DNA from: a virus | Strand: one strand, 5' to 3' | IMG/VR virus record: IMGVR_UViG_3300008267_000013 | Coordinates: 1-64,000 of that record | DNA length: 64,000 nt | Part shown: piece by piece, positions 1 through 64,000 of the stretch | Layout of the letters: every line of letters starts with the position of its first letter | How positions within the stretch are numbered: the first letter of the stretch is position 1 | Translations under genes and position numbers: made by a program | The notes under the pieces: model-generated | Told to the model about the DNA's origin: nothing | Database searches by the model: none | Seen by the model: only the letters and a program-made list of their open reading frames with translations

Positions 1-573
1 GGTTATGTTAACTTAAAGTTTGATGGACTACCACTACAACAAAAATCTGTAAAGTTGCATGTAACACAATTTTCTTATGAAATAAACAAAGAAATGGGAT
101 ATTTACAAATTCCTGAAAAAGAGCTAAAACATAATAAAAATCCAAAAAAATTTGTAGATGGTGAACCAAAATTAATACCAATTGCCTATAAGATAGACAT
201 AGAAGGTAAAATATTACAAACATTTGGTGAAACTGCAAAAGTGACAGGAAATTTTTATACGACTCCTAATATTACATTCAGAGATGTTATCGAATCTATA
301 TCAGACATAAGAGGTTCACGTGAGGATTATATACAAGATTTATATAAAATAATTAAAAATATAACAGGTAAAAATCCCGAACAATTCGCTCCTGCAATAC
401 TTAAATACTGTCTTTCTTATGCTAAACTTATGAAAGATTGGTATGTAGTGGATATAAATACAGGTCAATTTGCAGAAAAAAGTTACGATCCCGGGAGAGA
501 CAAACTCTCAGAAGAAGATAGATTATTCTACTATAATAGATGGCATGATTTGATTTTAAATAAAAGTCGGTAA
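1..573 (+). CDS. Unknown virion-region protein, 5' end cut by window edge
   Basis: The frame is open from base 1, before any start codon, so this is the last 190 codons of a longer gene. The product is lysine- and aromatic-rich with a charged C-terminus and no motif I recognise. It lies 21 bp upstream of a baseplate gp53-like gene and reads in the same direction, so a structural or baseplate role is likely by context only. Confidence 0.75.
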   Translation, partial: GYVNLKFDGLPLQQKSVKLHVTQFSYEINKEMGYLQIPEKELKHNKNPKKFVDGEPKLIPIAYKIDIEGKILQTFGETAKVTGNFYTTPNITFRDVIESISDIRGSREDYIQDLYKIIKNITGKNPEQFAPAILKYCLSYAKLMKDWYVVDINTGQFAEKSYDPGRDKLSEEDRLFYYNRWHDLILNKSR

Positions 574-594
574 ATTTAATAACGGAATAAGCAT

Positions 595-939
595 ATGAAT
601 AGATATTATAACACACAAAAAATCATAAATAATACCGACAGGGATAAAGCCCTGATGGATAAAAAAAATATTAAAAACATATTACAATATTCTATATATG
701 ATTTTGGTACACTAGGAAGTGATAATAAATTAAATTTAGATATAACTTACCACACTTTCCAAAGAAACGATAAATTGTATAATATAGCGCAAAAATATTA
801 TAATGATGCAAGTTTGGGATGGCTTATCTGTTATACAAATAATATTTCTAATGAATTACAGATTTTAGAAGGTCAAATGTTATCTATTTACTTACCATTA
901 GAAAATTTATTGGAGTTATTAAATGGCATCTCTAGATGA
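595..939 (+). CDS. Baseplate wedge protein, T4 gp53-like
   Basis: 114 aa. Residues about 50-85 carry the gp53/LysM-like signature: an aromatic residue, then N-D-K-L-Y-N-I-A, a Tyr-Tyr pair, D-A-S-L, and W-L-I followed by an Asn-rich turn. In T4, gp53 links baseplate wedges during assembly. The protein is shorter than T4 gp53 (about 196 aa), so only the core domain is present. The ATG follows a GGAA-type ribosome-binding site. The 3' end overlaps the next gene by 17 bp, which suggests translational coupling. The family call rests on this motif pattern, not on a search. Confidence 0.6.
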   Translation: MNRYYNTQKIINNTDRDKALMDKKNIKNILQYSIYDFGTLGSDNKLNLDITYHTFQRNDKLYNIAQKYYNDASLGWLICYTNNISNELQILEGQMLSIYLPLENLLELLNGISR

Positions 940-3709
940 GGGTATAGTACAAAGATATCTATATGCGATATCAGACGTTATAGCTGATGATATTGCAAAT
1001 TTTCAAAAAGATGATTTAAAAAATATATTACAATTAACAACCGATACAGCTGCCAGCAGAAAACCTCCCAGTAATAATAAAATAAATTATCTAGAAGACG
1101 AAGAAGAAGTTAAATGTCTTTCTAACCAGGCAAAGATATTAACCGAAGGCTTTTTAACTGACCCAGAATTAGCGCATGTTATGTATGGAGATCGTAACAA
1201 AGATAGTATCGATAAATACGGTCCACTAGACACCAGATACATGATATCAAGTAATTTTGTTATTTTTTATGATGGTATTCCATATATTTTTAATATAGAT
1301 ACTGCGAACAGAACAAATGATAAAGTTTTTTTCTCAAGCGTAGTTATTAAAAATGAATCAAAAAGTATATTAACTCTAAAATCAAATTATAAAATATCTT
1401 TAAAAGTTAATTTTACGTATTTTGAAGATTTATTAGAAGAATCTATTACAGCAGTAAATATATATAACACATATTCTATAAAAATTGCTCCAATCTATAT
1501 TTTATATCAATATTACAACCAAAACACAAGCCAGTTTGGAAAAGGCTTATCGGATGGTAATGGTATTTATTTAAATCAAAAATTAATCTTTAAAGATGAT
1601 ACCATCCAAGGCGCATCTTTAAGAGAAAAATTAAAAACTACAACAATAAATAAAAATTATCATTTAACTTATTTTAAGCACCACTTTGATGTTTTTAAAA
1701 CAGAAGAGCCTGTAGGCAATTATTATGATAATGAATTGCTTATAGAATATGTTGCTTATGAAACTGATGGTGTGGCAAATAGTTTAAATACTAGCATTAG
1801 TGGAAACACTAACAACTTTGTTCCACTGACAAACGGTAATTTGTACAAATTAATAAATAAAAATAATATTTCCCTCAGTTCGGTAGGTGTGTATGGCAAT
1901 GAGCTTGAAACCCTAGAAAAGGCACAGGATTATATAAAACAAGCTCAAATTGATTTAGCTAATTTAAGCGAGCCTTGTGTTTTACCAAATTCAAAAACAG
2001 CACAAATATCAGCGGCAAATCAACAAAGAATAAATAACATAAATACAAACCTGCAGAAATTAAGAAAAAATGCTGATAAGGTATTGAAAGCAACTATAAT
2101 TGAAAAATGTAGGATTTTTTCTATAGAAATACCAAATAGTTATTGGCCTTACTATCAAGTTGGTAATTTTTGGGAAACATTTACACAATCTTTTTCATTA
2201 GGAGAACTTTTGCAATTTACACTGAGTGGTGCTGGAGTTGGAGCGACGTTTGGTGCTCTTCCTGGCGCTGCTATTGGTGCTGGCGTTGGTGCCGGTATAT
2301 ATCTTGGGGCTCACGTTATAAGAAGTATAATGTCAAAGAAAATTTTGACTAGAAATATAGCTATACCAACCATAAGAAAACAGCAATATACGGTAAAAGA
2401 TTATGGTTTTAAACAACTTGCAAATCAGAAAACTATTTCTTATAACAAGCAGTCACAATGGACTGAAACTAATAATAAAGATGCAGATATATTTATGCGA
2501 ATGTTAGAAAATTTAAATATTTTAGACGCACCTGAGCAGGTTGACATGGGGAGCCAAGAGTTGTATTTTACAACTCTTGGTCAATTACTAAATATCCTTT
2601 ATTCATTTCCCGATATTGCTCCTAATTTATCTACAATTGTTGGTGGATATTTTATAGATGCATCACTAACGGGCAATGGCATGCCTTCATATAATAATTT
2701 ATGTAATCTTCCAATTTCATTATCTTATTTGGGAAAATTTCTCACCGCAACAACATTCGATACGGGTAAAGTGCTACATTATGATACTGATACTTATTTT
2801 AATAATATTTTTCAAAATTTAATAAAAAAAGTAACAAGAGAAGGGGAAATGTTAATACCAAGTACTACATTATCTAGTCCAAAACACTTAAGGGCAGCTA
2901 TTGAAGTATCTAGCGGTGATATAAATCCAGCTGATTACCTAGGACACCGCAAATCAGATTTATTAGAAGATAATGATATAAATAATTTAATATTAGATAT
3001 GTTTACTAGAAGAAATAAAATTTTTGATAATAGTCAAAACCAAAACAAAAAAATAAGAAAAATATATAAAATAATTTCTATAGAGGAAATGCAATTTTAT
3101 GATTTCTACAATGAATTTACAAAAGAAATGGATAAAATTGGACAAGCGCATAAAAAGTTTTTGTATAACTCAATAGAATTCCAAGAGTTTATAAATAAAA
3201 AACATTACATGCCGTGTATTATGCTACATAGAATAGCTGATACTGAGAGTTTATTAAAAACAAAAAATGTTAAATTTAGTAGAATAGATAATGCAAATTT
3301 AGATACTGGCAATTGGTTAAATGATGGAGATAATAGAAGATTTCCTTATCAAGCCAGCATGGATTTAAAAGCTATGATGAGTTTTTTTATAGATTTAGGT
3401 TCCTATGTGTTTGTGTGCCCCCCGATGGCTAAAAGTACTTCTATGTCTGTTAAGAATTTATTTGGCTTTGGAGGCTTGTATATGATCGATCAAGCTACCT
3501 TTGAATACAACTTTCAAAGATTAGAAAATGGAAATATAACAATACCTAATTTTGATTCAAGATTATCCGTTAGAGGATATATGATAAGCCATGGCGATAG
3601 AGTGATACCAAAACCAAAGCCTGTTCAAGAAAAAGCACCTGTACCTTGCCCACCGCCTCCAATACAACCGTGGGAAATCCAATATCTTTTTATTAGCCCC
3701 CCCTCTTGA
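923..3709 (+). CDS. Large virion protein with glycine-zipper hydrophobic segment
   Basis: 928 aa, the second largest gene in the window. SD TTGGAG lies upstream of ATG 923. The sequence is rich in Asn, Lys and Ile. Around residues 430-470 there is a striking Gly/Ala-rich hydrophobic stretch with regularly spaced glycines (G-A-G-V-G-A type), typical of glycine zippers that pack in or cross membranes. The C-terminus has a Pro-rich tail with a run of four prolines. Adjacent to gp53, it is probably a baseplate or tail component. The zipper could act in membrane contact during infection. I do not recognise the family. Confidence 0.65.
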   Translation: MASLDEGIVQRYLYAISDVIADDIANFQKDDLKNILQLTTDTAASRKPPSNNKINYLEDEEEVKCLSNQAKILTEGFLTDPELAHVMYGDRNKDSIDKYGPLDTRYMISSNFVIFYDGIPYIFNIDTANRTNDKVFFSSVVIKNESKSILTLKSNYKISLKVNFTYFEDLLEESITAVNIYNTYSIKIAPIYILYQYYNQNTSQFGKGLSDGNGIYLNQKLIFKDDTIQGASLREKLKTTTINKNYHLTYFKHHFDVFKTEEPVGNYYDNELLIEYVAYETDGVANSLNTSISGNTNNFVPLTNGNLYKLINKNNISLSSVGVYGNELETLEKAQDYIKQAQIDLANLSEPCVLPNSKTAQISAANQQRINNINTNLQKLRKNADKVLKATIIEKCRIFSIEIPNSYWPYYQVGNFWETFTQSFSLGELLQFTLSGAGVGATFGALPGAAIGAGVGAGIYLGAHVIRSIMSKKILTRNIAIPTIRKQQYTVKDYGFKQLANQKTISYNKQSQWTETNNKDADIFMRMLENLNILDAPEQVDMGSQELYFTTLGQLLNILYSFPDIAPNLSTIVGGYFIDASLTGNGMPSYNNLCNLPISLSYLGKFLTATTFDTGKVLHYDTDTYFNNIFQNLIKKVTREGEMLIPSTTLSSPKHLRAAIEVSSGDINPADYLGHRKSDLLEDNDINNLILDMFTRRNKIFDNSQNQNKKIRKIYKIISIEEMQFYDFYNEFTKEMDKIGQAHKKFLYNSIEFQEFINKKHYMPCIMLHRIADTESLLKTKNVKFSRIDNANLDTGNWLNDGDNRRFPYQASMDLKAMMSFFIDLGSYVFVCPPMAKSTSMSVKNLFGFGGLYMIDQATFEYNFQRLENGNITIPNFDSRLSVRGYMISHGDRVIPKPKPVQEKAPVPCPPPPIQPWEIQYLFISPPS

Positions 3710-3768
3710 TCTGCTTAGAACAATAGGTTTACAGTAAGTTAGATAAACAACCGGTTTAATATAATAAT

Positions 3769-5025
3769 ATGAAAACTATAATACCTAATAATTTATTTGA
3801 TGATTCTACAACAATTGGAAAATATGATTTAATGTCGTTTTACGATAATTACGTCTTACAAAAACAATATTATCCATATCAATTTAATGGCTGGGATGAT
3901 AAAAAATTTTATGGTATACTTGATCTAAATAAAACTCCAATTTATCCTAAGCAATCAGGATTATCGAATTATTTTAATAACGATGGAATGACACAAACAA
4001 ATATTAAATTTGTTGTTGATGCTTTTAAAGATATGAAAGCCTTTCAAGAAAGATTATTAAAAAAAGGAAGATCCGCGAACTCTTCAATATATTCTGTATT
4101 AAATGTTAAAGAGTCTACAATAGATTTTTCTTCTAAATACCACACCTTTTTAGGTAAAATATATAATATATTTATTAATGATTATATGACCGATATCATA
4201 AGGCAAGATACAAAAAATATATTTGATTTTTTTAAACATTTTATAATATTTGCCAAAATAATGTGTAAAATTACTGTACTCAACCGAAGTGCTTTTTTAA
4301 AAAGTAAACATACGCCACAATCAGTAAATGGCCTAAGAATTTCTCTAGAAAATCCAGATCCCAATACAAGCGTATTTATAAAAGGAAATAACTTTATAGG
4401 TAATCCCGAATTCGACTTATTTATAGAAACTGCATCAAAATTTGGATTTCTTATAGATAAGAATTATCCATGGGTTTTAGTAGCAGATATAGAATCCGTA
4501 TCTATGAAAAAATATATAAGAAAATATAATATAACTGATACCGAAAATTTGTTTGACACATTCTATCATAAAGCATATACTGCTGATCTTGAATCTTTAA
4601 AACATGTACTTATAGGTTTTTGGAATGGTTATGCGGCTAGTTTTGCTTCAACTGCTATATTAAAAGAGAACTTAGATTGTAAAAAATATTTTTATGAGCC
4701 CAATCATGCTAAACAGATAGACTCAAACATGTTTGATGTTATACTTGGCGCTAATTGGTTAATAAGAATGTATGCTCTAATAAGAGTTTTAGAAGAAAAA
4801 CTAAATATTACACAAAACCAATTTGAAATAATATTTCAAGAAGCCTGTAAAATAAATAAAATATCAACTGAAGAAAAAGCACTATTATACATTAATAAAA
4901 AATTACTAGAATATAGTGTTTCCGAGCAAGCAATTATAAGTGATAATTTGACAAACCCAGACATCATTGTTAGACTTATGAAGGAACAGTCTGCTACGGT
5001 TATCAATGAAACTATAAATTTTTAG
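3769..5025 (+). CDS. Unknown virion-region protein
   Basis: 418 aa, Asn/Lys/Ile-rich like its upstream neighbours. No catalytic motif or membrane segment is evident. A 59-bp AT-rich gap separates it from the 928-aa virion gene, and the next gene, a DNA polymerase, begins 7 bp downstream. The shared low-GC composition and orientation place it with the structural block. Function is unknown. Confidence 0.6.
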   Translation: MKTIIPNNLFDDSTTIGKYDLMSFYDNYVLQKQYYPYQFNGWDDKKFYGILDLNKTPIYPKQSGLSNYFNNDGMTQTNIKFVVDAFKDMKAFQERLLKKGRSANSSIYSVLNVKESTIDFSSKYHTFLGKIYNIFINDYMTDIIRQDTKNIFDFFKHFIIFAKIMCKITVLNRSAFLKSKHTPQSVNGLRISLENPDPNTSVFIKGNNFIGNPEFDLFIETASKFGFLIDKNYPWVLVADIESVSMKKYIRKYNITDTENLFDTFYHKAYTADLESLKHVLIGFWNGYAASFASTAILKENLDCKKYFYEPNHAKQIDSNMFDVILGANWLIRMYALIRVLEEKLNITQNQFEIIFQEACKINKISTEEKALLYINKKLLEYSVSEQAIISDNLTNPDIIVRLMKEQSATVINETINF

Positions 5026-5032
5026 AGGTCAT

Positions 5033-6241
5033 ATGTTTCAAACACTCGATGAAAAAGGTTCTTGTGTTGGCGTCTATTGCAATGGTGAATTAAGATTTAA
5101 AAATTATAAAGATACCATTTTTGATAAAACATGGAATTACGTACCTTTTTTAGAAGACATGGACATACAGTACGGTAATATTTACAGTGGTGGAAAATCA
5201 CTTGAAGAATGTTGCCCTGATAATTTAAAATTACAATGGCTACAAATTAATAAAAAACTTAAAGCTTTCGTTACATCTTTTGTTGAGTCAAAAGTAGAAC
5301 TAAGCGAGAATTGTTTTTTTGATCTAACCCCCGAAAGATTTTTAAAAGAATATTGTGAATTAAAAAACAGGATAACAGAGCATGTTTTCGAGACCCATTC
5401 TAAACCAGAAGAATATGAATTCTTTAAAGACTTTACTCAACTTATCAACCGCATTAGCCGTAGGAACCTTAGGATTGACAAAGATAGGATTGCAGATCGC
5501 TTATGGAGCATGGAAGGTAAGAAATTGTGGGAAAAGGTAAACAGCGGTCACACTTCAATAAAATTTAATTTATTCGGGTCTGTTACTGGTCGCTTGACAA
5601 TGACAGACAGAAGTTTCCCTATCCAGACGCTTAGTAAGAACCTGAGGGATATTATAAAGCCACAAAACGATTGGCTTGTGGAGATCGATCTAAACGCAGC
5701 TGAAATGCGTATTGCTCTTGCTCTAGCTGGCCAAAAACAACCTGAAGGTGACTTACACGAACAATGTGCCAAAGAAGTATTTAGAGGAGAAGTAACAAGA
5801 GCAGAAGCTAAAAATATAGCAACTAAATGGCTCTATAATTCCTCATCAACAGATGTTAAAAAATATAATTTAGAATTATCAAATTATTACAACAAAGAAA
5901 AACTATTATCTGAATACTGGAGAGATGGATACATCTACACACCTTATTCCAGAAAGATAGACTCTGACTATCATCATGCGATCTCATATCTAAACCAAAG
6001 CACTCTTATTGATATGTGGCACAGACAAATACTAAAGGTTGATAAATTGTTAAAAAATATGGATAGTTTTGTAGCGTTTCCTGTTCACGATTCTGTGGTA
6101 ATAGATCTAAAGGATTCTGAAAAGAAATTACTACCAGACCTAATTAGACAAATATCTGATACGCCATATGGTACGTTCCCGGTACGAGTAAAGATTGGTT
6201 CAGATTACGGAAATATGAAGAAAGTTAATATTAAGGTATAA
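5033..6241 (+). CDS. Family A DNA polymerase, palm/fingers only
   Basis: 402 aa. PolA-type polymerase motifs occur in order. S-V-T-G-R-L is near residue 182, followed by a P-I-Q-T-L segment. Motif A is E-I-D-L-N-A-A-E-M-R near 217-226, with the metal-binding Asp. Motif B (fingers) is R-A-E-A-K...L-Y near 255-268, and motif C is V-H-D-S near 350. It is much shorter than PolA (about 600 aa for the Klenow part) and has no 3'-5' exonuclease domain, so it should lack proofreading. SD GAGG precedes the ATG. A separate full DnaE-type polymerase is encoded at 27406, so this enzyme may do gap filling or be a partner rather than the main replicase. Confidence 0.82.
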   Translation: MFQTLDEKGSCVGVYCNGELRFKNYKDTIFDKTWNYVPFLEDMDIQYGNIYSGGKSLEECCPDNLKLQWLQINKKLKAFVTSFVESKVELSENCFFDLTPERFLKEYCELKNRITEHVFETHSKPEEYEFFKDFTQLINRISRRNLRIDKDRIADRLWSMEGKKLWEKVNSGHTSIKFNLFGSVTGRLTMTDRSFPIQTLSKNLRDIIKPQNDWLVEIDLNAAEMRIALALAGQKQPEGDLHEQCAKEVFRGEVTRAEAKNIATKWLYNSSSTDVKKYNLELSNYYNKEKLLSEYWRDGYIYTPYSRKIDSDYHHAISYLNQSTLIDMWHRQILKVDKLLKNMDSFVAFPVHDSVVIDLKDSEKKLLPDLIRQISDTPYGTFPVRVKIGSDYGNMKKVNIKV

Positions 6242-6242
6242 G

Positions 6243-7064
6243 ATGGATACTGTTATAGGTTTAGGAGCTGCAGGATGTAATATAGCTGACTGTTTTAAAA
6301 AGTATCCCCAATATACCATCTACAAAATAGACACAGACCTGGAAGAAGATGAAAATAATTACACAACTAAAGAACATAATACCCCAGAAGATTATGAAAA
6401 ATATTCACCTGATCTTTCAAACTTCTTACAACATATTAATGGTGATGTTTTATTTGTTGTTGCTGGTGGTGGGTTCATTTCAGGCATGTCGCTACAGGTA
6501 TTAAAACATATTAAACACTGCAATATAAATGTTTTATATATAAAACCTAACGATAATGATCTAAGCAGAGTGGGATTTCTACAAGAAAAACTAACAAGAA
6601 ACGTATTTCAAGAGTATGCTAGATCTGGTCTATTTAATATGCTGTATATTATTTCAAACGAGGATCTAGAAAACGTATTAGGCGAAGTGCCGATTTTAGA
6701 GTATAATAATAAGTTAAATGAATATCTTGCTGGAATGATACATTGGATAAATGTTTTTAAGAACACCGACCCAGTGCTTGACAACTTTTCAGAGCCAAGG
6801 CATAATTCTCGTATCGCAACTTTCGGAGTCCTTGATATCATTAAAGGTGAAGAAAGTTTGTTGTACGAACTTGACAATCTAACAGACAAGTGCTACTATT
6901 TTGCCATCAACGAAACATCATTAAAAACTGATGGCAAACTTCTTAGAAATATTAGAGAATTAACTTCCATAAACGAAATACGTGCTTCTTATGAGGTACA
7001 CTCAACAAAATATCCACAATCTTTTTGCTACTTTATAGCTTATACAAACGTATCGGGTAACTAA
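6243..7064 (+). CDS. Tubulin/FtsZ-like GTPase, divergent
   Basis: 273 aa. The N-terminus (V-I-G-L-G-A-A-G-C-N, residues 4-13) fits the first nucleotide-binding loop of FtsZ/tubulin. A second glycine loop, V-V-A-G-G-G-F-I-S-G-M-S, lies near residues 74-85, where FtsZ has G-G-G-T-G-T-G. That loop is followed by a helix and a beta strand as in the family. The T-G-T-G part is replaced, so GTP binding may be altered. Some jumbo phages encode tubulins (PhuZ) that position DNA. The gene starts 1 bp after the polymerase stop. Alternatives are another Rossmann-like fold. The call is based on motif shape only. Confidence 0.5.
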   Translation: MDTVIGLGAAGCNIADCFKKYPQYTIYKIDTDLEEDENNYTTKEHNTPEDYEKYSPDLSNFLQHINGDVLFVVAGGGFISGMSLQVLKHIKHCNINVLYIKPNDNDLSRVGFLQEKLTRNVFQEYARSGLFNMLYIISNEDLENVLGEVPILEYNNKLNEYLAGMIHWINVFKNTDPVLDNFSEPRHNSRIATFGVLDIIKGEESLLYELDNLTDKCYYFAINETSLKTDGKLLRNIRELTSINEIRASYEVHSTKYPQSFCYFIAYTNVSGN

Positions 7065-7067
7065 AAC

Positions 7068-7310
7068 ATGATTGCATACAAAGGGACATTTAAAAAGAAA
7101 AACGGTAGTGAGCGTACAATGCGTTTTGTGCGTATCCCAGACCTACCAGCAGAGTTTATTGCAGCAAAAATTAAAGGCGGTAATAAAAGTCACATCTTAT
7201 CCGAAGGGATGGAACTAGTATGGGACATTGACGAAAGTGATTTTAGAATTTTTAACCGCAAGAATGTAGTTGACAAGATCGAAGAGTTCGAATATACTTT
7301 TAACCAGTAG
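7068..7310 (+). CDS. Small SH3-like beta-barrel protein (WYL_2/DUF2693-like)
   Basis: 80 aa. The order K-G-T-F-K-K-K-N-G-S-E-R-T-M-R-F near the start, a D-L-P-x-E-F turn, and V-W-D...F-R-I-F-N toward the end resembles the small WYL_2/DUF2693 proteins common in large phages. These are predicted Sm/SH3-like barrels of unknown role. It lies between the FtsZ-like gene and the ssDNA-binding protein gene, 3 bp after its neighbour's stop. Confidence 0.55.
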   Translation: MIAYKGTFKKKNGSERTMRFVRIPDLPAEFIAAKIKGGNKSHILSEGMELVWDIDESDFRIFNRKNVVDKIEEFEYTFNQ

Positions 7311-7350
7311 GTTGGGAGATTTACCAACCTACCAACGAGGAGAAACACAC

Positions 7351-8118
7351 ATGGCGATTGACATTAGCAAGATGAAGGCGAAGCTAGCGGCTCTACAAGG
7401 CAAGGGTGGTGGCAAGACTGCGTTTTGGCGACCAGAAGAAGGTACTACGTATTCTGTACGTATTGTAAACACGCCAGATGGCGATCCATTCAAGGAAGCA
7501 TGGTTCCACTACGAAATTGGCAAGGGCTCACTACTTTGTCCAAAAAAGAATCATGGTAAGGATTGTGCTATCTGCAACTTTGCTAGCAAGCTGTTCAAAG
7601 AGAACACAGAACAAAGCAATGCGATGGCTAAAAAGTTTCTACCACGCCAACGCTTCTTCTCACCAGTAGTTGTACGTGGCGAAGAGAAAGAGGGCGTTAA
7701 GATCTGGGGTTATGGTAAGACTGTTTACCAGGATCTAATTAACCTAGTTCTAAATCCAGACTACGGAGATATTACTGATCCAGACAATGGTACAGATCTA
7801 TCACTAAAGTCTGACAAGGTGCCGGGTGCTTCATTCCCAACCACCAAGCTAACCCCAGCTCGTAAAACCAGCAAACTCTGCAATGGATCTACACAGGAAT
7901 GCAGCGAACTTCTATCTACAATTCCAAATTTCGATGAAATCCATGAAGTTAAATCATCAGAAGAGATTGCACGTATTCTAGACGAGCATCTTGCTACAGA
8001 TTCAGATACAGAAGCTGAATCTGACTCAAAGCAAACCACTAAATATGGTGGCGCTACGCCAGCTAAGAAGAAAGCAACAAATGATATTGATGCCGCGTTT
8101 TCAGATCTTCTTGGTTAA
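7351..8118 (+). CDS. Single-stranded DNA-binding protein, T4 gp32-like
   Basis: 255 aa from the ATG preceded by SD GAGGAG. The upstream frame extension is not needed. The N-terminus has the K-rich segment typical of gp32. Around residues 62-75 a zinc site of the form C-x4-H-x3-C-x2-C is visible, matching the gp32 zinc subdomain in the OB-fold core. The C-terminal third is acidic and Ser/Asp/Glu-rich and ends in a short D-I-D-A-A-F-x-D-L-L motif, as expected for recruiting replication partners. It sits just upstream of UvsX. Codon choice is less AT-rich than in the virion genes, which suggests high expression. Confidence 0.88.
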   Translation: MAIDISKMKAKLAALQGKGGGKTAFWRPEEGTTYSVRIVNTPDGDPFKEAWFHYEIGKGSLLCPKKNHGKDCAICNFASKLFKENTEQSNAMAKKFLPRQRFFSPVVVRGEEKEGVKIWGYGKTVYQDLINLVLNPDYGDITDPDNGTDLSLKSDKVPGASFPTTKLTPARKTSKLCNGSTQECSELLSTIPNFDEIHEVKSSEEIARILDEHLATDSDTEAESDSKQTTKYGGATPAKKKATNDIDAAFSDLLG

Positions 8119-8136
8119 TAGTAGTACATAATATGG

Positions 8137-8181
8137 TATACTGGGAAGGTAGGAGAAAACTCTTATCTTCCCAGTTTTTTT
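8137..8181 (+). promoter_or_regulatory. Terminator hairpin with overlapping -10 box
   Basis: ACTGGGAAG (8140-8148) pairs with CTTCCCAGT (8167-8175) and is followed by seven T, a typical intrinsic terminator for the ssDNA-binding gene. TATACT (8137-8142) overlaps the start of the left arm. A transcript starting about 7 nt later would lack that arm. The -35 match is weak, so the promoter part is tentative. Confidence 0.6.
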
Positions 8182-8194
8182 ATGGAGAATATAC

Positions 8195-9136
8195 ATGGCT
8201 AAAGGTTTTGATCTAGAAAATTATAAAAAAAGTATTGAAGTAAATAATGTTGAAAAAAAGAAAGATAAATTTGTTATTCTTGACGAATGCATTCAAGAAG
8301 TTGTTGGTATTCCCGGTATTCCGCTTGGACATGTCACCATGGTATATGGCAAGTCAGATACTGGCAAAACATCGCTTCTATTCCACGCGGCTGCAAAAGC
8401 TCAACAACAGGGCGTCCTTCCAATTTTTATCATGACAGAGGGTAAGGTAGATTGGACACGCGCCGAGAAGATGGGCGTTAACATGGACCAAGCTATCAAA
8501 AATGAAGAATGTATGTACCTTGAAGAGGCATTTACTTTTATTGATAAAATTGTTAGCGATGTTACAATGGGTGAACTACCACACGACGTATTAATCCTGT
8601 GGGATTCAGTCGGAAGCCTACCATCTAAGGATGAAGTTAAAGACAATGAAGATGGTACAACTGAAAAGAAAGCTAGCATGATGCGTGCAGCAAAAGCAAT
8701 TCGTGAAAACATGCGAATTGTGCAGCGTAAAATTAATGCTACACGTAACTATAGCTATCCTAAATACGTTGGTCTTATGATTTTAAACCAAGCCTATATT
8801 CAGCCACCATCTTTTGTTGGCGGTATGTCAAAACTTGTCCCATACGGCGGAGATGCAATTTGGTATGCAGCAAGTGCTGTATGGAAAATGGCGGGCAAAG
8901 GCAAGCTATCGGCCACAAAAGATGGCAAAGACTTTGATTTCGGATTGATATCAAAAATTAGTGTTGAAAAAAATCATATTAGTGATTTAGCCATGGCAGG
9001 TGATTTCGTAGTCACACCAGATGCTTTCCTACCAAATGAAAAAGGTGCTATTAAGAAATACAAGGATGATCACCGTGACCAATGGGGGAGTGCTACCATT
9101 ATGTCAGCCGAGACAGGTGAAATTTTAGACGAATAG
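8195..9136 (+). CDS. uvsX: UvsX/RecA-type recombinase
   Basis: 313 aa. Walker A G-K-S-D-T-G-K-T is at residues 52-59. The Walker B strand V-L-I-L-W-D-S is near 131-137. A Gln/Asn-rich sensor region (L-N-Q-A-Y) follows, as in RecA/UvsX. It polymerises on ssDNA and performs strand exchange for recombination-dependent replication and repair. The length is shorter than T4 UvsX (391 aa), mostly at the N-terminus. It lies directly after the ssDNA-binding gene, whose product it must displace or cooperate with. SD TGGAGA precedes the ATG. Confidence 0.9.
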   Translation: MAKGFDLENYKKSIEVNNVEKKKDKFVILDECIQEVVGIPGIPLGHVTMVYGKSDTGKTSLLFHAAAKAQQQGVLPIFIMTEGKVDWTRAEKMGVNMDQAIKNEECMYLEEAFTFIDKIVSDVTMGELPHDVLILWDSVGSLPSKDEVKDNEDGTTEKKASMMRAAKAIRENMRIVQRKINATRNYSYPKYVGLMILNQAYIQPPSFVGGMSKLVPYGGDAIWYAASAVWKMAGKGKLSATKDGKDFDFGLISKISVEKNHISDLAMAGDFVVTPDAFLPNEKGAIKKYKDDHRDQWGSATIMSAETGEILDE

Positions 9137-9143
9137 ATTCCAC

Positions 9144-9194
9144 TTGACAAGTAAAAGCCGCTGTTGTAGACTAACCTCTGCAATGGCGGTTTTT
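9144..9194 (+). promoter_or_regulatory. Sigma-70 promoter inside a terminator hairpin
   Basis: TTGACA (9144-9149), 17 bp, TAGACT (9167-9172). The -10 sits in the loop between CCGC..TTG and CAA..GCGG arms, which are followed by TTTTT. Read-through RNA from uvsX would form the terminator. RNA from this promoter starts near the right arm and would not. Confidence 0.72.
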
Positions 9195-9212
9195 CCTATA
9201 AGGGGACTATAT

Positions 9213-10142
9213 ATGAGTCTAGGCTTGATGTGCCAGTATCTAGAGGTTCGTAAGAAGCGAAATGGCGAAGAAGTCTATGAAAATTCTATAAACGAACAAT
9301 CGTTGCAATTAGGAGCATACAAAAATGGAAAATACACTACAGAAAGAATTCTTAACACATATAGAAACAATGTCGAAGAACACTTGCGAGTACTTCCTAA
9401 GCTCGTTGAAGGACGTATCAAGTCTTTCAGACTGTCAAGCTCTCTTTTCCCACTTTTTGAATTCAGTGGTGAGCTTGCAAAACGAGACAACCAGATTCTC
9501 AGAAGCCTTGAACTACTTGGAGAAGGTTTCAAGCGAAACGGAATCAGGGTAACTACACATCCAGGCCAGTTTACTGTCCTAAGCAGCGACAGTGATAAGG
9601 TTGTTGAGAACAGTATCAAGGAGCTTGAATATCATGCATGGGTGTTTGACCAGATGGGTCTAGAAAAAACACCTTTTTATGCAATAAATATTCATGGTGG
9701 TAAGTCTAATAGATCTGAGCGACTAATTAATGTAATCCAATCTCTTCCAACGTCTGTAAGAAACAGACTTACTCTGGAAAACGATGAAAAATGTTACAAT
9801 GTTAAACAGCTCTCTCGTATTAGTAGCGTTTGCAATATTCCTATTGTTCTCGATTCTCATCACTATAGGTTTAATAGTGGCGATATTGATTTCAACTCTG
9901 CGTTTGCTCTTTGCAATAGTAGTTGGAACGGTATCAAACCTCTACAACATCTATCAAACACTGAGATCGGCATGGAGAATGCGCCGTTCAATCAAAAGCG
10001 TGCGCATTCACAGCTGATCCACAGCGTTCCTGATTTGCAATTGAATGCAATTAGAGAAAATACTATTGACCTTGACATCGAAGCCAAGGCGAAGAATATT
10101 GCTGTTTTCAAAATGCGAAAGGATTTCAATATTGAATCATAA
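9213..10142 (+). CDS. uvsE: UV damage endonuclease (UvdE/UvsE family)
   Basis: 309 aa from the ATG with SD AGGGG. The M-S-L-G-L-M-C-Q-Y-L start, the L-F-P-L-F central segment, T-H-P-G-Q-F, and the late N-D-E-K and D-S-H-H-Y metal-ligand segments match the UVDE TIM barrel. The enzyme nicks DNA 5' of UV photoproducts. Length equals the bacterial family. Its own promoter/terminator element lies just upstream and it abuts the next gene. A sunlit or aquatic environment is a plausible reason for carrying it (inference). Confidence 0.9.
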   Translation: MSLGLMCQYLEVRKKRNGEEVYENSINEQSLQLGAYKNGKYTTERILNTYRNNVEEHLRVLPKLVEGRIKSFRLSSSLFPLFEFSGELAKRDNQILRSLELLGEGFKRNGIRVTTHPGQFTVLSSDSDKVVENSIKELEYHAWVFDQMGLEKTPFYAINIHGGKSNRSERLINVIQSLPTSVRNRLTLENDEKCYNVKQLSRISSVCNIPIVLDSHHYRFNSGDIDFNSAFALCNSSWNGIKPLQHLSNTEIGMENAPFNQKRAHSQLIHSVPDLQLNAIRENTIDLDIEAKAKNIAVFKMRKDFNIES

Positions 10143-10143
10143 A

Positions 10144-10476
10144 ATGGTAATAGTTATGCGTAGATTTCCAAGTATACGTAACGGAAAATATATTGCTCAA
10201 GCATGTCACGCAGCGTTAGGTGCAGCCGACCTGTCTTCAAAAGAGGATATTAGAGAATGGGCAAAAAACGGTAATACAAAAATAGTTGTTTATGTTGAAA
10301 ATGATCAATCTCTTTATGATTTAAAAGAAGCTTGCCGAAATGCTGGCCTTGTATCATATCTTGTGATAGATGCTGGCCGTACAGAATTTAACGGTCCAAC
10401 AGTAACAGCACTTGGTATAGGTCCACACGATTCTAGTATTTTAGATCCCATAACTAAACACTTACCACTTTTTTAG
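10144..10476 (+). CDS. Peptidyl-tRNA hydrolase 2 (PTH2) family protein
   Basis: 110 aa from ATG 10144. The N-terminal signature R-N-G-K-Y-I-A-Q-A-C-H-A-A matches PTH2 (Lys, Gln and His of the active site). A D-A-G-R-T-E segment and G-P-T-V-T-A-L-G-I-G-P complete the fold. PTH2 releases peptides from tRNA and is mainly archaeal and eukaryotic, unlike bacterial Pth. The length is the usual 110-120 aa. The start overlaps the uvsE end within 2 bp. It may rescue stalled peptidyl-tRNA during infection. Confidence 0.8.
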   Translation: MVIVMRRFPSIRNGKYIAQACHAALGAADLSSKEDIREWAKNGNTKIVVYVENDQSLYDLKEACRNAGLVSYLVIDAGRTEFNGPTVTALGIGPHDSSILDPITKHLPLF

Positions 10477-10487
10477 AAAGGATTTCA

Positions 10488-10808
10488 ATGTCGAAGTCTA
10501 ATAATAAAAATTCAAAGAAAATTATAAGTCTTCTTCTGGAAGCGTTTAACCGCTCAGAGGGAGAATATTCAGCGATACCGCAATGTTGTATAGAAGGTTA
10601 CATCTCTGGCAGAACTTATATGAACGTGCGTAACTGTTTAAGCGAGAAAGATCAGAAAAAACTAGAAAAATGGAATTATGTTCCATGCGAAAAATGTTTT
10701 AAACAGGGCAAAGTAGTTAAAATTAAAGATAATGGTACATCAGCGCAAGGCAAGGTTATGTTAGCTATTGCTGACTTCTATAGGAGTCAAGCGGAGATAA
10801 ATAAATGA
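10488..10808 (+). CDS. Cys-containing small protein, unknown
   Basis: 106 aa, basic. It contains I-P-Q-C-C-I-E near residues 31-37 and V-P-C-E-K-C near 65-70, which could together bind a metal. SD AAAGGA precedes the ATG. It overlaps the following gene by 4 bp (ATGA). I do not recognise a function. Confidence 0.7.
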   Translation: MSKSNNKNSKKIISLLLEAFNRSEGEYSAIPQCCIEGYISGRTYMNVRNCLSEKDQKKLEKWNYVPCEKCFKQGKVVKIKDNGTSAQGKVMLAIADFYRSQAEINK

Positions 10809-11272
10809 CAGAGCAATATACTAAAAGTCTATGCGAAAAGTATCCAATTATCTTTGGTAATAATTTTTATTTTGAATGTGGTGATGGATGGTATAATTTA
10901 ATTGATAATCTTTGTAAGATGATTTCGAATCACGATGAATGGATTAATTATAAGATCGATTTAGAAAAAAAGAATGGAATAACCAGCGAAGATTATGAAC
11001 ATGTCAACGTAGAAGCTGCACAAGTAAAAGAGAAATTTGGTGGTCTAAGATTCTATGTGCTTGGTGGTGATGAATATGTCCGTGGTTTAATTGATATGGC
11101 AGAAAAAATGTCTTATTCGATTTGTGAAGTTTGCGGACATAAAGGTGAAGAAAGAGATACAAGCTGGATTCGCACTCTTTGCGATATACATTACACAGAA
11201 TCAACAAAGAAAAAATTATCGTCAGATAACGACTTGACGATAGATATGTTTGATGTTACAGTAGCTCCATAA
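10805..11272 (+). CDS. Phage zinc-ribbon protein, paralog of the gene at 47130
   Basis: 155 aa. The pattern G-D-G-W-Y near the N-terminus, K-E-K-F-G-G-L-R-F-Y in the middle, and C-E-V-C-G...T-L-C near the C-terminus is shared with the 134-aa protein at 47130-47534 (P-G-W-Y, M-G-G-L-R-Y-Y, C-E-E-C-G, T-L-C). The Cys pairs suggest a zinc ribbon. I know this pattern from large phages but not its function. The ATGA overlap with the upstream gene indicates coupling. Confidence 0.75.
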   Translation: MTEQYTKSLCEKYPIIFGNNFYFECGDGWYNLIDNLCKMISNHDEWINYKIDLEKKNGITSEDYEHVNVEAAQVKEKFGGLRFYVLGGDEYVRGLIDMAEKMSYSICEVCGHKGEERDTSWIRTLCDIHYTESTKKKLSSDNDLTIDMFDVTVAP

Positions 11273-11289
11273 CCAACAAGGAGCAACAA

Positions 11290-11379
11290 ATGGATATCGA
11301 CGGCCCGCAGATCGAGGAAGTTATCATCAAGAAGACTGATGCTAGCAAGAAGACACGGAGGTATCTTCCAGCTAGCTAA
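11290..11379 (+). CDS. 29-aa micro-ORF overlapping the deaminase start
   Basis: A perfect SD (AAGGAG) stands 8 nt before an ATG that opens a 29-codon frame, ending at TAA 11377-11379. It overlaps the start of the deaminase in another frame. It may be a coupling peptide that brings ribosomes to the deaminase ATG, which has no good SD of its own, or the true start joined by a frameshift. Confidence 0.45.
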   Translation: MDIDGPQIEEVIIKKTDASKKTRRYLPAS

Positions 11380-11740
11380 AAAGTTAGCATCAACCTCTAC
11401 TTATGGTAACTTCCGCCACGGTGCAGTATTAATTGGTAGCGGTAATTCTATACTTGGTGTAGGTGTAAACAACGATAAATATAGTTCTGTCGGCGCTAAG
11501 TTTCGATCTGAGAATAAGGGAAATAGTACCTATCATGCAGAAATTGCAAGTATTATGAATATTTCACGTAATGTTACAAAAGGCTCAACTATCTTCGTTG
11601 CGAGAGCTGCTAAAGGTAGCAATGAAGATAGAATGAGCAAGCCTTGCCATATGTGTCACGAAGTGCTTAAAGCACAGGGCGTTAAAAAGGTATATTATAC
11701 AATCGATAATGATCATATAGGATTTTATAAAATTTCCTAA
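11339..11740 (+). CDS. Cytidine/dCMP deaminase-fold protein
   Basis: 133 aa. H-A-E (in T-Y-H-A-E-I-A-S) and P-C-H-M-C are the zinc ligands and proton shuttle of the cytidine deaminase superfamily (H-x-E...P-C-x-x-C). It could deaminate dCMP or free cytidine to feed dTMP synthesis with ThyX. The family also includes other nucleobase deaminases, so the substrate is unproven. The start lacks an SD and lies inside the 29-aa ORF. Confidence 0.75.
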   Translation: MLARRHGGIFQLAKKLASTSTYGNFRHGAVLIGSGNSILGVGVNNDKYSSVGAKFRSENKGNSTYHAEIASIMNISRNVTKGSTIFVARAAKGSNEDRMSKPCHMCHEVLKAQGVKKVYYTIDNDHIGFYKIS

Positions 11741-11764
11741 ACCTGGTATAATTGTTGATATTGA

Positions 11765-11782
11765 CCTAATTATATTAGGAGG
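11765..11782 (+). promoter_or_regulatory. SD-sequestering hairpin before endonuclease gene
   Basis: CCTAAT (11765-11770) pairs with ATTAGG (11774-11779), and the right arm is part of the SD AGGAGG. Outer pairing (GTTGATA with TATTAAC) can extend the stem. The loop side contains CTAATTATA, a motif also found in the other endonuclease hairpins. Confidence 0.6.
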
Positions 11783-11790
11783 TATTAACA

Positions 11791-12804
11791 ATGTCTATTG
11801 GGGTATATATAATACGTAATTTAGAAGCAAATAAATGCTATATCGGAAGCTCGATAAATATTGAGTATAGATTTAGAAGACACATATTGGCTCTACAAAA
11901 AAACAAACATCATTCTGTAAAATTACAGAGGTCATGGAATCTTCACAAAGAAGATAATTTTGTTTTTGAAATATTAGAAATTACTGATAAAAAAGATCTC
12001 TTAATAAGAGAACAATATTATATTGATTTATATAAATCTTATGAAGATGATAAAGGTTACAATATATGTCCTTTAGCTGGAAATACAATAGGTAGAAAAA
12101 CTTCTCAGACAACAATAGAAAAACTAAAGATTAGTTCGAGTGGACGAAAACACACCGAAGAAACAAAAAAAATAATCTCAAAAAAATTAAAAAACAGAGT
12201 TGTCTCCGAAGAAACAAAAGAAAAATTAAGTACAATATTTAAAGAAAAATTTAAAAACCCAGAAAACCATCCTTTTTATGGTAAAACACACATACAAGAG
12301 ACAATAGATAAGATAAAACAGACATTGAGCGAAAAAATGTCTGGCGAGAATAATCCATTTTATGGTAAAACTCACTCTATGGAAACAAGAAAGTTTTTAT
12401 CAGACATAAACACAGGTAAACCACTTTCAGAAGAGTGTAAAAAAAATATGTCTAAAGCACATATGAAGAATTTATATTCTGTTGAAGAAATAGACGAGAA
12501 AACCCGTAAAGATATTTATGACGATTACACTTCTGGTATGCGCATTATTGATTTAAAACTAAAATATAAATTTAGCACTTATGTTATTAAAAAATATTTA
12601 AATGAAATGGGAATCAACACAGGCGATAAAACGGGCTCAAGAAACCCATCAGCAAAAATGTCTTTTCAGACTGCCGAAGAAATAAGAAAAAAACACTTTG
12701 AAGAAAAAATATCAGTCTACAAGCTGAGTAAAAATTATAATGTATGTTATATGACAATTAAAAATATTATCTTGAATAAAACATGGATAAATCAAAATGA
12801 TTAA
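11791..12804 (+). CDS. Free-standing GIY-YIG homing endonuclease
   Basis: 337 aa. The GIY-YIG nuclease domain is at the N-terminus (G-V-Y-I-I-R...C-Y-I-G-S-S, then R-F-R-R-H and the catalytic Glu near residue 72). Several NUMOD3-type DNA-binding repeats follow (G-E-N-N-P-F-Y-G-K-T). A C-terminal helix-turn-helix segment completes it. The architecture is that of I-TevI/Seg enzymes that cut alleles lacking the gene. It is not inside an intron or intein here but sits between the deaminase and the exonuclease. Its SD is masked by a hairpin. Confidence 0.9.
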   Translation: MSIGVYIIRNLEANKCYIGSSINIEYRFRRHILALQKNKHHSVKLQRSWNLHKEDNFVFEILEITDKKDLLIREQYYIDLYKSYEDDKGYNICPLAGNTIGRKTSQTTIEKLKISSSGRKHTEETKKIISKKLKNRVVSEETKEKLSTIFKEKFKNPENHPFYGKTHIQETIDKIKQTLSEKMSGENNPFYGKTHSMETRKFLSDINTGKPLSEECKKNMSKAHMKNLYSVEEIDEKTRKDIYDDYTSGMRIIDLKLKYKFSTYVIKKYLNEMGINTGDKTGSRNPSAKMSFQTAEEIRKKHFEEKISVYKLSKNYNVCYMTIKNIILNKTWINQND

Positions 12805-12922
12805 GTATATTTTTATTATTACACTACTTGCTTCCTGCAATATGCCACTTGACACCAGACCAGCAGTTTGCAATAATACTCTACAGCATGATATTCATAG
12901 AGATCTATGCGGTGATAAATAA
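12797..12922 (+). CDS. Small putative lipoprotein, 41 aa
   Basis: Short signal sequence with a basic start and Ile/Phe-rich core, ending in L-A-S-C at residues 11-14, a classic lipobox. The mature part would be about 28 residues with two more Cys. The gene overlaps the endonuclease stop by 8 bp, and its TAA overlaps the next ATG. Small phage lipoproteins include outer-membrane spanins and exclusion proteins, but the position here, among replication genes, does not decide between them. Confidence 0.55.
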   Translation: MIKYIFIITLLASCNMPLDTRPAVCNNTLQHDIHRDLCGDK

Positions 12923-13893
12923 TGAAACGTATTCTAATAGTAGATTTCTTAAACGCGTTTCTACGGGCGCTTATGAGCGATCCACATAGAACTCAAAATG
13001 AAACCGCAGCAGGAGGGATTAGAGGATTCTTAAAGATCCTACAGAAAATGACACGTATCAGTAATCCTGATCGTGTCTTTATTTGTTATGATGGCGAAGG
13101 CGGTAGCAAGAAGCGTAAGCGTATGTTCAAGGAATATAAGGATGGACGTTCGCCTATATTTTTAAATCCCAATATAAAGAATAATAATCAAGAAGACGAA
13201 TTACAAAATCGTATATGGCAAGAAACAAGAACAGTAGAATATCTAAACCAATTACCAGTCGTACAATTAATGGTAGATGGTGTAGAAGCAGATGATATTA
13301 TTGCATATATTTGTAAAGATAAGAAGTTTGAAGATTATCAAAAAGTAATCTGTTCTAACGACAAAGACTTCATCCAGCTTTGTGACGATAAAACGGTGCT
13401 TTATAGACCAGTTAAAGATATAGCGTTAAACAAAAAAACTGTTTTAGAAGAGTACGGCATTCACCCCATTAATTTTGCACTTGCTAGGGCTATTTGTGGT
13501 GATAGTTCAGATAACCTAGAAGGAGTAAAAGGTGCTGGCTTGACAACAGTATCAAAAAGGTTTACATTTCTATCTGACGAGCACGAATACACACTTGAAG
13601 ATATCCTAAAACATTGCCGTGAACATGCCGGTGAAATTAAATTATATAAAAGTATTCTTCAAGCGCAGAAAAAAATCAAGCTAAATCAACGTGTTATGCA
13701 GTTGTCTTATAGACCTGTAACGGCCGAAACAAAAAAGAAAATTAATTCGGACATTAAGGGGGCAGAGTGTATACTTAATAAACCAGTTTTTGATAGCCTG
13801 GCCGTTGAAGATAGGATAGAAGATATAGATTTCACTATATTATTTACTAATATGTATAAATTAGTAAAAGAAAACTGCAAGGAGATTTCATAA
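12922..13893 (+). CDS. 5'-3' exonuclease / flap endonuclease (RNase H-like)
   Basis: 323 aa. The FEN-type acidic clusters are visible: I-V-D-F-L-N near the start, C-Y-D-G-E-G near residue 55, V-E-A-D-D-I near 120, and S-N-D-K-D-F near 145. The helix-hairpin-helix segment G-D-S-S-D-N-L-E-G-V-K-G-A-G is near 193-206. It removes RNA primers and flaps during lagging-strand synthesis, the role of T4 rnh or the PolA 5' domain. The separate polymerase at 5033 lacks this domain. It sits immediately before the helicase gene. Confidence 0.9.
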   Translation: MKRILIVDFLNAFLRALMSDPHRTQNETAAGGIRGFLKILQKMTRISNPDRVFICYDGEGGSKKRKRMFKEYKDGRSPIFLNPNIKNNNQEDELQNRIWQETRTVEYLNQLPVVQLMVDGVEADDIIAYICKDKKFEDYQKVICSNDKDFIQLCDDKTVLYRPVKDIALNKKTVLEEYGIHPINFALARAICGDSSDNLEGVKGAGLTTVSKRFTFLSDEHEYTLEDILKHCREHAGEIKLYKSILQAQKKIKLNQRVMQLSYRPVTAETKKKINSDIKGAECILNKPVFDSLAVEDRIEDIDFTILFTNMYKLVKENCKEIS

Positions 13894-13894
13894 A

Positions 13895-16318
13895 ATGCTA
13901 GCTTTTACTGGAGTTCAGAAAATGGAAGAGCGTACTAGTACGATTGAAAGTCCTACTTTTGCCGTACAAGGAACAAGATTTCAAGAAGCACTAGCGCAAC
14001 TAATTCTAGATGACTCTGTATTCTCAGCACAAATTGGTGAAGTACTAGATGTTAATTTCTTCGAACTTAAGTATTTAAGGCTATTTACGCAAAAAATTTA
14101 TGATTATCGCAAGAAATATAGCGTGCATCCATCGCGTGAAACAATCGGTACTATCCTAAGGGCTGAAATTAATACAGAATCAGAAGTACTACAGAAACAA
14201 GTACGTGAATATTACGCTCGTATTATTTCAACAGATAATGTCGATGGGGCCGAACACATCAAAGATGTATCTCTTGATTTCTGTAAGAAGCAGAAATTAA
14301 AAGAGGCAATGATTAAGAGCGTTGAGCTTATTAAATCTTCTTCTTTTGATGAAGTTTCAAAGGTAATCAATGACGCACTTAAACTGGGTACAGACAATAA
14401 TCATGGTTATGATTATTTGGCTGATTTTGAAAGCCGCTTCGTCCTTAAAGCACGTAATCCTATTAGTACTGGTTGGGATTATATTGACTCTATCACCCGT
14501 GGTGGCCTTGGGCGAGGTGAATTGGGGGTTGTTATCGCTCCTACTGGCTGTCATAGCCGTGGCACTAGAGTTTTAATGTCTGATGGTGCATTTAAAAACG
14601 TTGAAGACATTGTTGTTGGTGACAAACTACTCGGCCCAGACTCTAACAACAGAAATGTTCTACAGCTACATCGCGGAACACAGATGATGTATAGGGTGGT
14701 CCCCGTTAAAGGCGATTCGTTTGTAGTGAATGCTGGTCATATTTTATCTCTGCGAAACACACAGAACAATAAAATTGTAAACATTAGCGTGTCTGAGTAT
14801 CTCTCTAAGAACAAAAATTTTAAGCACTTGCACAAACTTTATAGAAGCGGCGCTGTTAGTTTTCAGAACTCTCAAAAAATGAATAATGCGTATTTTCTAG
14901 GAATTATGCTTGGAGATGGGTCTGTTACGTCTAAACAAATCTCATTCACGACTGAAGATGAAACCTTGATTAACGAAATTAAAGCAAGCGGAATGATAGA
15001 TGATGCTTTTCAAATTAAAAGTTGGGCCAAGGCTAATTCTTCCTGTAGATCTTATGCCTTAAATTATTCTAAAAATTCTAAGATTTTTAATTTCTTTAAT
15101 GATCTTAAATTGATCGGCACTAATTCTGGCAACAAGTTTATTCCACATAGTTACAAAACAGCCAGTATTTCTGATAGACTAGAGTTGCTTGCTGGGTTAT
15201 TAGATACTGATGGATCTTTAAACGACAAATGTTTTGATTATATTTCTAAATCAAAACAATTATCGGAAGATGTAGCATTTATCGCTAGAAGTGTTGGACT
15301 TGCTGCTTATGTAAATGAATGTGTAAAAACTTGTCAAAACGATTTTTCGGGAACATATCACCGCGTTTCTATTAGTGGTAACTGCTCTATTATTCCAACA
15401 AGGCTTAATAGAAAGAAGGCGGCGGCACGCAAGCAAATTAAAAACGTGCTAAACACTGGTTTTGCCGTTATCGAAGAAGGTGAAGATGATTATTATGGAT
15501 TCGAGGTAGATGGCGATAATCTATACCTTATGGGTGACTTTACTGTTACCCATAATAGTGGTAAATCAATGTGTCTTGTGCATATTGGAGCAGCAGCACT
15601 AAAAGCTGGCAAAAACGTTGTATACTATACCTTAGAGCTCCAAGATAAAGTAATCGGAGCTAGATTTGATAGTTGTTTGACTGGCATAAATCTATCAGAA
15701 GTGATAAACTACAAAGAACAAGTCCTAGACATGGTAAAGGATTTACCAGGAAAGCTCATTATTAAAGAATATCCCACTAAAAGCGCAAGCACTAATACAA
15801 TTAGATCGCACTTAGATAAACTTAAAATGCATGGTCATAACGTTGATATGATTATTGTTGATTATGCGGATCTACTCCGACCAGTTACGCGAGAAAAAGA
15901 GAAACGAGTAGAGCTTGAGAGCATCTATGAAGAGCTTCGCGGCCTAGCGCAGATGAATAATTGTACTCTATGGACGGCTTCGCAAACTAATCGTGGCGGA
16001 CTAAATGCAGAAGTGGTAACAATGGAAAGCATCAGCGAAGCGTTTAACAAGTGTTTCGTAGCAGATTTTATTTGCACAGTTAGTAGAACAATCAAAGACA
16101 AAGCTTCAAACGAAGGACGCATGTTTATTGCCAAGAATCGTAATGGACCAGATGGCATGGTTTATCCAATATTTATGGACACTAAGAACGTAAAAATCAA
16201 GGTCTTGCAAGAAAGCACAGAAAGTGCATCAGAAATCATAGCTAATTCTGCTAAAGATCAACAGAAAGCTCTGAAAGATAAATATCGTGCATTTAAAAAG
16301 GAACAAGGATCTACTTAG
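13895..16318 (+). CDS. dnaB: DnaB/gp41-type replicative helicase interrupted by an intein
   Basis: 807 aa precursor with an in-frame 336-residue intein (residues 219-554), leaving a 471-aa helicase. The extein is DnaB-like: an N-terminal helical domain, then a RecA-fold motor. The P-loop A-P-T-G/S-G-K-S is rebuilt only after splicing. Walker B I-I-V-D-Y-A-D and a later T-A-S-Q-T-N sensor follow. It unwinds DNA 5'-3' at the fork. SD GGAG precedes the ATG. No separate primase or loader is seen in this window. Confidence 0.92.
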   Translation: MLAFTGVQKMEERTSTIESPTFAVQGTRFQEALAQLILDDSVFSAQIGEVLDVNFFELKYLRLFTQKIYDYRKKYSVHPSRETIGTILRAEINTESEVLQKQVREYYARIISTDNVDGAEHIKDVSLDFCKKQKLKEAMIKSVELIKSSSFDEVSKVINDALKLGTDNNHGYDYLADFESRFVLKARNPISTGWDYIDSITRGGLGRGELGVVIAPTGCHSRGTRVLMSDGAFKNVEDIVVGDKLLGPDSNNRNVLQLHRGTQMMYRVVPVKGDSFVVNAGHILSLRNTQNNKIVNISVSEYLSKNKNFKHLHKLYRSGAVSFQNSQKMNNAYFLGIMLGDGSVTSKQISFTTEDETLINEIKASGMIDDAFQIKSWAKANSSCRSYALNYSKNSKIFNFFNDLKLIGTNSGNKFIPHSYKTASISDRLELLAGLLDTDGSLNDKCFDYISKSKQLSEDVAFIARSVGLAAYVNECVKTCQNDFSGTYHRVSISGNCSIIPTRLNRKKAAARKQIKNVLNTGFAVIEEGEDDYYGFEVDGDNLYLMGDFTVTHNSGKSMCLVHIGAAALKAGKNVVYYTLELQDKVIGARFDSCLTGINLSEVINYKEQVLDMVKDLPGKLIIKEYPTKSASTNTIRSHLDKLKMHGHNVDMIIVDYADLLRPVTREKEKRVELESIYEELRGLAQMNNCTLWTASQTNRGGLNAEVVTMESISEAFNKCFVADFICTVSRTIKDKASNEGRMFIAKNRNGPDGMVYPIFMDTKNVKIKVLQESTESASEIIANSAKDQQKALKDKYRAFKKEQGST
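14549..15556 (+). mobile_element. Intein with LAGLIDADG endonuclease in helicase Walker A
   Basis: Begins with Cys (C-H-S-R-G-T-R-V, splicing block A) and ends H-N before a +1 Ser, within the helicase P-loop. Two LAGLIDADG-type blocks are present (L-G-I-M-L-G-D-G and L-A-G-L-L-D-T-D-G), so the homing endonuclease appears complete. Block F/G near the end reads Y-G-F-E-V-D-G-D...T-V-T-H-N. The +1 nucleophile is Ser. Insertion in the P-loop makes helicase activity depend on splicing. Confidence 0.93.
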
Positions 16319-16344
16319 CTAACCATTCGAGAGAGAATATAGAA

Positions 16345-16431
16345 ATGTCAAACTTACTAACTCCAAGAGTCACATACGGTCCATTTGAATACGAAGCTGC
16401 TTATCAATTTTTTCAAAAAGAACAGTTATGA
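16345..16431 (+). pseudogene. Duplicated 5' fragment of nrdB
   Basis: 28 codons that match the start of the intact nrdB at 17072 (both read N-L-L-x-P-R-V-T-Y-G-P-F-E-Y), with many silent and several amino-acid differences. The frame stops at TGA overlapping the ATG of the HNH gene. It looks like the upstream exon left by an endonuclease insertion, while a complete nrdB was kept or rebuilt downstream. Confidence 0.8.
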
Positions 16432-17069
16432 GCACAAAAGTATGTAATAAATGTAATATAGAAAAAGATGTAAGTTTATTTGGCAAATCATCGAGAGAAA
16501 AAGATGGTTTTAAAAATAAATGTTTAGAATGTTACAGAATTTTTAGAATTGAAAATAGAGAAAAAATTAAAAATTATAAAAAAAAATATTATAAAAAAAA
16601 TCATGAAAAAATTTTAGTAGCTGGTAGGCAAAGATATAGTTTAAATACTGAGAAAGAACGTAAAAGAAAAAAAATTTATAGATCTAAACAAGATGTAAAA
16701 GATAGAAGAAATGCAAAAAGGAGAAAGTTATTAAAAGAAGATCCAAAATATAAACTAGAATTAAATATATCATCATCTATTAGAGATGACCTAAAAAATA
16801 GAAATGCAAGCAAAGCATTTATAAAATGGGAAATATATACTGGTTATTCGATAGATCAACTAAAGGAACATTTAGAAAAACATTTCAAGCCAGAGATGAA
16901 TTGGGAAAATCATGGTTCTTATTGGCACATAGATCATATTAGACCAAAAAGTTGGTTTAAATATACATCGCCTAATGATGAAGATTTTAAAAAATGTTGG
17001 TCATTAGAAAATTTACAGCCGTTAGAAGCTAAACTTAATATTATTAAAGGAAATAAATACGAGGGATAA
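16428..17069 (+). CDS. HNH homing endonuclease in the nrdB locus
   Basis: 213 aa. The N-terminal zinc finger C-x2-C...C-x2-C (residues 6-36) is followed by a very Lys-rich linker. The C-terminal HNH domain reads W-H-I-D-H-I-R-P, then C-W-S-L-E-N-L-Q-P-L and a final N...K-G-N-K. The gene starts within the stop of the nrdB 5' fragment and ends 2 bp before the intact nrdB. The composition is more AT-rich than nrdB, as expected for a recent insertion. Confidence 0.88.
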   Translation: MSTKVCNKCNIEKDVSLFGKSSREKDGFKNKCLECYRIFRIENREKIKNYKKKYYKKNHEKILVAGRQRYSLNTEKERKRKKIYRSKQDVKDRRNAKRRKLLKEDPKYKLELNISSSIRDDLKNRNASKAFIKWEIYTGYSIDQLKEHLEKHFKPEMNWENHGSYWHIDHIRPKSWFKYTSPNDEDFKKCWSLENLQPLEAKLNIIKGNKYEG

Positions 17070-17071
17070 AA

Positions 17072-18031
17072 ATGCCAAATCTACTAGAGCCAAGAGTAAC
17101 ATACGGACCTTTCGAGTACCAACCTGCATATGATTTTTTTTTAAAACAACAAATGGCTCATTGGCTCTTTATAGAAGTACAGATGGGTGGCGACGTTAAT
17201 GATTGGAAGTTAAACCTATCTGAAACAGATAGACACGTGATTGGAAGCATTCTCAAAGGATTTACACAGACAGAAATCTTTGTTGAGGATTATTGGTCCA
17301 ACAAAGTTGGTAATTGGTTCAAGAAACCTGAAATTCAAATGATGGCAAATACATTTGCCGGATTTGAAAGTATCCATGCTGCTGGATACTCATATCTTGA
17401 AGAATCACTTGGTATTCAAAATTACGAGTCATTTCTACATGACCCAGCCTCAAAAGCTAAGATCGACAGATTGATGAACACCAAGGGCAAAACCAAAAGA
17501 GAGATTGGTCTATCATTAGCAATATTCTCAGGCTTCAACGAAGGCGTAAATCTTTTTAGTTCATTTGCTGTTCTTATGTCATTTTCACAACGCAATATGC
17601 TTAAAGGACTTGGTCAAATTGTTAGCTGGTCCATCAAAGATGAATCATTACATAGTGAAGCTGGATGCTGGTTATTTCGTACATTTATGTCAGAACACCC
17701 AGAACTATGGACAGATGACTTTAAAAAAGAAATTTATGATGCTGCTCGCCTAACAGTTGAACTTGAAGATCAATTTATTGAAACTGCTTTTGCTAAAGGT
17801 GATCTACCAAATCTTTCCAAGCATGACTTAAAAAATTATATTCGTTATCGTGCAAATACTAAACTTCACGATCTTGGACTAAAACAAAATTGGAAGAACA
17901 TTGACAAAACCTCCCTTGAGAGGTTAGAATGGTTTGACGTTCTCTCCAGTGGTGTTGAAATGCAGGACTTTTTTGCACAGAAGGTTTCGGCGTACTCCAA
18001 AGGAATGGCTGATTTTGAGAATGTTTGGTAA
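17072..18031 (+). CDS. nrdB: Ribonucleotide reductase class Ia, beta subunit
   Basis: 319 aa. Diiron ligands are visible in F-E-S-I-H-A-A-G-Y-S, where E-x2-H-x3-Y gives the Glu, His and radical Tyr. Others are in T-E-I-F-V-E-D-Y, F-N-E-G-V-N and K-D-E-S-L-H. The protein holds the tyrosyl radical that starts NDP reduction in NrdA. It is shorter than E. coli NrdB (376 aa) but the catalytic core is complete. SD precedes ATG 17072. It is adjacent to the split nrdA. Confidence 0.93.
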   Translation: MPNLLEPRVTYGPFEYQPAYDFFLKQQMAHWLFIEVQMGGDVNDWKLNLSETDRHVIGSILKGFTQTEIFVEDYWSNKVGNWFKKPEIQMMANTFAGFESIHAAGYSYLEESLGIQNYESFLHDPASKAKIDRLMNTKGKTKREIGLSLAIFSGFNEGVNLFSSFAVLMSFSQRNMLKGLGQIVSWSIKDESLHSEAGCWLFRTFMSEHPELWTDDFKKEIYDAARLTVELEDQFIETAFAKGDLPNLSKHDLKNYIRYRANTKLHDLGLKQNWKNIDKTSLERLEWFDVLSSGVEMQDFFAQKVSAYSKGMADFENVW

Positions 18032-18042
18032 AGGATAAAAAT

Positions 18043-19161
18043 ATGACTCTTGAGGAACTAAAAGAAAAAGGCGAAGCTGGAGAATGGTTAAACTCTGAAG
18101 GGTTTCAAACTTTGTCCAGTGGCTATCTATTAAAAGGGGAAACCCCATTAGATATGTACAAACGTGTAGCTAAATCAGCTGCATCATATTATGATGAACC
18201 ATTACGTTCTCAATTAGAGAAAAGGTTCCTATCATATATTAAAAATAATTGGCTATGCTTGGCTACGCCTGTTGCCTCAAACTGCGGCAGCGACCGTGGA
18301 CTACCTATTTCATGCTATGGAAATTATATGCCAGATAGTATTTCTGGTATTTTTAAAACATATCATGAAGCTGCCATGTTAACAAAAAATGGTGGCGGTG
18401 TTGGAACATATATTGGTGGTATTCGTGCTAGAGGAGCTTCTATTAACGGTAATGGTCAAAGTGAAGGTGTAATACCTTGGTTAAGAGTATTGGAACAAAC
18501 ATTCCAGAGTGTTGGTCAGGGTGGAGTTAGACGAGGAGCTGTAGCAACTTATCTAGATGCTGACCATGGCGATATTGATGAGTTTATTGATATCCGCCGA
18601 CCAACTGGGGATATTTCGAGGCGTTGTCTCTCTAATAATTTCCATCATGCAGTCGTATATTCAGACGATTTTATGAATCGTGCATTAACTGGTGATAAGC
18701 ATGCTCGCGAGGTATGGGAAAAAGGTCTAAAAGCTCGTCTTGAGACTGGAGAACATTATATGATGTTCGGTGATAACGCTAATCGTAACTTACCGGACGG
18801 ATATATTAAAAATGATTTAAAAGTTAAAACAAGCCAGCTTTGCGTAGCTGGTGAGACTTTAATTACTGTATCAAGCAAAGATTTTGGTATAGTGGATTTA
18901 GAAATTAAAGACCTAAAACCATATATGGATAAACATAAAGATCTTTCTGTTTTATCTAACAATCTGGAAAATAGAAAAAATGAATTTAAAAAAGTTAAGG
19001 CATTTGCTCAGACTTCGCCAAAAGCAAAAGTATTAAAAATTACTGACGACAAAACAGGTAAATGTATTAAAGTAACGCCAGAACACAAAGTCTATACCAA
19101 AAATAGAGGATATGTTATGGCTAAAGATCTTAAAGCAGATGATGAATTAGTTTTTGAATAG
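18043..19161 (+). CDS. nrdA: NrdA N-terminal part fused to N-half of a split intein
   Basis: 372 aa from the ATG with SD AAGGAT. An upstream ATG at 18025 overlaps nrdB and is less likely. The first 266 aa are the NrdA N-extein, with P-V-A-S-N-C-G (redox-active Cys) and N-G-G-G-V-G. It lacks an ATP-cone, so overall activity regulation by dATP is probably absent. The last 106 aa are an intein N-fragment ending at a normal stop. NrdA therefore needs protein trans-splicing with the product of 20196-21230. Confidence 0.93.
   Translation: MTLEELKEKGEAGEWLNSEGFQTLSSGYLLKGETPLDMYKRVAKSAASYYDEPLRSQLEKRFLSYIKNNWLCLATPVASNCGSDRGLPISCYGNYMPDSISGIFKTYHEAAMLTKNGGGVGTYIGGIRARGASINGNGQSEGVIPWLRVLEQTFQSVGQGGVRRGAVATYLDADHGDIDEFIDIRRPTGDISRRCLSNNFHHAVVYSDDFMNRALTGDKHAREVWEKGLKARLETGEHYMMFGDNANRNLPDGYIKNDLKVKTSQLCVAGETLITVSSKDFGIVDLEIKDLKPYMDKHKDLSVLSNNLENRKNEFKKVKAFAQTSPKAKVLKITDDKTGKCIKVTPEHKVYTKNRGYVMAKDLKADDELVFE
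18841..19158 (+). mobile_element. Split intein, N-fragment (106 aa)
   Basis: Starts with Cys in C-V-A-G-E-T-L-I-T-V (block A) and contains block B T-P-E-H near residue 82. It ends with a stop after the A-K-D-L-K-A-D-D-E-L-V-F segment. No endonuclease domain is present in the fragment. Confidence 0.92.
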
Positions 19162-19169
19162 ATAAAAAT

Positions 19170-19227
19170 CCAGTAGAGTAATCTCGTTTAGTAACTAATT
19201 ATATTATCGAGATTACTCTACTGGAGG
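19170..19227 (+). promoter_or_regulatory. 17-bp perfect inverted repeat masking the SD of the endonuclease
   Basis: CCAGTAGAGTAATCTCG (19170-19186) is exactly complementary to 19208-19224. The right arm runs into the SD GGAGG (19223-19227). The 21-nt loop contains ACTAATTATA, a possible internal promoter element. Long transcripts would hide the SD, while RNAs started in the loop would not. Confidence 0.75.
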
Positions 19228-19234
19228 TTATACA

Positions 19235-20212
19235 ATGGAATGGAAAATCTATAAAATAACAAATTTGATAAATAATAAAATTTATATAGGTCAGACAAAA
19301 AACTCTATAAATGAAAGATTTAAAGGACATTGTACAGCTGCCAGACAAGGTATAAAATATAGATTTTATTATGCAATAAGAAAACATGGCGAAGAAAATT
19401 TTAAAATAGAACTTCTAGAAATAGCAAATTCAATAGAGGAAGCCTGTGAACTAGAAAAGAACTACATTAAAAAATATCAATCAACTCATCCGAGCATTGG
19501 ATATAACGCTACCAGTGGAGGCACAGGTGGTTGGATGATCGGAAGACTATCTGAAGAAGAACAAAATTTATGGAAAGATAAAGTTTCTAAAGCTAATACA
19601 GGCGAGAACAATTCTACATATTGCGGTACAACTGATGAAGAATTAATAAATTTATTAGTAAAATTTACTGAAAAATACAAATATATATGTGGTTTGCTAC
19701 CGCTGGTAGGGTTTGGGATAGAAAATGGTATAGATGTTCCCAAATCATTTACAAAGTTTAGATTTGATGGGAACTATGAAAATTTAGTTAAAGAAGTTGA
19801 ATTAAGAACTGGTATTAAGGCTGATGCGTATCCAAGAGGTGAAGAAAGAAAAATATCATCATATTATAAAAAACTTTCTTATCAAAAATCGTACAAAAGA
19901 AAACCAAAAATTAAAATAAAATACGAAGACATGATCAAAAACATTAGTAATTCTAAAAAATATGATAAAAATCCGCAATTTTGTGGAACAACCAATGAAA
20001 CACTAATAGAATTAGTAGAAAAATTCTATAAAGAATTTAATAAATTTCCAACACACAAAGAATTAATACTTTATGGGAAACATGAAAATATAAATGTTCC
20101 AACCGGGTTTACAGAAAGTAGATTTGGAGGAAAATTTATAAATTTAATTAAAATTGTAAATTTAAAGTATAATTTAAGCAAACCGGAGGCCGATAATGGC
20201 ACTGATAATTGA
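19235..20212 (+). CDS. GIY-YIG homing endonuclease between the split nrdA halves
   Basis: 325 aa. The N-terminal GIY-YIG domain reads K-I-Y-K-I-T...I-Y-I-G-Q-T, with R-F-K-G-H following. After it come two related repeats beginning with C-G-T-T-(D/N)-E. The second copy is fuller and includes F-P-T-H-K-E-L and F-G-G-K-F. These repeats look like a DNA-recognition module. Its 3' end overlaps the start of the intein C-fragment gene by 17 bp and contains that gene's SD (GGAGG). Confidence 0.9.
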   Translation: MEWKIYKITNLINNKIYIGQTKNSINERFKGHCTAARQGIKYRFYYAIRKHGEENFKIELLEIANSIEEACELEKNYIKKYQSTHPSIGYNATSGGTGGWMIGRLSEEEQNLWKDKVSKANTGENNSTYCGTTDEELINLLVKFTEKYKYICGLLPLVGFGIENGIDVPKSFTKFRFDGNYENLVKEVELRTGIKADAYPRGEERKISSYYKKLSYQKSYKRKPKIKIKYEDMIKNISNSKKYDKNPQFCGTTNETLIELVEKFYKEFNKFPTHKELILYGKHENINVPTGFTESRFGGKFINLIKIVNLKYNLSKPEADNGTDN

Positions 20213-20297
20213 AGAAATGGAAGAAGAAATTCCAGTATACGATATAACGGTGGAAGATAATCACAATTTTTATGCAAATGGCATTCTAGTACATAAC
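20196..20297 (+). mobile_element. Split intein, C-fragment (34 aa)
   Basis: Block F V-Y-D-I-T-V-E-D-N-H-N-F and block G I-L-V-H-N end at the junction with the +1 Cys (20298). Length and motifs are those of known naturally split inteins. Confidence 0.92.
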
Positions 20298-21230
20298 TGT
20301 TCGGAAATCTTTCTCTTCAACGATCAAGATCATACATTTGTTTGTTGCTTATCAAGCGTAAATCTTGCACGATACGATGAGTGGAAAAATGATCCACTAT
20401 TCCTAAAAGACTGTATCTATTTTCTAGATGGAATCATGGAAGAATTTATTCGCAAAGCACGTAAGATTGAAGGATTTGAGAAGGCTGTAAGATTCTCAGA
20501 AAAAAGTCGCGCACTTGGTCTTGGCGCTCTTGGATGGCACACCCTGTTGCAATCAAAACTAATTCCATTTGATTCATATCAAGCAATGATGCTGAATGCA
20601 GAAATCTTCCGCAAGATGGATCGTCTAACACTAGAAGCTTCAAAAGAATTAGCAGTATTAAAAGGGGTACCAGAATGGTGCATGGATACACGTAACAGTC
20701 ACCGATTAGCAATTGCACCAACTGTGTCTAATTCATTAATCTCAGGCGGTGTAAGCCAAGGGGTTGAACCTATTATTGCTAATTATTACGCTCAAAAAAC
20801 TGCAAAAGGTTCTTTTATCAGAAAAAATCCTGCACTTGAAGTACTACTTAAATCAAAAGGTCTAGATAGTTTTGATACATGGCAACAAATAAATGCAGAT
20901 GGCGGCAGTGTAAGAAATGTTAAAGGCTTGAGTGATCTTGAGAAAGAAGTGTTCTTGACCGCAAGAGAGATCAACCAACATACTATTATCAAGCAGGCTG
21001 CACAACGTCAAAAGTTTATTGATCAAGGACAAAGTATCAATCTATTCTTTACAACCCCAGCATCACTAAATTCTGATGACAAGAAGAAACTAGGCAAGTA
21101 CATTCACGAAGTGCATCTAGAGGCCTGGAAACAGGGTCTAAAGAGCCTATACTACCTACGTGGTGAGTCAGTCCTTAAATCAGATAGTGTCTATCGTAGT
21201 AGCGGTGAATGTAAGGCTTGTGAAGGATAA
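20196..21230 (+). CDS. nrdA: Split intein C-fragment fused to NrdA C-terminal part
   Basis: 344 aa. Residues 1-34 are the intein C-fragment, and residues 35-344 are the NrdA C-extein (310 aa). The joined NrdA would be 576 aa, well under E. coli NrdA (761 aa). The +1 Cys of the extein (C-S-E-I) aligns with the thiyl-radical cysteine of class I NrdA (C439 in E. coli). A second active-site Cys follows in C-C-L-S-S-V-N. The Y-Y pair for radical transfer is in S-L-Y-Y-L-R, and a C-terminal C-x2-C (E-C-K-A-C-E-G) handles re-reduction. Splicing is required to build the active site. Confidence 0.93.
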   Translation: MALIIEEMEEEIPVYDITVEDNHNFYANGILVHNCSEIFLFNDQDHTFVCCLSSVNLARYDEWKNDPLFLKDCIYFLDGIMEEFIRKARKIEGFEKAVRFSEKSRALGLGALGWHTLLQSKLIPFDSYQAMMLNAEIFRKMDRLTLEASKELAVLKGVPEWCMDTRNSHRLAIAPTVSNSLISGGVSQGVEPIIANYYAQKTAKGSFIRKNPALEVLLKSKGLDSFDTWQQINADGGSVRNVKGLSDLEKEVFLTAREINQHTIIKQAAQRQKFIDQGQSINLFFTTPASLNSDDKKKLGKYIHEVHLEAWKQGLKSLYYLRGESVLKSDSVYRSSGECKACEG

Positions 21231-21295
21231 ATTATGCTATAAAGCCATGATGATACTATTTATGTATTATTGGGTCTTTATTTTTGGAGAGTTAA

Positions 21296-21841
21296 GTGAA
21301 AATAACAAAAAGTGAATTAAAAATTATAATTCTAGAAGAACTTAAAAAAACCCTAGAAGAAGAAGAATTAGAAGAAATAGGGAAATTAGGTAGATATGTT
21401 GCTGGTGCGTTAGGAGGCGCAGCGATGCTTGCCACACCAGTATCTGCAATGGCTGATGCGGGCAGCTCAGAAAAGTTTAGCATTGGTAGTAGAATAAGTC
21501 CAAAACAAGATACACCAAATTTAGGTGATCTTGGTATTCGTGGTGCTGGTGCGAAGGCGCCAGCAGTATATGATATATATGGATACGATGGACAAATAAA
21601 AGATAATCAAAATGGTAAAGCTCTACGGTTTAAAGAGTTGGGAGGTGGCAGAGTACAACTTTATGATAAAGGTAAACCAATAGAAATTATAAAAAATAAT
21701 GAAATTGGTAAACAGGGTGATAAAAATAAGCGCTATACTGTAACCACAGATCTCAAATTAAGAGAACCATCTACGTTGGGAACGAGCGTCAGTAGAGGGG
21801 AGACTCCCAAAGGTAAAATAGTAAAACTTAAAAAGAAATAA
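21296..21841 (+). CDS. Tagged protein with hydrophobic segment, unknown
   Basis: 181 aa from GTG with SD TGGAGAG. The N-terminal helix has the K-x2-L-K-x-I-I-x-E-E-L pattern shared by other proteins here. It is followed by a Gly/Ala hydrophobic segment ending in A-M-A-D-A, which resembles a signal-peptidase site. The C-terminal half is beta-rich and repetitive in Gly and Lys, perhaps SH3-like. ACTATTTATG lies 32 bp upstream. It may be an internal or exported virion protein. Function is unknown. Confidence 0.6.
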   Translation: MKITKSELKIIILEELKKTLEEEELEEIGKLGRYVAGALGGAAMLATPVSAMADAGSSEKFSIGSRISPKQDTPNLGDLGIRGAGAKAPAVYDIYGYDGQIKDNQNGKALRFKELGGGRVQLYDKGKPIEIIKNNEIGKQGDKNKRYTVTTDLKLREPSTLGTSVSRGETPKGKIVKLKKK

Positions 21842-21852
21842 AGATATACAGC

Positions 21853-21900
21853 TTGACTCTTACAACACCCTGGCTTATACTAGCAGGGTGTTTTCTTTTT
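21853..21900 (+). promoter_or_regulatory. Sigma-70 promoter inside a terminator hairpin
   Basis: TTGACT (21853-21858), 17 bp, TATACT (21876-21881). The -10 is in the loop of AACACCCTG (21864-21872) / CAGGGTGTT (21884-21892), followed by a T-rich run. A near-copy of the hairpin is at 47081-47109. Confidence 0.75.
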
Positions 21901-21911
21901 AGGAGAGATAT

Positions 21912-22640
21912 ATGATTTATATGTTTGACATTGATGGTACATTGACTGATCCAAGACAAAAAATGACAGAAGGTTTTGCAGATATTTTTTACAGATGGAT
22001 GAAAGATAAGAAAGTATTTCTAGTAACCGGAAGTGATCCCGATAAGGTACAGGAACAAGTTCCTACTGAGGTCTTGAGTAAATGCGTAGGAATATTCACT
22101 TGTATGGGCAATCAGTTACATATAAAAGATAAACTAATCTACTCAAATAGAATAGAAATCCCAGAAGATCTCATAGTGTGGTTACAACAACAGGTTGATT
22201 TTTCAGATTGCCCAGAAAAAACTTCAAATCATTTAGAACACCGTCCAGGAATGTTAAACTTCTCTGTAGTTGGAAGAAACGCTACACAACAACAACGACT
22301 TGAATATTATGATTGGGATAAAAAGTCTGGAGAACGTAAGAGAATATGTAATTACATAAATCACAAATACCCAGAATTAGAAGCATGTGTTGGGGGACAA
22401 ATATCAATAGATATACAAGCTAGAGGAAAAAACAAATCTCAAGCATATGAATGGGTAAAAGAAAATTATGACGAACCAGTATATTTTTTTGGAGACCATT
22501 GCGAAGAAGGTGGTAATGATCATGCAATAGCAAAAGAGATTGACAAACCACACTCTAATGATTACTATATGAATGTATCAGGTCCATCAGACGTACTTGA
22601 TTTTATAACAACCTTGGAGGAAGAATGCTTAGACATTTAG
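21912..22640 (+). CDS. Eukaryotic-type phosphomannomutase-like HAD protein
   Basis: 242 aa. The HAD nucleophile motif D-I-D-G-T-L-T is at residues 6-12. The PMM cap signature reads R-P-G-M-L-N-F-S-V-V-G-R-N, and the late metal-binding motif is F-F-G-D...G-G-N-D-H. This matches the alpha-PMM family, which converts mannose-6-P to mannose-1-P. The length is near the family's 250 aa. It is the first gene after its own promoter. With a cupin at 31145 and a possible nucleotidyltransferase at 25213 it could supply GDP-sugar, but this is an inference. Confidence 0.8.
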   Translation: MIYMFDIDGTLTDPRQKMTEGFADIFYRWMKDKKVFLVTGSDPDKVQEQVPTEVLSKCVGIFTCMGNQLHIKDKLIYSNRIEIPEDLIVWLQQQVDFSDCPEKTSNHLEHRPGMLNFSVVGRNATQQQRLEYYDWDKKSGERKRICNYINHKYPELEACVGGQISIDIQARGKNKSQAYEWVKENYDEPVYFFGDHCEEGGNDHAIAKEIDKPHSNDYYMNVSGPSDVLDFITTLEEECLDI

Positions 22641-22864
22641 TAGAGAGATTTGAAAGAGAGGCTAGCGAATTTACAAAACGTAATATCACCCTATCCCACG
22701 ACTCATTTTATTCCGGGGAACAGAGGTCTTATTATAAAAAGCTTGTTGTTGATGGACGAGAAACAAGACATCACATAGATATCATGGAGTTGCAGGAAAC
22801 TGTAAGTCGTGGTAGAATGGCTGACAAAGTTCGTGCTGTAGCTGGTTTAATCCTACTAGGATAA
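22625..22864 (+). CDS. Small unknown protein
   Basis: 79 aa, charged, with a central S-Y-Y-K-K-L-V-V-D-G-R-E-T-R strand-like region and a hydrophobic C-terminus. It overlaps the phosphomannomutase-like gene by 16 bp with SD TTGGAGGAAG. I do not recognise the family. Confidence 0.65.
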   Translation: MLRHLVERFEREASEFTKRNITLSHDSFYSGEQRSYYKKLVVDGRETRHHIDIMELQETVSRGRMADKVRAVAGLILLG

Positions 22865-22876
22865 GGAGAATATAAA

Positions 22877-23179
22877 ATGAGCAGCGATCTAAAGACTGTT
22901 ATCACTGGTATCGACACTTACAAGGCCCCAGAAAAGACTAAGGAGGAGCGTCTTAAGGACTTCATTAAAAGTATGGCTACAATTGATGAGTCTATCCTTC
23001 CGTTTAAAGAACAAAAGACTGATCTAAAGAAGAGCTACGCTGATAATAATTATCTAAGCCGCGCAGAGCAAAAGATTGCTCTTAAAGCGTATCGCCTTAT
23101 TAAGGATAAAACGGATTTTGCACAACTTGATCAATTCTTTGAGAAAATCAAGGAGATGAAAGTTGTAAGTGAGGAGTGA
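22877..23179 (+). CDS. Small helical unknown protein
   Basis: 100 aa, Lys/Glu/Asp-rich and predicted mostly helical. It has good SD (AAGGAG) and better codon use than its AT-rich neighbours, which suggests expression at a good level. It lies just before the GroES-like gene. I see no motif that sets a function. Confidence 0.7.
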   Translation: MSSDLKTVITGIDTYKAPEKTKEERLKDFIKSMATIDESILPFKEQKTDLKKSYADNNYLSRAEQKIALKAYRLIKDKTDFAQLDQFFEKIKEMKVVSEE

Positions 23180-23180
23180 T

Positions 23181-23471
23181 ATGCCTACCAAACTAACACC
23201 AGTTAATAAAATGCTTGTTGTTGAAAAAGAAAACAGTATCAGCAAACAAGAAGAACTAGGATTTGTGCTACCTGAACGTGTAGTAATCACACGTCACACT
23301 AACGCTGTTCTAAAGAGCGCATCAGAAGGATCGCTATTTGAACGTTATGTAGGACAAAAATTAGTTATTGTAACTTCTATGATGGAAGACATAGAAGTCA
23401 AAGGTACGAAACACACTATCATACCAGAAAATGGTGTTGTTGCAGTTATTGCAGAAAGTGATTTGTTTTAA
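23181..23471 (+). CDS. groES: GroES-like co-chaperonin
   Basis: 96 aa from the ATG downstream of SD GAGGAG. The order of P-V-N-K-M-L-V-V-E-K, a mobile-loop region, F-V-L-P-E-R-V-V-I and a C-terminal E-N-G-V-V-A-V-I is that of Cpn10. The mobile loop is polar and divergent, as in T4 gp31. It should cap a GroEL ring, most simply the phage GroEL at 39470. Its stop overlaps the thyX start (TAATG). Confidence 0.75.
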   Translation: MPTKLTPVNKMLVVEKENSISKQEELGFVLPERVVITRHTNAVLKSASEGSLFERYVGQKLVIVTSMMEDIEVKGTKHTIIPENGVVAVIAESDLF

Positions 23472-24196
23472 TGGATAATAGTATTTATATATATGATGAC
23501 GGAATCGGACGGGTAGAGCTCGTAGATCATATGGGCGATCAGAAAAAGATCGTAAATGCAGCCCGTGTATCGTTTGGCAAAGATAACCATGCGCCACTCG
23601 ATGATCGTGACAAGAAACTAATTAAGTATCTTATTGAACATAAACATACAAGCGTGCTAGAACATAATATGGTAACATTTAAGTTTGTTGTTCCATTATA
23701 TGTTCGTTCACAACATCATCGTCACCGTACATGGAGTTACAATGAAATCAGTCGTCGCTATACAGCAGAAAATCTTATGTTTTACTCCCCTAAAACATTT
23801 AGAACTCAACATAGAAATAACCGACAAGCAAGTAATAACGACGAGCAAATTAACCCAAGACTTTTCGAAGCAAGAGTTATTGGTGTTGGAGAGCCGCTTA
23901 GTGCATCAGATGCAGTAAGGCAACATCATCTTGCTTCAGTTTCGTTATATGAAAATCTAATGCAGAAAGGCATATGTCGTGAGCAAGCCCGTGGTGTATT
24001 ACCACAGAATCTATATACAGAATATTATGGAACCTGTTCACTATCCAATCTACTTAAATTCATCGATTTAAGAACACATGAAGGCGCTCAATGGGAAATT
24101 CAGGTATTAGCTAAAGCTTGTTTAACGTTTGCAGAACGATTATGGCCTGATGTTATCAAAGCTTATTATGAGGTTAAAAATGCCAAGAACAGTTAA
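23471..24196 (+). CDS. thyX: Flavin-dependent thymidylate synthase ThyX
   Basis: 241 aa. The diagnostic ThyX motif R-H-R-x2-S-x-N-E-x-S-x-R-Y is present around residues 82-95 (R-H-R-T-W-S-Y-N-E-I-S-R-R-Y). The later R-E-Q-A-R-G-V-L-P and L-R-T-H segments match the FAD/dUMP site. It makes dTMP from dUMP using methylene-THF and NADPH. It works with the dUTPase at 33129 and the deaminase at 11339. The gene starts at the GroES stop and overlaps the next gene by 17 bp. Confidence 0.95.
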   Translation: MDNSIYIYDDGIGRVELVDHMGDQKKIVNAARVSFGKDNHAPLDDRDKKLIKYLIEHKHTSVLEHNMVTFKFVVPLYVRSQHHRHRTWSYNEISRRYTAENLMFYSPKTFRTQHRNNRQASNNDEQINPRLFEARVIGVGEPLSASDAVRQHHLASVSLYENLMQKGICREQARGVLPQNLYTEYYGTCSLSNLLKFIDLRTHEGAQWEIQVLAKACLTFAERLWPDVIKAYYEVKNAKNS

Positions 24197-24449
24197 AACA
24201 ATAAAAGATAATGATGGAAACGATTTAGAAGTATATACAGATAATTGCACTGTATGTTCTGTAGAGATGGTTTTTCCAAAAAGAGAAGCGGATGATCTTG
24301 AAAGCATGTTTCCTTTCCTAAGACAAAAAATTGAGGAATATAATCCTTGTATTAATTGTGCCATAGAGCAAGATAAAAAAGATAAAAAACCCTTTTTAAG
24401 CCCAGAAGAGTTTGAAATTATTAGAAAATCTCTAACAAACAATCAATAA
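24180..24449 (+). CDS. Small zinc-ribbon-like protein
   Basis: 89 aa. Two Cys pairs, C-T-V-C (about residue 23) and C-I-N-C (about residue 58), are spaced as in a zinc ribbon. Acidic and Lys-rich segments surround them. It begins inside the end of thyX. Role unknown. Confidence 0.65.
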   Translation: MPRTVKTIKDNDGNDLEVYTDNCTVCSVEMVFPKREADDLESMFPFLRQKIEEYNPCINCAIEQDKKDKKPFLSPEEFEIIRKSLTNNQ

Positions 24450-24452
24450 AAC

Positions 24453-25229
24453 GTGAATAAAATAATAACTTTAGATAGAATAGTTATTGGTTCTTCACTT
24501 GAAGCAGTATTATGCGCATTCTATAATAAATTAAAACTTATCTATACGCGTAATCTCCAACCAGACGTACACGATACAATTGAAGATTATGGATTGGGAA
24601 CTAGCAAGCATGACGCATGGAATAAACATACGTTCCAGCTATCTCTTGCCGGCTATACGCCTTTTGGTGATAAGATAAAACATATAAGATATGTTGATAA
24701 GAATACAATAAAAGTTATCACGAAAGAAGAAGGTGTATATACTGTTATTTTTCAAGAACTATATGTGTTTGATGACCATGAATTCTTAGACATACCGCCC
24801 CATCTTTCTTCCGATAAAGATGAAGTACGCATACTAGATTGGTTTAAAGTTGTAGAAGGTGATATATCATCACACGAATCAATACAGAACAAAAATAGAT
24901 TTATAAATCAAATTATATTTTATAAAGATAAAAAAGAAGTTTGTGTTGTATCATATGTAAAAACAGAAGAGTTAGACTCTAAGCAGGAACATCTTGTTAG
25001 AGTTAAAACAGAGAGTATATTAAGTAATCCAGGAAATGATATAATCCTTGATCATAGAGATAGACAGATATTTGATCTAGGAAAAAATATATATGAAGAT
25101 TTTGATAACGTAACATTTTCTTATGCTGATCATAAGATCATGTATGATTTAAGAAGAGTACGTGCTAAAATCGATTATATGAAATATTTACGCATCAAGC
25201 TTGGGATAGCAAATGATAGAGACGAATAA
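24453..25229 (+). CDS. Unknown protein, GTG start
   Basis: 258 aa. The start I-V-I-G-S-S-L-E-A-V-L-C resembles the first strand, Gly turn and helix of a dinucleotide-binding fold, but later Rossmann motifs are not clear. It overlaps the next gene by 17 bp, so the two are probably co-translated. Function unassigned. Confidence 0.6.
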   Translation: MNKIITLDRIVIGSSLEAVLCAFYNKLKLIYTRNLQPDVHDTIEDYGLGTSKHDAWNKHTFQLSLAGYTPFGDKIKHIRYVDKNTIKVITKEEGVYTVIFQELYVFDDHEFLDIPPHLSSDKDEVRILDWFKVVEGDISSHESIQNKNRFINQIIFYKDKKEVCVVSYVKTEELDSKQEHLVRVKTESILSNPGNDIILDHRDRQIFDLGKNIYEDFDNVTFSYADHKIMYDLRRVRAKIDYMKYLRIKLGIANDRDE

Positions 25230-26028
25230 AGATGTAGACCATCTAGCTGGTATTATACCAATAGCCGGCCAACCATTAGGCTTTAATATGCCATGGCATG
25301 ATTCACTTATGCCAATACATGAAAACTATCATGCTGTCGAGAGAGCAGTAAATACAGCTGCAGTTGCTGGCTGTAATACAATATGGATCGTTATGTATCG
25401 TGAAAGCCAACCAATTATAAGAAAGAAGCTTGGCGAATGGGTATATGATCCAGAATCAACTTGGAAAAATCCTTGGCCATGGCTACAATTAAAGCGTGTA
25501 CCAGTATATTATGTATCTATTAATGCTGTAGATAGAAAACGCCGTGATTCAATAGCGTGGAGTTGTCTATATGGAGCCAAGGTAGCATCTCAAACTTGTA
25601 AAAAAATAAGTAAATGGATACTACCAAAAAGATTTCTAGTAGTTAATCCGTATGGGGTAATTTCAGAAGAACAGATGAAAAATTGCCGTAGAGACTTAAG
25701 AGGCTCACAAGAAATTGTGTTTAACTGGGAGGGGAATAACTTTAAAGAGAATCTCTATACACCATTTACTTTTTCTCAAAAGCAATATGAAGAATGCCGC
25801 ATATATTTCAGAGATAGATATTCTGGTGACGAGACAATGCGTCACTTTAAAGAAATATTTAAACCGTTATCATTAGAAAAATATAAATCAATAGATGCAG
25901 AGTGGTTTTATAATATAGATGATTGGAATAGTTACTCTAATTTTATTAGATCCGAGCATAATAAATTATGTGAAAGACCAAAATATTTGGTAACCCATAA
26001 ATGGTGGGGACTTATAAAGGATACTTAA
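25213..26028 (+). CDS. Possible sugar nucleotidyltransferase-like protein
   Basis: 271 aa. The N-terminus I-I-P-I-A-G-Q-P-L-G-F followed by L-M-P-I and, after a helix, I-W-I-V resembles the first Rossmann unit of NTP-transferases (mannose-1-P guanylyltransferase type). The usual R-L/K signature is not intact. The rest is aromatic-rich with many Trp and Tyr. If real, it could join the mannose-related genes at 21912 and 31145. It may also be a glycosyltransferase of the same fold. Confidence 0.4.
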   Translation: MIETNKDVDHLAGIIPIAGQPLGFNMPWHDSLMPIHENYHAVERAVNTAAVAGCNTIWIVMYRESQPIIRKKLGEWVYDPESTWKNPWPWLQLKRVPVYYVSINAVDRKRRDSIAWSCLYGAKVASQTCKKISKWILPKRFLVVNPYGVISEEQMKNCRRDLRGSQEIVFNWEGNNFKENLYTPFTFSQKQYEECRIYFRDRYSGDETMRHFKEIFKPLSLEKYKSIDAEWFYNIDDWNSYSNFIRSEHNKLCERPKYLVTHKWWGLIKDT

Positions 26029-26029
26029 T

Positions 26030-26218
26030 GTGAGTAACGAAGAAGAAGAACTATACAATAAACTTAAGAATATGAAAAGAGAGAATGAGCTTCTTATGGT
26101 TATCTATGAAGAACTTGACGAACTTATATCCAGTGGATACAATGGAAAGTTGCAAGATGAATCTACGGAAGGATTATTCTATTCCATAAATGAATATAAG
26201 AAATGGAAATCATCATGA
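26030..26218 (+). CDS. Small coiled-coil protein
   Basis: 62 aa from GTG. Residues 4-35 are Glu/Lys/Leu-rich with heptad spacing, consistent with a coiled coil. Its stop overlaps the next ATG. Function unknown. Confidence 0.55.
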   Translation: MSNEEEELYNKLKNMKRENELLMVIYEELDELISSGYNGKLQDESTEGLFYSINEYKKWKSS

Positions 26219-26424
26219 GAACACGACACGATGATGTATGTTTGTGGTGGAAAGATTGGCATAGTTGTTCATGTGGATACCTAGAAGAGGAAGTTAGAGC
26301 AGAAAGAGTGCGAGAATGCCTAGAGATAATTCCTAATACTTTTGCTGCTTGCGGCGAACTATATGGAGATCAACCACAATATTGTTCCACATATTGTCTA
26401 GAGAAAGCTAGAGGTCACAAATGA
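26215..26424 (+). CDS. Small Cys/His-rich protein
   Basis: 69 aa. Start chosen at the ATGA overlap with the upstream stop. Clusters C-L-W-W, H-S-C-S-C and a C-terminal Y-C-S-T-Y-C could hold one or two zinc ions. It overlaps the downstream gene by 4 bp (ATGA). Function unknown. Confidence 0.6.
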   Translation: MRTRHDDVCLWWKDWHSCSCGYLEEEVRAERVRECLEIIPNTFAACGELYGDQPQYCSTYCLEKARGHK

Positions 26425-26687
26425 GCGGCGGACATTTTAACAATAATGATTATATTTATTACCGCGTATATGAATTTGCAGATCAGCTAGAAAACCACAT
26501 TCAGAACAACGACAAAGAAAATGATTATGGATATTGTCCAAACTATAGTCAAGAAGTCATAGAATTTCTAAAACCAAAAGTTGAAGAGATTCGCAAGATT
26601 GCCAAACTGATGAAAGAGATTGATTATCTTTATTCTGGTGACCATGGTGAAGATTCTTTCATGAAAATTGTCAAGGAGCAACAATGA
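26421..26687 (+). CDS. Conserved 'SGGHF' small protein
   Basis: 88 aa. It starts M-S-G-G-H-F and ends with S-G-D-H-G-E-D-S-F, a pairing I know from short proteins in many phages and bacteria without known function. The protein is mostly helical between. ATGA-type overlaps occur on both sides, so it is part of a tight operon. Confidence 0.7.
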   Translation: MSGGHFNNNDYIYYRVYEFADQLENHIQNNDKENDYGYCPNYSQEVIEFLKPKVEEIRKIAKLMKEIDYLYSGDHGEDSFMKIVKEQQ

Positions 26688-27322
26688 AATACGGAGGCGG
26701 CAGACCACCATCCAATAACTGGTCAGACAGGTACTGGAATATTAAACCAGGCGATTATATTCACGTTAGTTACTATTATTACCGTAGTGCGGCATTTGAA
26801 TATGAACAACAACCAGATGAAAAAGATTATATTGTGTTAGATAAAAAGATTCAATATAATCACGATCAAGGTGTCTTATGGGATGTAAAAGAAGTTAAGA
26901 CTGGTAAAGTTATCAAAGATTACCATCTCAACGAAATGACATCTATACATGATGAATGGACTGGACAAAAGCGTGCACAAGCCCGTAAGCTAACAGAAGC
27001 AGAAGTAAGTCATATAACAAGCAATCCGTTTTACGTTGTTGAGCCTATTCCTCCACCAACACATCCAGATGATATTGTATTCCATGATCCCAAAGGTAAA
27101 TATCCCAAATCAGGGAAACCAATTAAATACGATGATCCAAGGCCGGGAGAAGTCTGGTGCAATGCGGGTTGCGGTATGGGTAACGATAAGATAATAATTA
27201 AAGATTATGAACTATGGGGAACATCACTTCCAAAAGCAGTGTCGTATACAAGACTAAATGATGATACTATTTATCGTAAGCCGTTAGAATGGTTCAAAAG
27301 ATGTTTTCATAAAAGTAGATAA
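26684..27322 (+). CDS. Unknown protein with GDY/SH3-like start
   Basis: 212 aa. The N-terminal part has I-K-P-G-D-Y-I-H-V, comparable with the G-D-I strand of the small paralog family at 51580-57331, so an SH3-like barrel is possible. The middle is Pro-rich (P-I-P-P-P). A C-terminal P-G-E-V-W-C segment may be a second copy of the same barrel start. Function unknown. Confidence 0.55.
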   Translation: MKYGGGRPPSNNWSDRYWNIKPGDYIHVSYYYYRSAAFEYEQQPDEKDYIVLDKKIQYNHDQGVLWDVKEVKTGKVIKDYHLNEMTSIHDEWTGQKRAQARKLTEAEVSHITSNPFYVVEPIPPPTHPDDIVFHDPKGKYPKSGKPIKYDDPRPGEVWCNAGCGMGNDKIIIKDYELWGTSLPKAVSYTRLNDDTIYRKPLEWFKRCFHKSR

Positions 27323-27337
27323 CTGACGATACACAAC

Positions 27338-27390
27338 TTGACAGTGATTTGGAGGTCTGGTAGAATCTTTAAATTCTACTGGGCCTTTTC
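27338..27390 (+). promoter_or_regulatory. Sigma-70 promoter inside a terminator hairpin (dnaE)
   Basis: TTGACA (27338-27343), 17 bp, TAGAAT (27361-27366). GTAGAAT (27360-27366) pairs with ATTCTAC (27373-27379), and GGTC pairs with GGCC outside it, followed by TTTT. The -10 box lies in the left arm, so the promoter's RNA would begin in the loop or right arm and escape the terminator. Confidence 0.78.
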
Positions 27391-27405
27391 AATATTGGAG
27401 ATATA

Positions 27406-30400
27406 ATGTCTGATCGTAAGAAGCCATCGATTCCGTTTTATAATAGCCACGGTCACAGTACTTTTAGCATTTTTGATGGAATGGGATATCCAGATGAGCA
27501 TGCAGATTTTGCTTTTCAGAATGGTCTTGAAGGTATGGCGTTTACTGAACACGGGAATATGAATTCGTTCTCTTATGCTTTTCAAAAATCCAAGAAGATG
27601 AAGGATGAAGGAAAAGATTTCCGTATTGTCTACGGTATCGAAGCATATGTTCATCCAGATATTAGCCAGTGGAAGCTTGATAAGGATAAGATTAAAGAAG
27701 ACGCTAAACTTGCAAAGCAGGTAGATGATGATGTTGGTCTTGTTGTAGAAAATGAGGCTGAAACAAAGAAAGGTATCCGTAATGTTCTCAATGAAAGAAG
27801 CCATCTCGTACTTACAGCACAAAATCAGGTGGGACTTAATAATCTTTTTAAGCTGGTTTCTACTAGTTATCGTGGAGACAACTTTTATCGCTTCCCACGT
27901 ATTGATTATGCTGCACTTAGCAAGTATAATGAAGGTATCATCGCATCTTCTGCTTGCATTGGCGGCGTCTTCGGGAATGACTATTGGCGTAATCGTGATA
28001 ACGGGGATGCAGCTGTCCTCGCAGCTATGGAAAAAACTGTTCAAAGCATGATGGATATCTTTGGTGACCGCTTCTACGGAGAGTTACAGTGGGCTAATTA
28101 TCGTGAGCAACATATTATTAATCAATTTATCATTCAATTAAGTAAAGTTCACGGATTCCAACTAGTTAGCACTTGCGATGCACACTTCCCTTCACCAGAT
28201 TTGTGGAAAGATCGTGAAATTTATAAGATGCTCGGCTGGATGAGTAAAAGTGAAGTCAACCTTGATACCCTACCTACAAAACTTGATGATATGGAATACC
28301 AGCTTTATCCAAAGAATGGTGACGAGCTGTTTGCATCATATAAGCAATTTTCAAATGCTCTTGGATTTTCTTACGATGATAAATTGGTAGAAGAGAGCAT
28401 TGCGCGCACCTCTGATATTCTAAAGAATCGTATTGAAAAGTATACGCCAGATACAAATATCAAGCTTCCTGATTTTGTAGTTCCGGCTGGTCAAACTGCT
28501 GACGCTACACTTGCCAAACTTGCTGTTGAGAACCTAAAAAGCACTGGTCTATATAAGAACAGCGAATATGTTGATCGCCTTAAAGAAGAATTACATACAA
28601 TTAAGGATCGTGGCTTCTCAAAGTATTTCCTTACTATGAAAACAATTTCAGACAAAGCATCTGAAATACAATTGGTTGGAAGCGGTCGTGGAAGTGGTGC
28701 GGGCTCGCTTCTTTCATATCTACTTGGTATTACACAAGTTGATCCAATTAAGTATAAACTACAGTTCTCACGGTTTATTCGAAAGGCTGATAATTCAGGG
28801 TATCCAGATATCGACTACGACTGTGCTGATCCAATGGAAATCAAGGATATGATGATAAAGGAATTCGGTGAAAATACCGTTGTTCCAATTAGCAACTATA
28901 ACACCCTACAGATTCGCTCCTTGGTTAAAGATATTTCTAAACTTTATGGTGTGGAATTTCAAAAGGTAAATGAAGTAACAAGTAAGATGTTAAACGAGGC
29001 TATTCCTACTGCAAAAAAAGATCATGGAATTACAGCCGGTGTATATAATCCAACATGGGAGGAGCTAAAGAAATATTCACCAACTCTTAATGCATACCTA
29101 CAGGAATACCCAGATGTAGCTACACACGTAGAGACTCTACAAGGTCAAATTCGTAGCATTTCAAGACATGCTGGTGGCGTTCTATTTGCTGATAACTTAG
29201 ATAAGCACATGCCACTAATTAATAGCGGTGGAGTAACACAAACTCCTTGGACGGAGGGACAAACAGTACGCCATCTTGAACCATTAGGATTTATTAAATT
29301 TGATATTCTTGGACTTGCTTCTCTACGCATGATTGAAACAGCAATCAAACATGTTTTAAAGAGAAAACTTGGTATTAATAATCCAACATTCGATGATGTT
29401 AAAAAGTTCTATAACGAGAATCTTCATCCGAACGTTATCGATTTAAATGACCAGTTCGTGTATGAGAATATTTTTCAAAAAGGAAAGTTTATTGGAACAT
29501 TCCAATTTACTCAAGAAGGAGCGCAAAAGTTCTGTATCGATGCAAAACCAAAAAACATCGTAGATATCGCCGCCATTACTTCTATTTATCGCCCCGGTCC
29601 ATTATCTGCCAACGTAGATAAAAAATATATTGAGGCTAAAAGCAATCCACAAAACATAAAATACATTCATCCTTTTGTGGAAGAAGTTACACGTGATACT
29701 TTTGGATTTATTATCTTCCAAGAGCAATTATCATTACTGGCGCACAAGCTAGGACGTGATATTTCACTAGACGAAGGTAATGAATTGCGTAAGGTTCTAA
29801 CAAAGAAGGGAACCGGCAAGGAAGCAGAAGTTAAGAATAAGCTATATAGCAAATTTATTGGCGGATGCTTAGACAAGGGTATCCATGAAGAAGATGCTAT
29901 TGAATTATGGAAGACAATGGAATTCTTCTCAGGTTACGGTTTTAATCTTTCGCACGCTATTTGTTATTCAATCCTTTCGTTCCAATGCGCTTGGTTATTA
30001 AGCTATTTCCCAAGTGAATGGATGTGTTCTTTCCTTGATAAAGAACCGGAGGATCGTAAAGAACAAGCTATTTCTCTTGTTAAGAGTTATAGTTATAAGA
30101 TCCGCAGCCTTGATATTAATAAATCAGGAACTGTATGGGAAGTTGACGCAGATAATGACACAACACTTGTTCAACCATTATCTTCAATCAAGGGTCTTGG
30201 CGATACTGCAATCGCTGAAATTATGAACAATCGACCTTTTAATACTGTTGAAGAGTTGCTATTCAATGAAAAGGTTGCGTATAATAAACTAAACAAACGT
30301 GGCCTTGATGCTTTGTGCCGTAGTGGTGCGCTGAATAACTTGATGGATGACCGTTTTACTGGTATGAAGCACTTCTGGAGCGTTGTAGCTGTTGATCGTC

Positions 30401-30834
30401 CAAAGTCACTCAAGAAACTAAAAGAAAACATTGAACTATATAAACCAGAAGGTGATTTTACAGATGAGGAAAAGATAGAACATATGACAGCACTCACAGG
30501 TGTTTATCCAATCAACCTTGTTCTTACGGAGGAAATAAGGGATAAATTAGCGAAGAAAAGCATTGCTCCACTTGGTGGAGTTGAAGAGTGTAAAGAATGT
30601 GGCCTTGTATGGTTTATACCTCGCAAAAAAGACATAAAGTCTACCAAGAATGGTAAACCATATTGGATTCTATCTGTAACAGACAGTACAAATACGATAA
30701 GCGAAGTTAAATGTTGGGGTATTAGAGAAACTGATGTTATACACATGAATAGACCTTATCTATGTAAAATCAATAAAGATTCATATGGTTATTCAATACG
30801 TAATTTTAAAGAACAAATACGGCTATTAGGATAG
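27406..30834 (+). CDS. dnaE: DNA polymerase III alpha subunit (DnaE family)
   Basis: 1142 aa, close to bacterial DnaE (about 1160). The N-terminal PHP domain starts with H-G-H-S-T-F and has T-E-H-G-N-M and later D-A-H-F. The palm has G-S-G-R-G-S-G-A-G-S-L near 425-435 and the catalytic P-D-I-D-Y-D near 466. A fingers segment R-P-G-P-L-S-A-N is also present. A helix-hairpin-helix (I-K-G-L-G-D-T-A-I) and an OB-fold complete the C-terminus. It is the likely main replicase. It has its own promoter and SD GGAG. Confidence 0.95.
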   Translation: MSDRKKPSIPFYNSHGHSTFSIFDGMGYPDEHADFAFQNGLEGMAFTEHGNMNSFSYAFQKSKKMKDEGKDFRIVYGIEAYVHPDISQWKLDKDKIKEDAKLAKQVDDDVGLVVENEAETKKGIRNVLNERSHLVLTAQNQVGLNNLFKLVSTSYRGDNFYRFPRIDYAALSKYNEGIIASSACIGGVFGNDYWRNRDNGDAAVLAAMEKTVQSMMDIFGDRFYGELQWANYREQHIINQFIIQLSKVHGFQLVSTCDAHFPSPDLWKDREIYKMLGWMSKSEVNLDTLPTKLDDMEYQLYPKNGDELFASYKQFSNALGFSYDDKLVEESIARTSDILKNRIEKYTPDTNIKLPDFVVPAGQTADATLAKLAVENLKSTGLYKNSEYVDRLKEELHTIKDRGFSKYFLTMKTISDKASEIQLVGSGRGSGAGSLLSYLLGITQVDPIKYKLQFSRFIRKADNSGYPDIDYDCADPMEIKDMMIKEFGENTVVPISNYNTLQIRSLVKDISKLYGVEFQKVNEVTSKMLNEAIPTAKKDHGITAGVYNPTWEELKKYSPTLNAYLQEYPDVATHVETLQGQIRSISRHAGGVLFADNLDKHMPLINSGGVTQTPWTEGQTVRHLEPLGFIKFDILGLASLRMIETAIKHVLKRKLGINNPTFDDVKKFYNENLHPNVIDLNDQFVYENIFQKGKFIGTFQFTQEGAQKFCIDAKPKNIVDIAAITSIYRPGPLSANVDKKYIEAKSNPQNIKYIHPFVEEVTRDTFGFIIFQEQLSLLAHKLGRDISLDEGNELRKVLTKKGTGKEAEVKNKLYSKFIGGCLDKGIHEEDAIELWKTMEFFSGYGFNLSHAICYSILSFQCAWLLSYFPSEWMCSFLDKEPEDRKEQAISLVKSYSYKIRSLDINKSGTVWEVDADNDTTLVQPLSSIKGLGDTAIAEIMNNRPFNTVEELLFNEKVAYNKLNKRGLDALCRSGALNNLMDDRFTGMKHFWSVVAVDRPKSLKKLKENIELYKPEGDFTDEEKIEHMTALTGVYPINLVLTEEIRDKLAKKSIAPLGGVEECKECGLVWFIPRKKDIKSTKNGKPYWILSVTDSTNTISEVKCWGIRETDVIHMNRPYLCKINKDSYGYSIRNFKEQIRLLG

Positions 30835-30869
30835 ATTGGTTACTATTTAAAGTATTACGAGGAATAAAT

Positions 30870-31136
30870 ATGAAACTTGTCATCAAAAATAGATTAAATG
30901 AAAATATAACTCCACAAATGTTAGATAGTAGTAGTTTTAGAACTGCAATTACGAATAGTTTAAAACATATGAATAACAGCCAGGATGTTAAACAAACAGG
31001 TTTAAACATTTTAGATAGTGAGGGAAGACCAACTATTAAGGGATATTATTTGTTTAGAGATGGCGATAATTTTTCAGTTTATCACCTCAGCGATCCTTCA
31101 AAAAAGTTTCCAATACAAATAAGCGATTATATATAG
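30870..31136 (+). CDS. Small unknown protein
   Basis: 88 aa with SD CGAGG. It contains a mid-protein L-D-S-E-G-R-P-T-I-K-G-Y-Y-L-F strand pattern. The N-terminus K-L-V-I-K-N-R-L-N-E-N is weakly like the tagged proteins nearby. ACTATTTAAA lies about 25 bp upstream. Function unknown. Confidence 0.6.
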   Translation: MKLVIKNRLNENITPQMLDSSSFRTAITNSLKHMNNSQDVKQTGLNILDSEGRPTIKGYYLFRDGDNFSVYHLSDPSKKFPIQISDYI

Positions 31137-31144
31137 GATAGTTA

Positions 31145-31483
31145 ATGTTAGAAACTAGACCATGGGGTTATTTCGTTGTTCTGGAGGATAGAGAAACCCA
31201 CAAGCTTAAAAGAATAGTAGTCAATCCATCTGGTGCATTAAGCTATCAATCGCACAGCAAAAGGATGGAAGTTTGGACAATTATAAGCGGAGAGGGTACT
31301 TTTATATTAGATGGCATACCACAAATAGTTACAGCTGGTATGATCTGTAGGATTCCAAGAGGTTCTAAGCATAGAATGATAAACAAATCTGATGTTCCCT
31401 TGGAATTCATAGAAGTTCAACTTGGTGAATATTTTGGGGAAGATGATATCGTAAGATATCAGGACGAATATAATAGAGTATAA
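31145..31483 (+). CDS. Cupin, type II phosphomannose isomerase-like
   Basis: 112 aa. R-P-W-G-Y-F near the start, then Q-S-H-x-K-R-M-E-V-W and G-E-G-T-F-I-L-D-G, and finally I-P-R-G-S-K-H-R match the cupin domain of mannose-6-P isomerase/mannose-1-P guanylyltransferase. The His and Glu metal ligands are present. It is a single cupin without the transferase domain. It could interconvert fructose-6-P and mannose-6-P and so feed the phosphomannomutase-like protein. Confidence 0.8.
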   Translation: MLETRPWGYFVVLEDRETHKLKRIVVNPSGALSYQSHSKRMEVWTIISGEGTFILDGIPQIVTAGMICRIPRGSKHRMINKSDVPLEFIEVQLGEYFGEDDIVRYQDEYNRV

Positions 31484-31495
31484 CTATTTATAAAC

Positions 31496-31831
31496 ATGAA
31501 ACTAAAAATAAAAGAAAAAATTAAAGAAATCGATAATGAACAAGAAGAAGATGATCTAAAATCTCATCGTTTCGACAAACAACATTTAAAATCTGAGGCA
31601 ACTCGTCTAGATCGCATGATGCATGATTTAGCTGTACCGCTTCAAGAAAAAGTACCACTACAAATAGCTCAAGAGTATTTCTCTGTTTATGGTTCTGAGG
31701 GTGAGCGAATGAAAATAGCTGACCTTGTAGATAAAGAAGGTTTAGTTCGTATCGCTGATATATTTGTAATGGCTAAAATTCAAGATAATGTTGATTTAAG
31801 TTGGCACTTAGATAAATACAACAAGGAATAA
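31496..31831 (+). CDS. Unknown charged helical protein
   Basis: 111 aa. The start is K-L-K-I-K-E-K-I-K-E-I, an amphipathic charged helix, and the rest is helical and acidic. ACTATTTATA ends 4 bp before the ATG and no SD is visible, so expression may be leaderless or coupled. Function unknown. Confidence 0.6.
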   Translation: MKLKIKEKIKEIDNEQEEDDLKSHRFDKQHLKSEATRLDRMMHDLAVPLQEKVPLQIAQEYFSVYGSEGERMKIADLVDKEGLVRIADIFVMAKIQDNVDLSWHLDKYNKE

Positions 31832-31836
31832 ATAAT

Positions 31837-32190
31837 ATGAAGATGACAAAAAAAGATCTAAAAGCAATTATCATGGAAGAATTACAAAACATGCAAGAGC
31901 AACAAGACGGTTTTGAAATGGAAATTGACATGGGAGTTCTATTCCAAGGCAATATGGTTAGAGTTACAGTCTCTGAATCAGAGACTTCACGCGATAGAAT
32001 AGTTATAAAAAAAATAAATGGTGAAGATGCTAAACAATTTGTAGAAGCAGTTGTACAAGAAGTACCTTTTGAAGTAGAAATGAGCAAACTCAGCAGAGAT
32101 GAGCAAAATGCCTTAGCTACAGCAATGGAAAAAGAGAAAAAGGGCGAATGGTCAGACTGGGCAGCAGATCAAGCCGCTAATAGAAGATAG
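31837..32190 (+). CDS. Unknown protein with shared N-terminal tag
   Basis: 117 aa. The first 16 residues (K-M-T-K-K-D-L-K-A-I-I-M-E-E-L) are the tag also seen at 21296 and 43515. The remainder is acidic, with beta-prone residues 24-50. Function unknown. A capsid-internal protein is a possibility based only on the tag. Confidence 0.62.
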   Translation: MKMTKKDLKAIIMEELQNMQEQQDGFEMEIDMGVLFQGNMVRVTVSESETSRDRIVIKKINGEDAKQFVEAVVQEVPFEVEMSKLSRDEQNALATAMEKEKKGEWSDWAADQAANRR

Positions 32191-32195
32191 TTCGC

Positions 32196-32274
32196 TAGAC
32201 AAGCGCCACTTCGTGTGATATAGTTTCTTTAGCCTAATGGATAGGCAACAGGAGCAAATCATGAAGTGGCGCTT
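32196..32274 (+). promoter_or_regulatory. Promoter within a start-codon-sequestering hairpin
   Basis: TAGACA (32196-32201), 17 bp, TATAGT (32219-32224). AAGCGCCACTTC (32201-32212) is perfectly complementary to 32263-32274. With GTG/CAT the helix covers the ATG at 32261. A nested hairpin GCCTA/TAGGC and the SD AGGAG are in the loop. The promoter's RNA starts near 32231 and lacks the left arm, so only read-through RNA would hide the start codon. Confidence 0.75.
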
Positions 32275-32488
32275 TAATCATTCTGACCTCTCAGTTAATC
32301 CAGAAACATCAAAAATTGAATCTACAACAGCTGTAAGGATTGAAAGTGGTGGCGTTGAAATGACGCTATATGTATCCGATGTGCCAGAAGAGCATATTGT
32401 TGGAACACGTAAGGCTCTAGTGGATTCCGGTAATTTATTGCGACGTATTGGTCTTGAAATGCTCAGAAAAGCAGAGAAGATCAACTAA
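32261..32488 (+). CDS. Small unknown protein under hairpin control
   Basis: 75 aa from the ATG with SD AGGAG. The upstream in-frame ATG 32237 has no SD. The first codons (M-K-W-R-F) form the right arm of the 12-bp inverted repeat. The protein has a beta-rich V-E-M-T-L-Y-V-S-D-V segment and a charged C-terminal helix. Function unknown. Confidence 0.65.
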   Translation: MKWRFNHSDLSVNPETSKIESTTAVRIESGGVEMTLYVSDVPEEHIVGTRKALVDSGNLLRRIGLEMLRKAEKIN

Positions 32489-32733
32489 TGTCCACAAAAT
32501 TACAATTAAATGTCGCCTATCATAACAAAGGCGAACCATATCCACAACATGACTTCTCACATCTAAAAAATATAGACATAACAAAACTGTCTAAACATCC
32601 TTGTTATTCTAACGGGGATATCGTAGAGAAACTAGAATCTCAATATAATAAGAATTCTAAGTTGACAAAGGGTGAGTATTTCTATTATACTATCTTTGTA
32701 GAACATGATTTCGGGAGGAATTCATGCGAATAG
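32488..32733 (+). CDS. Small unknown protein
   Basis: 81 aa. It overlaps its upstream neighbour by 1 bp and the nucleotidylyltransferase by 10 bp. Its last third contains the promoter for the downstream gene. Lys/Asn/Tyr-rich, no motif recognised. Confidence 0.55.
   Translation: MSTKLQLNVAYHNKGEPYPQHDFSHLKNIDITKLSKHPCYSNGDIVEKLESQYNKNSKLTKGEYFYYTIFVEHDFGRNSCE
32662..32691 (+). promoter_or_regulatory. Sigma-70 promoter
   Basis: TTGACA (32662-32667) and TATACT (32686-32691) with an 18-bp spacer, about 32 bp before the ATG of the cytidylyltransferase-like gene. ACAAAG/CTTTGT arms flank the -10 region. Confidence 0.65.
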
Positions 32734-33128
32734 TAGCTGCAAGTGGATATTTTAATCCATTACATGTCGGACACGTAGAATATCTTGAAAAAGCTAAAGG
32801 CTTAGGAGATAAGCTTATTGTTATTGTTAATAATGATTTTCAAGTTAAGCTGAAGGGTTCTAAAGATTTTATGAGTGAACAGGAACGGTTAACGATTATT
32901 CGTTCACTAAGATGTGTTGATATGGCTATTCTAGCTGTTGACACAGATCCATCTGTCTGTAAATCTCTAGAGATCATCCGTCCTCATGTATTTGCCAAAG
33001 GTGGCGATAGATTCACGTACGAAATCCCAGAATCAAAGATCTGTAGGGAACTAGGAATTGCTATTGTTGACGGTCTAGGAAATAAAATTCAAAGCTCATC
33101 ATGGCTATTAAGCCGGAAGGATGGATAA
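32724..33128 (+). CDS. Cytidylyltransferase-like nucleotidyltransferase
   Basis: 134 aa. The start A-S-G-Y-F-N-P-L-H-V-G-H-V-E-Y-L is the G-x-F-x2-H-x-G-H class I nucleotidyltransferase motif (GCT/RfaE type). A later G-G-D-R-F-T fits the K-G-G-D-R segment of the family. It activates a phosphorylated small molecule with CTP or ATP. The substrate cannot be told. SD GGGAGG is strong. It may link to the sugar genes nearby. Confidence 0.8.
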   Translation: MRIVAASGYFNPLHVGHVEYLEKAKGLGDKLIVIVNNDFQVKLKGSKDFMSEQERLTIIRSLRCVDMAILAVDTDPSVCKSLEIIRPHVFAKGGDRFTYEIPESKICRELGIAIVDGLGNKIQSSSWLLSRKDG

Positions 33129-33587
33129 ATGTCAGATGTAATACTGCAATGGAAGAAACTATCAGCAAGTGCAAAGGGTCCGCAAAAGGCGCATGGTGAA
33201 GATGCAGCTTGGGATTTGTTTGCGGACTGTTTCAATAGTCCTTCGAATACTGGCTACATTTCAATTCAACCAGGGGAAACAAAAATTGTGCCAACTGGTC
33301 TGGCTATTATGCCGGAACAGGGTTGGTCTTGCGATATTCGTGGCCGCAGTGGAATGAATAGCAAGGGTAAATTTGCTATTCTTGGACTCGTTGATTCTTA
33401 TTATACCGGTCCTTGGGGCATTGTAATACACAATGGTACAGATAAAGAAGTAACAATCCAACATCACGATAAGATCGCCCAGTTTACAGTGCAGCGTGTA
33501 TACGACACACGGCTTGTAGAAGTTGAAGACTTTGATGTAAGTGGCGACAAGCGCGGTTCTCATGGGTTCGGATCAACAGGTGGCTAA
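33129..33587 (+). CDS. dut: dUTPase
   Basis: 152 aa, trimeric dUTPase length. Motifs in order: D-A-A-W-D-L-F-A; R-G-R-S-G-M; G-L-V-D-S-Y-Y-T-G with the catalytic Asp; D-K-I-A-Q-F; and the C-terminal Gly-rich arm R-G-S-H-G-F-G-S-T-G. It converts dUTP to dUMP, keeping uracil out of DNA and supplying ThyX. Confidence 0.93.
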   Translation: MSDVILQWKKLSASAKGPQKAHGEDAAWDLFADCFNSPSNTGYISIQPGETKIVPTGLAIMPEQGWSCDIRGRSGMNSKGKFAILGLVDSYYTGPWGIVIHNGTDKEVTIQHHDKIAQFTVQRVYDTRLVEVEDFDVSGDKRGSHGFGSTGG

Positions 33588-33988
33588 TGGGTGCTGTCAA
33601 AAATAGAAGGAATAGGCACGCTAAAAAGCGAGCAGAGCAGCGTTACAATGTATTACTTAATCGTGAAGATCGTAGGGTTATAGCAGCTAAAATTCGTGAT
33701 AATAACTCTATTTTTATTGGCAGGACCACAAGTACAAAATCTATTCATCTAGTAAAATACAAAGATGAAGAGTATATAGCAGTATACAGTTCTTCTACCA
33801 ACTGTCTTGTTACGTTTTTACCAAAAGATTGTAGAATCTACAAGCAATACTTAGAATCTAAGGCGGCACAAAATGAATCGAAAACAACGCCGACAGCTGA
33901 AAAAGCTAGCAGGCGAAAAAGCAACATCGACAATAGATTTGATGTTGAATATGCCGAGCGAATGCTCAGTCTGCCAGAATCCATATGA
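33587..33988 (+). CDS. Basic protein with N-terminal H-A-K-K-R-A motif
   Basis: 133 aa. The N-terminus N-R-R-N-R-H-A-K-K-R-A-E-Q-R-Y is very basic and could bind nucleic acid. A beta-rich middle follows. The start overlaps the dUTPase stop. Its 3' end overlaps the next gene by 116 bp, so the C-terminal third may be under constraint from two frames. Function unknown. Confidence 0.6.
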   Translation: MGAVKNRRNRHAKKRAEQRYNVLLNREDRRVIAAKIRDNNSIFIGRTTSTKSIHLVKYKDEEYIAVYSSSTNCLVTFLPKDCRIYKQYLESKAAQNESKTTPTAEKASRRKSNIDNRFDVEYAERMLSLPESI

Positions 33989-34094
33989 TAAAACTAATCG
34001 AGAAATGGCAATGACATGGTTTGTTGAAGTCTATAACAGTCAAAAAATAGTTAAATTAACCTGCCCAGAATGCCACAATAAAAACAATGGATGA
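33873..34094 (+). CDS. Zinc-ribbon protein starting M-N-R-K-Q-R-R
   Basis: 73 aa. A basic start, then C-S-V-C (about residue 31) and C-P-E-C (about 64) around W-F-V-E-V and V-K-L-T. I know this layout from many phages as a zinc-ribbon protein of unknown role. SD AAGGCGG is in place, and the frame overlaps the upstream gene by 116 bp. Confidence 0.7.
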   Translation: MNRKQRRQLKKLAGEKATSTIDLMLNMPSECSVCQNPYDKTNREMAMTWFVEVYNSQKIVKLTCPECHNKNNG

Positions 34095-34407
34095 ATACGG
34101 TACATCAAAAAAGAAATATGTATTCCATGACCATGACCATCTCCATGCGAAGTTGGTTGTTAAACTTATGGAAGATGGTATAAAGCAGGGCATTCTCTTT
34201 AGAGAGTTTTTAAAGGCTTATTCAGAGGATAACCCTGATATACGTAAGTGGGTTGAAAATAATCCAAATATGAAAATTAGCAATCGTTCGATGGCTAAAA
34301 GAAAGATGCAACAACGAAAGCTTGAGTTGATAAATAAAAAGTTTAACCTTGATCAAAAAGAGGTTGATGAAATATTTGACATCCTAGCGGATGAATTTGG
34401 TGATTAA
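34087..34407 (+). CDS. Unknown helical protein
   Basis: 106 aa, highly charged, with a His-rich N-terminal H-D-H-D-H-L-H that might bind metal. The C-terminal half is helical (D-Q-K-E-V-D-E-I-F-D-I-L). Overlaps both neighbours (by 8 bp and 1 bp). Function unknown. Confidence 0.65.
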   Translation: MDEYGTSKKKYVFHDHDHLHAKLVVKLMEDGIKQGILFREFLKAYSEDNPDIRKWVENNPNMKISNRSMAKRKMQQRKLELINKKFNLDQKEVDEIFDILADEFGD

Positions 34408-34655
34408 TGGACTATTTAGGATGTACGGATCAATGTCGAAAAGATAAATGCCCATGCAGCAGAGAAGCGTGCCGGCATTGGATGGATTACAAAGAAGATT
34501 TAAATTGTAGTGTTATAGCGGCTGAAGATCATGGACCTATGACACTTGAGGAAGTCAGTAAAAGAATTGGTTTAACTCTTGTACGCGTTAAACAAATTGA
34601 AGATGCGGCAATGAATAAGATGAAAAAAAGAATTTTGCCAATACTTCATGAATAA
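34407..34655 (+). CDS. Mini sigma-70 region 4-like HTH protein
   Basis: 82 aa. Residues 45-78 (M-T-L-E-E-V-S-K-R-I-G-L-T, then V-R-V-K-Q-I-E-D-A-A) match the region 4.2 helix-turn-helix of sigma-70, including the R-V-x-Q-I-E recognition helix. The N-terminal third has five Cys in C-x3-C, C-x-C and C-R-H spacing, possibly a zinc site. No other sigma regions are present. It could bind RNA polymerase beta-flap or -35 DNA as a phage transcription switch, comparable in principle with T4 gp55/AsiA-type factors. Confidence 0.75.
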   Translation: MDYLGCTDQCRKDKCPCSREACRHWMDYKEDLNCSVIAAEDHGPMTLEEVSKRIGLTLVRVKQIEDAAMNKMKKRILPILHE

Positions 34656-34679
34656 TTTTTTACTTTTGAGGTAGTAGAT

Positions 34680-34689
34680 ACTATTTATT
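34680..34689 (+). promoter_or_regulatory. ACTATTTATT motif, possible phage promoter element
   Basis: One of several intergenic copies of A-C-T-A-(A/T)-T-T-A-T, here in an 82-bp AT-rich gap before the acidic core-like gene, which has SD TAGGAG. See the finding on this motif. Confidence 0.4.
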
Positions 34690-34737
34690 ATGTATTTTGC
34701 CAATTTTTGGATATTATAAATCCCTAGGAGATAAATA

Positions 34738-35496
34738 ATGGCTGATAAGAAATTACTAGAAGAGGCAACTATTCGCAGATTCATGAAACTAGCGAATATT
34801 GCTCCAACTGAGAAAGGCGTACTAACTGAAGGTACCATGAAAGTTAAACTATCCGGTCAAGAACCAGCTGGTGGCCGTGCTGCGTTCCCAATGGCTAGCC
34901 AAGGTGTACGTGGTCCAGTACGCGAAGAAGCTGAAGAGGAAATGAAAAAAGAAGGTTGGATGAAAGAAGCCGACGAAGAAGAAGCCGCTCCAGAAGCTGA
35001 TGCAGCTGATATGGGCGACATGGCAGGCGACGATATGGGCGCCCCAGCGGAAGGGGGTGATCTAGAGTCTGCTGTTGCAAGCGTTGTTGATGCATTAAAT
35101 GGTCTACTAGCTGCTGCGGGTATGGAAGATAAAGAAGTAGAACTAGACTCTGGATCAGAAGAAGGTGGCGAAGAAGCTGCTGGTATGGAAGATGAAATGG
35201 CTGCTCCAATGGCCGAAGCCAAAGAAGAAGAAGAAAAAGAAGGTAAAAAAGAAGAAGAGGAAGAAGAACTAGAAGAAAGCATTGAACTAGTTGACGACAC
35301 TCTTATCGAGAAACTTGTACAACGCGTATCAGCTCGTCTAGTTGCTGAAGCTCGCAAACAAAAAGATGCTAAACTAGCCGAAGCTAAAAAAGGCGGCGCT
35401 GGTAACTGGCTAGCCAAGCCAAAACACTCCAAGCCACCAAAAGCCAAAGGTAACCCAACCAAAGGTGGCACTCCATTCAAGGGTGGAAAGAAATAG
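34738..35496 (+). CDS. Acidic, Ala/Glu-rich core or scaffold-like protein
   Basis: 252 aa, extremely rich in Glu, Ala and Gly in the middle, with a basic Gly/Lys/Pro C-terminus. The N-terminus E-A-T-I-R-R-F-M-K-L-A-N-I resembles the tags of neighbouring proteins and has L-x-E sites suited to a prohead protease. A strong terminator follows, so it is expressed as a defined unit. It is a good candidate for a prohead core or internal head protein, but there is no family match I can name. Confidence 0.65.
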   Translation: MADKKLLEEATIRRFMKLANIAPTEKGVLTEGTMKVKLSGQEPAGGRAAFPMASQGVRGPVREEAEEEMKKEGWMKEADEEEAAPEADAADMGDMAGDDMGAPAEGGDLESAVASVVDALNGLLAAAGMEDKEVELDSGSEEGGEEAAGMEDEMAAPMAEAKEEEEKEGKKEEEEEELEESIELVDDTLIEKLVQRVSARLVAEARKQKDAKLAEAKKGGAGNWLAKPKHSKPPKAKGNPTKGGTPFKGGKK

Positions 35497-35515
35497 TATT
35501 AAGCGGTAAATATTA

Positions 35516-35548
35516 AAAAGAGCGGCTGGGTGACCGGTCGCTCTTTTT
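35516..35548 (+). terminator. Intrinsic terminator
   Basis: AAAAGAGCGG-type left arm (35516-35525) pairs with GTCGCTCTTTTT (35537-35548). The core AGAGCG/CGCTCT is followed by five T. Confidence 0.85.
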
Positions 35549-35602
35549 GTTTGTTCTTTACAAGATATTTTGTAAGTGTTAAGATGTATCGGAGGTGAAA
35601 AA

Positions 35603-35968
35603 ATGGTAGATGCTTTTATGTTTTTTGTACTTGGTGTTGTAACGATGAGAGTGTTGCAATTCCTGTTGGGTATAGTTCCAAATTATTATATATTTAAACA
35701 AGCTGAGTACTCAGCGTTTAGAATACTGGCTGATGTTCATTTACAAAAATTAACTGTTATGAAGATAATTGAGGCTTGTTATTTTGATACAGGCAGGGGA
35801 GATGAATTTTTAGCTATACAAAATGAAGTAAATAAACGCTACAATGATATAATTAGTAAGTGTATAGAACGTATCAAGACTTCACTACCATACAAAACTA
35901 CTTATAATAATCTACAAGAAGCAATAGAAACTCTGATAGAGGAGAAAAGAAATGAACATCAAAGATGA
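35603..35968 (+). CDS. Membrane-anchored small protein
   Basis: 121 aa from the ATG with SD GGAGGTG. Residues 4-32 are hydrophobic (F-M-F-F-V-L-G-V-V) and form one N-terminal TM helix. The rest is helical and charged, probably cytoplasmic. Overlaps the next gene by 17 bp. Function unknown. Confidence 0.65.
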   Translation: MVDAFMFFVLGVVTMRVLQFLLGIVPNYYIFKQAEYSAFRILADVHLQKLTVMKIIEACYFDTGRGDEFLAIQNEVNKRYNDIISKCIERIKTSLPYKTTYNNLQEAIETLIEEKRNEHQR

Positions 35969-36143
35969 GGCAATGCTGGAAACAATTAGAAAAATGATCG
36001 TAGAAGCAAAGAAGGAAATGGGTAATAAGAAAATCCTAACAGAAGGTAAAACGGCAAAGGAAGTATTTAATCAACACGACAAGAATCTTAAAGAATATAT
36101 TCTTGAGAATGTTTTAAAGACCCTATCAGAAACACAAAAGTAA
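35952..36143 (+). CDS. Small tagged helical protein
   Basis: 63 aa. The start L-E-T-I-R-K-M-I-V-E-A-K-K fits the shared amphipathic N-terminal pattern with an I-V-E protease-like site. The remainder is Lys/Glu-rich helix. SD GAGGAG. Function unknown. Confidence 0.62.
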   Translation: MNIKDEAMLETIRKMIVEAKKEMGNKKILTEGKTAKEVFNQHDKNLKEYILENVLKTLSETQK

Positions 36144-36421
36144 TGACCGTAAAAGATCCTAAAAAAATCATTAGAAATCTTTTCGATAAATATGCCACCA
36201 AAGAAGAAAATGTGGTGTATGCAGAAAAACTATTTATTATAAATACAGTTATAAATTATTTATTTAAAGATAAACATTATACTTCCATAGACAAGGTAAA
36301 ATTAGTTGAATATGGTGAAATTATTAATAAATATTTAAAGGATGAAGTTGACATCTACTGGAAAGATGATACACTAATGGTTGAGGATGTTGAGGGTGTT
36401 AGAAAACCTAGCGGGGTATAA
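36143..36421 (+). CDS. Small unknown protein
   Basis: 92 aa, starting at the upstream stop (TAATG). Mostly helical with hydrophobic residues 28-40. The C-terminus is acidic. No motif recognised. Confidence 0.6.
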   Translation: MTVKDPKKIIRNLFDKYATKEENVVYAEKLFIINTVINYLFKDKHYTSIDKVKLVEYGEIINKYLKDEVDIYWKDDTLMVEDVEGVRKPSGV

Positions 36422-36422
36422 A

Positions 36423-36725
36423 ATGAGGCCAACTGCTTGGAAGCTTTATGAATCTAATGATTGTGTTACCTACAGGATTCAATTTGATGAAGTACCTTGG
36501 AAGTTCAAGAAAGCATTGCATGAAGCTATGAAAGATTGGAAATCTGGTCCATATGGTTGGCATAAAACAACTGGTAACCAACTATATACGTTTAGTAAAG
36601 AATTTAAGAATCTGGAAGACTGGACGCAATGGGCCGAATCATTCCCTATCCAGATAACCGAGAAGCGTGTGTGGGGCGACCGGGAAAAAATCATTCTACA
36701 CGGAAAGAAGACAAAAAATGGCTAG
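36423..36725 (+). CDS. Small Trp-rich unknown protein
   Basis: 100 aa from the ATG 1 bp after the upstream stop. Seven Trp residues and an alternating beta/alpha pattern. It overlaps the start of the ClpP-like gene by 8 bp. Function unknown. Confidence 0.6.
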   Translation: MRPTAWKLYESNDCVTYRIQFDEVPWKFKKALHEAMKDWKSGPYGWHKTTGNQLYTFSKEFKNLEDWTQWAESFPIQITEKRVWGDREKIILHGKKTKNG

Positions 36726-37386
36726 AATCACAAAGAAGAGCAAGATCTCAGGTGAACAAGAAATTGCTGTTGAAGAGGATGAATCCGGAAACCTAATTAT
36801 TATGCAGCCACCAGCTGCTCCAGAGGTTAAGTTTCGTAAAATTGGTTTAATTGGCGATGTTGACGAAGAGAAAAGCGCGGACATTATTCAGTCTCTATAT
36901 GCACTCAAAGAAATGGGTAGAATCGAAATCCCTCCTGCTACTAAGCGAAGCAAGCCAAAGATCTCCTATGATCCAATCGATTTTATCATCTCGACTCACG
37001 GTGGAAGTGCTAGTGATATGTTTGCGATGTACGATGTGATGCGTGATGTACGCTCAGATGGCTGCGAAATCCACACTTTTGGTGTTGGTAAGGTTATGAG
37101 TGCAGGTGTGTTGCTTCTAGCTGCTGGAACAAAAGGTGAGCGTAAAATTGGTAAGCATTGCCGTGTTATGATGCACTCAGTTATTGGTGGTAACAGCGGC
37201 CCAATCTTTAATCTTGAGAACGAGATGAAAGAAGTACGCGCAACTCAAGAACGTTATATTCAAGCTCTTAAATCAGAAACAAAAATGTCCATTAAACAGA
37301 TTAATAATTTCTTTAATCGCCATGTTGATATCTATTTATCGGCTGAAGAAGCAGTTAAATTAGGAATTGCTGACATTGTAGTTTAA
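36718..37386 (+). CDS. clpP: ClpP-like serine protease
   Basis: 222 aa. S-T-H-G-G-S-A-S-D (oxyanion/Gly loop) is present. The nucleophile is in G-K-V-M-S-A-G-V-L-L-L-A-A-G, the His in R-V-M-M-H-S, and the Asp is probably in the A-D-I-V C-terminus or nearby. The N-terminal 40 residues are a phage-specific extension. ClpP with a host Clp ATPase degrades proteins. In phages the same fold also acts as prohead protease. It precedes tagged putative internal proteins, which could be its substrates. Confidence 0.85.
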   Translation: MARITKKSKISGEQEIAVEEDESGNLIIMQPPAAPEVKFRKIGLIGDVDEEKSADIIQSLYALKEMGRIEIPPATKRSKPKISYDPIDFIISTHGGSASDMFAMYDVMRDVRSDGCEIHTFGVGKVMSAGVLLLAAGTKGERKIGKHCRVMMHSVIGGNSGPIFNLENEMKEVRATQERYIQALKSETKMSIKQINNFFNRHVDIYLSAEEAVKLGIADIVV

Positions 37387-37400
37387 GGAAGAACATTTAA

Positions 37401-39461
37401 ATGATAAAGAAGAAAGATATAGACCTAGGCTCTATTGTTAAGCAGAGTATCTTAGAATCCAAGAAAGATCTTGGAATTATAGCAGAACAAGAGAATTCCA
37501 AAACAAATAAGAAAAAATTTGTTTACAGGGAGTTTGATCCAATAAGAGACATAAAACTAGTTGACATGAACCCCGGTGCTTGGAGTCTTGCTGGAAATCC
37601 TGATGCTAATGATATTGATGCGGTTTTACAGAATTTAGTAGAAGCCGGCGAAGACCCAATACAGAAAATCAAAAGTTTATTTAAAAATTTAAATGAATTG
37701 ATGAAAGTTACCAAAACATCAGCAGGTTTAACAATAAGTAAAAGCGCTAGAGAATTTTCGTCACAGCAAGAAAAATTTTCTCATGCACAAATCATGAGAT
37801 TACTGTACACAATGTTTGTTGAAAGTAAACCAGGTGTTACAGGAACATGGTTTGAATCTTTTATAGCTAGAGCAGTTGGAGGTTACTCCACAAACAGAGA
37901 CGATATAACCATAGAAGATGTGAGAGTTGGTAATAACTTCCTAAGTTTGAAAGTTATCTCATCAGGAACTGATATAACTGGTTCCAAGTTCAATTTAGCA
38001 AGAGGTATATTATCTGCCGAAGAAGCTGGTGGCGCTGATTCGGGAATCATATATTTAGTGTGCGTAAAAGATACAAATAGTTTTCCTATGTATTTTGAAA
38101 CATTTTCATTTAAAATAAATAAAAATAACTTTTTCAAGTTTGTTTGCAGAAAACCAAACCCAACCGCAGATGAAATAAAAGCGCAAGCAGAGAGTATTCT
38201 TGGCCGTTTTATAGACGCTTTACCAGATAACTTAAAAACTAATCCTAACTTTAAAAAAACACTATCCGAGAATCTAATATTAGAAGGAAGACCAGTAACA
38301 TCAATAAAAATAAAACAATTAACTGCCGCAGCAGAAAATTATGCTACTGATAAGCTTGGTTGGAATAAGCAAGCAGGTGATTTGATTTCACACTTTTTCA
38401 CAAAATATTTTGAAGATTTAGTTGAAAATGTTTATAGTGTTTCTTTAAATATTAAAATAGGTGATAAAAGTCTTTACGAAGCATTAAGCGGCACTAAAGA
38501 AACTAAGGCATTATTTCCAGGATTCAATGAATTAAAAAAATTAATGAATCCAAATGATAAACCACAACAATCGTTTATAAATGACGTTCTTTATTCTAAA
38601 ATAATGCAAGGCTATTATAATCTCTCTGATAATCACAATGTGTGGTCGTTCGCGGAAACTATTGAGCCAGATAAAAATATTAGAAATCTAGCTGTAAGAG
38701 TAAATAATAGAGAAGTATTATCACCTGAAGAATATAAAATAATTGATGATCACTTAAAAAATAATAGTAGTAAATATGTAAACGCTTGGAAAACATTTGT
38801 AGAAAATGAAAAGGTTGTTAGTTTCTTTAAATTTCTTGATGAGTTTGCTTATTATGCACAAAAAGCACAAAAAGAAGCATCATCCAGCGCCAACCCAGAA
38901 CAACCTGCTTTAGCTCAACCAGAAATCCCTAGTCAGCCGCAGACAGGACTTCAAAACAAAACTTCATCGTATATTGATCTATTCTTTAAGTACGTTAAGA
39001 CAAACTCTGAAACATTCAAAATATTAAGTCAATCAGAAAATAGTAAGCAATTAGAGGAATCTAAAAAAGATACCGGCTCAAGATTCGAAATGTCTATCAG
39101 TTTAGCTAAAACTTTAGCTAATACTTCCGAGGCTGAACTTGATGATGCGTATGATACTGTGTACGTTGATACAAAATTTTTATTGAAAGAAGGAACACAA
39201 CTAGAAAATGAATTAAAAAATGATATATTTATGAAATTGTTTAAAGATAAACACGACTTAGAACAAAGATATTTACAATATTTCGCCTATGGAGAACTTG
39301 AGGGTGCTAAATTATTAACTAGTGTTGTTGATGATTTAAAGAAAGATTCTACAGATTTCTTACAGGGATTAGCTAATAAACAGCCCGTACAAGAAAATAA
39401 AAACAATAAACACTTGACAAAACAATGGGCAATGGATATATTCAATAAGTTGATCAAATAG
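37401..39461 (+). CDS. Large protein with N-terminal tag, unknown
   Basis: 686 aa. The N-terminus D-L-G-S-I-V-K-Q-S-I-L-E-S-K-K is like the tags of nearby proteins, with I-L-E as a possible cleavage site. The central part has D-I-T-I-E-D-V-R-V...L-S-L-K-V, an arrangement like a PD-(D/E)xK nuclease core but not decisive. A Pro/Gln-rich linker lies near residues 495-515. Between ClpP and GroEL, it may be an injected internal head protein. Confidence 0.55.
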   Translation: MIKKKDIDLGSIVKQSILESKKDLGIIAEQENSKTNKKKFVYREFDPIRDIKLVDMNPGAWSLAGNPDANDIDAVLQNLVEAGEDPIQKIKSLFKNLNELMKVTKTSAGLTISKSAREFSSQQEKFSHAQIMRLLYTMFVESKPGVTGTWFESFIARAVGGYSTNRDDITIEDVRVGNNFLSLKVISSGTDITGSKFNLARGILSAEEAGGADSGIIYLVCVKDTNSFPMYFETFSFKINKNNFFKFVCRKPNPTADEIKAQAESILGRFIDALPDNLKTNPNFKKTLSENLILEGRPVTSIKIKQLTAAAENYATDKLGWNKQAGDLISHFFTKYFEDLVENVYSVSLNIKIGDKSLYEALSGTKETKALFPGFNELKKLMNPNDKPQQSFINDVLYSKIMQGYYNLSDNHNVWSFAETIEPDKNIRNLAVRVNNREVLSPEEYKIIDDHLKNNSSKYVNAWKTFVENEKVVSFFKFLDEFAYYAQKAQKEASSSANPEQPALAQPEIPSQPQTGLQNKTSSYIDLFFKYVKTNSETFKILSQSENSKQLEESKKDTGSRFEMSISLAKTLANTSEAELDDAYDTVYVDTKFLLKEGTQLENELKNDIFMKLFKDKHDLEQRYLQYFAYGELEGAKLLTSVVDDLKKDSTDFLQGLANKQPVQENKNNKHLTKQWAMDIFNKLIK

Positions 39462-39469
39462 GAGGAACC

Positions 39470-41035
39470 GTGAAGGTTTACAACAAAGAATCAGATTTAA
39501 ATCAAAAAATTGTATCAGGTGTTAAAAAGTTAGCCGAAGCTGTTGGAACAACATTGGGGCCAAAAGGCCGTAATGTTATAATTCAACAAAAAGGTAAGAC
39601 GCCATTCATAACAAAAGATGGAATTTCAGTCGCTTCTCATATTGAATTTGAAGATCCGTTTGAGAACGCTGGCGCTCAAGTTTTAAAGCAAGTATCGCAG
39701 AGGACAGTAGAGGATTGTGGTGATGGTACGACAACATCAACAATTCTTGCAGCTGCTGTATTAACTAAATCGCAGAAGTACATAACTGCTGGTTCTTCCC
39801 CGACAGATATTCGTCGCGGTATGGAGAAGGCTGTTGAAGGCATTGTTGCTAATTTAAAGGATCTTGCAAAGCCAATCTCAAGTGTAGAAGATATTGAACA
39901 TATAGCGACAATATCAGCAAACGGTGATAAAAAAATTGGTAAACTAATTGCGACAGCTGTTGATAAAGCAGGTGTCGATGGAGCCATTTCTATCGAAGAA
40001 GGCCGCGCTCTAGAAACAAAATTAGATATCGTAGAAGGATTTCAGTTTGACGCTGGTTACGCCTCTCCGCAATTTATTACCGATGAACGCAAGGGTTCTG
40101 TAAGATATGAAAACGCTCTTGTTCTCGTAACAGACCAAGATATGGAACATATTGATGATATGATCCCTGTTCTAGAGATTGCAGCACGTGATAAGCGCCC
40201 ACTTGTTATTGTTGCCGAATCTGTTGAAGGACAGGCTCTTGCAGCTCTTATCATGAACGCAGTACGTGGTACAATGCGTGTTATGGCTATTAAAGCCCCA
40301 CGATATGGTCAAGAACGCAAGAATCTATTAAAAGATCTCTCAATATCAGTTGGAGCTAAGTTTATTTCCAAAGAACACGGCATGTTGCTAAGAGATGTCA
40401 AATTGGTAGATCTAGGCTCAGTTAAGAGCGTAGAATCATTAAAGAATTGGTCAACATTTGTTGGCGGAAAGGGTGATCATGAAGAAATTGAAAAGCGCAT
40501 TGAATCACTTAAAAATGAAATTACTCAAACCGATGACCTATCTGAATGTAGCCGCATCCAGGATCGTATCACAAGACTCGCAGCAGGCGTGGCTATTATA
40601 TCTGTTGGGGGAGTTACAGAAGTAGATATGATTGAGCGTAAACACCGTATCGAAGATGCGTTATCCGCAGTTAAGAGCGCTCAAGAGGAGGGAATATTAC
40701 CTGGTGGTGGCGTAGCTCTGCTGCGTGCAATAGCAGGATTAAATGTTACAGGTGACAATCAAGATGAAGAATTTGGTATACAAATCATCAAAGACGCATG
40801 TGAAGCTCCTATCCGTAAGATAGCCGAAAACTGTAATGAAAAAGCGGATGTCATCATCAATAATTTAACTGGTCGCGATACTTGGATTGGTTATGATTTT
40901 AAAGATGGAATATATGTAAATTTCCAAACGGTTGGAGTGCTCGATCCTGCAAAAGTAACACGCTGCGCTCTTCAAAATGCTGTGTCAGCAGCCTCAACTT
41001 TATTGACAACAAATTACGCCATTATTGAAGTCTGA
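39470..41035 (+). CDS. groEL: GroEL-type chaperonin
   Basis: 521 aa from GTG with SD AGGAGG. Hallmarks: T-L-G-P-K-G-R-N-V near residue 30, D-G-T-T-T-S near 85, and a late G-G-G-V-A-L-L-R. The usual C-terminal Gly-Gly-Met tail is missing and it is slightly shorter than E. coli GroEL (548 aa). Phage GroELs can work with altered co-chaperonin needs. The GroES-like protein at 23181 is the natural partner. It probably folds the phage's own capsid proteins. Confidence 0.95.
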   Translation: MKVYNKESDLNQKIVSGVKKLAEAVGTTLGPKGRNVIIQQKGKTPFITKDGISVASHIEFEDPFENAGAQVLKQVSQRTVEDCGDGTTTSTILAAAVLTKSQKYITAGSSPTDIRRGMEKAVEGIVANLKDLAKPISSVEDIEHIATISANGDKKIGKLIATAVDKAGVDGAISIEEGRALETKLDIVEGFQFDAGYASPQFITDERKGSVRYENALVLVTDQDMEHIDDMIPVLEIAARDKRPLVIVAESVEGQALAALIMNAVRGTMRVMAIKAPRYGQERKNLLKDLSISVGAKFISKEHGMLLRDVKLVDLGSVKSVESLKNWSTFVGGKGDHEEIEKRIESLKNEITQTDDLSECSRIQDRITRLAAGVAIISVGGVTEVDMIERKHRIEDALSAVKSAQEEGILPGGGVALLRAIAGLNVTGDNQDEEFGIQIIKDACEAPIRKIAENCNEKADVIINNLTGRDTWIGYDFKDGIYVNFQTVGVLDPAKVTRCALQNAVSAASTLLTTNYAIIEV

Positions 41036-41082
41036 TAACTATTTATTAGAGGCGGTATTTTTCATGAAAGGGGGGTAGCGAA

Positions 41083-41403
41083 ATGGACCAACAAAATAGC
41101 TTTAGAGATATAGAAGAAGTGATGATCGAAATTAAGATTGGAACTGAGAGAATAACCAGCAAATTAGAGCAGTTAGGCGATACCATCTCTAAGCTTGAGA
41201 GTTCCATTTCACGTATAGATAGTGCTATCTCCTCTCAAGAAAGAAGACTAATTGTTTTAGAGCAATCTGTTCCTAGAAATTTATTGGAAGACCTAGCACT
41301 TCTGAAGAATTCACAAGCTAATCAAACAAAGCTTATGTGGCTTATAGGTGGTGCTGCTGTTTCTGGTTGGTTAAAAACAATCTTTACCTTGATAACTCAG
41401 TAA
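41083..41403 (+). CDS. Coiled-coil protein with C-terminal TM helix (XhlA/holin-like)
   Basis: 106 aa. Residues 15-75 have heptad-like Ile/Leu spacing (coiled coil), and a single hydrophobic helix (W-L-I-G-G-A-A-V-S-G-W-L) ends the protein. This matches the layout of XhlA-type holin-associated proteins. SD GGGGG is present. ACTATTTATT lies 36 bp upstream. It has its own terminator. Not near the endolysin, so a lysis role is uncertain. Confidence 0.55.
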   Translation: MDQQNSFRDIEEVMIEIKIGTERITSKLEQLGDTISKLESSISRIDSAISSQERRLIVLEQSVPRNLLEDLALLKNSQANQTKLMWLIGGAAVSGWLKTIFTLITQ

Positions 41404-41410
41404 GAGTGTG

Positions 41411-41453
41411 TTACAATTACCGGGAAGTGGCTTATGCTGCTTCTCGGTTTTTT
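41411..41453 (+). promoter_or_regulatory. Promoter-like sequence inside a terminator hairpin
   Basis: ACCGGGAAG (41419-41427) pairs with CTTCTCGGT (41440-41448) followed by six T. TATGCT (41433-41438) is in the loop, and TTACAA (41411-41416) is 16 bp upstream. Same design as at 9144, 21853 and 27338. Confidence 0.65.
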
Positions 41454-41465
41454 ATTGGAGGATAT

Positions 41466-41783
41466 ATGAACGTTAAAATTAGTTTTACAATACCAATTGA
41501 AGAATTACCAAATAAGATTTATGGGATTCTTAAAGAAAATGTTAATAAATTAGAAGATGCAGGTGAAATGTTAAACCAAGTATCAATAAACCAGAGTAAC
41601 TTAATATCTTCTATTAAAAATATAGATTCTATAAGAAAGTTACTACTTACAGTTGATACGCAGCTTGGAGATTGCTATAATATCCTTCTTGGTTACAACA
41701 AAGCAGTAACAGAATCTTTGTATCCAAAAGAAGAAGGGGTAAATAATGCAGTCGATGTGGACAACGACTCTTCACAAGGGTGA
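41466..41783 (+). CDS. Small helical protein, unknown
   Basis: 105 aa from the ATG with SD GGAGG. After a short beta start, a long helical region with Ile/Leu/Val heptads suggests a coiled coil. The 3' end overlaps the next gene by 38 bp. Function unknown. Confidence 0.6.
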   Translation: MNVKISFTIPIEELPNKIYGILKENVNKLEDAGEMLNQVSINQSNLISSIKNIDSIRKLLLTVDTQLGDCYNILLGYNKAVTESLYPKEEGVNNAVDVDNDSSQG

Positions 41784-41952
41784 TATAGTAAAGATTCCTC
41801 AGAACACTCATCTTTTTAGGGGAACATCGTTTTTTGTACCAGATAAACCAATATACGGAATAATTACAGAAGAAATAGAAGGTTATTACGATATTATGGT
41901 AAATGGCGAGAATTGGCTAGCCTTTAAGTGTGAAGTATACCCAGGGAGATAA
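41746..41952 (+). CDS. GDI-family small protein
   Basis: 68 aa. K-G-D-I-V-K-I-P near the start, then a beta-rich body, as in the array at 51580-57331, but without the K-V-A end. Starts inside the upstream frame. An SH3-like barrel is inferred. Confidence 0.6.
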   Translation: MQSMWTTTLHKGDIVKIPQNTHLFRGTSFFVPDKPIYGIITEEIEGYYDIMVNGENWLAFKCEVYPGR

Positions 41953-41953
41953 C

Positions 41954-42232
41954 ATGGTTAGATTTACAGAAGTTTATCAGAAACAAGGTACTAATCAATA
42001 TAGTATGAGAGAGATTACTATCAACCCACAACACGTTGTAGCCTTTAGGGAAGATCCAGGTGTTCAGTCTGCATTAAATGAAAATAGACTACCAGAAGGT
42101 CTTTCTAAGAATATTGGCTTTACTCGTATCTATTTAAATTCAGGGCAGTTTAGTCTAAATGTTGTTGTAGCTGGTTCGCCAGAGATGGTGGAACAAAAAA
42201 TGTCCACCTCTAAGAAGCTGCTCAAGGGCTAA
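41954..42232 (+). CDS. Small beta-rich protein, unknown
   Basis: 92 aa from the ATG with SD GGGAG, 1 bp after the upstream stop. Alternating hydrophobic residues in I-T-I-N-P-Q-H-V-V-A-F and F-S-L-N-V-V-V suggest a small beta fold. Function unknown. Confidence 0.62.
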   Translation: MVRFTEVYQKQGTNQYSMREITINPQHVVAFREDPGVQSALNENRLPEGLSKNIGFTRIYLNSGQFSLNVVVAGSPEMVEQKMSTSKKLLKG

Positions 42233-42235
42233 TCT

Positions 42236-42634
42236 ATGGCAGAAGATAATCAAGATGATGATGAACTAAAAGATTATTTTGTTGTTAAGTTTGAAAAATT
42301 CCTTCAGCTGATGGAAGAAATAGAACACAAATATCAAATACTTGCTGATTTAATTCATGAACAAGTATTAGCTACATTACCAGACTTTTGGGAAGGTACT
42401 CCTATAAAAGATCTAATGAGGTTTTTTGTAGATGTATCCGATTTAAGAGACTTTTTGGAAGATAAAATAAACAACGCTTCCGACGATGAAGTTAAGTTAG
42501 CTGCAAAATATAATATAAAAGATGTTTTGATGAAAACAGAAGAACTAGCAAGGATGAATGTCCTACTTGTTTCAGTAGAGGAGCTAGAAGCAAGAATTGA
42601 AATAGAACATAAAATTTCTATACAGACCCATTGA
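42236..42634 (+). CDS. Acidic helical protein, unknown
   Basis: 132 aa, strongly acidic and almost wholly helical. Heptads in the C-terminal part (E-E-L-E-A-R-I-E-I) suggest a coiled coil. No SD beyond the weak upstream context. The last codons overlap the promoter of the hsp20 gene. Confidence 0.6.
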   Translation: MAEDNQDDDELKDYFVVKFEKFLQLMEEIEHKYQILADLIHEQVLATLPDFWEGTPIKDLMRFFVDVSDLRDFLEDKINNASDDEVKLAAKYNIKDVLMKTEELARMNVLLVSVEELEARIEIEHKISIQTH

Positions 42635-42687
42635 CAAGTTTAAAGTAGTGATTACACTATAGACATACCGCGCCACTGGCGCTTTTT
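42631..42687 (+). promoter_or_regulatory. Sigma-70 promoter followed by terminator-like leader hairpin
   Basis: TTGACA (42631-42636), 16 bp, TACACT (42653-42658). GCGCC-ACT-GGCGC (42670-42682) plus five T follows. Here the hairpin lies downstream of the expected start, so it would be in the leader and could attenuate or cap the hsp20 mRNA. Confidence 0.62.
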
Positions 42688-42704
42688 CAAAAGGAGAAAA
42701 ACGT

Positions 42705-43067
42705 ATGTCAATACTAGTTCGTGAGTTCGACAATCTATTTAGCAGCACGGCTTCAACCACTTGGGCAGATAGCCCAAGTTATGGTGCATATCACCAACAT
42801 ACCCGGGAGGATGAGATCCTTATCGAAGTACCACTTGTTGGGATGACTAAAGAAAATGTATCTGTTGATGTAAGTGATAATGTTTTAGCAGTTATAGCTA
42901 AAACTGATAACACAACACGATATACTAGAAACTTTAGTCAGAAGTGGATCCTAACAAAGGATTCTGATGCCGAGAATATTTCTGCTAAACTTGAAAATGG
43001 TTTACTTTCTGTACGTATTCCACGCACCAAACCAGCAAAGAAAGTTATTAATGTATCTGTTATTTAA
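42705..43067 (+). CDS. Small heat shock protein Hsp20
   Basis: 120 aa. The alpha-crystallin core is clear: I-L-I-E-V-P-L-V-G-M, then F-S-Q-K-W-I-L, and the closing L-E-N-G-L-L-S-V-R-I-P. The C-terminal I-N-V-S-V-I resembles the I-x-I oligomer motif. Marine T4-like phages often carry hsp20. It holds unfolding proteins, probably capsid parts. SD AAGGAG. Confidence 0.9.
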   Translation: MSILVREFDNLFSSTASTTWADSPSYGAYHQHTREDEILIEVPLVGMTKENVSVDVSDNVLAVIAKTDNTTRYTRNFSQKWILTKDSDAENISAKLENGLLSVRIPRTKPAKKVINVSVI

Positions 43068-43084
43068 TAATAATTAAGTAATGG

Positions 43085-43114
43085 GCGAGCAGACTAAAAT
43101 CTGCTCGCTTTTTT
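43085..43114 (+). terminator. Intrinsic terminator
   Basis: GCGAGCAGA (43085-43093) pairs perfectly with TCTGCTCGC (43100-43108), followed by six T. It ends the hsp20 transcript. Confidence 0.92.
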
Positions 43115-43149
43115 ATTGCTTTATATATATTATAAAGCTATTTATAGTC

Positions 43150-43473
43150 ATGAGATTAATATTATTAGACAAACGTGAATTAGAAATGGGTATTGAAAAA
43201 GAGAGTACCGAACACGGAATGTCATATGAAGAAGCTCGCAGAACAGCCATTGATCACCTAAAAGAACGACCTGATTATTATTCTGTAGCTGAAAAGGCTG
43301 GCCTTGAAGAAGAGGGTCTTGAAGAATGGACTGATTCTATTTTCACTAAAGAAAAAACAGGCGGCAGAACTGGTCGTTTAAAGAAACATTGGAACAAACA
43401 AAAGAGAAGTGGTAAGAAACAATTCGCGGATATTCCAGTTGGGGCTAGCGGCGGAATGTTTACAGACGAATAG
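43150..43473 (+). CDS. Small conserved phage protein (E-H-G...Y-Y pattern)
   Basis: 107 aa from the ATG 3 bp after GCTATTTATA. It has E-H-G-M-S-Y-E-E-A-R and D-H-L-K-E-R-P-D-Y-Y-S, a pairing seen in many phage proteins of unknown function (DUF5661-like by memory). The C-terminus is very basic. No SD is seen, so the start may be leaderless. Confidence 0.6.
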   Translation: MRLILLDKRELEMGIEKESTEHGMSYEEARRTAIDHLKERPDYYSVAEKAGLEEEGLEEWTDSIFTKEKTGGRTGRLKKHWNKQKRSGKKQFADIPVGASGGMFTDE

Positions 43474-43514
43474 TTCTGTGATACACTATATAAGTTTTAT
43501 AGAAGGATAATAAC

Positions 43515-43925
43515 ATGAAGATTACAAAAGAAAGACTAGAACAACTAATCCAGGAAGAACTAGCTGTTGGTGTTATAAGCCCAGAAGAGATGAAAGGTGG
43601 CGAAGAACCACGCGATCCAGATGGCTATGAGGGCCGTATGGCAAAGCAAAATCTATGGAAAATCTGCGAATACGCCAGAACTCTACATGATCTCATAGGC
43701 GACGATGAAAATCTAGAACCATGGGTAGAAGAGAAAATTGCGGTAGCAGCATTTATGATGGATTCAGTTGGACACTATATGGAATATGAGAAACACCGCT
43801 CACACGAAGGCTCAGAAGGTGAGATGGACCATGCTGATTTTGATGGTGGTCACGAAGAAGAGGGTGATGAGGAATATGAATTTGAATTCGAACCCGAAGA
43901 AGGCGAAGAAGAAGAGGAACTATAA
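43515..43925 (+). CDS. Tagged acidic protein
   Basis: 136 aa. The N-terminal tag K-I-T-K-E-R-L-E-Q-L-I-Q-E-E-L matches 21296 and 31837. The C-terminal 30 residues are almost all Glu/Asp/Gly. SD AAGGAT. The stop overlaps the next start (TAATG). Possibly an internal head protein. Function unknown. Confidence 0.65.
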   Translation: MKITKERLEQLIQEELAVGVISPEEMKGGEEPRDPDGYEGRMAKQNLWKICEYARTLHDLIGDDENLEPWVEEKIAVAAFMMDSVGHYMEYEKHRSHEGSEGEMDHADFDGGHEEEGDEEYEFEFEPEEGEEEEEL

Positions 43926-45010
43926 TGTTAACAAGAAAAGAAACTCGTAAAGTTCTTGTTGAATGGAAAAACTTTCTTCAAGAAGGTGAAGGTAAGAAAA
44001 TAGCAGTTGTTGATTTAGACGGAACTGTTTTCGAGAAGGGATTAAACCTAGCAAATATCCCAGAGGGAACAGTTGCTGGTCCAATTAAATACTTCGCCTT
44101 ATCGTCTGTTGAATCATTAACTCCAAACGCTAAATCAAGCAATGGTATTTTTAATGGTAATGATGAAATATTTACTGATGTTATCAAGCAAGTTAATGAT
44201 TTAAAGAAGCAAGGTCACAAGGTTGTTATGTTAACAGCTAGATCCGTTCCAAACTTCGCTGATTATAAGGCCAAAAATGATCCTAATCTTAATTTTGTAG
44301 ATTCAGGTGTTACCTTAATTGAAACTAACGGTGAGTTATTAAACAAACTAAGCCAACTTGTAAGAGATATTGGTTTAGAAGTTGATGAAATTTATCCACT
44401 AAACGCTCCCGAAGAAGGCAAAAAACATGCCAAGAAAGCAGAATCATACAAGAAAGATGCAATAATCAACATTGTCAGAGATGCCTCAGAAGTAATCATT
44501 TTCGAAGATGATAGAGAAATAAAAGTAGCTCTACAAAATAAGCTACATAAAGAGTTACCAGATGTTCTTGTTAATTTTGCAAATGTTGGCCCAGCGATAA
44601 CAGATACCGCACGCGAAGAAGATGCTGCTGCCAAAGAACAGGTTAAAACTACAGCTTTAAAGGTAGTAGAAGCAATCTTTGGTGAAGGTACTTATGTAAG
44701 ACCACAGGGTAGACCATCAGACACAATAGTTAAAATGCGCGATATTCTATATCCTGCACAAATTAGCAGCGAAGAAGACGACATTCTGCAATCAGTTATT
44801 AAAATTTATACAAATGCTACAAAGAAGCTAACCTTCAAAGATTTTGAAATTGTCAGTAATCTAAAAGATAATAAAGCGCTATTAAAGAAGTTTAAAGCAG
44901 CCTATAAAGAAGCTAGTAAAGAGCAAGGGTTCACACCAGAACCTGATGAGATGGGTGATCAACTTAAAGAATCCTTAAATAAATTGAGAGTTATATTAAA
45001 AAATAAGTAG
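43925..45010 (+). CDS. HAD-superfamily phosphatase-like protein, tagged
   Basis: 361 aa. After an N-terminal T-R-K-E-T-R-K-V-L-V-E-W helix comes the HAD motif I A-V-V-D-L-D-G-T-V (about residues 27-35). Motif II is V-V-M-L-T-A-R-S near 100, and motif IV F-E-D-D-R-E is near 196. The C-terminal 150 residues are helical and specific. The substrate is unknown. It resembles polynucleotide or nucleotide phosphatases only in fold. Confidence 0.75.
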   Translation: MLTRKETRKVLVEWKNFLQEGEGKKIAVVDLDGTVFEKGLNLANIPEGTVAGPIKYFALSSVESLTPNAKSSNGIFNGNDEIFTDVIKQVNDLKKQGHKVVMLTARSVPNFADYKAKNDPNLNFVDSGVTLIETNGELLNKLSQLVRDIGLEVDEIYPLNAPEEGKKHAKKAESYKKDAIINIVRDASEVIIFEDDREIKVALQNKLHKELPDVLVNFANVGPAITDTAREEDAAAKEQVKTTALKVVEAIFGEGTYVRPQGRPSDTIVKMRDILYPAQISSEEDDILQSVIKIYTNATKKLTFKDFEIVSNLKDNKALLKKFKAAYKEASKEQGFTPEPDEMGDQLKESLNKLRVILKNK

Positions 45011-45018
45011 TTTTCAGA

Positions 45019-45028
45019 ACTAATTATA
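45019..45028 (+). promoter_or_regulatory. ACTAATTATA motif, possible phage promoter element
   Basis: Located in the gap after the HAD gene, 59 bp before the next ATG. Identical to the motif in the endonuclease hairpin loop at 19194 and before the endolysin at 48237. Confidence 0.4.
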
Positions 45029-45087
45029 TATGTAGGGAAAGGAGAATATAATTTTAACGGGCTTGATACGCCAAGGATAAACCCAGA

Positions 45088-45360
45088 ATGTGTACCATTT
45101 GTAAAAAGTTTAAAAAGGGAACGATTGATACCGACGAAGCAAGAGATTTGTTAGAGGAGTCACTAGAGTTCCTGAGTGAAGAACACATCGAAGAAGTAGA
45201 ACAGATGATCTTTGAAGCAGAAGATACATATGAATACATGATGGAACGCCACCTTGATAAGCTAGAATTAGACGGTGGCCCTGGCTATGAAGATGACGAA
45301 GATTATATTATCGAAGAAGATCTTCACGAAGAAGAAATCCCAGAAGATGATGACGAATAA
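45088..45360 (+). CDS. Acidic small protein with C-x2-C
   Basis: 90 aa. C-T-I-C at residues 2-5, then a strongly acidic helix; the last 25 residues are nearly all Glu/Asp. SD AAGGAT is 13 nt upstream. Function unknown. The charge is suited to mimicking nucleic acid or binding basic proteins, but that is a guess. Confidence 0.6.
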   Translation: MCTICKKFKKGTIDTDEARDLLEESLEFLSEEHIEEVEQMIFEAEDTYEYMMERHLDKLELDGGPGYEDDEDYIIEEDLHEEEIPEDDDE

Positions 45361-45381
45361 TTTATAAGGATAGAAATACAG

Positions 45382-45409
45382 CCACCGCATAGAAATGTGC
45401 GGTGGTTTT
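45382..45409 (+). terminator. Intrinsic terminator
   Basis: CCACCGCA (45382-45389) pairs with TGCGGTGG (45398-45405), followed by TTTT. It lies before the acyltransferase-like gene. Confidence 0.85.
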
Positions 45410-45423
45410 CTATTTATTACAGC

Positions 45424-46119
45424 ATGAAATTATATTTCAATCACGAAATGGGTTTTGGTAAGATGATGCATGAAACAATGCTTTATTATCCATTTGGTGC
45501 AACATTTGAACCACATGAGCGTTCACACGCATTGGAAACAGGTTGGTTCCCCATTAATAATGTTATGTGGTTTCAAAGCCGCTCAACAAGAATAAACTTA
45601 AAAAAGTATTCACCATCGGAGAAAGTGTTAAAGCTTTCAAAGAGCATAAAATATTATCCAGATGTCAATATGACACCTGTTAAAAAAGCGCGTCTCCAGG
45701 AGATATATGATAAATATGTCCAACATAAAGGTTTCCGCGATTTATCATTAACAGTTGATGATATGATTGCAAACTCAAGCGGACATGTGTATTATGTACA
45801 CAATAACAAGATAATAGGTTTTACATTCTATAAGATAATCGGCAAGAATTATCTCTCAATAGAGTTTGCTTGGGATTATGAATTACCAAAGTTATCACTT
45901 GGACATGTTAGTATATATTTTGAAAGTCTGTTTGCAAAAACGCAGCGTTGCGAGTATATGTATCTCTCTGCTGGTTATGAGTCATGCTCGCTTTATAAAG
46001 CAGACTATAAAGGGTTTGAGTGGTGGAAAGGGTATGAGTGGTCAGATGATGTTGACAAGTTCAAGAGCCTATGCTACATTGATGAGCAAGTGAAGATCTT
46101 GAACTTTGAGAGCACATGA
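45424..46119 (+). CDS. Aminoacyl-tRNA-protein transferase (ATE/Bpt)-like GNAT protein
   Basis: 231 aa from the ATG just after TCTATTTATT. F-Q-S-R-S-T-R-I-N-L and the Y-S-P-S-E-K-V-L-K-L segment resemble the W-x2-S-R-S-x-R-I core of arginyl/leucyl-tRNA-protein transferases. The later H-V-Y-Y-V...I-G-F-T-F and Y-L-S-A-G-Y-E fit the GNAT-like second half. Such enzymes add an amino acid to protein N-termini and mark them for degradation. It may modify host or phage proteins. Confidence 0.55.
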   Translation: MKLYFNHEMGFGKMMHETMLYYPFGATFEPHERSHALETGWFPINNVMWFQSRSTRINLKKYSPSEKVLKLSKSIKYYPDVNMTPVKKARLQEIYDKYVQHKGFRDLSLTVDDMIANSSGHVYYVHNNKIIGFTFYKIIGKNYLSIEFAWDYELPKLSLGHVSIYFESLFAKTQRCEYMYLSAGYESCSLYKADYKGFEWWKGYEWSDDVDKFKSLCYIDEQVKILNFEST

Positions 46120-46340
46120 AGCTCCATACAATAGAAATTGGTGATCTTGTTTCACACTGCGGCATACCAAAAACGCTTGGTGTAGCATACGAACAAGTTG
46201 ATTGTCCATCAAGTGCTTTTTATGCGGTACACTGGATTGTGCATCCTGACATTGACATGTACGGCGACTATGGTATAATCGACATCAAGTGGTTGAGGCC
46301 ATTCAAACCTTGGCGTGGATTCTATAAGCGAGAAGATTAA
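46116..46340 (+). CDS. GDI-like small protein
   Basis: 74 aa. I-E-I-G-D-L-V near the start fits the GDI family. The body has several Trp and His residues. The ATG overlaps the upstream TGA. A downstream open frame (about 46333-46401) encodes plausible protein without a start, so the gene may have been shortened by a frameshift. Confidence 0.6.
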   Translation: MKLHTIEIGDLVSHCGIPKTLGVAYEQVDCPSSAFYAVHWIVHPDIDMYGDYGIIDIKWLRPFKPWRGFYKRED

Positions 46341-46401
46341 GATGGGATGAACGTGGAATAACCACGATCAATATCGATGAAGAAGGATGGGAGTTTGTAT
46401 A

Positions 46402-46632
46402 ATGATTAAAAAACTTAAACAACTTTATTACAGATGGCTTAGAAGAGGAATGGTACCAGAAGATGAAGTTTATATTGTGTTGCGAAGACCAGATGCAGAA
46501 ATAGGGCTTGTTAATATAGAAAGTGTACATAAGACTCTAAAAAGTGCTATCTCTGGCCGCAATAGACTAATCCGCAATAGTGGCGATATTGATGGTTACC
46601 AAATTGAAAGATATGGAATGTGGAGATCCTAA
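46402..46632 (+). CDS. Small basic protein, unknown
   Basis: 76 aa from the ATG with SD GGGAG. Basic N-terminal helix (K-K-L-K-Q-L-Y-Y-R-W-L-R-R), then a beta-rich V-Y-I-V-L-R-R. Function unknown. Confidence 0.6.
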   Translation: MIKKLKQLYYRWLRRGMVPEDEVYIVLRRPDAEIGLVNIESVHKTLKSAISGRNRLIRNSGDIDGYQIERYGMWRS

Positions 46633-46725
46633 ATGTCTCAAGGCACAAGCCTCTTCGTAACTTTCCTGTTCGTGTTCATTAATGGTATCATAGCAGGAAT
46701 AGCAATAGCTGGCGCAGGAAAGTAG
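46633..46725 (+). CDS. 30-aa single-TM micropeptide
   Basis: The ATG has SD GGAG 8 nt upstream. After six polar residues, the rest is one hydrophobic helix (V-T-F-L-F-V-F-I-N-G-I-I-A-G) ending in G-K. Too short for standard gene finding but well placed between two genes. Membrane function inferred. Confidence 0.55.
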   Translation: MSQGTSLFVTFLFVFINGIIAGIAIAGAGK

Positions 46726-46735
46726 AAGAAGTTAC

Positions 46736-46764
46736 TTGACAAGAAACAAGAAGTGAAGTATAGT
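46736..46764 (+). promoter_or_regulatory. Sigma-70 promoter
   Basis: TTGACA (46736-46741), exactly 17 bp, TATAGT (46759-46764), 39 bp before the next ATG. The leader contains a short hairpin (GCCC/GGGC) and SD AGGAG. Confidence 0.8.
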
Positions 46765-46803
46765 AAGTCTACAACAACCGCCCTGCGGGGCAAGGAGAAA
46801 ACA

Positions 46804-47046
46804 ATGGCTCGCTCAACTCGTAACACCCGTTCTACGGCTACTGCTTCAACCACCGGCAACGTACGCCGCAGCGCCAAGCGTAGCATCACCAACTACACCT
46901 TCACCTATCAACGTGATCGTGTAAGCCGCCGTGCTGGCTCATCCTATCTAAACATTGCTCCACGGGGCGATGGGTCACCAGTTACGATGACTCTACAGGA
47001 GGCCCGCAGCCTATATAACTTCCTAGAGGCGGCACTAGGTCAGTAA
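46804..47046 (+). CDS. Small Arg/Thr/Ser-rich basic protein
   Basis: 80 aa from the ATG with SD AGGAG. Residues 1-30 are Arg/Thr/Ser/Ala-rich and unstructured. The rest is compact with S-Y-L-N-I-A-P-R and A-R-S-L-Y-N-F-L-E. The codon use is GC-richer than its neighbours and it has a strong promoter, so it is probably abundant. It may bind nucleic acid. Confidence 0.65.
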   Translation: MARSTRNTRSTATASTTGNVRRSAKRSITNYTFTYQRDRVSRRAGSSYLNIAPRGDGSPVTMTLQEARSLYNFLEAALGQ

Positions 47047-47080
47047 TCCTTAACCCGTAGTATAAAAGGAATATGAAGCG

Positions 47081-47109
47081 ACACCCTGCTACTTATACTA
47101 GCAGGGTGT
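47081..47109 (+). terminator. Terminator-like hairpin, copy of the element at 21864
   Basis: ACACCCTGCTA (47081-47091) pairs with TAGCAGGGTGT (47099-47109). The loop holds TATACT, as at 21876. The T-run is poor and no -35 is seen here, so it may be only a partial copy of the promoter/terminator element. Confidence 0.6.
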
Positions 47110-47129
47110 TTGCTTAGGAGGACAGATGT

Positions 47130-47534
47130 ATGCAGGACACAGAAGAAAGTATAGCTCTTGCTAAAAAGCTATATGATAGATACCGTAGAATATTCAAGAA
47201 ACAAATTCATATAGATCACCACCCTGGCTGGTATCCTATAATAGAAGATCTAACACACGATTTATATGAGCTGTCGCTAGAATATTCAGAAGGCTCTATA
47301 AATGTGGAATGTGTACGCGATAAGATGGGTGGTTTAAGATATTATGTTGAGTATCATCTACCAGATGAAGAAATAATGGAGATTGAGAAACTTATAAGAA
47401 AGTATGAGAAACAGTCTCTAAAGACTTGCGAAGAGTGTGGCGAATCTGGTAGTATGTGTTCACCGAAGATCTTTTGGTTTGTAACACTTTGTGCTAAATG
47501 TAGAGAAAGATATGGGGATATAAATGGAAGCTAA
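47130..47534 (+). CDS. Zinc-ribbon protein, paralog of 10805
   Basis: 134 aa. Shares P-G-W-Y, M-G-G-L-R-Y-Y and the C-E-E-C-G...T-L-C-A-K-C zinc-ribbon end with the protein at 10805-11272. SD GGAGGA. The two copies are 36 kb apart and diverged, so the duplication is old. Function unknown. Confidence 0.75.
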   Translation: MQDTEESIALAKKLYDRYRRIFKKQIHIDHHPGWYPIIEDLTHDLYELSLEYSEGSINVECVRDKMGGLRYYVEYHLPDEEIMEIEKLIRKYEKQSLKTCEECGESGSMCSPKIFWFVTLCAKCRERYGDINGS

Positions 47535-47772
47535 GAACTATTTACTAATAGCTAGAAGCGGTGATGGTTTTATGCATGAGAAGGTTAATCTCATGTGTGA
47601 CGTAGAAACAGCAAAGTTAGTTTTGAAACTAATGATGCAGACCTCCCCTCGTCTAGTTAGAGGTGAGATTATCGATGGTAATAGGACTCATATTGGCGAT
47701 TTCTCTGTTAAGCCATCTGTATTTATATACCGTGATGGCGAAACATTTTCAGAAGAAATGAGTTGGCGATGA
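47524..47772 (+). CDS. Small unknown protein
   Basis: 82 aa, overlapping its neighbour by 11 bp. A beta-alpha-beta pattern with a hydrophobic V-E-T-A-K-L-V-L-K-L helix. Its TGA overlaps the next ATG. Function unknown. Confidence 0.62.
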   Translation: MEAKNYLLIARSGDGFMHEKVNLMCDVETAKLVLKLMMQTSPRLVRGEIIDGNRTHIGDFSVKPSVFIYRDGETFSEEMSWR

Positions 47773-47984
47773 TCAAGTTTAAGTATGAGAAGGGTGATAT
47801 CGTTACTTTTACATTTGTGGAAGGCGCAACAACCTATAATAATGGTGTTGTAATCAACCGCTGGCAAACTGATGCAAAGCGCAAAGGTGGAAAGCGAGCA
47901 ATTTATGAGATTGCAAGCATGAATCACTGCATGAACAGTTTCTCTATTGGAGAAAGCTGTATCTTAAAGAAGATTAGTGAATGA
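47769..47984 (+). CDS. GDI-family small protein
   Basis: 71 aa from the ATGA overlap. K-G-D-I-V-T-F-T near the start and a beta-rich body. Ends K-K-I-S-E rather than K-V-A. Confidence 0.62.
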   Translation: MIKFKYEKGDIVTFTFVEGATTYNNGVVINRWQTDAKRKGGKRAIYEIASMNHCMNSFSIGESCILKKISE

Positions 47985-48241
47985 AATATAAGTGGTCGGC
48001 AGGCGATCTAGTAGAATTTATACCAGGAAATTATCTCTTTAGGGGTTATAATACCTCTTTCTGGCTTGAAGGGGCTGGTATAATATATGGTATTGAGGAT
48101 GATCATTACATTATAAGAGTGTACAATCTACGTAGAACATCTACTAAAAACCTTGCTACTTATGACATTGGTGAAACAATGATGAAACTACCTGCTAAAG
48201 ATTGCGATATGCAGGAGTGTTTTAGATCTCTAGAGGACTAA
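47981..48241 (+). CDS. GDI-family small protein
   Basis: 86 aa from an ATGA overlap. A-G-D-L-V-E-F-I starts the barrel, followed by Y-I-I-R-V-Y-N-L. Lies directly before the endolysin. Similar in its middle (F-R-G-x-x-x-x-F) to the protein at 41746. Confidence 0.62.
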   Translation: MKYKWSAGDLVEFIPGNYLFRGYNTSFWLEGAGIIYGIEDDHYIIRVYNLRRTSTKNLATYDIGETMMKLPAKDCDMQECFRSLED

Positions 48242-48258
48242 TTATAGCAGGAGGTCTG
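48237..48258 (+). promoter_or_regulatory. ACTAATTATA motif and SD hairpin before endolysin
   Basis: ACTAATTATA (48237-48246) is followed by AGCAG-GAGGT-CTGCT, a 5-bp stem with the SD GGAGG exposed in its loop, then the ATG. A late-type promoter here would give a short leader. Lysis genes are typically late, which supports the motif idea. Confidence 0.45.
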
Positions 48259-48260
48259 CT

Positions 48261-48857
48261 ATGTCCTTGATTTCTGAAGAACAGCTAAAAAAGATTTTTA
48301 AAAATTGCAAAGACGATAAAATTAAATTTTATTGTGATGCTTTCAATAAAGTATTTCCAATATATGAAATTAATACACCAAACCGTATTGCTGGTTTCCT
48401 TGGACAAGTTGCTGTTGAATCAGGTGAACTTAAATACGACGTAGAACTTCCATCTAAATGGAACAAAAAGAACCCTAAAGATCCTAAGGAGCCAATTGGT
48501 ACGCTATATGAGGGCCGCGCCAACCTAGGCAATAAAACGCTTGGTGATGGCCCTAAGTTTATTGGCAGAGGTATATTACAGTTAACTGGTAGAGCAAACT
48601 ACGAAACAATGTCTAAAAAACTAGGTTTAGATCTAGTTAATAGTCCAGAATTGGCAGCAACACCAGAAGTCTCTACTAAGATTGCATGCCAATACTTCAA
48701 AGATAGGGGTTTATTATCTCTATGCGATGTATGGAACCTGGATGAAGTGACACGCCGCGTCAACGGTAATGCCAAGCTTCACCTAAAAGAAAGGATAGAA
48801 TATTCAGAGCGGGCATTAAAAGTGTTAAAGGATAAGAAGGAGTATGCGAACTGTTAA
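48261..48857 (+). CDS. Endolysin, glycoside hydrolase family 19
   Basis: 198 aa. R-I-A-G-F-L-G-Q-V-A-V-E-S-G-E-L has the catalytic Glu (about residue 53). Y-E-G-R-A-N-L-G-N and F-I-G-R-G-I-L-Q-L-T-G-R-A-N-Y are the GH19 signatures. It cleaves the peptidoglycan glycan chain. There is no signal peptide, so a holin is needed. Candidates are the TM proteins just downstream. The 3' end overlaps the next gene by 14 bp. Confidence 0.92.
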   Translation: MSLISEEQLKKIFKNCKDDKIKFYCDAFNKVFPIYEINTPNRIAGFLGQVAVESGELKYDVELPSKWNKKNPKDPKEPIGTLYEGRANLGNKTLGDGPKFIGRGILQLTGRANYETMSKKLGLDLVNSPELAATPEVSTKIACQYFKDRGLLSLCDVWNLDEVTRRVNGNAKLHLKERIEYSERALKVLKDKKEYANC

Positions 48858-49065
48858 AGGAAGAGCGACTGTTGCTGATGTAGTTGTGATGCTATTTGTA
48901 GTAATATTTGCATTAATTGTATTACTCGGAATACAATGTAAGAAGGTTGAGCGCACTGATCACCTATCTAATTGTTTAAAGGTATGCTATCCTAAAGACG
49001 TAGACGAAGATAGTTCTAGAATATATTGTCATTGTAAGGAGAATGTTGATGAGAGCGCAAAATAA
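48844..49065 (+). CDS. Single-TM Cys-rich protein, tandem paralog 1
   Basis: 73 aa. A 20-residue TM segment (V-V-V-M-L-F-V-V-I-F-A-L-I-V) follows a short basic N-terminus. The outside part has N-C-L-K-V-C-Y-P and Y-C-H-C. The next gene has the same design. Placement right after the endolysin suggests a role in lysis (holin or spanin-like). Cys spacing suggests disulfides in the periplasm. Confidence 0.6.
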   Translation: MRTVKGRATVADVVVMLFVVIFALIVLLGIQCKKVERTDHLSNCLKVCYPKDVDEDSSRIYCHCKENVDESAK

Positions 49066-49285
49066 AACGAAAACGAACCCTAAAGTAAATTACTTAGGTA
49101 TGCTCGTTATAACGTGGATTCTTATATTTATGACAATCCCATTCTTTTATCAGACTTGGAAAGAGCGAGCTGAGGCAAAGGCCCAGTTGACAGAATGTGA
49201 AAGAATGTGTTATCCTAGCCAAATCTTGGAAGACGGTGAAAATTATTGTTACTGTAAGCCATACGTGAAATCAAATCTTCCTTAG
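49049..49285 (+). CDS. Single-TM Cys-rich protein, tandem paralog 2
   Basis: 78 aa. The ATG at 49049 is chosen because SD AGGAG is 7 nt upstream; ATG 49043 is too close. TM segment L-V-I-T-W-I-L-I-F-M-T-I. The tail has E-C-E-R-M-C-Y-P and Y-C-Y-C, matching paralog 1. Overlaps it by 17 bp. Confidence 0.6.
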   Translation: MRAQNKTKTNPKVNYLGMLVITWILIFMTIPFFYQTWKERAEAKAQLTECERMCYPSQILEDGENYCYCKPYVKSNLP

Positions 49286-49295
49286 AGGAATAATA

Positions 49296-49439
49296 ATGAA
49301 TCCCAGGCAATTCTATCTTATCGTGGACAAGTGGGGTAATATAATTGCATATAGGGATTTTTCTTGGTCACCAAGTGATGTGTCACCATATAAAGTTATG
49401 CACTGGACAGGAATAGTATTTGTGGAGTGGAAGAAATAA
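49296..49439 (+). CDS. 47-aa protein related to its downstream neighbour
   Basis: SD AGAGG precedes the ATG. It ends with H-W-T-G-I-V-F-V-E, which parallels K-W-T-G-K-S-F-V-E at the end of the next protein, so the two are probably paralogs. TAATG overlap with the next gene. Function unknown. Confidence 0.55.
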   Translation: MNPRQFYLIVDKWGNIIAYRDFSWSPSDVSPYKVMHWTGIVFVEWKK

Positions 49440-49681
49440 TGGTTCTTAAATATTTTTATCGTGTCTACGACACAGAAAGTGAGATACCGATGATTCTTAA
49501 TCCGTGTTATGTTGTTGTTGACAAAGATGGTGATTTTGTTGACGCCTCAAGCGCCAAACTGCCACCATCTGCTCTTGATCACGTTTTGGAACGAGTCAAT
49601 AGACAATTTCCAGAGAACAAACCATTTCGAGTTGTTAAATGGACAGGTAAAAGTTTTGTAGAACTAACTCCTGTAACTTAA
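49439..49681 (+). CDS. Small unknown protein
   Basis: 80 aa. Beta-rich start (Y-F-Y-R-V-Y-D), V-V-V-D-K-D-G-D in the middle, and the W-T-G-K-S-F-V-E ending shared with the upstream protein. Function unknown. Confidence 0.62.
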   Translation: MVLKYFYRVYDTESEIPMILNPCYVVVDKDGDFVDASSAKLPPSALDHVLERVNRQFPENKPFRVVKWTGKSFVELTPVT

Positions 49682-49695
49682 AGGATTTAATATAA

Positions 49696-49911
49696 ATGTG
49701 GAATATTGCAGTTGTAAGTAAAACTAACAAAGATGATATTAAATGGTTTGTAAATGGATATGATGGCCGTCCGTTAAGATTTATAGAGTATGGTACAGCT
49801 GAACGTGAAGCTCTATATATGAATAACGGAACTGCTGGTGCAATATTTCTTGAAGATGATCTAGAATATCGTGTTATACTAGAACAGAAAGAAGCATGGT
49901 ATGACAATTAG
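49696..49911 (+). CDS. Small unknown protein
   Basis: 71 aa. Contains W-F-V-N-G-Y-D-G-R-P-L-R-F, a beta hairpin-like segment, and an acidic C-terminal part. Overlaps the next gene by 11 bp. Function unknown. Confidence 0.6.
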   Translation: MWNIAVVSKTNKDDIKWFVNGYDGRPLRFIEYGTAEREALYMNNGTAGAIFLEDDLEYRVILEQKEAWYDN

Positions 49912-50101
49912 GAATAGCGCTATATGTTTAGAATGCAATACAGAAGTGGAGAGTAAACACCGCCATGACTACGTTAGATGCCCTTGTGGTAATGTTGCTG
50001 TTGATGGCGGTAAGGATTACTTTAAACGTTCTGTACGAAACGTTGCAATGTTTAAAGACACAAGTATCTGTGAAGCCAGAGGGGACAATGGAACTAACTG
50101 A
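49901..50101 (+). CDS. Small zinc-binding protein (HRHDY/CPC)
   Basis: 66 aa. C-L-E-C near residue 9, H-R-H-D-Y-V-R-C-P-C near 21-30, and V-D-G-G follow a pattern common in phage zinc-finger proteins. Function unknown. Confidence 0.68.
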   Translation: MTIRNSAICLECNTEVESKHRHDYVRCPCGNVAVDGGKDYFKRSVRNVAMFKDTSICEARGDNGTN

Positions 50102-50333
50102 TAAACAATATTTTTGTTTTACAAACTATACATATGATAAAGAATTTTATGTTATGACCACAAATGCTTCCGAGACAGGTGAATGGGAAACATGCGTATT
50201 TTGTAACGACCCAGTCACAGGTGTCAGGGACTTTGAAAGTTTGGTTGAGCAAATAAGATTCAATTCACAAGATGAAGCAAAACAAATGCATTCTGATGTT
50301 CTTTACAAGTGGAATACACTTGGAGTAGTTTAA
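50088..50333 (+). CDS. Small protein, paralog of 51338
   Basis: 81 aa from the ATG with SD AGGGG. W-E-T-C-V-F and S-Q-D-E-A-K-Q-M-H-S-D-V-L-Y-K-W match W-E-T-K-V-F and E-H-E-A-D-V-G-H-K-K-V-L-A-K-W of the protein at 51338. The ncRNA begins just after its stop. Function unknown. Confidence 0.68.
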   Translation: MELTDKQYFCFTNYTYDKEFYVMTTNASETGEWETCVFCNDPVTGVRDFESLVEQIRFNSQDEAKQMHSDVLYKWNTLGVV

Positions 50334-50334
50334 A

Positions 50335-50685
50335 AATATAAATGGTAGTTGGCTTAATGGTAGCCATCTTTAATCAGTGAGACAAAATCCCGAGGCGTAT
50401 GCTAGCAATCCAAATACTGGACAGAATGCGAAAGCCCCGAAAAATACTTCTTACGAACCCCGATAGAGTAAGAGGTTATTGTAACAACGGTGTTGTACGT
50501 TTAGTAGGGTAACTGTGGCTAGCTGAGAGGAGGCCCGGGTTGGGGAATGGGACAAATGGACTGACTGAACTAACCACTTCGTTTTAATTAACAGGTGGAG
50601 CCGATAAAAAGGCCGATACAAGTCCATCTCTTAGGTGTAACAACAGGCCATTTATATTGCCCTCCTCGTAAGGGGAGGGTTTTTT
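50335..50685 (+). ncRNA. Structured non-coding RNA of ~350 nt, unknown class
   Basis: No ORF covers this stretch. The ends pair: AATATAAATGG (50335-50345) with CCATTTATATT (50648-50658), perfect over 11 bp, and GTTG (50348-50351) with CAAC (50641-50644). Inside are several hairpins, including TGGCT/AGCCA near the 5' end, CTTCTTAC/GTAAGAGG, GTAACAAC/GTTGTAC and CCACTT/AGGTGG, plus ATGGACT paired with AGTCCAT. A strong terminator (CCCTCC...GGAGGG, 50660-50679, then six T) ends it. A weak promoter (TTTACA, TAGTTT) lies at 50302-50331. It lacks the hallmarks of tmRNA, 6S RNA, group I/II introns and a normally ordered RNase P RNA. Confidence 0.7.
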
Positions 50686-50694
50686 ATTGGTAGC

Positions 50695-50723
50695 TTGACT
50701 TGATATAGACTACCATGTAGAAT
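50695..50723 (+). promoter_or_regulatory. Sigma-70 promoter giving a leaderless mRNA
   Basis: TTGACT (50695-50700), 17 bp, TAGAAT (50718-50723). The ATG at 50731 is 7 nt after the -10, exactly where transcription should start. No SD is present. Confidence 0.72.
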
Positions 50724-50730
50724 GTACCCT

Positions 50731-51351
50731 ATGGAAAACAACATCGTTAACGATCCACAAATTAATGATCGACTCCAGCAGCTTCTACAGAAACCATTAA
50801 CTCCCAAGCATTTAAATGTAATAAAATCATTTAGTGATTTCTGGAGTAAGTATCAATATTTAACTATCAAGCAAGTTTCTTTTCTGGACAATATAGAATC
50901 AAGTTATAATGATGACTATAACTCTTGGAGAGCAAACTTCGGAGATGATAAAAAAGAACTACTAAAGATGGCGGTTAACTATTACCAAAATAGTCAGTAT
51001 TTTATGGAGATTGTAAATAATTATTACATGGACAAAAATTACATTCCAACTCGTAGACAATACGAAAGAATGTGTGAGAATAAGTATGTAAAGCGAGCCA
51101 TAGGATATTACAAGTCTAATCCATTATATGAATTGGGCGACATAATTACTCCTAGAGCTCGTTATCTTTATAAAATAAGCGATACTTTAACCGTAGGTAT
51201 AATCAATAAAATTGGTGAACCTTCGTTTCTAAACGGAACCAGATTGTACGATGTAATGTGGTTAGGCGGAACAAAATTTTCTAAAATGTTTGAGAGAGAA
51301 ATAAAAATTTACAGACACCCCAAAAAGGAGAAGAAAGATGGCACAACGTAA
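50731..51351 (+). CDS. Helical protein with C-terminal GDI domain
   Basis: 206 aa. An in-frame ATG at 50722 overlaps the -10 box, so 50731 is preferred. The first 130 residues are helical. Residues about 134-206 start with E-L-G-D-I-I and contain a GDI-type barrel ending in K-I-Y-R-H. It is the only case here of a GDI module fused to another domain. Its mRNA should be leaderless. Overlaps the next gene by 14 bp. Confidence 0.65.
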   Translation: MENNIVNDPQINDRLQQLLQKPLTPKHLNVIKSFSDFWSKYQYLTIKQVSFLDNIESSYNDDYNSWRANFGDDKKELLKMAVNYYQNSQYFMEIVNNYYMDKNYIPTRRQYERMCENKYVKRAIGYYKSNPLYELGDIITPRARYLYKISDTLTVGIINKIGEPSFLNGTRLYDVMWLGGTKFSKMFEREIKIYRHPKKEKKDGTT

Positions 51352-51583
51352 CATTACAGAAGATGGCAAATACTATGTTTCAACTTCTAGTTCTCAGCAA
51401 AACTGGGAGACCAAGGTGTTTATGATTGATAAGGATGGCAAGATGCTCTTTGATGTTGCTCTTGAGGAAAAGAATTATTCCAACGAACACGAGGCTGATG
51501 TTGGTCACAAGAAGGTTCTTGCAAAATGGTGTGGCAGAATCGACGCCGAGGAAGAGTTGGGTATAGGGGAAGGCGGTTATTGA
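51338..51583 (+). CDS. Small protein, paralog of 50088
   Basis: 81 aa with SD AAGGAG. Shares W-E-T-K-V-F and the H-K-K-V-L-A-K-W helix with the 50088 protein. The C-terminus is acidic and Gly-rich. Its TGA overlaps a TTG start of the first array gene. Confidence 0.7.
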   Translation: MAQRNITEDGKYYVSTSSSQQNWETKVFMIDKDGKMLFDVALEEKNYSNEHEADVGHKKVLAKWCGRIDAEEELGIGEGGY

Positions 51584-51765
51584 TTTTGTTTGTTCCCGGT
51601 GATATTGTAGAGAAAAAATATAAACCATTTCGTCTTATAAGGCACTTTATGGTTGTCGAAGGTGAACATCCTTATTATAACTGTTATGATATTGATAGTG
51701 AAAACTTCGTAAAAAATATCCTTCTTTCTAATACATTGTTGTGGAAAGTTGAAAAATTAGCCTAG
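51580..51765 (+). CDS. GDI-family protein 1 of the array (TTG start)
   Basis: 61 aa. P-G-D-I-V-E-K starts the barrel and it ends K-L-A. No ATG fits; the TTG overlaps the upstream TGA as TTGA. SD-like GAAGGCGG is upstream. Confidence 0.6.
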   Translation: MILFVPGDIVEKKYKPFRLIRHFMVVEGEHPYYNCYDIDSENFVKNILLSNTLLWKVEKLA

Positions 51766-51774
51766 GTTTATAAT

Positions 51775-52002
51775 ATGTATAATACAGGTGATATTCTAGA
51801 AAGAATTATAATAAGTAACATAGATAGAATGAATCCTATATTTAGAGATGACAATATACATTTCTTGATAGTTGATAAAAGAGAATATTTTCTAGAAGTA
51901 TCTGGCAAGTGTGCAGTTATTTACACACTTATGTCACTAAAGACCAATCAACATCACACAATCAGTTTGAGAGATACACGTAATTGGAAAAAAGTAGCAT
52001 AA
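51775..52002 (+). CDS. GDI-family protein 2
   Basis: 75 aa. T-G-D-I-L-E-R, then H-F-L-I-V, Y-T-L-M-S-L and the ending W-K-K-V-A. It shows the full family pattern. Confidence 0.7.
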   Translation: MYNTGDILERIIISNIDRMNPIFRDDNIHFLIVDKREYFLEVSGKCAVIYTLMSLKTNQHHTISLRDTRNWKKVA

Positions 52003-52018
52003 TAGGTGACACCATGAG

Positions 52019-52228
52019 ATGGAGCAGGAAGAAAAGATAAACGGAGTTGGCGATATAATAGTAGAATGTTATATGAATAGCGTTCGCGGCGAGCAACATT
52101 ATATTATAATAGATCAAAACTATTATCAATATGAATTACTGCCACTAAATGCAGCCAATAAAGATTATCAATCATCGTTCCTGTTATTAAAAAGTACGGT
52201 TGTCATGTATTATATAAGAGTCGCTTAA
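52019..52228 (+). CDS. GDI-family protein 3
   Basis: 69 aa. V-G-D-I-I-V-E, H-Y-I-I-I, ending I-R-V-A. The stop TAA overlaps the next ATG (TTAATG). Confidence 0.66.
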   Translation: MEQEEKINGVGDIIVECYMNSVRGEQHYIIIDQNYYQYELLPLNAANKDYQSSFLLLKSTVVMYYIRVA

Positions 52229-52617
52229 TGAGATATAACATAGGAGATGTTATAGAAGCAGATTATGTATCGCATAAGCAAATATATTACATTAAAGATA
52301 TAATAGCAGATGAATACATACTAAGAACAATAGATGGTGATTTACAAAGAGATCTTCATTGTCTGCTAACAAATGTTAGCAATATAACGTACAAAAAGGT
52401 TGATATGTCGCTTACTAAAGATATGATGATATCAGTAGATTCAGAAATTCAATATTATAGCAACCAAGAACTAATTACTTATAATATATCATATACTGAA
52501 TTAAACAATAAATATCCTAATTCTTATTTTAAATACAGAGTAGATCGTAGTACAGAAGAGCTATTAACCAGAGGATTAGAACCATCTGATGCCAGTAAAA
52601 GCAGAGGTGATAGTTAA
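52228..52617 (+). CDS. GDI-family protein 4, extended
   Basis: 129 aa. I-G-D-V-I-E-A starts the barrel, which ends near Y-K-K-V at residue 55. A further 70 residues of unknown type follow, perhaps a fusion with a second unit that lost its start. Overlaps the next gene by 29 bp. Confidence 0.62.
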   Translation: MRYNIGDVIEADYVSHKQIYYIKDIIADEYILRTIDGDLQRDLHCLLTNVSNITYKKVDMSLTKDMMISVDSEIQYYSNQELITYNISYTELNNKYPNSYFKYRVDRSTEELLTRGLEPSDASKSRGDS

Positions 52618-52792
52618 TGTAGGTGATATTATTAAAGTAAAGAGTGCTGAAACAGAATTCAGTGGCCTCTACCTAGTATTAGAAATAAAATCAACTCAAG
52701 GAATAAAAATATATAATCTGCAGGATCTAAGATTCCCAGACACATTCTGGACTTTTTTTAGCGATGATGATATATTGGAAATACTGGCGTAA
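52589..52792 (+). CDS. GDI-family protein 5
   Basis: 67 aa. V-G-D-I-I-K-V, L-Y-L-V-L, ending I-L-A. It starts inside the previous gene. Confidence 0.62.
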   Translation: MPVKAEVIVNVGDIIKVKSAETEFSGLYLVLEIKSTQGIKIYNLQDLRFPDTFWTFFSDDDILEILA

Positions 52793-52795
52793 AAA

Positions 52796-53032
52796 ATGAT
52801 GCCTTCACACGATAGATTAAGAGAAGTAAGATACGATGTGGGCGATCTTGTCAAACGTTATAATATGCTTGACTCGGATAAAGAGGCCACATCATGCGTA
52901 TATTTAATACTAGCTGTAAATATCGATGAAGAAGGTTGGGTCTGGTACTACTGCTACAGTTTCGGATCAGGTACATATCGTGAATTTTTGATGGATGATA
53001 ATTCCGCTCGTAAATATGTTAAATTAGCGTAG
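52796..53032 (+). CDS. GDI-family protein 6
   Basis: 78 aa. V-G-D-L-V-K-R, V-Y-L-I-L, Y-Y-C-Y-S and the ending Y-V-K-L-A. ATGATG start 3 bp after the upstream stop. Confidence 0.66.
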   Translation: MMPSHDRLREVRYDVGDLVKRYNMLDSDKEATSCVYLILAVNIDEEGWVWYYCYSFGSGTYREFLMDDNSARKYVKLA

Positions 53033-53044
53033 AAAAGAGGACAT

Positions 53045-53260
53045 ATGCGTAAATTTAAAGATGGTGATAAGGTATCTGTTAAATCGTGTGAAGAATTAGA
53101 GATGCCATGCAGCGTTGAGGGTCTTGATGATTGGATTCCAAAATTAACCTCTTTGGATGGTCGTACTATTTATATGTATAAAGTAACTGGTCGTCACGCA
53201 AAGCGCGGTAATGCAGTATCGGTTCGCGTATCAGAAAGTCAATTAGAACTTTGGAGTTAA
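53045..53260 (+). CDS. Small barrel-like protein in the array
   Basis: 71 aa with SD AGAGG. D-G-D-K-V-S-V replaces G-D-I, and it lacks the K-V-A end. It is more like a KOW/SH3 domain and may be a distant member. Confidence 0.6.
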   Translation: MRKFKDGDKVSVKSCEELEMPCSVEGLDDWIPKLTSLDGRTIYMYKVTGRHAKRGNAVSVRVSESQLELWS

Positions 53261-53261
53261 T

Positions 53262-53447
53262 ATGAAAAGTTTTGAGTTGGGTGATATTGTACATGATTTT
53301 GAATATGACCAATATTATCTAATCACACACATTAAACAATCAGATACATATAAGTACCTGTATTCATTGATGGATTTAGAAGATTCATCAAGAGTTATAG
53401 GGGCATCACTAGCAAATCTTAAAAAATTATACAAGAAGGTAGCATAA
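53262..53447 (+). CDS. GDI-family protein 8
   Basis: 61 aa, one of the shortest complete units. L-G-D-I-V-H-D, Y-Y-L-I-T, ending Y-K-K-V-A, encoded by AAG-AAG-GTA-GCA. Confidence 0.68.
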   Translation: MKSFELGDIVHDFEYDQYYLITHIKQSDTYKYLYSLMDLEDSSRVIGASLANLKKLYKKVA

Positions 53448-53448
53448 A

Positions 53449-53604
53449 ATGAGCTCCGAAAGATGGATAAGATTGATATTATCATCCATAGTTGGAGCAA
53501 CTGCTTATGTAATTATAGCAGTTATATACACGCATTATAAAACTCACGATAAATATACGGTCTATAATAAGTCGCCGCTAACAATAGGGCCGTATAAAAA
53601 ATGA
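53449..53604 (+). CDS. 51-aa single-TM protein
   Basis: ATG 1 bp after the upstream stop. The segment S-I-V-G-A-T-A-Y-V-I-I-A-V-I-Y is a TM helix after a basic start, with a polar C-terminus probably outside the cytoplasm. Its TGA overlaps the next ATG. It is an insertion in the GDI array. Function unknown. Confidence 0.58.
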   Translation: MSSERWIRLILSSIVGATAYVIIAVIYTHYKTHDKYTVYNKSPLTIGPYKK

Positions 53605-53822
53605 GCAACGAGCGAATATTTAAGCCGGGGGATATAATAAAGTATATACCAGACAAAGATAGCAAGATAAAAGAAGCCTTTGAACAGGAACTATATATAG
53701 TTATATCAGCTGGTCCTTATATATTTGAAGAGGGTTTCCAAATGGTTGAAAAAATGCATCTGATATCTGGTGTTATACAGATGCGTCCCATAATGATTAA
53801 TAGATGGGAAATATTGGCTTGA
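53601..53822 (+). CDS. GDI-family protein 9
   Basis: 73 aa. P-G-D-I-I-K-Y, L-Y-I-V-I, ending W-E-I-L-A. Both ends overlap neighbours (ATGA, TTGA). Confidence 0.66.
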   Translation: MSNERIFKPGDIIKYIPDKDSKIKEAFEQELYIVISAGPYIFEEGFQMVEKMHLISGVIQMRPIMINRWEILA

Positions 53823-53995
53823 AGTTTAGAGTAGGTGATATAATAAGAGCAATCAATAAATCAACTGGTATATATGTTCACTTCCTAATTTATAGGATTG
53901 AAAAGTGGCACTATGTAGCTTACTGTATTGAAGATGGTATGCCAAGCGTATCAATCAGTCCAATATACGATAATGATTTTGAAAAGGTTGCTTAG
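53819..53995 (+). CDS. GDI-family protein 10 (TTG start)
   Basis: 58 aa. K-F-R-V-G-D-I-I-R, H-F-L-I-Y, ending F-E-K-V-A. The TTG overlaps the upstream TGA, as at 51580. No closer ATG exists. Confidence 0.62.
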   Translation: MKFRVGDIIRAINKSTGIYVHFLIYRIEKWHYVAYCIEDGMPSVSISPIYDNDFEKVA

Positions 53996-54016
53996 ATCAG
54001 TAAGTTGTGCTATAGT
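53988..54016 (+). promoter_or_regulatory. Sigma-70-like promoter
   Basis: TTGCTT (53988-53993), 17 bp, TATAGT (54011-54016), 30 bp before the TM protein gene. The -35 overlaps the K-V-A codons of the previous gene. Confidence 0.55.
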
Positions 54017-54046
54017 ATTTAAACTAACTAACTCAAGGAGGAAAAT

Positions 54047-54271
54047 ATGAGCAAAGTTAGCATCGTACTAAGTATTGCCGTTGGATTGTGGTCAGCGACT
54101 GCTCTTGGAGTCGGTACCGCATGGTTGTTCAGTAGAACTAGACCAGTACAAGTTGTAAGACTCGACAATAACTGTGTAACTGTTCAGCAGGGTATGTTTC
54201 ACCGACTAGAATGTTATAACAGCAATGTTCCACCTCATGATCCCGTGGAACAGATTGGTTATGCAGAGTAA
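54047..54271 (+). CDS. Single-TM protein with Cys-containing tail
   Basis: 74 aa with SD AAGGAGG. Residues 4-28 are hydrophobic (I-V-L-S-I-A-V-G-L-W), followed by a polar tail with two Cys. It has its own promoter and a perfect terminator. Topology suggests the tail faces the periplasm. Function unknown. Confidence 0.62.
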   Translation: MSKVSIVLSIAVGLWSATALGVGTAWLFSRTRPVQVVRLDNNCVTVQQGMFHRLECYNSNVPPHDPVEQIGYAE

Positions 54272-54297
54272 TAATAAATAGATATAGCCAATTCAGC

Positions 54298-54326
54298 GGC
54301 TGGTGTGTGAACACCAGCCGTTTTTA
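54298..54326 (+). terminator. Intrinsic terminator
   Basis: CGGCTGGTG pairs perfectly with CACCAGCCG around a TGTGAA loop, followed by five T. It ends the TM-protein transcript and is followed by a new promoter. Confidence 0.92.
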
Positions 54327-54334
54327 TTATCTGC

Positions 54335-54363
54335 TTGACAACAAACATACGTTGACCTATACT
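54335..54363 (+). promoter_or_regulatory. Sigma-70 promoter giving a leaderless mRNA
   Basis: TTGACA (54335-54340), 17 bp, TATACT (54358-54363). The ATG at 54373 is 9 nt after the -10, within 2-3 nt of the expected start of transcription. No SD. Confidence 0.78.
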
Positions 54364-54372
54364 ATCAACACG

Positions 54373-54600
54373 ATGGATACACCACAGGTTGGCGACATAT
54401 GGAAGAACAACTGGTCAAGTAACCTCAACACACATAATTGCGGCGAAACTCACTACCTATTGATAAAGAAGGTAGAGCCCGACAACTCCAAGGATACAAA
54501 GTGGGTAGCATTTTCTTATAAGAGATATAAGGAAGTACTCATCTATATTGATAACTATTCAAATGAGATAGTTACAAATAGTTTCACAAGGGTATCTTGA
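54373..54600 (+). CDS. GDI-family protein 11 (leaderless)
   Basis: 75 aa. V-G-D-I-W-K-N, H-Y-L-L-I, ending T-R-V-S. The longer upstream frame would include the promoter, so this ATG is chosen. Confidence 0.7.
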   Translation: MDTPQVGDIWKNNWSSNLNTHNCGETHYLLIKKVEPDNSKDTKWVAFSYKRYKEVLIYIDNYSNEIVTNSFTRVS

Positions 54601-54601
54601 T

Positions 54602-54784
54602 ATGCTATCATCAACTATAGAACCTGGTGACATCTGGAAGAATGATAACTCACAATTCCATAATATCATTATTGAACCCGACATCGTAAACCCTTGGTGG
54701 ATTACATGGGTTATTGAATTGGGCGAATATAATCTCTATCATAAAGATGATTTTGATATGCGTTGGTGGAGGAAAGTAGCATGA
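54602..54784 (+). CDS. GDI-family protein 12
   Basis: 60 aa. P-G-D-I-W-K-N, H-N-I-I-I, ending W-W-R-K-V-A. The start motif is nearly the same as in protein 11, so they are probable sister copies. The stop overlaps the next ATG. Confidence 0.68.
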   Translation: MLSSTIEPGDIWKNDNSQFHNIIIEPDIVNPWWITWVIELGEYNLYHKDDFDMRWWRKVA

Positions 54785-54984
54785 GTAGCAGAGACGCAAA
54801 GTGGGATGTTGGCGATATTATCAGAGAAGAATGGGGTGACGAATCAAGGCATTTCCTAATAATGAGTGTATGTTTGTGGGAAACAAGTATTGATACTTAT
54901 GAGTGTCGTGTTTTAGAGACAGGACAAACCATGAACATAACTCCACATTATAGTCCACCAAACATGTTGAGAAAAGTCGCATGA
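54781..54984 (+). CDS. GDI-family protein 13
   Basis: 67 aa from the ATGA overlap. V-G-D-I-I-R-E, H-F-L-I-M, Y-E-C-R-V-L-E-T-G, ending L-R-K-V-A. Confidence 0.7.
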   Translation: MSSRDAKWDVGDIIREEWGDESRHFLIMSVCLWETSIDTYECRVLETGQTMNITPHYSPPNMLRKVA

Positions 54985-55205
54985 GGACTCTTAAATTCAG
55001 CATCGGAGATATCATAACACGCGGCAAGCCACACCATGATATGTTCAAAGATAATTGGCGTAAGTTCTATCTTATACATGATATAATCTATGAAGAAGAG
55101 CAAAAAGAATATAGATATTGTTTATACAGTTTCCAAACAGGTTCTTGGAGCGGCTATTTCCCAGCAGGTGAACTTGTAGAACCTTTTCTATTCAAGGTAG
55201 CCTAA
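54981..55205 (+). CDS. GDI-family protein 14
   Basis: 74 aa. I-G-D-I-I-T-R, F-Y-L-I-H, Y-R-Y-C-L-Y-S-F-Q-T-G, ending F-K-V-A. Stop CCTAATG overlaps the next start. Confidence 0.7.
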   Translation: MRTLKFSIGDIITRGKPHHDMFKDNWRKFYLIHDIIYEEEQKEYRYCLYSFQTGSWSGYFPAGELVEPFLFKVA

Positions 55206-55360
55206 TGAATCCACAAGTTGGTGACATATGGAAGATAGGAGATCACTATCATTATCTTGTCTTAGAAGAGAGACTTGACTACTGGGGGGAGAAGCAGTAT
55301 TATATGTACATCCTTGAGAGAGACATGTACGACTGCCTCTCATTAGATTTAATAGAGTGA
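55205..55360 (+). CDS. GDI-family protein 15, shortened by TGA
   Basis: 51 aa. V-G-D-I-W-K-I, H-Y-L-V-L, ending at TGA. The eight codons after the TGA read W-N-G-T-K-V-V-stop in the same frame, like the usual family ending (W-x-x-x-K-V-A). The TGA probably replaced a TGG (Trp) codon. Confidence 0.6.
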   Translation: MNPQVGDIWKIGDHYHYLVLEERLDYWGEKQYYMYILERDMYDCLSLDLIE

Positions 55361-55384
55361 TGGAATGGTACAAAAGTGGTGTAA

Positions 55385-55594
55385 ATGTCTAAACCTCATC
55401 AAGTTGGTGATGTTGTCATGGTTGAAAATGACTGGATTGCTTATGAGAATGGTAGTTTGGTTTACGAAACAGGACAAAATCATTATCTTATACTTGAACG
55501 CTGCGATTATACCTGTACCTATACAACGATTCATCTGCAAAGCGGCAAGCATATCCTTACAAGTATGTTAGATAACGCAACAAAGGTCGCCTAA
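55385..55594 (+). CDS. GDI-family protein 16
   Basis: 69 aa. V-G-D-V-V-M-V, H-Y-L-I-L, ending T-K-V-A encoded by AAG-GTC-GCC before TAATG. Confidence 0.68.
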   Translation: MSKPHQVGDVVMVENDWIAYENGSLVYETGQNHYLILERCDYTCTYTTIHLQSGKHILTSMLDNATKVA

Positions 55595-55830
55595 TGGAAC
55601 TCAAGAATATCCTACTTCTCGATAAAAACAAGAAAGTGTATTATACACATTATGAAGTTGGAGATATTCTTAGACACGAAGCAGAAATTAGTGCTCATTA
55701 TCTGGTAGAAGATATACGCGTAGAAGATAATCTTGGAGTTTACTCGCTTAGAGTTCTTGAAAATAACGATATCTTTTCATGGGACGTAGAAATAGTAGAT
55801 AAAGCCCGCAAAATCAAGAGGGTCGCATGA
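55594..55830 (+). CDS. GDI-family protein 17
   Basis: 78 aa. A longer N-terminal lead precedes V-G-D-I-L-R-H. H-Y-L-V-E, ending K-R-V-A. Stop overlaps the next start. Confidence 0.68.
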   Translation: MELKNILLLDKNKKVYYTHYEVGDILRHEAEISAHYLVEDIRVEDNLGVYSLRVLENNDIFSWDVEIVDKARKIKRVA

Positions 55831-56027
55831 TGGAACACCAATACGAGCCCGGTGATATTCTTGCAGTTGATGAACCTTGGTCCAATGAAACATTTTATTA
55901 CTTGATAGAGGGTGAGCTTGATTCTGTTCATGCGTACATGGAATTAATGTATCCTTACCGCTGTCTAAGTGATGGCAAGACAGGATGGGGTAAATTCAAT
56001 GCGCCTTCAACAAGGAAAGTCGCATGA
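55827..56027 (+). CDS. GDI-family protein 18
   Basis: 66 aa. P-G-D-I-L-A-V, Y-Y-L-I-E, L-S-D-G-K, ending T-R-K-V-A. Confidence 0.68.
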   Translation: MMEHQYEPGDILAVDEPWSNETFYYLIEGELDSVHAYMELMYPYRCLSDGKTGWGKFNAPSTRKVA

Positions 56028-56209
56028 TGAATATGTTCCAAATAGGTGATATAGTAAAATGTACAACTACTAACATGATAGAACACATGCTCATACTTGA
56101 CACACAACCAGACTACTGGTATATTGTCCTGTGTCTAGAATCCGGCTTTACAAAAACACATAAGATGTGGCCGAATCAAATCCCAAGAGTATATATGAAG
56201 GTCGCATGA
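56024..56209 (+). CDS. GDI-family protein 19
   Basis: 61 aa. I-G-D-I-V-K-C, H-M-L-I-L, L-C-L-E-S-G, ending M-K-V-A. Confidence 0.68.
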   Translation: MMNMFQIGDIVKCTTTNMIEHMLILDTQPDYWYIVLCLESGFTKTHKMWPNQIPRVYMKVA

Positions 56210-56412
56210 TGTTTAAAACCAAGTATCAGATTGGCGACATTATCGAGGGTAGTCACATACCTGGCGCAAAAATACACCTGCTAATTGAAAACATTACCTA
56301 TATGGGCAAGAAGCCATTTGAGTATTGTGTACGGAATCTTGAAGAAGATTTGATATATGAAAAGTCAGTAGAAAGAACCGATAAAAGTCTTTATTACAAC
56401 AAGGTTGGCTAG
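56206..56412 (+). CDS. GDI-family protein 20
   Basis: 68 aa from the ATGA overlap. I-G-D-I-I-E-G, H-L-L-I-E, ending N-K-V-G. Its stop TAG runs directly into the promoter of the next unit. Confidence 0.68.
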   Translation: MMFKTKYQIGDIIEGSHIPGAKIHLLIENITYMGKKPFEYCVRNLEEDLIYEKSVERTDKSLYYNKVG

Positions 56413-56413
56413 C

Positions 56414-56442
56414 TTGACAACCCTAACCTCTTGCGCTACTAT
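56414..56442 (+). promoter_or_regulatory. Sigma-70 promoter giving a leaderless mRNA
   Basis: TTGACA (56414-56419), 17 bp, TACTAT (56437-56442), then 6 nt to ATG 56449. No SD. Confidence 0.72.
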
Positions 56443-56448
56443 ACAACC

Positions 56449-56673
56449 ATGACGCCACGATACGAACCCGGCGATATCCTTCACCATTCAGGTATGGAAG
56501 GTATTGAGTTTTATTGTTTGGTGATGGACGTTGAGACCGTATCAAACTGTATTATAAACGGTAACTACGAACATCGTAGAATTTATACTCTTCTTTGTAT
56601 GGATGACGGAGAAGTGTATAGATTCAATACAGCAAACATTGATTGTAGTGTTTATTATAGGAAGGTTGCGTAG
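56449..56673 (+). CDS. GDI-family protein 21 (leaderless)
   Basis: 74 aa. P-G-D-I-L-H-H, F-Y-C-L-V-M, L-C-M-D-D-G-E, ending Y-R-K-V-A. First copy of the tandem duplication. Confidence 0.72.
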   Translation: MTPRYEPGDILHHSGMEGIEFYCLVMDVETVSNCIINGNYEHRRIYTLLCMDDGEVYRFNTANIDCSVYYRKVA

Positions 56674-56674
56674 C

Positions 56675-56703
56675 TTGACAACCATCACTTCTTGAGGCAC
56701 TAT
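56675..56703 (+). promoter_or_regulatory. Sigma-70 promoter giving a leaderless mRNA
   Basis: TTGACA (56675-56680), 17 bp, CACTAT (56698-56703), then 6 nt to ATG 56710. Copy of the element at 56414. Confidence 0.7.
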
Positions 56704-56709
56704 ACAACC

Positions 56710-56934
56710 ATGAAGCCCCGATACGAACCCGGTGACATCCTTTATCATCAAGGCAGCGGCTTTGGTGAATTTTATTGTTTAGTTATGGATATCGAACACA
56801 AGACAAGACCAGATCCAAGAGGTAGAAAGTGGCCTTTTGATGTCTACGTTCTTCTTGGTATGGATGACGGCGAGACTTATACAATAAGTACTCAAAATAT
56901 TGACTGTAGTGTATACTATAAAAAGGTTGCATGA
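56710..56934 (+). CDS. GDI-family protein 22 (leaderless)
   Basis: 74 aa, second copy of the tandem duplication. P-G-D-I-L-Y-H, F-Y-C-L-V-M, L-G-M-D-D-G-E, ending Y-K-K-V-A, then ATGA. Confidence 0.72.
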   Translation: MKPRYEPGDILYHQGSGFGEFYCLVMDIEHKTRPDPRGRKWPFDVYVLLGMDDGETYTISTQNIDCSVYYKKVA

Positions 56935-57137
56935 CAAAGTATCAGATAGGCGATATCATCCGTGTTGAAGTTTCTCACAGAGAAGAACCACTCATCTTCT
57001 TGATTGAAGATATTATAAATGAAAATCGGCGCGATGCCGCCCTATATTGTGTTAGAGATTTAGAATCAAACGAGACAAAGAAAGTGTTTAGCAACACCCT
57101 AGATAAACGCGATCTAACCGTTTGGAAGGTGACCTAA
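56931..57137 (+). CDS. GDI-family protein 23
   Basis: 68 aa. I-G-D-I-I-R-V, I-F-L-I-E, Y-C-V-R-D-L-E, ending W-K-V-T. Resembles protein 20 (56206) over the start and middle. Confidence 0.68.
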   Translation: MTKYQIGDIIRVEVSHREEPLIFLIEDIINENRRDAALYCVRDLESNETKKVFSNTLDKRDLTVWKVT

Positions 57138-57331
57138 TGGAACCTCAAACTGGGGACATATGGGAATACAATTTCGACACACCAGATTATCACTTAACAT
57201 ATAACCTGTTGGTGCTAGGGAGCGGCATCATGTTCAGCAATTATTATCTGTGTCTTATACTAGAAACAGGTAGCATACAAGAGGCAAGTTTCATGCCAAC
57301 ACCCAAAGAAACATACGAGAAGGTTGCATGA
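57137..57331 (+). CDS. GDI-family protein 24, last of the array
   Basis: 64 aa. T-G-D-I-W-E-Y, Y-N-L-L-V, L-I-L-E-T-G, ending Y-E-K-V-A. Its ATGA leads into a frame that stops after two codons, as if the next unit had been deleted. Confidence 0.68.
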   Translation: MEPQTGDIWEYNFDTPDYHLTYNLLVLGSGIMFSNYYLCLILETGSIQEASFMPTPKETYEKVA

Positions 57332-57392
57332 TTTAAAAAACGAATAGGTAGAAGAAGTAGGAGGACGGGGGGGTCACAAAACCAAAGAAGGT

Positions 57393-57402
57393 ACTATTTA
57401 TA
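57393..57402 (+). promoter_or_regulatory. ACTATTTATA motif, possible promoter of the RNA below
   Basis: An exact copy of the motif found at 31483, here in non-coding DNA, directly upstream of the structured region. Confidence 0.4.
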
Positions 57403-57409
57403 TATAGAA

Positions 57410-57695
57410 AACAAAGATAGGTTCCATGCTGAGAAGACGCACGGTGATCACCACAAAAGAAAAGGTGATCCACAGCCAAGCGGACGCATGGACTGTGTCC
57501 ATCTTCAAAGTGCAAACGAACCAGTTGATGGACGCCGGAAGCAGGATCTGAACCCTGAACCGGCTAAAAAGAGAATGAAAAACCCCACAGTCCACAGGGC
57601 GTGGAACCCCTGATAGTTTTCAAGAGGCGGCAATCACCAGGGACAAAAGATTGCTGACCACTTGGTTGGACAGATCAACTGGGGGTTTTGTTATT
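57410..57695 (+). ncRNA. Possible second structured RNA
   Basis: No coding potential. Pairings: GATCACC (57446-57452) with GGTGATC (57464-57470); GTCCATC (57497-57503) with GATGGAC (57527-57533); AAAACCCC (57579-57586) with GGGGTTTT (57682-57689); and GCAATC (57630-57635) with GATTGC (57649-57654). The last helix side ends in GGGGGTTTTGTT, which could terminate. It is distinct in sequence from the RNA at 50335. Confidence 0.45.
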
Positions 57696-57768
57696 AAACT
57701 AAAAGCTGGTTAGGCCCATGGTGCTGATGATGGAGCCGCAAACTAACAAACAAAAAAAGATCCAGCCA

Positions 57769-57882
57769 CCAGTAGAGGTAGGAGGACCAGTCCCAGTCAT
57801 AGAAGTAGAAGATCCTGGAGAGAGGTGAGGTATAGCACTACAAGTAGAGTAGGATAAGCACTAGTGCCAGTAGAGGTAGGAG
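57769..57882 (+). repeat. Purine-rich repeats
   Basis: CCAGTAGAGGTAGGAG occurs exactly at 57769-57784 and 57867-57882. Around them (57740-57975) the + strand is dominated by A and G with many AGTAGAG/GGTAGG variants. No gene is seen. The strand bias could allow triplex or R-loop formation. Confidence 0.7.
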
Positions 57883-58228
57883 TATACCAGGAGGGGAGGG
57901 AGTAGAGGGGAAACAAATAGATCCCATACCCACCCATCCATAAGGTAGAGGGAGTAGGGGGAGGGGTATGACTAGGTAAAGTTCTATAGCAAACCCAGTA
58001 TAATAAAAAGTGGACGAGATGGACCGGCGAAGCGGTCCTGCTCTCCCAGTTGAGGAAGAGGAAAGAATCAGATGCTAGTAAATAAGCATACTGCCCTTAT
58101 ACAATAGGTTGTGGTAATTGAAAAAAAGGTATACAATTGCTTATTATAAGTTATTATCTACTGGTTAAATGTGGCAATTGGTGTCAAAGCGGGGCAAGAA
58201 GTGGCATCGAGTGCCAACACAGCTTTAG

Positions 58229-58411
58229 CCCTTATTTTATAGGGTTTTCGAACAAGCCCATCCGGAAACCCCTTATTTTAAGCTAGATTGTGATAAATTT
58301 TATTTTTATAACATGGATCCCCTATAGATTAAGACATAATAGAATAGCCCCTTCACCATTAAGCCTAAAATAAGGCAAAACGTGATTTCACAAAATGCCT
58401 TAAAATAAGGC
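58229..58411. repeat. Four iteron-like palindromes plus AT-rich flank
   Basis: Related imperfect palindromes at 58229-58244 (CCCTTATTTTATAGGG), 58271-58282 (CCTTATTTTAAG), 58363-58376 (GCCTAAAATAAGGC) and 58397-58411 (GCCTTAAAATAAGGC). An AT-rich stretch follows at 58431-58464. This could be a replication origin, or binding sites for a repressor. Confidence 0.55.
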
Positions 58412-58555
58412 ACTTCCGAATATTAGACGTATATGTTGAATATATGATAAATATATATTATATGCGGCACCCCTACTCTAATAAATTTAGTATACCACCG
58501 ATGTTGGCAGGTGTCCAGTAGCGTCTATTCAATAGATATGGAAAAAGGGTAAAGG

Positions 58556-58589
58556 GTGGGGGCTAGCCGGGTCAGTAGTCCTTTTTTTT
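58556..58589 (+). terminator. Possible terminator with GGCTAGCC core
   Basis: A GGGGGCTAGCCGGG hairpin is followed about 13 nt later by eight T on the + strand. It is the + strand counterpart of the CTAG terminators of the minus-strand block. Confidence 0.5.
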
Positions 58590-58604
58590 GTTAGATAGGG
58601 CAGG

Positions 58605-58662
58605 AAGAAAAAAGGATATAGCAGGGGCCTAGCCCCCTCCGCTCCCCCCTTTATTAACAGGG
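58605..58662 (-). terminator. Double-hairpin terminator after the MoxR gene
   Basis: On the minus strand: CTCCCC...GGGGGAG hairpin with an AATAAA loop, then GGGG-CTAG-GCCCC, then about 9 nt and six T. Same design as at 59896, 61204 and 62857. Confidence 0.7.
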
Positions 58663-58685
58663 GAGGGAAGGCTTGACTCGCGGTG

Positions 58686-59747
58686 CTACTCCTTCTTCTT
58701 GACACCCGCCAGCATGGAGGTGATGAACGGCTTGACACCCTCCTGCTTGTGGAACTTGAGAACAAACGGAAGCAGTCCCTTGCTGCTGTTCATGTTGGTG
58801 TAGAACTTCATAGCTGCCTCAGAGGGCAGGGAGAGGAAGTACTTGCGGAGGTTTTCCATATGGTCAGCCTCCATACTGTCACCCAGCTTGCCGCTGTCGA
58901 TGATCTTGTCAACCATCGCAACGTGATCGTTCAGCTTCCAGCCCTTCGTCTTTGCCTTGCCCTCCAGAATATCCTCAACCGTCACCTGAGACTCATACTT
59001 ATCGGCAAAGTCTCGGAAAGAAACAGCCGCCTCGAAACCAACGAAACCCGTGGAGATATTGAAAACAGTTGAAAGGTTACGCTTGAAATCACCCTCCATC
59101 AGCTTGCCAGCCTCAATTGTGCGGCTCAATCGCTCCCAGCTACGACGGGAGGGATAAACCTTGCCCGGTTCAAACTCCTTTGTATGCTCAAGGTGCGCCT
59201 TATTGTGTCGGATAAAATCAACAAGGATGGGGTTGCAGCGATCCTTTGCATAATCAATCCAATCCTCAACAGACGGCTCAACATCAAAAACAGTCCAGCG
59301 GTCCAGTTCGGCAGGGTCCATATCGTTGACCTGATACTGAGCAGCGTGGATTCCACCGTTGACAGCAGCAAACAGCAGGGTATCGGGATGCAGCCTGTGA
59401 CCATTAAGCTGTCGGCTGTCCGCAAGCTGGAAGAAGCCCTGCCGCACCTCAGTTGTCGCACGGTCAATCTCGTCCATGAACAGGACAACAGCCTCGCTGC
59501 ACGCACGCTTGTACCAATCGGGGGGATTCCAAGCGGTCGAATCGCCGTCAATAACAGGCAAGCCAACAAGATCGCCCTCGCTCATCTGCGAGGCTCGACG
59601 TTCCACTACCGGCAAACCCTTCTTCTCGGCAAACTGGTACACCAGTTCACTCTTGCCGACACCGTGACGACCCCGGATCATAACAGGGTAACGGCTATCA
59701 GCGATCATGTGGACAAAAGAATTAAACGTCTTGAAATCAACAGCCAT
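58686..59747 (-). CDS. MoxR-family AAA+ ATPase
   Basis: 353 aa. Walker A G-R-H-G-V-G-K-S is at residues 26-33, and Walker B V-V-L-F-M-D-E-I-D-R-A is near 87-97. A-A-V-N fits sensor 1, and the arginine-finger region follows. MoxR ATPases act with VWA proteins as chaperones to activate or remodel complexes. Here the VWA partner is directly upstream in the same orientation. Two tandem promoters precede it, and its leader has a GACGGC/GCCGTC hairpin. GC-rich compared with the + strand genes. Confidence 0.9.
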   Translation of the reverse strand: MAVDFKTFNSFVHMIADSRYPVMIRGRHGVGKSELVYQFAEKKGLPVVERRASQMSEGDLVGLPVIDGDSTAWNPPDWYKRACSEAVVLFMDEIDRATTEVRQGFFQLADSRQLNGHRLHPDTLLFAAVNGGIHAAQYQVNDMDPAELDRWTVFDVEPSVEDWIDYAKDRCNPILVDFIRHNKAHLEHTKEFEPGKVYPSRRSWERLSRTIEAGKLMEGDFKRNLSTVFNISTGFVGFEAAVSFRDFADKYESQVTVEDILEGKAKTKGWKLNDHVAMVDKIIDSGKLGDSMEADHMENLRKYFLSLPSEAAMKFYTNMNSSKGLLPFVLKFHKQEGVKPFITSMLAGVKKKE

Positions 59748-59788
59748 TGTCGGACCTCGTTGACGGCTCCATGCCGTCCATGTGGGAG

Positions 59789-59883
59789 AAGTTACAACGT
59801 GCAGATGGGGTTGTCAAGCAGTTGGTGGGTGGTGCATCAGCCGCGAACAGGTACACAATATTGCATGGGGGGGTTGGTGTCAA
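59789..59883 (-). promoter_or_regulatory. Two tandem sigma-70 promoters for the MoxR gene
   Basis: Minus strand: distal TTGACA (59883-59878), 17 bp, TATTGT (59860-59855); proximal TTGACA (59817-59812), 17 bp, TAACTT (59794-59789). They are 66 bp apart with no gene between. Confidence 0.75.
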
Positions 59884-59895
59884 GTTGAGCGATCA

Positions 59896-59952
59896 TATAA
59901 AAAGGGATGGGCTGCGGGGCTAGCCCCCCTTCAAGCACCTTTTATCGGTGCC
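59896..59952 (-). terminator. Double-hairpin terminator between VWA and MoxR genes
   Basis: Minus strand: GGCACC...GGTGC hairpin with an AUAAAA loop, then GGGGCTAGCCCC, about 11 nt, then five T. The new promoters begin right after it. Confidence 0.72.
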
Positions 59953-59966
59953 ATCGGGGGTACACT

Positions 59967-61139
59967 TTAACCCTTCTTGCTATTCTTCACTTCAACAACA
60001 ATCTCGTTTGTCTGGAAGTATGGACTCTCCTTACCGGCACGGTCAGTCATCCACATACGTCGGACACGGCAAGGAACAGGCGCAGGAGCCTGCATATCGG
60101 TTAAAACAATAAGCCCATCAATTTCGGGGTGCTTGTTGACCCACTTGGTTGGTGCATCGAAGTCGGTGCCGCCGCACATAACACGCTCAGTCCTGTGCTT
60201 CTGTCCTTTCTTCCATTCATACACCAGCTTATCGCCTACCTCAGTATCAAAAGGTACAACGGTGAAAGTTACCAGCTTCGACAGACCATTCAATTCAGCA
60301 AAGAACATGGAAAGCATCTCGTCGCTAACAGAACCGCTCTGGTCAATAGCAATTGCAATATGTGCAGAATGGTTTGTCTTGCGACCGGGATGGATATATG
60401 GGAACCGCTTGTTGATACGCTTGATTGTGTTGGAACGATTCGCCCGCTGTGCGTTGCCAATAAAGTTGCGGAGGATTGCACGCCAATCAACCGATCCGTT
60501 GACGAATTGCAGGATCGCCCGCTTAACGTCCTCGTGCATATTGCCGAATCCACGGCTAGACTTGGAGGCTTCCTCGACGCCCTTCTTCATAGCCTCACGC
60601 AGACGCTCCCGTGCAATAGCCTTGCTGTCACCGTTCGCCTCGTTCTCTCCCCATCCATCGTGATCGTCAAAGGAATCCTGACCATCACCAAAGTTGGGAT
60701 CATTCTCTGCCTTCTCCTCCAACAGCTTCATATATTGTTCAGCCGAGAGGTAATCATCGAAACCAAACTTGGACGGGAAAACACCAAACTCTGGAATCTC
60801 GTCCTTGATATGGCAGTTGATCGACATATCAGTTGCCATGTTCCACATACGGCTCACTTGCTTGCCATCAGGGTTGCGGCTCAATACGTGTTCAAAGATC
60901 AAGTGGTAGAACTCATGCTTGAGAACACCCGTTCGCTGCTTGTCGGGCAATCCATCAAAGAACGCTTGGTTGTATGCCATATCAAAGAAGCCGTCATCGG
61001 TGATACGAACACCAGCAGTAGGAATATTATTGTTAGGGTGCTTGTTGACAGACCGGCTCATAGCAGCAAAGAATGGCTCCTCACGCAGAAGCCGGAAAAC
61101 ATCATGCTCAAGGTTGTAGTCGCTCAAGGTTGTCTCCAT
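59967..61139 (-). CDS. VWA domain / putative metallopeptidase (DUF2201-like)
   Basis: 390 aa. The N-terminal part has a zinc motif K-H-E-F-Y-H (H-E-x2-H) near residue 74 and F-E-H shortly after. The C-terminal VWA domain has the MIDAS start D-Q-S-G-S-V-S (about 269-275), with a later T-D and D-M-Q. This is the DUF2201 architecture that pairs with MoxR ATPases. The linker (about 150-185) is acidic and Gly-rich. The start codon sits at the foot of a GCCGC/GCGGC hairpin, with no clear SD. Confidence 0.85.
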   Translation of the reverse strand: METTLSDYNLEHDVFRLLREEPFFAAMSRSVNKHPNNNIPTAGVRITDDGFFDMAYNQAFFDGLPDKQRTGVLKHEFYHLIFEHVLSRNPDGKQVSRMWNMATDMSINCHIKDEIPEFGVFPSKFGFDDYLSAEQYMKLLEEKAENDPNFGDGQDSFDDHDGWGENEANGDSKAIARERLREAMKKGVEEASKSSRGFGNMHEDVKRAILQFVNGSVDWRAILRNFIGNAQRANRSNTIKRINKRFPYIHPGRKTNHSAHIAIAIDQSGSVSDEMLSMFFAELNGLSKLVTFTVVPFDTEVGDKLVYEWKKGQKHRTERVMCGGTDFDAPTKWVNKHPEIDGLIVLTDMQAPAPVPCRVRRMWMTDRAGKESPYFQTNEIVVEVKNSKKG

Positions 61140-61162
61140 GCCGCTCTGTGCGGCGTCCAGTC

Positions 61163-61191
61163 AATCTATGGCAAGCATCGGCACTTGTCAA
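61163..61191 (-). promoter_or_regulatory. Sigma-70 promoter for the VWA gene
   Basis: Minus strand TTGACA (61191-61186), 17 bp, TAGATT (61168-61163), 23 bp before the ATG. The leader contains the GCCGC/GCGGC hairpin. Confidence 0.78.
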
Positions 61192-61203
61192 GCTGGGCTG
61201 GTG

Positions 61204-61257
61204 GAAAAAAGATGGGTCAGAGGGGGCTGGTCCCCCTTCACCACCGTTTATTGGTGG
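61204..61257 (-). terminator. Double-hairpin terminator
   Basis: Minus strand: CCACC...GGTGG hairpin with an AATAAA loop, then GGGGG-ACCA-GCCCCC, about 10 nt, and six T. A promoter follows at once. Confidence 0.72.
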
Positions 61258-61270
61258 CTCGGGGCGGCAG

Positions 61271-61900
61271 CTAGGCGATGGGCTTCCAACCGTAGACCTT
61301 TTTGTCGAGCCGATCATGGCCTTGGAAGTCTCGGAGAACTCTACCCATATCGGGCTGTCCATCGTTTGAGGGTGATAACAGCTTTGGGGGGTGGTCCCAA
61401 CTATAGAGCGGACGGCTGTAGTCCTTTAGAGTGGGATGGAGCAGGCTGCGATCAAGGGTTGTGATGCAGATTGGTGCGGTGATGTTACGGCTCATATCAT
61501 GGAGCGGCATAACGTTGATGTTGATATGAGCAACGTGTTGGTAGCGGATCAAATCATCACAACCATTGGGAGTTTCGGGATAGTACCCACTAGCAGACTT
61601 TAAGATGGTACGAACAGTTTTCTTGTACTTTACATTACGGTACTCAAGGTAGTTACCAAAATAGCCGTGTACGCACTCATTGGGATCAGAGATGATGCAG
61701 TTAACATAATCGCCAGCATGATAATCATATGCTTCAATGATGGCACCTGATCCATATCCGCTGGCAATCAGGAGCTGCACTTGACGCAACCGCTCGCCTC
61801 CAACATGACGCCTAACAGCTTCAATCTGTGACAGGCGAACTCGGCAGACAGACTGGTTGTGATTGTACTCGCGGCAGTATCCACATTGACGATCACCCAT
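61271..61900 (-). CDS. Protein with a retroviral-type CCHC zinc knuckle
   Basis: 209 aa with SD AGGAGG. The first 20 residues contain C-G-Y-C-R-E-Y-N-H-N-Q-S-V-C, exactly C-x2-C-x4-H-x4-C, the zinc knuckle that binds single-stranded nucleic acid. The middle (Y-D-Y-H-A-G-D-Y-V-N-C-I-I) may be a GDI-like barrel. The rest is unknown. It lies in an operon with GDI proteins. Confidence 0.7.
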   Translation of the reverse strand: MGDRQCGYCREYNHNQSVCRVRLSQIEAVRRHVGGERLRQVQLLIASGYGSGAIIEAYDYHAGDYVNCIISDPNECVHGYFGNYLEYRNVKYKKTVRTILKSASGYYPETPNGCDDLIRYQHVAHININVMPLHDMSRNITAPICITTLDRSLLHPTLKDYSRPLYSWDHPPKLLSPSNDGQPDMGRVLRDFQGHDRLDKKVYGWKPIA

Positions 61901-61910
61901 GATTGGCCTC

Positions 61911-62102
61911 CTAAGCAGCTATATAGAACGGATTGTCGGGTAGGTCAAGTCCAAAAGGGCTTGTGTAGGTTGAATACGTCCCATCGTTCAATACATAGAT
62001 ATGTAGCTGGTGGACATCGTTTGGATATACCTTATCCTCATAGATTAACCAGTATGTCCCATCATGCTTTCTACATAGGATATCACCAACTTGGACCATC
62101 AT
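61911..62102 (-). CDS. GDI-family protein, minus strand 1
   Basis: 63 aa. V-G-D-I-L-C-R, Y-W-L-I-Y, Y-V-L-N-D-G, ending Y-I-A-A. The ATGATG overlaps the stop of the upstream gene. Confidence 0.68.
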   Translation of the reverse strand: MMVQVGDILCRKHDGTYWLIYEDKVYPNDVHQLHIYVLNDGTYSTYTSPFGLDLPDNPFYIAA

Positions 62103-62434
62103 GCCTTGCCCTTGTGGTTAGCTACACCAGAAAAGGTTGCCACAGTTTCGAACTTGATACCAGTTTCCTTGGCACGATATGCCAATTGACAGTTCTTACC
62201 TGTATTCAGGCCGCTATTAGCCGCCCAATAACGGAGGTAGTCTTTTCTATCATCCTGTGATTGGAACCGCAAGATCTGGACTTGGGCCTGCTTACCCTCT
62301 CCAGAAGAGATACCAGCATAACGAACAGTAGACTCCTCAGAACAAATTTCACAATGGGTGGAGAGGCCACCAGCACGACGCTTGGCAGGCGAACGATGAT
62401 CAAACTGTTCGCCGCACACTTGACAGGTTCTCAT
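62099..62434 (-). CDS. Zinc-finger protein, unknown
   Basis: 111 aa from the ATG with SD GGAGG; a GTG 15 bp upstream overlaps that SD. C-Q-V-C-G near the start and H-C-E-I-C near residue 30 form a zinc ribbon. The C-terminal part contains Y-L-R-Y-W-A-A-N-S-G-L-N. Ends K-G-K-A, with AAGG again as SD for the next gene. Confidence 0.68.
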   Translation of the reverse strand: MRTCQVCGEQFDHRSPAKRRAGGLSTHCEICSEESTVRYAGISSGEGKQAQVQILRFQSQDDRKDYLRYWAANSGLNTGKNCQLAYRAKETGIKFETVATFSGVANHKGKA

Positions 62435-62622
62435 GCTAACTTCCTCCACTTAATTCTTTCAAACTGATTATCCAAGTCCATGAACCAATCCCCAACCTCA
62501 CCATCTTCAAGTTTCAAGCACAGATGGTAATCGAGATCATCGATATAGTCAAGCACAAGCAGGGTGGCAGTTCCATACTGGGGATAACTATATTCCCAGA
62601 TGTCACCAATGTTGACAGTCAT
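62431..62622 (-). CDS. GDI-family protein, minus strand 2
   Basis: 63 aa. I-G-D-I-W-E-Y, T-L-L-V-L, L-K-L-E-D-G, ending W-R-K-L-A. Closest in start to proteins 11, 12 and 24 of the array. Confidence 0.7.
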   Translation of the reverse strand: MTVNIGDIWEYSYPQYGTATLLVLDYIDDLDYHLCLKLEDGEVGDWFMDLDNQFERIKWRKLA

Positions 62623-62807
62623 GCCAGCACCTTAAACTCTGCCATGCCAAACTGGTATCTAACGTTTCTACCATTAGTCAGCGAGATAGTATCGTAAATA
62701 TATCCATCTACATCCTTATCAAGCCTGACAATAAGAAAAATATTATCGTCTCTATCCCAATCGTACTGGACAATATCCCCGACATGGCACAGCGGTTCGT
62801 TGCTCAT
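62619..62807 (-). CDS. GDI-family protein, minus strand 3 (leaderless)
   Basis: 62 aa. V-G-D-I-V-Q-Y, I-F-L-I-V, ending F-K-V-L-A. Six nt separate its ATG from the -10 box, so the mRNA should be leaderless. Confidence 0.72.
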   Translation of the reverse strand: MSNEPLCHVGDIVQYDWDRDDNIFLIVRLDKDVDGYIYDTISLTNGRNVRYQFGMAEFKVLA

Positions 62808-62813
62808 GAGAGA

Positions 62814-62842
62814 AACCTACAGCGGGGCAGTTGGGTTGTCAA
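62814..62842 (-). promoter_or_regulatory. Sigma-70 promoter giving a leaderless mRNA
   Basis: Minus strand TTGACA (62842-62837), 17 bp, TAGGTT (62819-62814), then 6 nt to ATG 62807. Confidence 0.75.
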
Positions 62843-62856
62843 GCGGCAGAAAACGA

Positions 62857-62889
62857 TAAAAGGGTAGGAGAGGGGGACTAGCCCCTCTC
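62857..62889 (-). terminator. CTAG-loop terminator after the tRNA cluster
   Basis: Minus strand: GAGAGGGG-CTAG-TCCCCCTCTC, then CTACCC and TTTT. It ends tRNA transcription before the GDI operon promoter. Confidence 0.75.
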
Positions 62890-62907
62890 GTAGCGGGTAT
62901 TTCTAGA

Positions 62908-62982
62908 TGGTGCTTTCGGGAAGAGTTGCACTTCCATCACGAACTTTACAAGAGTTGTATTTTGCTATTAAACTACGAAAGC
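62908..62982 (-). tRNA. tRNA-Thr(UGU)
   Basis: Acceptor GCTTTCG pairs with CGAAAGC, discriminator A, and CCA is encoded. The anticodon loop CTTGTAA gives UGU. T arm GGAAG/CTTCC with loop TGCAACT (unusual G for T). One anticodon-stem mismatch is possible at its outer pair. Reads ACA codons, common in this AT-rich genome. Confidence 0.85.
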
Positions 62983-63054
62983 TAGGAGTAATAAGCACTA
63001 ATTACATTATATAGTATACCACAAATAGAATAGTATTTAAATGTTTTTTGTTGT

Positions 63055-63126
63055 TGGAGGCCCGTGAGCGAGTTGAACGCTCTTAGCAGATTTAGAAGAT
63101 CCGCCGCTGAATCCGTCAGACGGGCC
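63055..63126 (-). tRNA. tRNA-Arg(UCU)-like, short D arm
   Basis: Acceptor GGCCCGT pairs with ACGGGCC, CCA encoded. Anticodon loop CTTCTAA gives UCU. The T arm GAGCG/CGCTC with loop TTCAACT is canonical. Only 16 nt lie between the acceptor and anticodon stems (CTGA...TCAG may pair), about 4-5 fewer than normal, so the D arm is reduced. It may be degenerate or specialised. Confidence 0.65.
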
Positions 63127-63131
63127 ATAAA

Positions 63132-63647
63132 CTATCTTTTCTTGCTCAGACGTTCTTTTTTCTTTTTTTCATTATTGGCAGATTTGCATAATTCACACCT
63201 ACATTTTCTATATTGATAGGTATTAGGTGTTCCGTGAACCCAAGTAGAGGGATCACTTGTTGTACCACCTCTGGTGGTTACTTGTTTTGTCTGTCCGTAT
63301 TTTCCGGCACACTCTCTAGAACAGAATGGACCAGCTTTGCCCTTCTTAATGTTTCCTCTTACATCACGCGCTTCTCTTATAAATTCTTTTTCACAAAGTG
63401 GACAAATATGTTTACTAAGTTCAGCAATAGGAGCGTGCATCCTACTATGTTCTTCTCTTGATAGTATCTCTAGGTTCTCTATCCTATTATCTAGTTTGTT
63501 TTCATTTAGATGATGCACAACTTCATCAGTAGTCAGTCTCCTACCAATATGTTGTTCCATAATCCAACGATGTTCTAGATAATATCTAGATTTACCATCT
63601 ATCTTAACGCAAATATACTTGTAACCTTCTTTAGAAACGTGTGGCAT
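63132..63647 (-). CDS. HNH homing endonuclease in the tRNA cluster
   Basis: 171 aa. The N-terminal HNH domain reads L-E-H-R-W-I-M-E-Q-H-I-G-R, D-E-V-V-H-H-L-N-E-N-K and D-N-R-I-E-N-L. The C-terminal part has two Cys pairs (C-P-L-C and C-S-R-E-C) and a final C-R-C-E-L-C, likely zinc fingers for DNA recognition. It sits between tRNA-Leu and tRNA-Arg. SD AGGAGG is masked by an inverted repeat. It could promote spread of the nearby group I intron or of itself. Confidence 0.9.
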   Translation of the reverse strand: MPHVSKEGYKYICVKIDGKSRYYLEHRWIMEQHIGRRLTTDEVVHHLNENKLDNRIENLEILSREEHSRMHAPIAELSKHICPLCEKEFIREARDVRGNIKKGKAGPFCSRECAGKYGQTKQVTTRGGTTSDPSTWVHGTPNTYQYRKCRCELCKSANNEKKKKERLSKKR

Positions 63648-63652
63648 AATTA

Positions 63653-63711
63653 CCTCCTATTAGCCCCTCTACCATAATTAGTTAGTTGTGGCGGAAAAGG
63701 CTAACAGGAGG
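63653..63711 (-). promoter_or_regulatory. SD-masking inverted repeat before the HNH gene
   Basis: Minus strand: CCTCCTGTTAGCC (63711-63699) pairs with GGCTAATAGGAGG (63665-63653), 12 of 13 bp, covering the SD AGGAGG. The loop has ACTAATTATG (63682-63673). Confidence 0.7.
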
Positions 63712-63716
63712 TGTCA

Positions 63717-63768
63717 TGGTCCCAGCTGAGCGAGTCGAACGCTCAATCCCGTAAGGGCGGTTGATTTT
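63717..63768 (-). tRNA. tRNA-Leu(UAA), 3' exon only in window
   Basis: Starts with AAAATCAACC, so the intron splits the anticodon between U34 and A35. A variable arm (GCCC/GGG), T arm GAGCG/CGCTC with loop TTCGACT, acceptor 3' AGCTGGG, discriminator A and CCA follow. The 5' exon lies beyond 64000. Confidence 0.85.
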
Positions 63769-64000
63769 CTTACCACTTCAGCTTTCGCTGCCATCTTTCG
63801 ATGTTTGTGGTCTGGACTATGCCTTCACCTTTTAATCTTTCGATCAGTCAGGTGGGTGCCGTCTAGTCTCTACACGTTCTAGATATTTCTATCTAGCTTC
63901 GCTCGGCGTTGCCAGTTAAGGGTTCACCGAATTTGACACCATTCAGATAGAGGATTTCGCCTCTACTGCTCAATTAAATAAGTCAACTGTGTATGCCATT
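63769..64000 (-). other. Group I intron in tRNA-Leu(UAA), 3' part
   Basis: On the minus strand the conserved core elements are readable: P/Q near 63917-63901 (CTTAACTGGCAACGCCGAGC), R near 63875-63855 (GTGTAGAGACTAGAC), and S near 63823-63814 (GGCATAGTCC). Two GAAA tetraloop hairpins follow, and the intron ends with G at 63769. The position is the same as that of the cyanobacterial and plastid tRNA-Leu(UAA) introns. No ORF inside the visible part. Confidence 0.9.

Follow-up and report, generated by a model that had tools for sequence, protein, structure and literature searches.

Two recurrent N-terminal tags on unrelated proteins of uncultured T4-like phages, with the residue spacing of the T4 capsid-targeting peptide

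Tagged proteins in the window and the rest of its record

The window, bases 1-64000 of an IMG/VR virus record of 87,792 bases of which the remaining 23.8 kb were also read, contains three genes whose products begin with a common short sequence, referred to here as the class-1 tag (consensus MKITKSQLKQIIKEEL; also written MKITKxxLKxIIKEEL). There is a fourth copy beyond the window, and the protein encoded at 43925 has a tag of a second class. These features, together with three proteins first proposed as tagged, are as follows.

21296..21841, + strand: class-1 tagged protein, 181 aa, basic (pI 9.5), GTG start
21296-21343, + strand: tag of the 21296 protein, its first 16 codons; N-terminus VKITKSELKIIILEEL
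31837..32190, + strand: class-1 tagged protein, 117 aa, acidic (pI 4.7)
31837-31884, + strand: tag of the 31837 protein; N-terminus MKMTKKDLKAIIMEEL; candidate cleavage after I12-M-E14
34738..35496, + strand: acidic 252-aa protein, N-terminus LLEEATIRRFMKLANI; fails the class-1 profile
35952..36143, + strand: 63-aa protein with an offset amphipathic N-terminus (TIRKMIVEAK); profile score within background
37401..39461, + strand: 686-aa protein; profile score within background
43515..43925, + strand: class-1 tagged protein, 136 aa, acidic (pI 4.2)
43515-43562, + strand: tag of the 43515 protein; N-terminus MKITKERLEQLIQEEL; candidate cleavage after I12-Q-E14
43925..45010, + strand: class-2 tagged HAD/polynucleotide-kinase-phosphatase-like protein, 361 aa (phrog_415, E=6e-9)
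73855-74622, beyond the window in the same 87.8-kb record: fourth class-1 copy (MKITKEYLKQVIKEEL; MKITKEYLKQVIKEELNNLEEAS)

The initial annotation had proposed that six proteins (21296, 31837, 35952, 37401, 43515 and 43925), and more weakly those at 30870, 31496 and 34738, start with the motif K-x2-(L/I)-x2-(I/L)-(I/V)-x-E. Each of these proteins is indeed present at its position, and the literal motif is found at the extreme N-terminus of 21296, 31837 and 43515, but not of 43925. With a class-1 profile built from 232 distinct metagenomic tags, among the matches listed, the scores are 40.5 bits for 21296, 27.7 for 31837, 31.0 for 43515 and 45.8 for 73855, while the next-best start codon in the entire 87.8-kb record reaches -13.7 bits. 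Among 8,869 start codons taken from random viral contigs the highest score is -2.8 bits, and 0/8869 reach the 40.5 bits of 21296. Scanning with the tag position left free splits the start codons of the record in the same way, with 30870, 31496, 34738, 35952, 37401 and 43925 all within the class-1 background. For 35952, 37401, 30870 and 31496 the proposed tag is unsupported, there being no clear separation from background with the position either fixed or free. The original list was too long, with four of its six main members retained (three of class 1 and one of class 2), and the search for more tags that it proposed gives one extra copy in the record, 73855.

The weaker candidate 34738 belongs to a separate, conserved acidic family with its own N-terminus, (L)LEE(S/A)TIRRFMKLANI, and there are homologues with a similar N-terminus in L116, L167, L079, L088, and L038; it is possibly a core-type protein outside both tag classes. 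The close relative L167 also has a 61-aa ORF with a similar N-terminus at the position of 35952. No relatives of 37401 were found in viral contigs or phages.

The body of the 21296 protein has no match in Pfam or PHROG, and its candidate cleavage sites are after I12-L-E14 or L20-E-E22. The N-terminus of the 43925 protein (ETRKVLVEWKNFLQEGEG) does not fit the motif first proposed for it, yet its tag portion, EWKNFLQE, is the sole match in the record to the second tag class. Here the candidate cleavage is after F17-L18-Q-E20, directly ahead of the HAD motif KIAVVDLDGTVF.

Abundance and specificity of the two tag classes

Hundreds of uncultured T4-like phages have the class-1 N-terminal sequence. 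In IMG/VR at least 120 stretches match a degenerate DNA pattern for M-K-I-T-K-x2-L-x3-I-x-E-E, many of those listed having two to four tagged genes in tandem, and a codon-permuted decoy of this pattern has no matches in the 2.9 million viral contigs. A looser pattern matches 40/40 tagged records (>100 matches) and its reversed form 0/40. A scan of 85,000 prokaryote genomes gives only 8 stretches with the strict pattern, each on a metagenome-assembled contig; 3/7 of the prokaryote genomes holding it carry gp21, which would suggest that these tagged contigs may be phage.

Across many contigs the tag peptide is kept, with exchange of Lys and Arg, and in the class-1 alignment the information content is near background beyond residue 16-22, as for a short propeptide at the extreme N-terminus. 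I12-x-E14 is nearly invariant in class 1, a feature that the search pattern itself required. A second (L/I)-x-E, which the pattern did not require, ends at E21 in 13% and at E22 in 22% of class-1 tags against a background of 1.1%, an enrichment of ~12- to 20-fold; its Leu/Ile and Glu are linked beyond their separate frequencies, and Ala/Gly is enriched after these second sites.

The class-2 consensus is MKLLxENWRKFLxE, or in fuller form MKLL(L/M)ENWRK(Y/F)LxE. Among the 1,655 genes of tagged loci there are 26 N-terminal occurrences of the motif (L/I/V/M)-x-x-W-x-x-(F/Y)-(L/I)-x-E and two elsewhere, with none at the N-termini of 565 control genes, and in the record of the window it is present once, at 43925. 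A class-2 scan of IMG/VR found at least 120 stretches. Class-1 tags are present in 19/112 of the loci newly retrieved via class 2 and in 0/56 control loci.

There is no enrichment of a T4 late promoter upstream of the tags. A tblastn search of named phages with the 23-aa consensus tag, a query too short and K/E-rich to be telling, returned one weak match, the first 50 kb of cyanophage Syn9 contain one partial, unconvincing match, and Mel-JY01 is among the cultured T4-like phages without such a tag. No description of either tag was found in the open-access papers searched, and one may exist elsewhere.

Cargo bodies and linkage to the head genes

The proteins behind both tags are unrelated and number hundreds in all. 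Among the matches listed, 208/229 class-1 ORFs and 132/164 class-2 ORFs have non-redundant bodies, and the mean column identity of the tagged bodies is 4-6%. For tagged genes of the same contig the DNA identity is 76% over the 48 bases of the tag, 31% over the 40 bases upstream, and 28% in the body. When the 73855 protein is compared with relatives of 79-88% UvsX identity, the alignment is essentially that of the tag only. The homology ends at the tag on both sides, for which reason the idea that the tag travels in a mobile DNA cassette was rejected.

Class-1 cargo is mostly of small proteins, with almost no Pfam or PHROG identity, many of which are encoded in the head-gene region. Behind class-2 tags there are domains such as GNAT, NUDIX, zeta-toxin/AAA kinase, GDSL lipase, M23 peptidase, HD, HAD, and ART-PolyVal, and a recurrent match is to PHROG 415 polynucleotide kinase, which 43925 matches too. 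The 'WVxSKI' domain from the body of 43515 is found behind class-1 tags in several other phages and, in L088, behind a class-2-like tag (MSNSTSKWFKYLTEA). In the 8/8 compared proteins with this domain Glu14 is aligned and invariant, whichever the tag class.

The gp21 prohead protease (PF03420) is present in 31/39 and 14/22 class-1 viral records, 45/61 in total among the matches listed, versus 1/29 random viral contigs that are 20 kb or longer (Fisher p=6e-11); for records of 20-60 kb the figures are 22/33 and 0/21. There is a gp23 in 25/40 of the first class-1 records. For class 2, gp21 is found in 14/43 records and in 9/11 of those of at least 100 kb, shorter ones often being without it. This association may be partly phylogenetic, in that the tags may belong to one T4-like clade. 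Tag clusters lie between 17 kb upstream and 4 kb downstream of gp21 in 21/33 cases, where 6 would be expected, this interval having been chosen after the positions were viewed. Two giant records, of 242 and 293 kb, depart from this, their tag arrays being ~95-125 kb away from gp21. In several records, tagged genes directly adjoin gp21, which is where T4 has its core genes 67 and 68.

Both gp21 and gp23 are absent from the 87.8-kb fragment that contains the window. Close relatives of this phage, with 79-88% UvsX identity, carry both, with a class-1 gene immediately before gp21 in one (G042) and two class-1 genes just after gp23 in another (G045). Two ClpP-like proteins, encoded at 36667 and 80952, have matches among PHROGs for head maturation proteases of the Clp type, 80952 also matching Pfam Clp protease. 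They were set aside as candidates for the head protease, not being needed because the relatives carry true gp21. In the tagged phages gp23 has, in its N-terminal region, an (L/V/I)-x-E with Ala or Thr as the next residue (for example QLLKEASSM and ELLREANAM); the matching place in T4 gp23 has FLTEA.

Likeness to capsid-targeting propeptides and other explanations

For T4 itself, packaging by a targeting peptide is known for no more than a handful of internal proteins. To our knowledge almost no injected proteins of environmental T4-like phages have been described, because they have no common body sequence by which to be found. The N-terminus of the T4 internal proteins, as read in the T4 record, is MKTYQEFIAEA. 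This capsid-targeting sequence is present on IPI, IPII and IPIII (Mullaney and Black; reviewed in PMC9026906, PMC3012670), with residues 4 and 7 mattering in targeting and residues 8 and 10 in processing by gp21 (PMC9026906); the core and the cleavage, as well as the diversity of the bodies, have been described (PMC5694885, PMC3012670). Its Y4-xx-F7-I8-x-E10 has the spacing of L8-xx-I11-I12-x-E14 in class 1, shifted by four residues, and equally that of W8-xx-Y/F11-L12-x-E14 in class 2. In all three there are hydrophobic anchors 6 and 3 residues before the P1 Glu (Y4 and F7 in T4; L8 and I11; W8 and Y or F at 11). As in T4, a short N-terminal sequence, here a putative propeptide, is the one conserved part of otherwise unrelated and highly diverse proteins, and genomes of this kind (most class-1 records and the close relatives G042 and G045, though not the fragment with the window) encode a gp21-type protease. 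The tags differ in that the P1 Glu is residue 14 rather than 10, in that there are two classes of very different consensus, and in that a single genome can have many cargo genes, frequently arranged in tandem; their packaging and cleavage are predictions from sequence.

Taking together the T4 spacing, the second (L/I)-x-E with its following Ala or Gly, and the (L/V/I)-x-E of gp23, the tags are read as capsid-targeting propeptides, and probably are T4-type signals that would bind the core and be cut by gp21 after (L/I)-x-E. The analogy with T4 targeting peptides drawn in the initial annotation is supported, the unrelated bodies, the gp21/gp23 linkage and the class-2 enzymes pointing the same way. 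During head assembly the N-terminal amphipathic 14-22 residues would dock on the prohead core, and gp21 would then cut after (L/I)-x-E, chiefly at residue 14 and often again near 21-22, to free the mature protein within the capsid, from which it might exit together with the DNA. Packaging and cleavage of the tagged proteins are well-supported inferences. Their injection is suggested more tentatively, from what happens in T4 and from the enzyme cargo; the class-2 enzymes (HAD/PNK, NUDIX, GNAT, kinase/zeta-like, and ART-like) are of the kind that would be expected among injected proteins.

The N-terminal place of the tags and their proximity to head genes would suit any structural docking signal, including one that directs proteins to the neck, tail, outer shell or scaffold of the virion and is not cut by gp21. 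This is unlikely, as the near-invariant Glu14 with a hydrophobic P3 points to the prohead protease, and the second enriched (L/I)xE followed by A/G and the spacing of the T4 signal count against it too. The amphipathic pattern is also what would be seen in a helix at the N-terminus that serves the protein in the cytoplasm of the infected cell (in oligomerisation, membrane or chaperone binding, or control of degradation) and has nothing to do with the head; class-2 enzymes could work in the cytoplasm, and a GroEL-like protein is encoded by the window phage. Such a role is improbable, however, since it leaves the gp21/gp23 linkage and the conservation of (L/I)xE unexplained. Tandem arrays, and the 63% identity of third codon positions in tags of the same contig, might be taken to indicate that there is no function at the protein level, only recent duplication or conversion, or an A+T-rich leader that aids translation. 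Against this, the homology ends at the tag and excludes the upstream ribosome-binding region, and the Lys/Arg exchange among contigs is that of a conserved peptide, which makes this explanation the most remote of all.

Should the tags prove to be targeting peptides, candidate injected proteins across uncultured phages could be listed by a plain search of N-termini, mature N-termini would be predictable, and there would be new short tags for packaging into phage heads. There is perhaps an even chance that uncultured T4-like phages in general use the two tags as an address code, which would mark from the sequence hundreds of so far unrecognised proteins, among them enzymes (GNAT, NUDIX, HAD/PNK, zeta-like kinases, ART-like), as packaged into the head and injected into the host, the classes being interchangeable on the same cargo.

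Similar arrangements are found in other phages. The ejection proteins of the giant phages phiKZ and SPN3US have N-terminal propeptides cut at x-x-E by the prohead protease, and paralogues among them have near-identical N-termini and diverged bodies, as here, but their propeptides are mostly >100 residues (PMC5694885) whereas the tags here are of ~14-22, as in T4. T4 Alt is a head-packaged ADP-ribosyltransferase. Class-2 cargo resembles Alt and the polyvalent proteins in that it includes an ART-PolyVal domain, and unlike them consists of single enzymes, each behind a short recurrent tag; both Alt (PMC5694885) and the polyvalent proteins (PMC5512222) are enzymes delivered along with phage DNA.

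By UvsX the nearest cultured relative of the window is Flavobacterium phage vB_FspM_immuto (Immutovirus, NC_055915), which at 32% identity is distant. It has the same order of replication genes, carries gp20, gp21 and gp23, and has class-1-like N-termini on gp095 (MKKSELVKLIKEELN), gp080 (MKKSQLRQIIKEALD) and gp072 (MKKSQIVKAVQEVLEEM). Unlike the window it has few tags only, with MKKS instead of MKITKS, and its gp072 is two genes upstream of gp21.

Tag arrays in other viral records

Class-1 tags, the first of the two short N-terminal sequences that are read as T4-type capsid-targeting peptides, number 21 in each of the giant viral records G003 (242 kb) and G006 (293 kb), where they are arranged in arrays approximately 95–125 kb from gp21, the T4-type prohead protease. 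In both of these records the capsid protein gp23 is present as two adjacent copies. Genes with the class-2 tag are found in tandem runs in the viral loci L263, L268, and L303, as well as in other class-2 loci, and these runs parallel the class-1 arrays.

The acidic family, the head operon and ClpP-like proteins

Window 34738-35496: acidic protein of a conserved family
Window 36667-37386: ClpP-like protein
Record 80952-81548: ClpP-like protein

Members of the acidic family, also present in L116, L167, L088, L079, and L038, share the N-terminal motif (L)LEE(S/A)TIRRFMKLANI, which is similar to RMRRLAGIK at the C-terminus of the gene directly 5' of gp23 in related phages and may be a third signal for binding to the core.

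Many T4-like phages have, within their head operon, a homologue of ribosomal protein S21 a short way 3' of gp21. The L131 copy (2440-2661), which was the one tested, matches PF01165, with similar ORFs in L128, L129, L133, L134, and L135. Both ClpP-like proteins match "head maturation protease" PHROGs, giving two such proteins in one phage.

Inteins and other genes of the window

Window 6243-7064: protein that begins like FtsZ/tubulin (VIGLGAAGCNI ... VAGGGFISG)
Window 13895-16318: DnaB-type helicase with an in-frame intein
Window 18025-19161: NrdA N-part and intein N-half
Window 19235-20212: GIY-YIG homing endonuclease gene
Window 20196-21230: intein C-half and NrdA C-part
Window 58686-61139, minus strand: AAA_5 ATPase adjoining a DUF2201 metallopeptidase/VWA protein

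The helicase intein carries Hint and LAGLIDADG domains. The ribonucleotide reductase alpha gene is in pieces (18025-21230), with the GIY-YIG gene between the two NrdA/intein pieces, which looks like a split intein with its halves separated by a homing endonuclease gene. The protein with the FtsZ/tubulin-like start has no Pfam match. The AAA_5 ATPase and DUF2201 pair runs opposite to most genes.

Follow-up and report, generated by a model that had tools for sequence, protein, structure and literature searches.

A lone sigma-70 region 4.2 domain with a cysteine module in uncultured large phages: a candidate accessory regulator of transcription

Introduction

What does a phage do with a single DNA-binding domain of a sigma factor, encoded on its own between its replication and head genes? 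The question is raised by an 82-aa gene, mini-sigma4 (positions 34407-34655, plus strand), in a 64,000-nucleotide stretch of viral DNA (hereafter the window), which corresponds to positions 1-64000 of an 87,792-base IMG/VR virus record that may itself be a fragment. An earlier sequence-only reading called its product a “mini sigma factor” that could redirect host RNA polymerase or co-activate ACTA(A/T)TTATA promoters. Comparing the gene, its neighbors and the promoter behind it across related virus records, we favor, with a probability of about one half, an accessory phage transcription regulator in which a region 4.2 helix-turn-helix (HTH) and a Cys metal module form a DNA-binding protein that acts on RNA polymerase promoters.

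Results

Broadly, the ORF was confirmed exactly as first described, through its Pfam match, family alignments and an AlphaFold2 model. Residues 42-74 match positions 18-50 of the 50-position Pfam Sigma70_r4 profile (E 4.3e-8; 33 bits for a Pfam cut-off of 24.1), which places the region 4.2 HTH at 34530-34628 (plus strand), and a family profile compared with solved sigma factors in the PDB aligned over residues 37-77 only, i.e., region 4.2 (E 1e-6). Pfam gives Sigma70_r4 alone for the 82-aa protein, which lacks region 2, and Sigma70_r2 had no match anywhere in the 87.8-kb source record; the initial description of a convincing region 4.2 with no other sigma region was thus borne out. The AlphaFold2 model, built from 67 sequences (mean pLDDT 90.8, pTM 0.70), has helices at residues 4-13, 35-42, 47-54 and 58-80. 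Sigma region 4 chains headed both lists of structural matches, with weak scores (best Foldseek E 1.2; VIA Z 3.2, rmsd 3.1, 46 aligned) as expected for a domain of only ~40 residues.

A single-query search of IMG/VR retrieved 19 relatives, and an alignment-based search 215 loci. No cellular relative appeared when the genomes of 84,980 prokaryotic species (bacteria and archaea) were scanned for the conserved pattern, the consensus had zero matches in 50,697 phage records, and the window's protein had no full-length match among isolated phages. PHROG matches were weak (phrog_7241, E 0.0024, and phrog_8, E 0.022, both regulators and both obtained with the relative L040). Evolutionarily, dN/dS ranged from 0.01 to 0.12 for close pairs where it was computable (synonymous changes had reached saturation in a few pairs), which corresponds to strong purifying selection. 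Together with the 215 loci and the constant neighbors described below, this places the ORF beyond chance, and on sequence grounds mini-sigma4 is a genuine new family of uncultured large phages. With a lone region 4.2 HTH joined to a cysteine module, its architecture is compact; it is not clearly covered by any PHROG family and was not found in isolated-phage records.

The gene holds a fixed operon position between replication and head genes. The conserved block comprises DNA polymerase III alpha, dUTPase, a zinc-ribbon-like protein and IMP dehydrogenase, followed by c1, mini-sigma4, an acidic protein, a small protein, a ClpP-like head protease and GroEL. On the plus strand of the window these include the zinc-ribbon-like small protein (33873-34094, pattern CxxC...CPEC, counterpart of cluster 6), the 106-aa c1 directly upstream of mini-sigma4 (34087-34407), the acidic protein downstream (34738-35496, cluster 5, with a LNExTIRRFMKLANI-type N-terminus, on the head-gene side of the block) and the ClpP-like head maturation protease (36667-37386, phrog_94 E 1.3e-17); IMP dehydrogenase was not found in this window, and Rfam gave no RNA family between 30 and 42 kb. 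The c1 stop overlaps the mini-sigma4 ATG by 1 nt in the window (TAATG), the usual overlap among relatives being 4 nt (ATGA). As for frequencies, c1 is the immediate upstream neighbor in 62 of 67 non-redundant mini-sigma4 loci (for most of the remaining five, greedy ORF calling probably passed over c1 in favor of an antisense ORF), and the cluster 5 acidic protein is the +1 or +2 neighbor in 50 of the 67. At one locus (L280:2814-3524) a QueC-like ORF (VLWSGGFDSTYV) lies between c1 and an intact mini-sigma4.

The N-terminus of a relative's c1 (L079) matches NikA-like ribbon-helix-helix (RHH) proteins with an E of 1e-4, which falls short of the Pfam cut-off, so that an RHH-like identity is suggestive only, and a PDB sequence search with the c1 profile returned nothing useful. 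The C-terminal tail is conserved (type FxLxxxExExIFDxL), and c1 shares a tail of type LxxxExExIFDLL with the small protein whose gene directly follows that of the gp55-like sigma discussed below (window c1, 34087-34407; L222:1977-2294; genes after gp55-like in L123-L202), which may point to a common partner, e.g., the sliding clamp, RNA polymerase or terminase. This recurring tail and the adjoining head genes would suit a role outside transcription, near head assembly or packaging, with mini-sigma4 working alongside c1 as a DNA adaptor that binds metal. The tail, however, belongs to c1 rather than mini-sigma4, whose closest matches in sequence, like the leading ones in structure, are to sigma region 4, and we regard such a role as very unlikely.

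Elsewhere in the window, a split intein seems to interrupt the ribonucleotide reductase large subunit (18025-21230), whose halves flank a GIY-YIG-like endonuclease ORF (19235-20212), and Pfam places an intein with a LAGLIDADG endonuclease in the DnaB helicase (13895-16318). An array of many small ORFs of 60-80 aa (51775-57331 and 62431-62807), with “GDI” near the start and a K(V/L)A ending, forms an expanded family. Gene strand switches near 57.4 kb, G+C climbs from ~0.35 to 0.46 over 56000-64000, and on the minus strand an AAA ATPase (58686-59747) adjoins a DUF2201 metallopeptidase/VWA protein (59967-61139).

The N-terminal cysteine module spans residues 1-34 of mini-sigma4 (C6, C10, C17, C22 and C34; codons for residues 6-34 at 34422-34508, plus strand), the sigma70 match beginning at about residue 37, and includes the motif W25-x2-Y28-x2-D31-x-N33-C34. 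The Cys-rich N-terminus noted from the single sequence holds across the family: each of 67 non-redundant relatives has C6, C17, C22 and C34, and the same is true of Y28, D31, N33 and R53. C10 is present in 60; the other seven all have C20 instead and look like a single lineage, so that the replacement may have been one event (L012, outside the 67-member set, lacks both). This matching of C10 loss by C20 gain argues that the cysteines are ligands, and with four invariant cysteines and a fifth that has moved, a metal site in this module is likely.

For the recognition helix we take the residue correspondence with sigma70 from the alignment and from general knowledge of that protein. Mini-sigma4 keeps residues matching R586, R588 (as K) and Q589, and conservation across its family is strong at R53, R60, K62, Q63 and K71. 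Hydrophobic residues (mostly F/Y/L/I and V) occupy the places of R584 and E585, from which we expect a specificity different from TTGACA. The cysteine module takes the place of region 4.1, which in sigma70 touches the beta flap together with residues close by (PMC2988021).

This helix admits other readings. Its exposed hydrophobic positions make it conceivable that the HTH face might bind protein rather than DNA, which counts against a regulator, as does the fact that stand-alone HTHs can also serve non-transcription roles. One version is an anti-host factor: mini-sigma4 would occupy the beta flap, or the partner surface of host sigma region 4, and shut off host -35-dependent promoters without specific DNA binding. 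Phage proteins do act at these places, AsiA on sigma70 region 4 (PMC2988021) and gp33 on the flap tip (PMC7892883), and the recognition helix lacks base-reading residues equivalent to R584 and E585. Yet the conserved R53, R60, K62, Q63 and K71 suit DNA contact, and the gene lies where replication and head genes meet, with no obvious place among early genes for host takeover; we consider this reading unlikely. A bolder reading, and something of a long shot, is that mini-sigma4 is an exchangeable region 4 module that, on the polymerase, ousts the region-4-like domain of the phage gp55-type sigma (or that of the host sigma) from the beta flap, giving a different upstream specificity with metal replacing region 4.1, in which case the cysteine-bound metal would possibly make it a metal or redox switch.

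Which promoters could be concerned? Directly behind mini-sigma4, on the plus strand, the window carries an upstream element ACTTTTG (34662-34668; clade consensus ~GCTTTTTA) and a late-type -10 element ACTATTTATT (34680-34689), the promoter of the next gene. Most relatives have ACTATTTA between mini-sigma4 and the next gene, and this conservation indicates that the ACTA(A/T)TTATA-type promoter class first noted in the window is real. The upstream element lies at -19 to -12 from the ACTATTTA motif with fixed spacing, its TTT being present in 72 of 78 non-redundant promoters behind mini-sigma4 vs. 17 and 15 when the counting window was moved farther upstream. It is these relatives that make the motif convincing rather than the count in the window, where ACTAWTTATA with one mismatch occurs 38 times vs. 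27.6 expected, a weak over-representation (5 of 100 shuffles as high). Bipartite late promoters of this kind (~GCTTTTTA, fixed spacer, ACTATTTATT) were seen clade-wide (window, 34662-34689; G003, G008, G018 and G019), unlike T4 late promoters, which have no conserved -35 sequence (PMC7892883). A k-mer enrichment upstream of genes in five records returned mainly Shine-Dalgarno words, CTTGACA (a host-like -35) and ACTATTTA, along with AT-rich words and a repeat in G008; nothing in it was evidently special to mini-sigma4 carriers, and it yielded no target motif.

A separate gp55-like sigma is encoded by the same phages. It was detected in all nine mini-sigma4-carrying relative records of at least 130 kb (phrog_234, E 1e-4 to 5e-9), far from mini-sigma4 in these records, and was not found in the window's own 87.8-kb record; IMG/VR holds at least 563 such loci (including L102-L109, L111 and L123-L202). 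T4 gp55 pairs a region 2 homology domain with a clamp-binding tail. It is shorter than the clade's protein (~235 aa), whose conserved C-terminal domain has three helices. The AlphaFold model of the latter (pLDDT 81, pTM 0.44) matches sigma region 2 (sigmaE 4lup, Z 8.7, rmsd 2.8, 91 residues) and can be aligned from one end to the other with sigmas of two domains (e.g., sigmaE 1or7, Z 8.7, model residues 19-232), the overall rmsd being high because the domain arrangement differs. The gp55-like sigma thus appears to have region 2 plus a region-4-like domain, a call that comes from the model, since sequence searches did not show region 4 and a PDB sequence search with its profile gave nothing useful. 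Comparison of mini-sigma4 with this protein by hhalign found no similarity. The label “mini sigma factor” therefore survives for region 4.2 and fails for the rest: mini-sigma4 has no region 2, and it coexists with a separate sigma that appears to have its own region-4-like C-terminal domain.

The two proteins could still divide the work, the gp55-like sigma reading the -10 element ACTATTTA and mini-sigma4, on the beta flap, reading the upstream CTTTT element. Such a split late sigma would account for the gp55-like gene in nine of nine large carrier records and for the bipartite promoter with fixed spacing directly behind mini-sigma4, and it would suit the lack of a T4 gp33 homologue (phrog_254 had no match at E <= 1 in 12 records). 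Against it stand the predicted region-4-like domain of the gp55-like sigma itself and, above all, the relatives that naturally lack mini-sigma4.

At 12 of 83 c1 loci the gene is absent and c1 is followed directly by the acidic-protein gene (contig-end truncations L259 and L276 and the displaced copy L280 were left out of this count). The upstream element was found at 8 of 9 non-redundant loci without mini-sigma4 and at 72 of 78 with it (Fisher p = 0.55), and it keeps its position and spacing when the gene is missing. Over whole records, 13 of 22 ACTATTTA promoters in carriers (G000, G003, G008) and 15 of 22 in non-carriers (G018, G019) have the element (p = 0.75), for a pooled 28 of 44 vs. 16 of 88 control windows (p = 4e-7). 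Three non-carrier records, which may be incomplete, hold no mini-sigma4 and no other Sigma70_r4 match (G018, 172 kb; G019, 136 kb; G024, 111 kb). A split late sigma seems to us quite improbable.

Equal frequency with and without the gene identifies the upstream element as a property of the clade independent of mini-sigma4, and it is plausible that the C-terminal domain of the gp55-like sigma reads it. Two earlier ideas were abandoned: a Fisher test against other ACTATTTA sites had pointed to an element peculiar to the promoter that follows mini-sigma4, whereas the whole-record count showed it to be general in the clade, and mini-sigma4 as the required reader of the CTTTT element was dropped after three with/without comparisons. 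The same frequencies speak against the proposal that ACTA(A/T)TTATA promoters need mini-sigma4 as co-activator; as far as this comparison can show, it seems dispensable for ACTATTTA promoters. The other role first suggested, redirection of host RNA polymerase, is conceivable. As a separate observation, G035, whose c1 locus lacks mini-sigma4, has a different and weaker Sigma70_r4 match in a 205-aa frame (L308, 97856-97951, E 8.6e-5, below the Pfam cut-off).

Discussion

With promoters unchanged at loci that lack the gene, mini-sigma4 is better seen as an accessory than as the missing promoter reader, and the accessory regulator that we favor fits both its coexistence with a complete gp55-like sigma and its absence from those 12 c1 loci. 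In such a regulator, a Cys-coordinated N-terminal module (probably zinc, possibly iron-sulfur) would stand in for region 4.1 and hold the region 4.2 HTH, which would bind DNA at or near the -35 of some promoters and alter the use of host RNA polymerase there, together with host sigma or the phage gp55-like sigma. Its co-expression with the RHH-like c1 would place this action where replication genes give way to head genes. That the protein binds metal and DNA, acts on promoters and contacts RNA polymerase is in each case our inference. If mini-sigma4 does act on RNA polymerase, it would show one sigma domain reused as a separate, optional regulator.

Mini-sigma4 has its region 4.2 HTH (residues 37-77) in common with region 4 of primary sigma-70 factors such as E. 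coli RpoD and Taq SigA, but it lacks regions 1-3, has a Cys module for region 4.1 and carries hydrophobic equivalents of R584/E585. RinA and ArpU of Gram-positive phages are likewise small stand-alone sigma-like HTH regulators near late genes; mini-sigma4, in contrast, has no clear PHROG family, and the Cys module is peculiar to its own family. Sigma activity is divided between proteins in Bacillus SigO (YvrI)/RsoA, whereas in this clade the partner gp55-like sigma is predicted to have its own region-4-like domain.

The T4 late co-activator gp33 (phrog_254), which sits on the beta flap, resembles mini-sigma4 as a small separate protein beside a gp55-type sigma. However, gp33 alone does not bind DNA (PMC7892883) and mini-sigma4 is an HTH, with no sliding-clamp motif seen at its C-terminus in this comparison. 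In T4 middle activation by MotA/AsiA, a phage factor is expected at -30/-35, as for mini-sigma4, and the GCTTTT-like element of the clade's late promoters lies where the MotA box, with its GCTT center, sits in T4 middle promoters (PMC2988021); this element, however, occurs independently of mini-sigma4. The comparison thereby exposes a clade of large uncultured phages with an apparently two-domain late sigma and late promoters that carry an upstream element.
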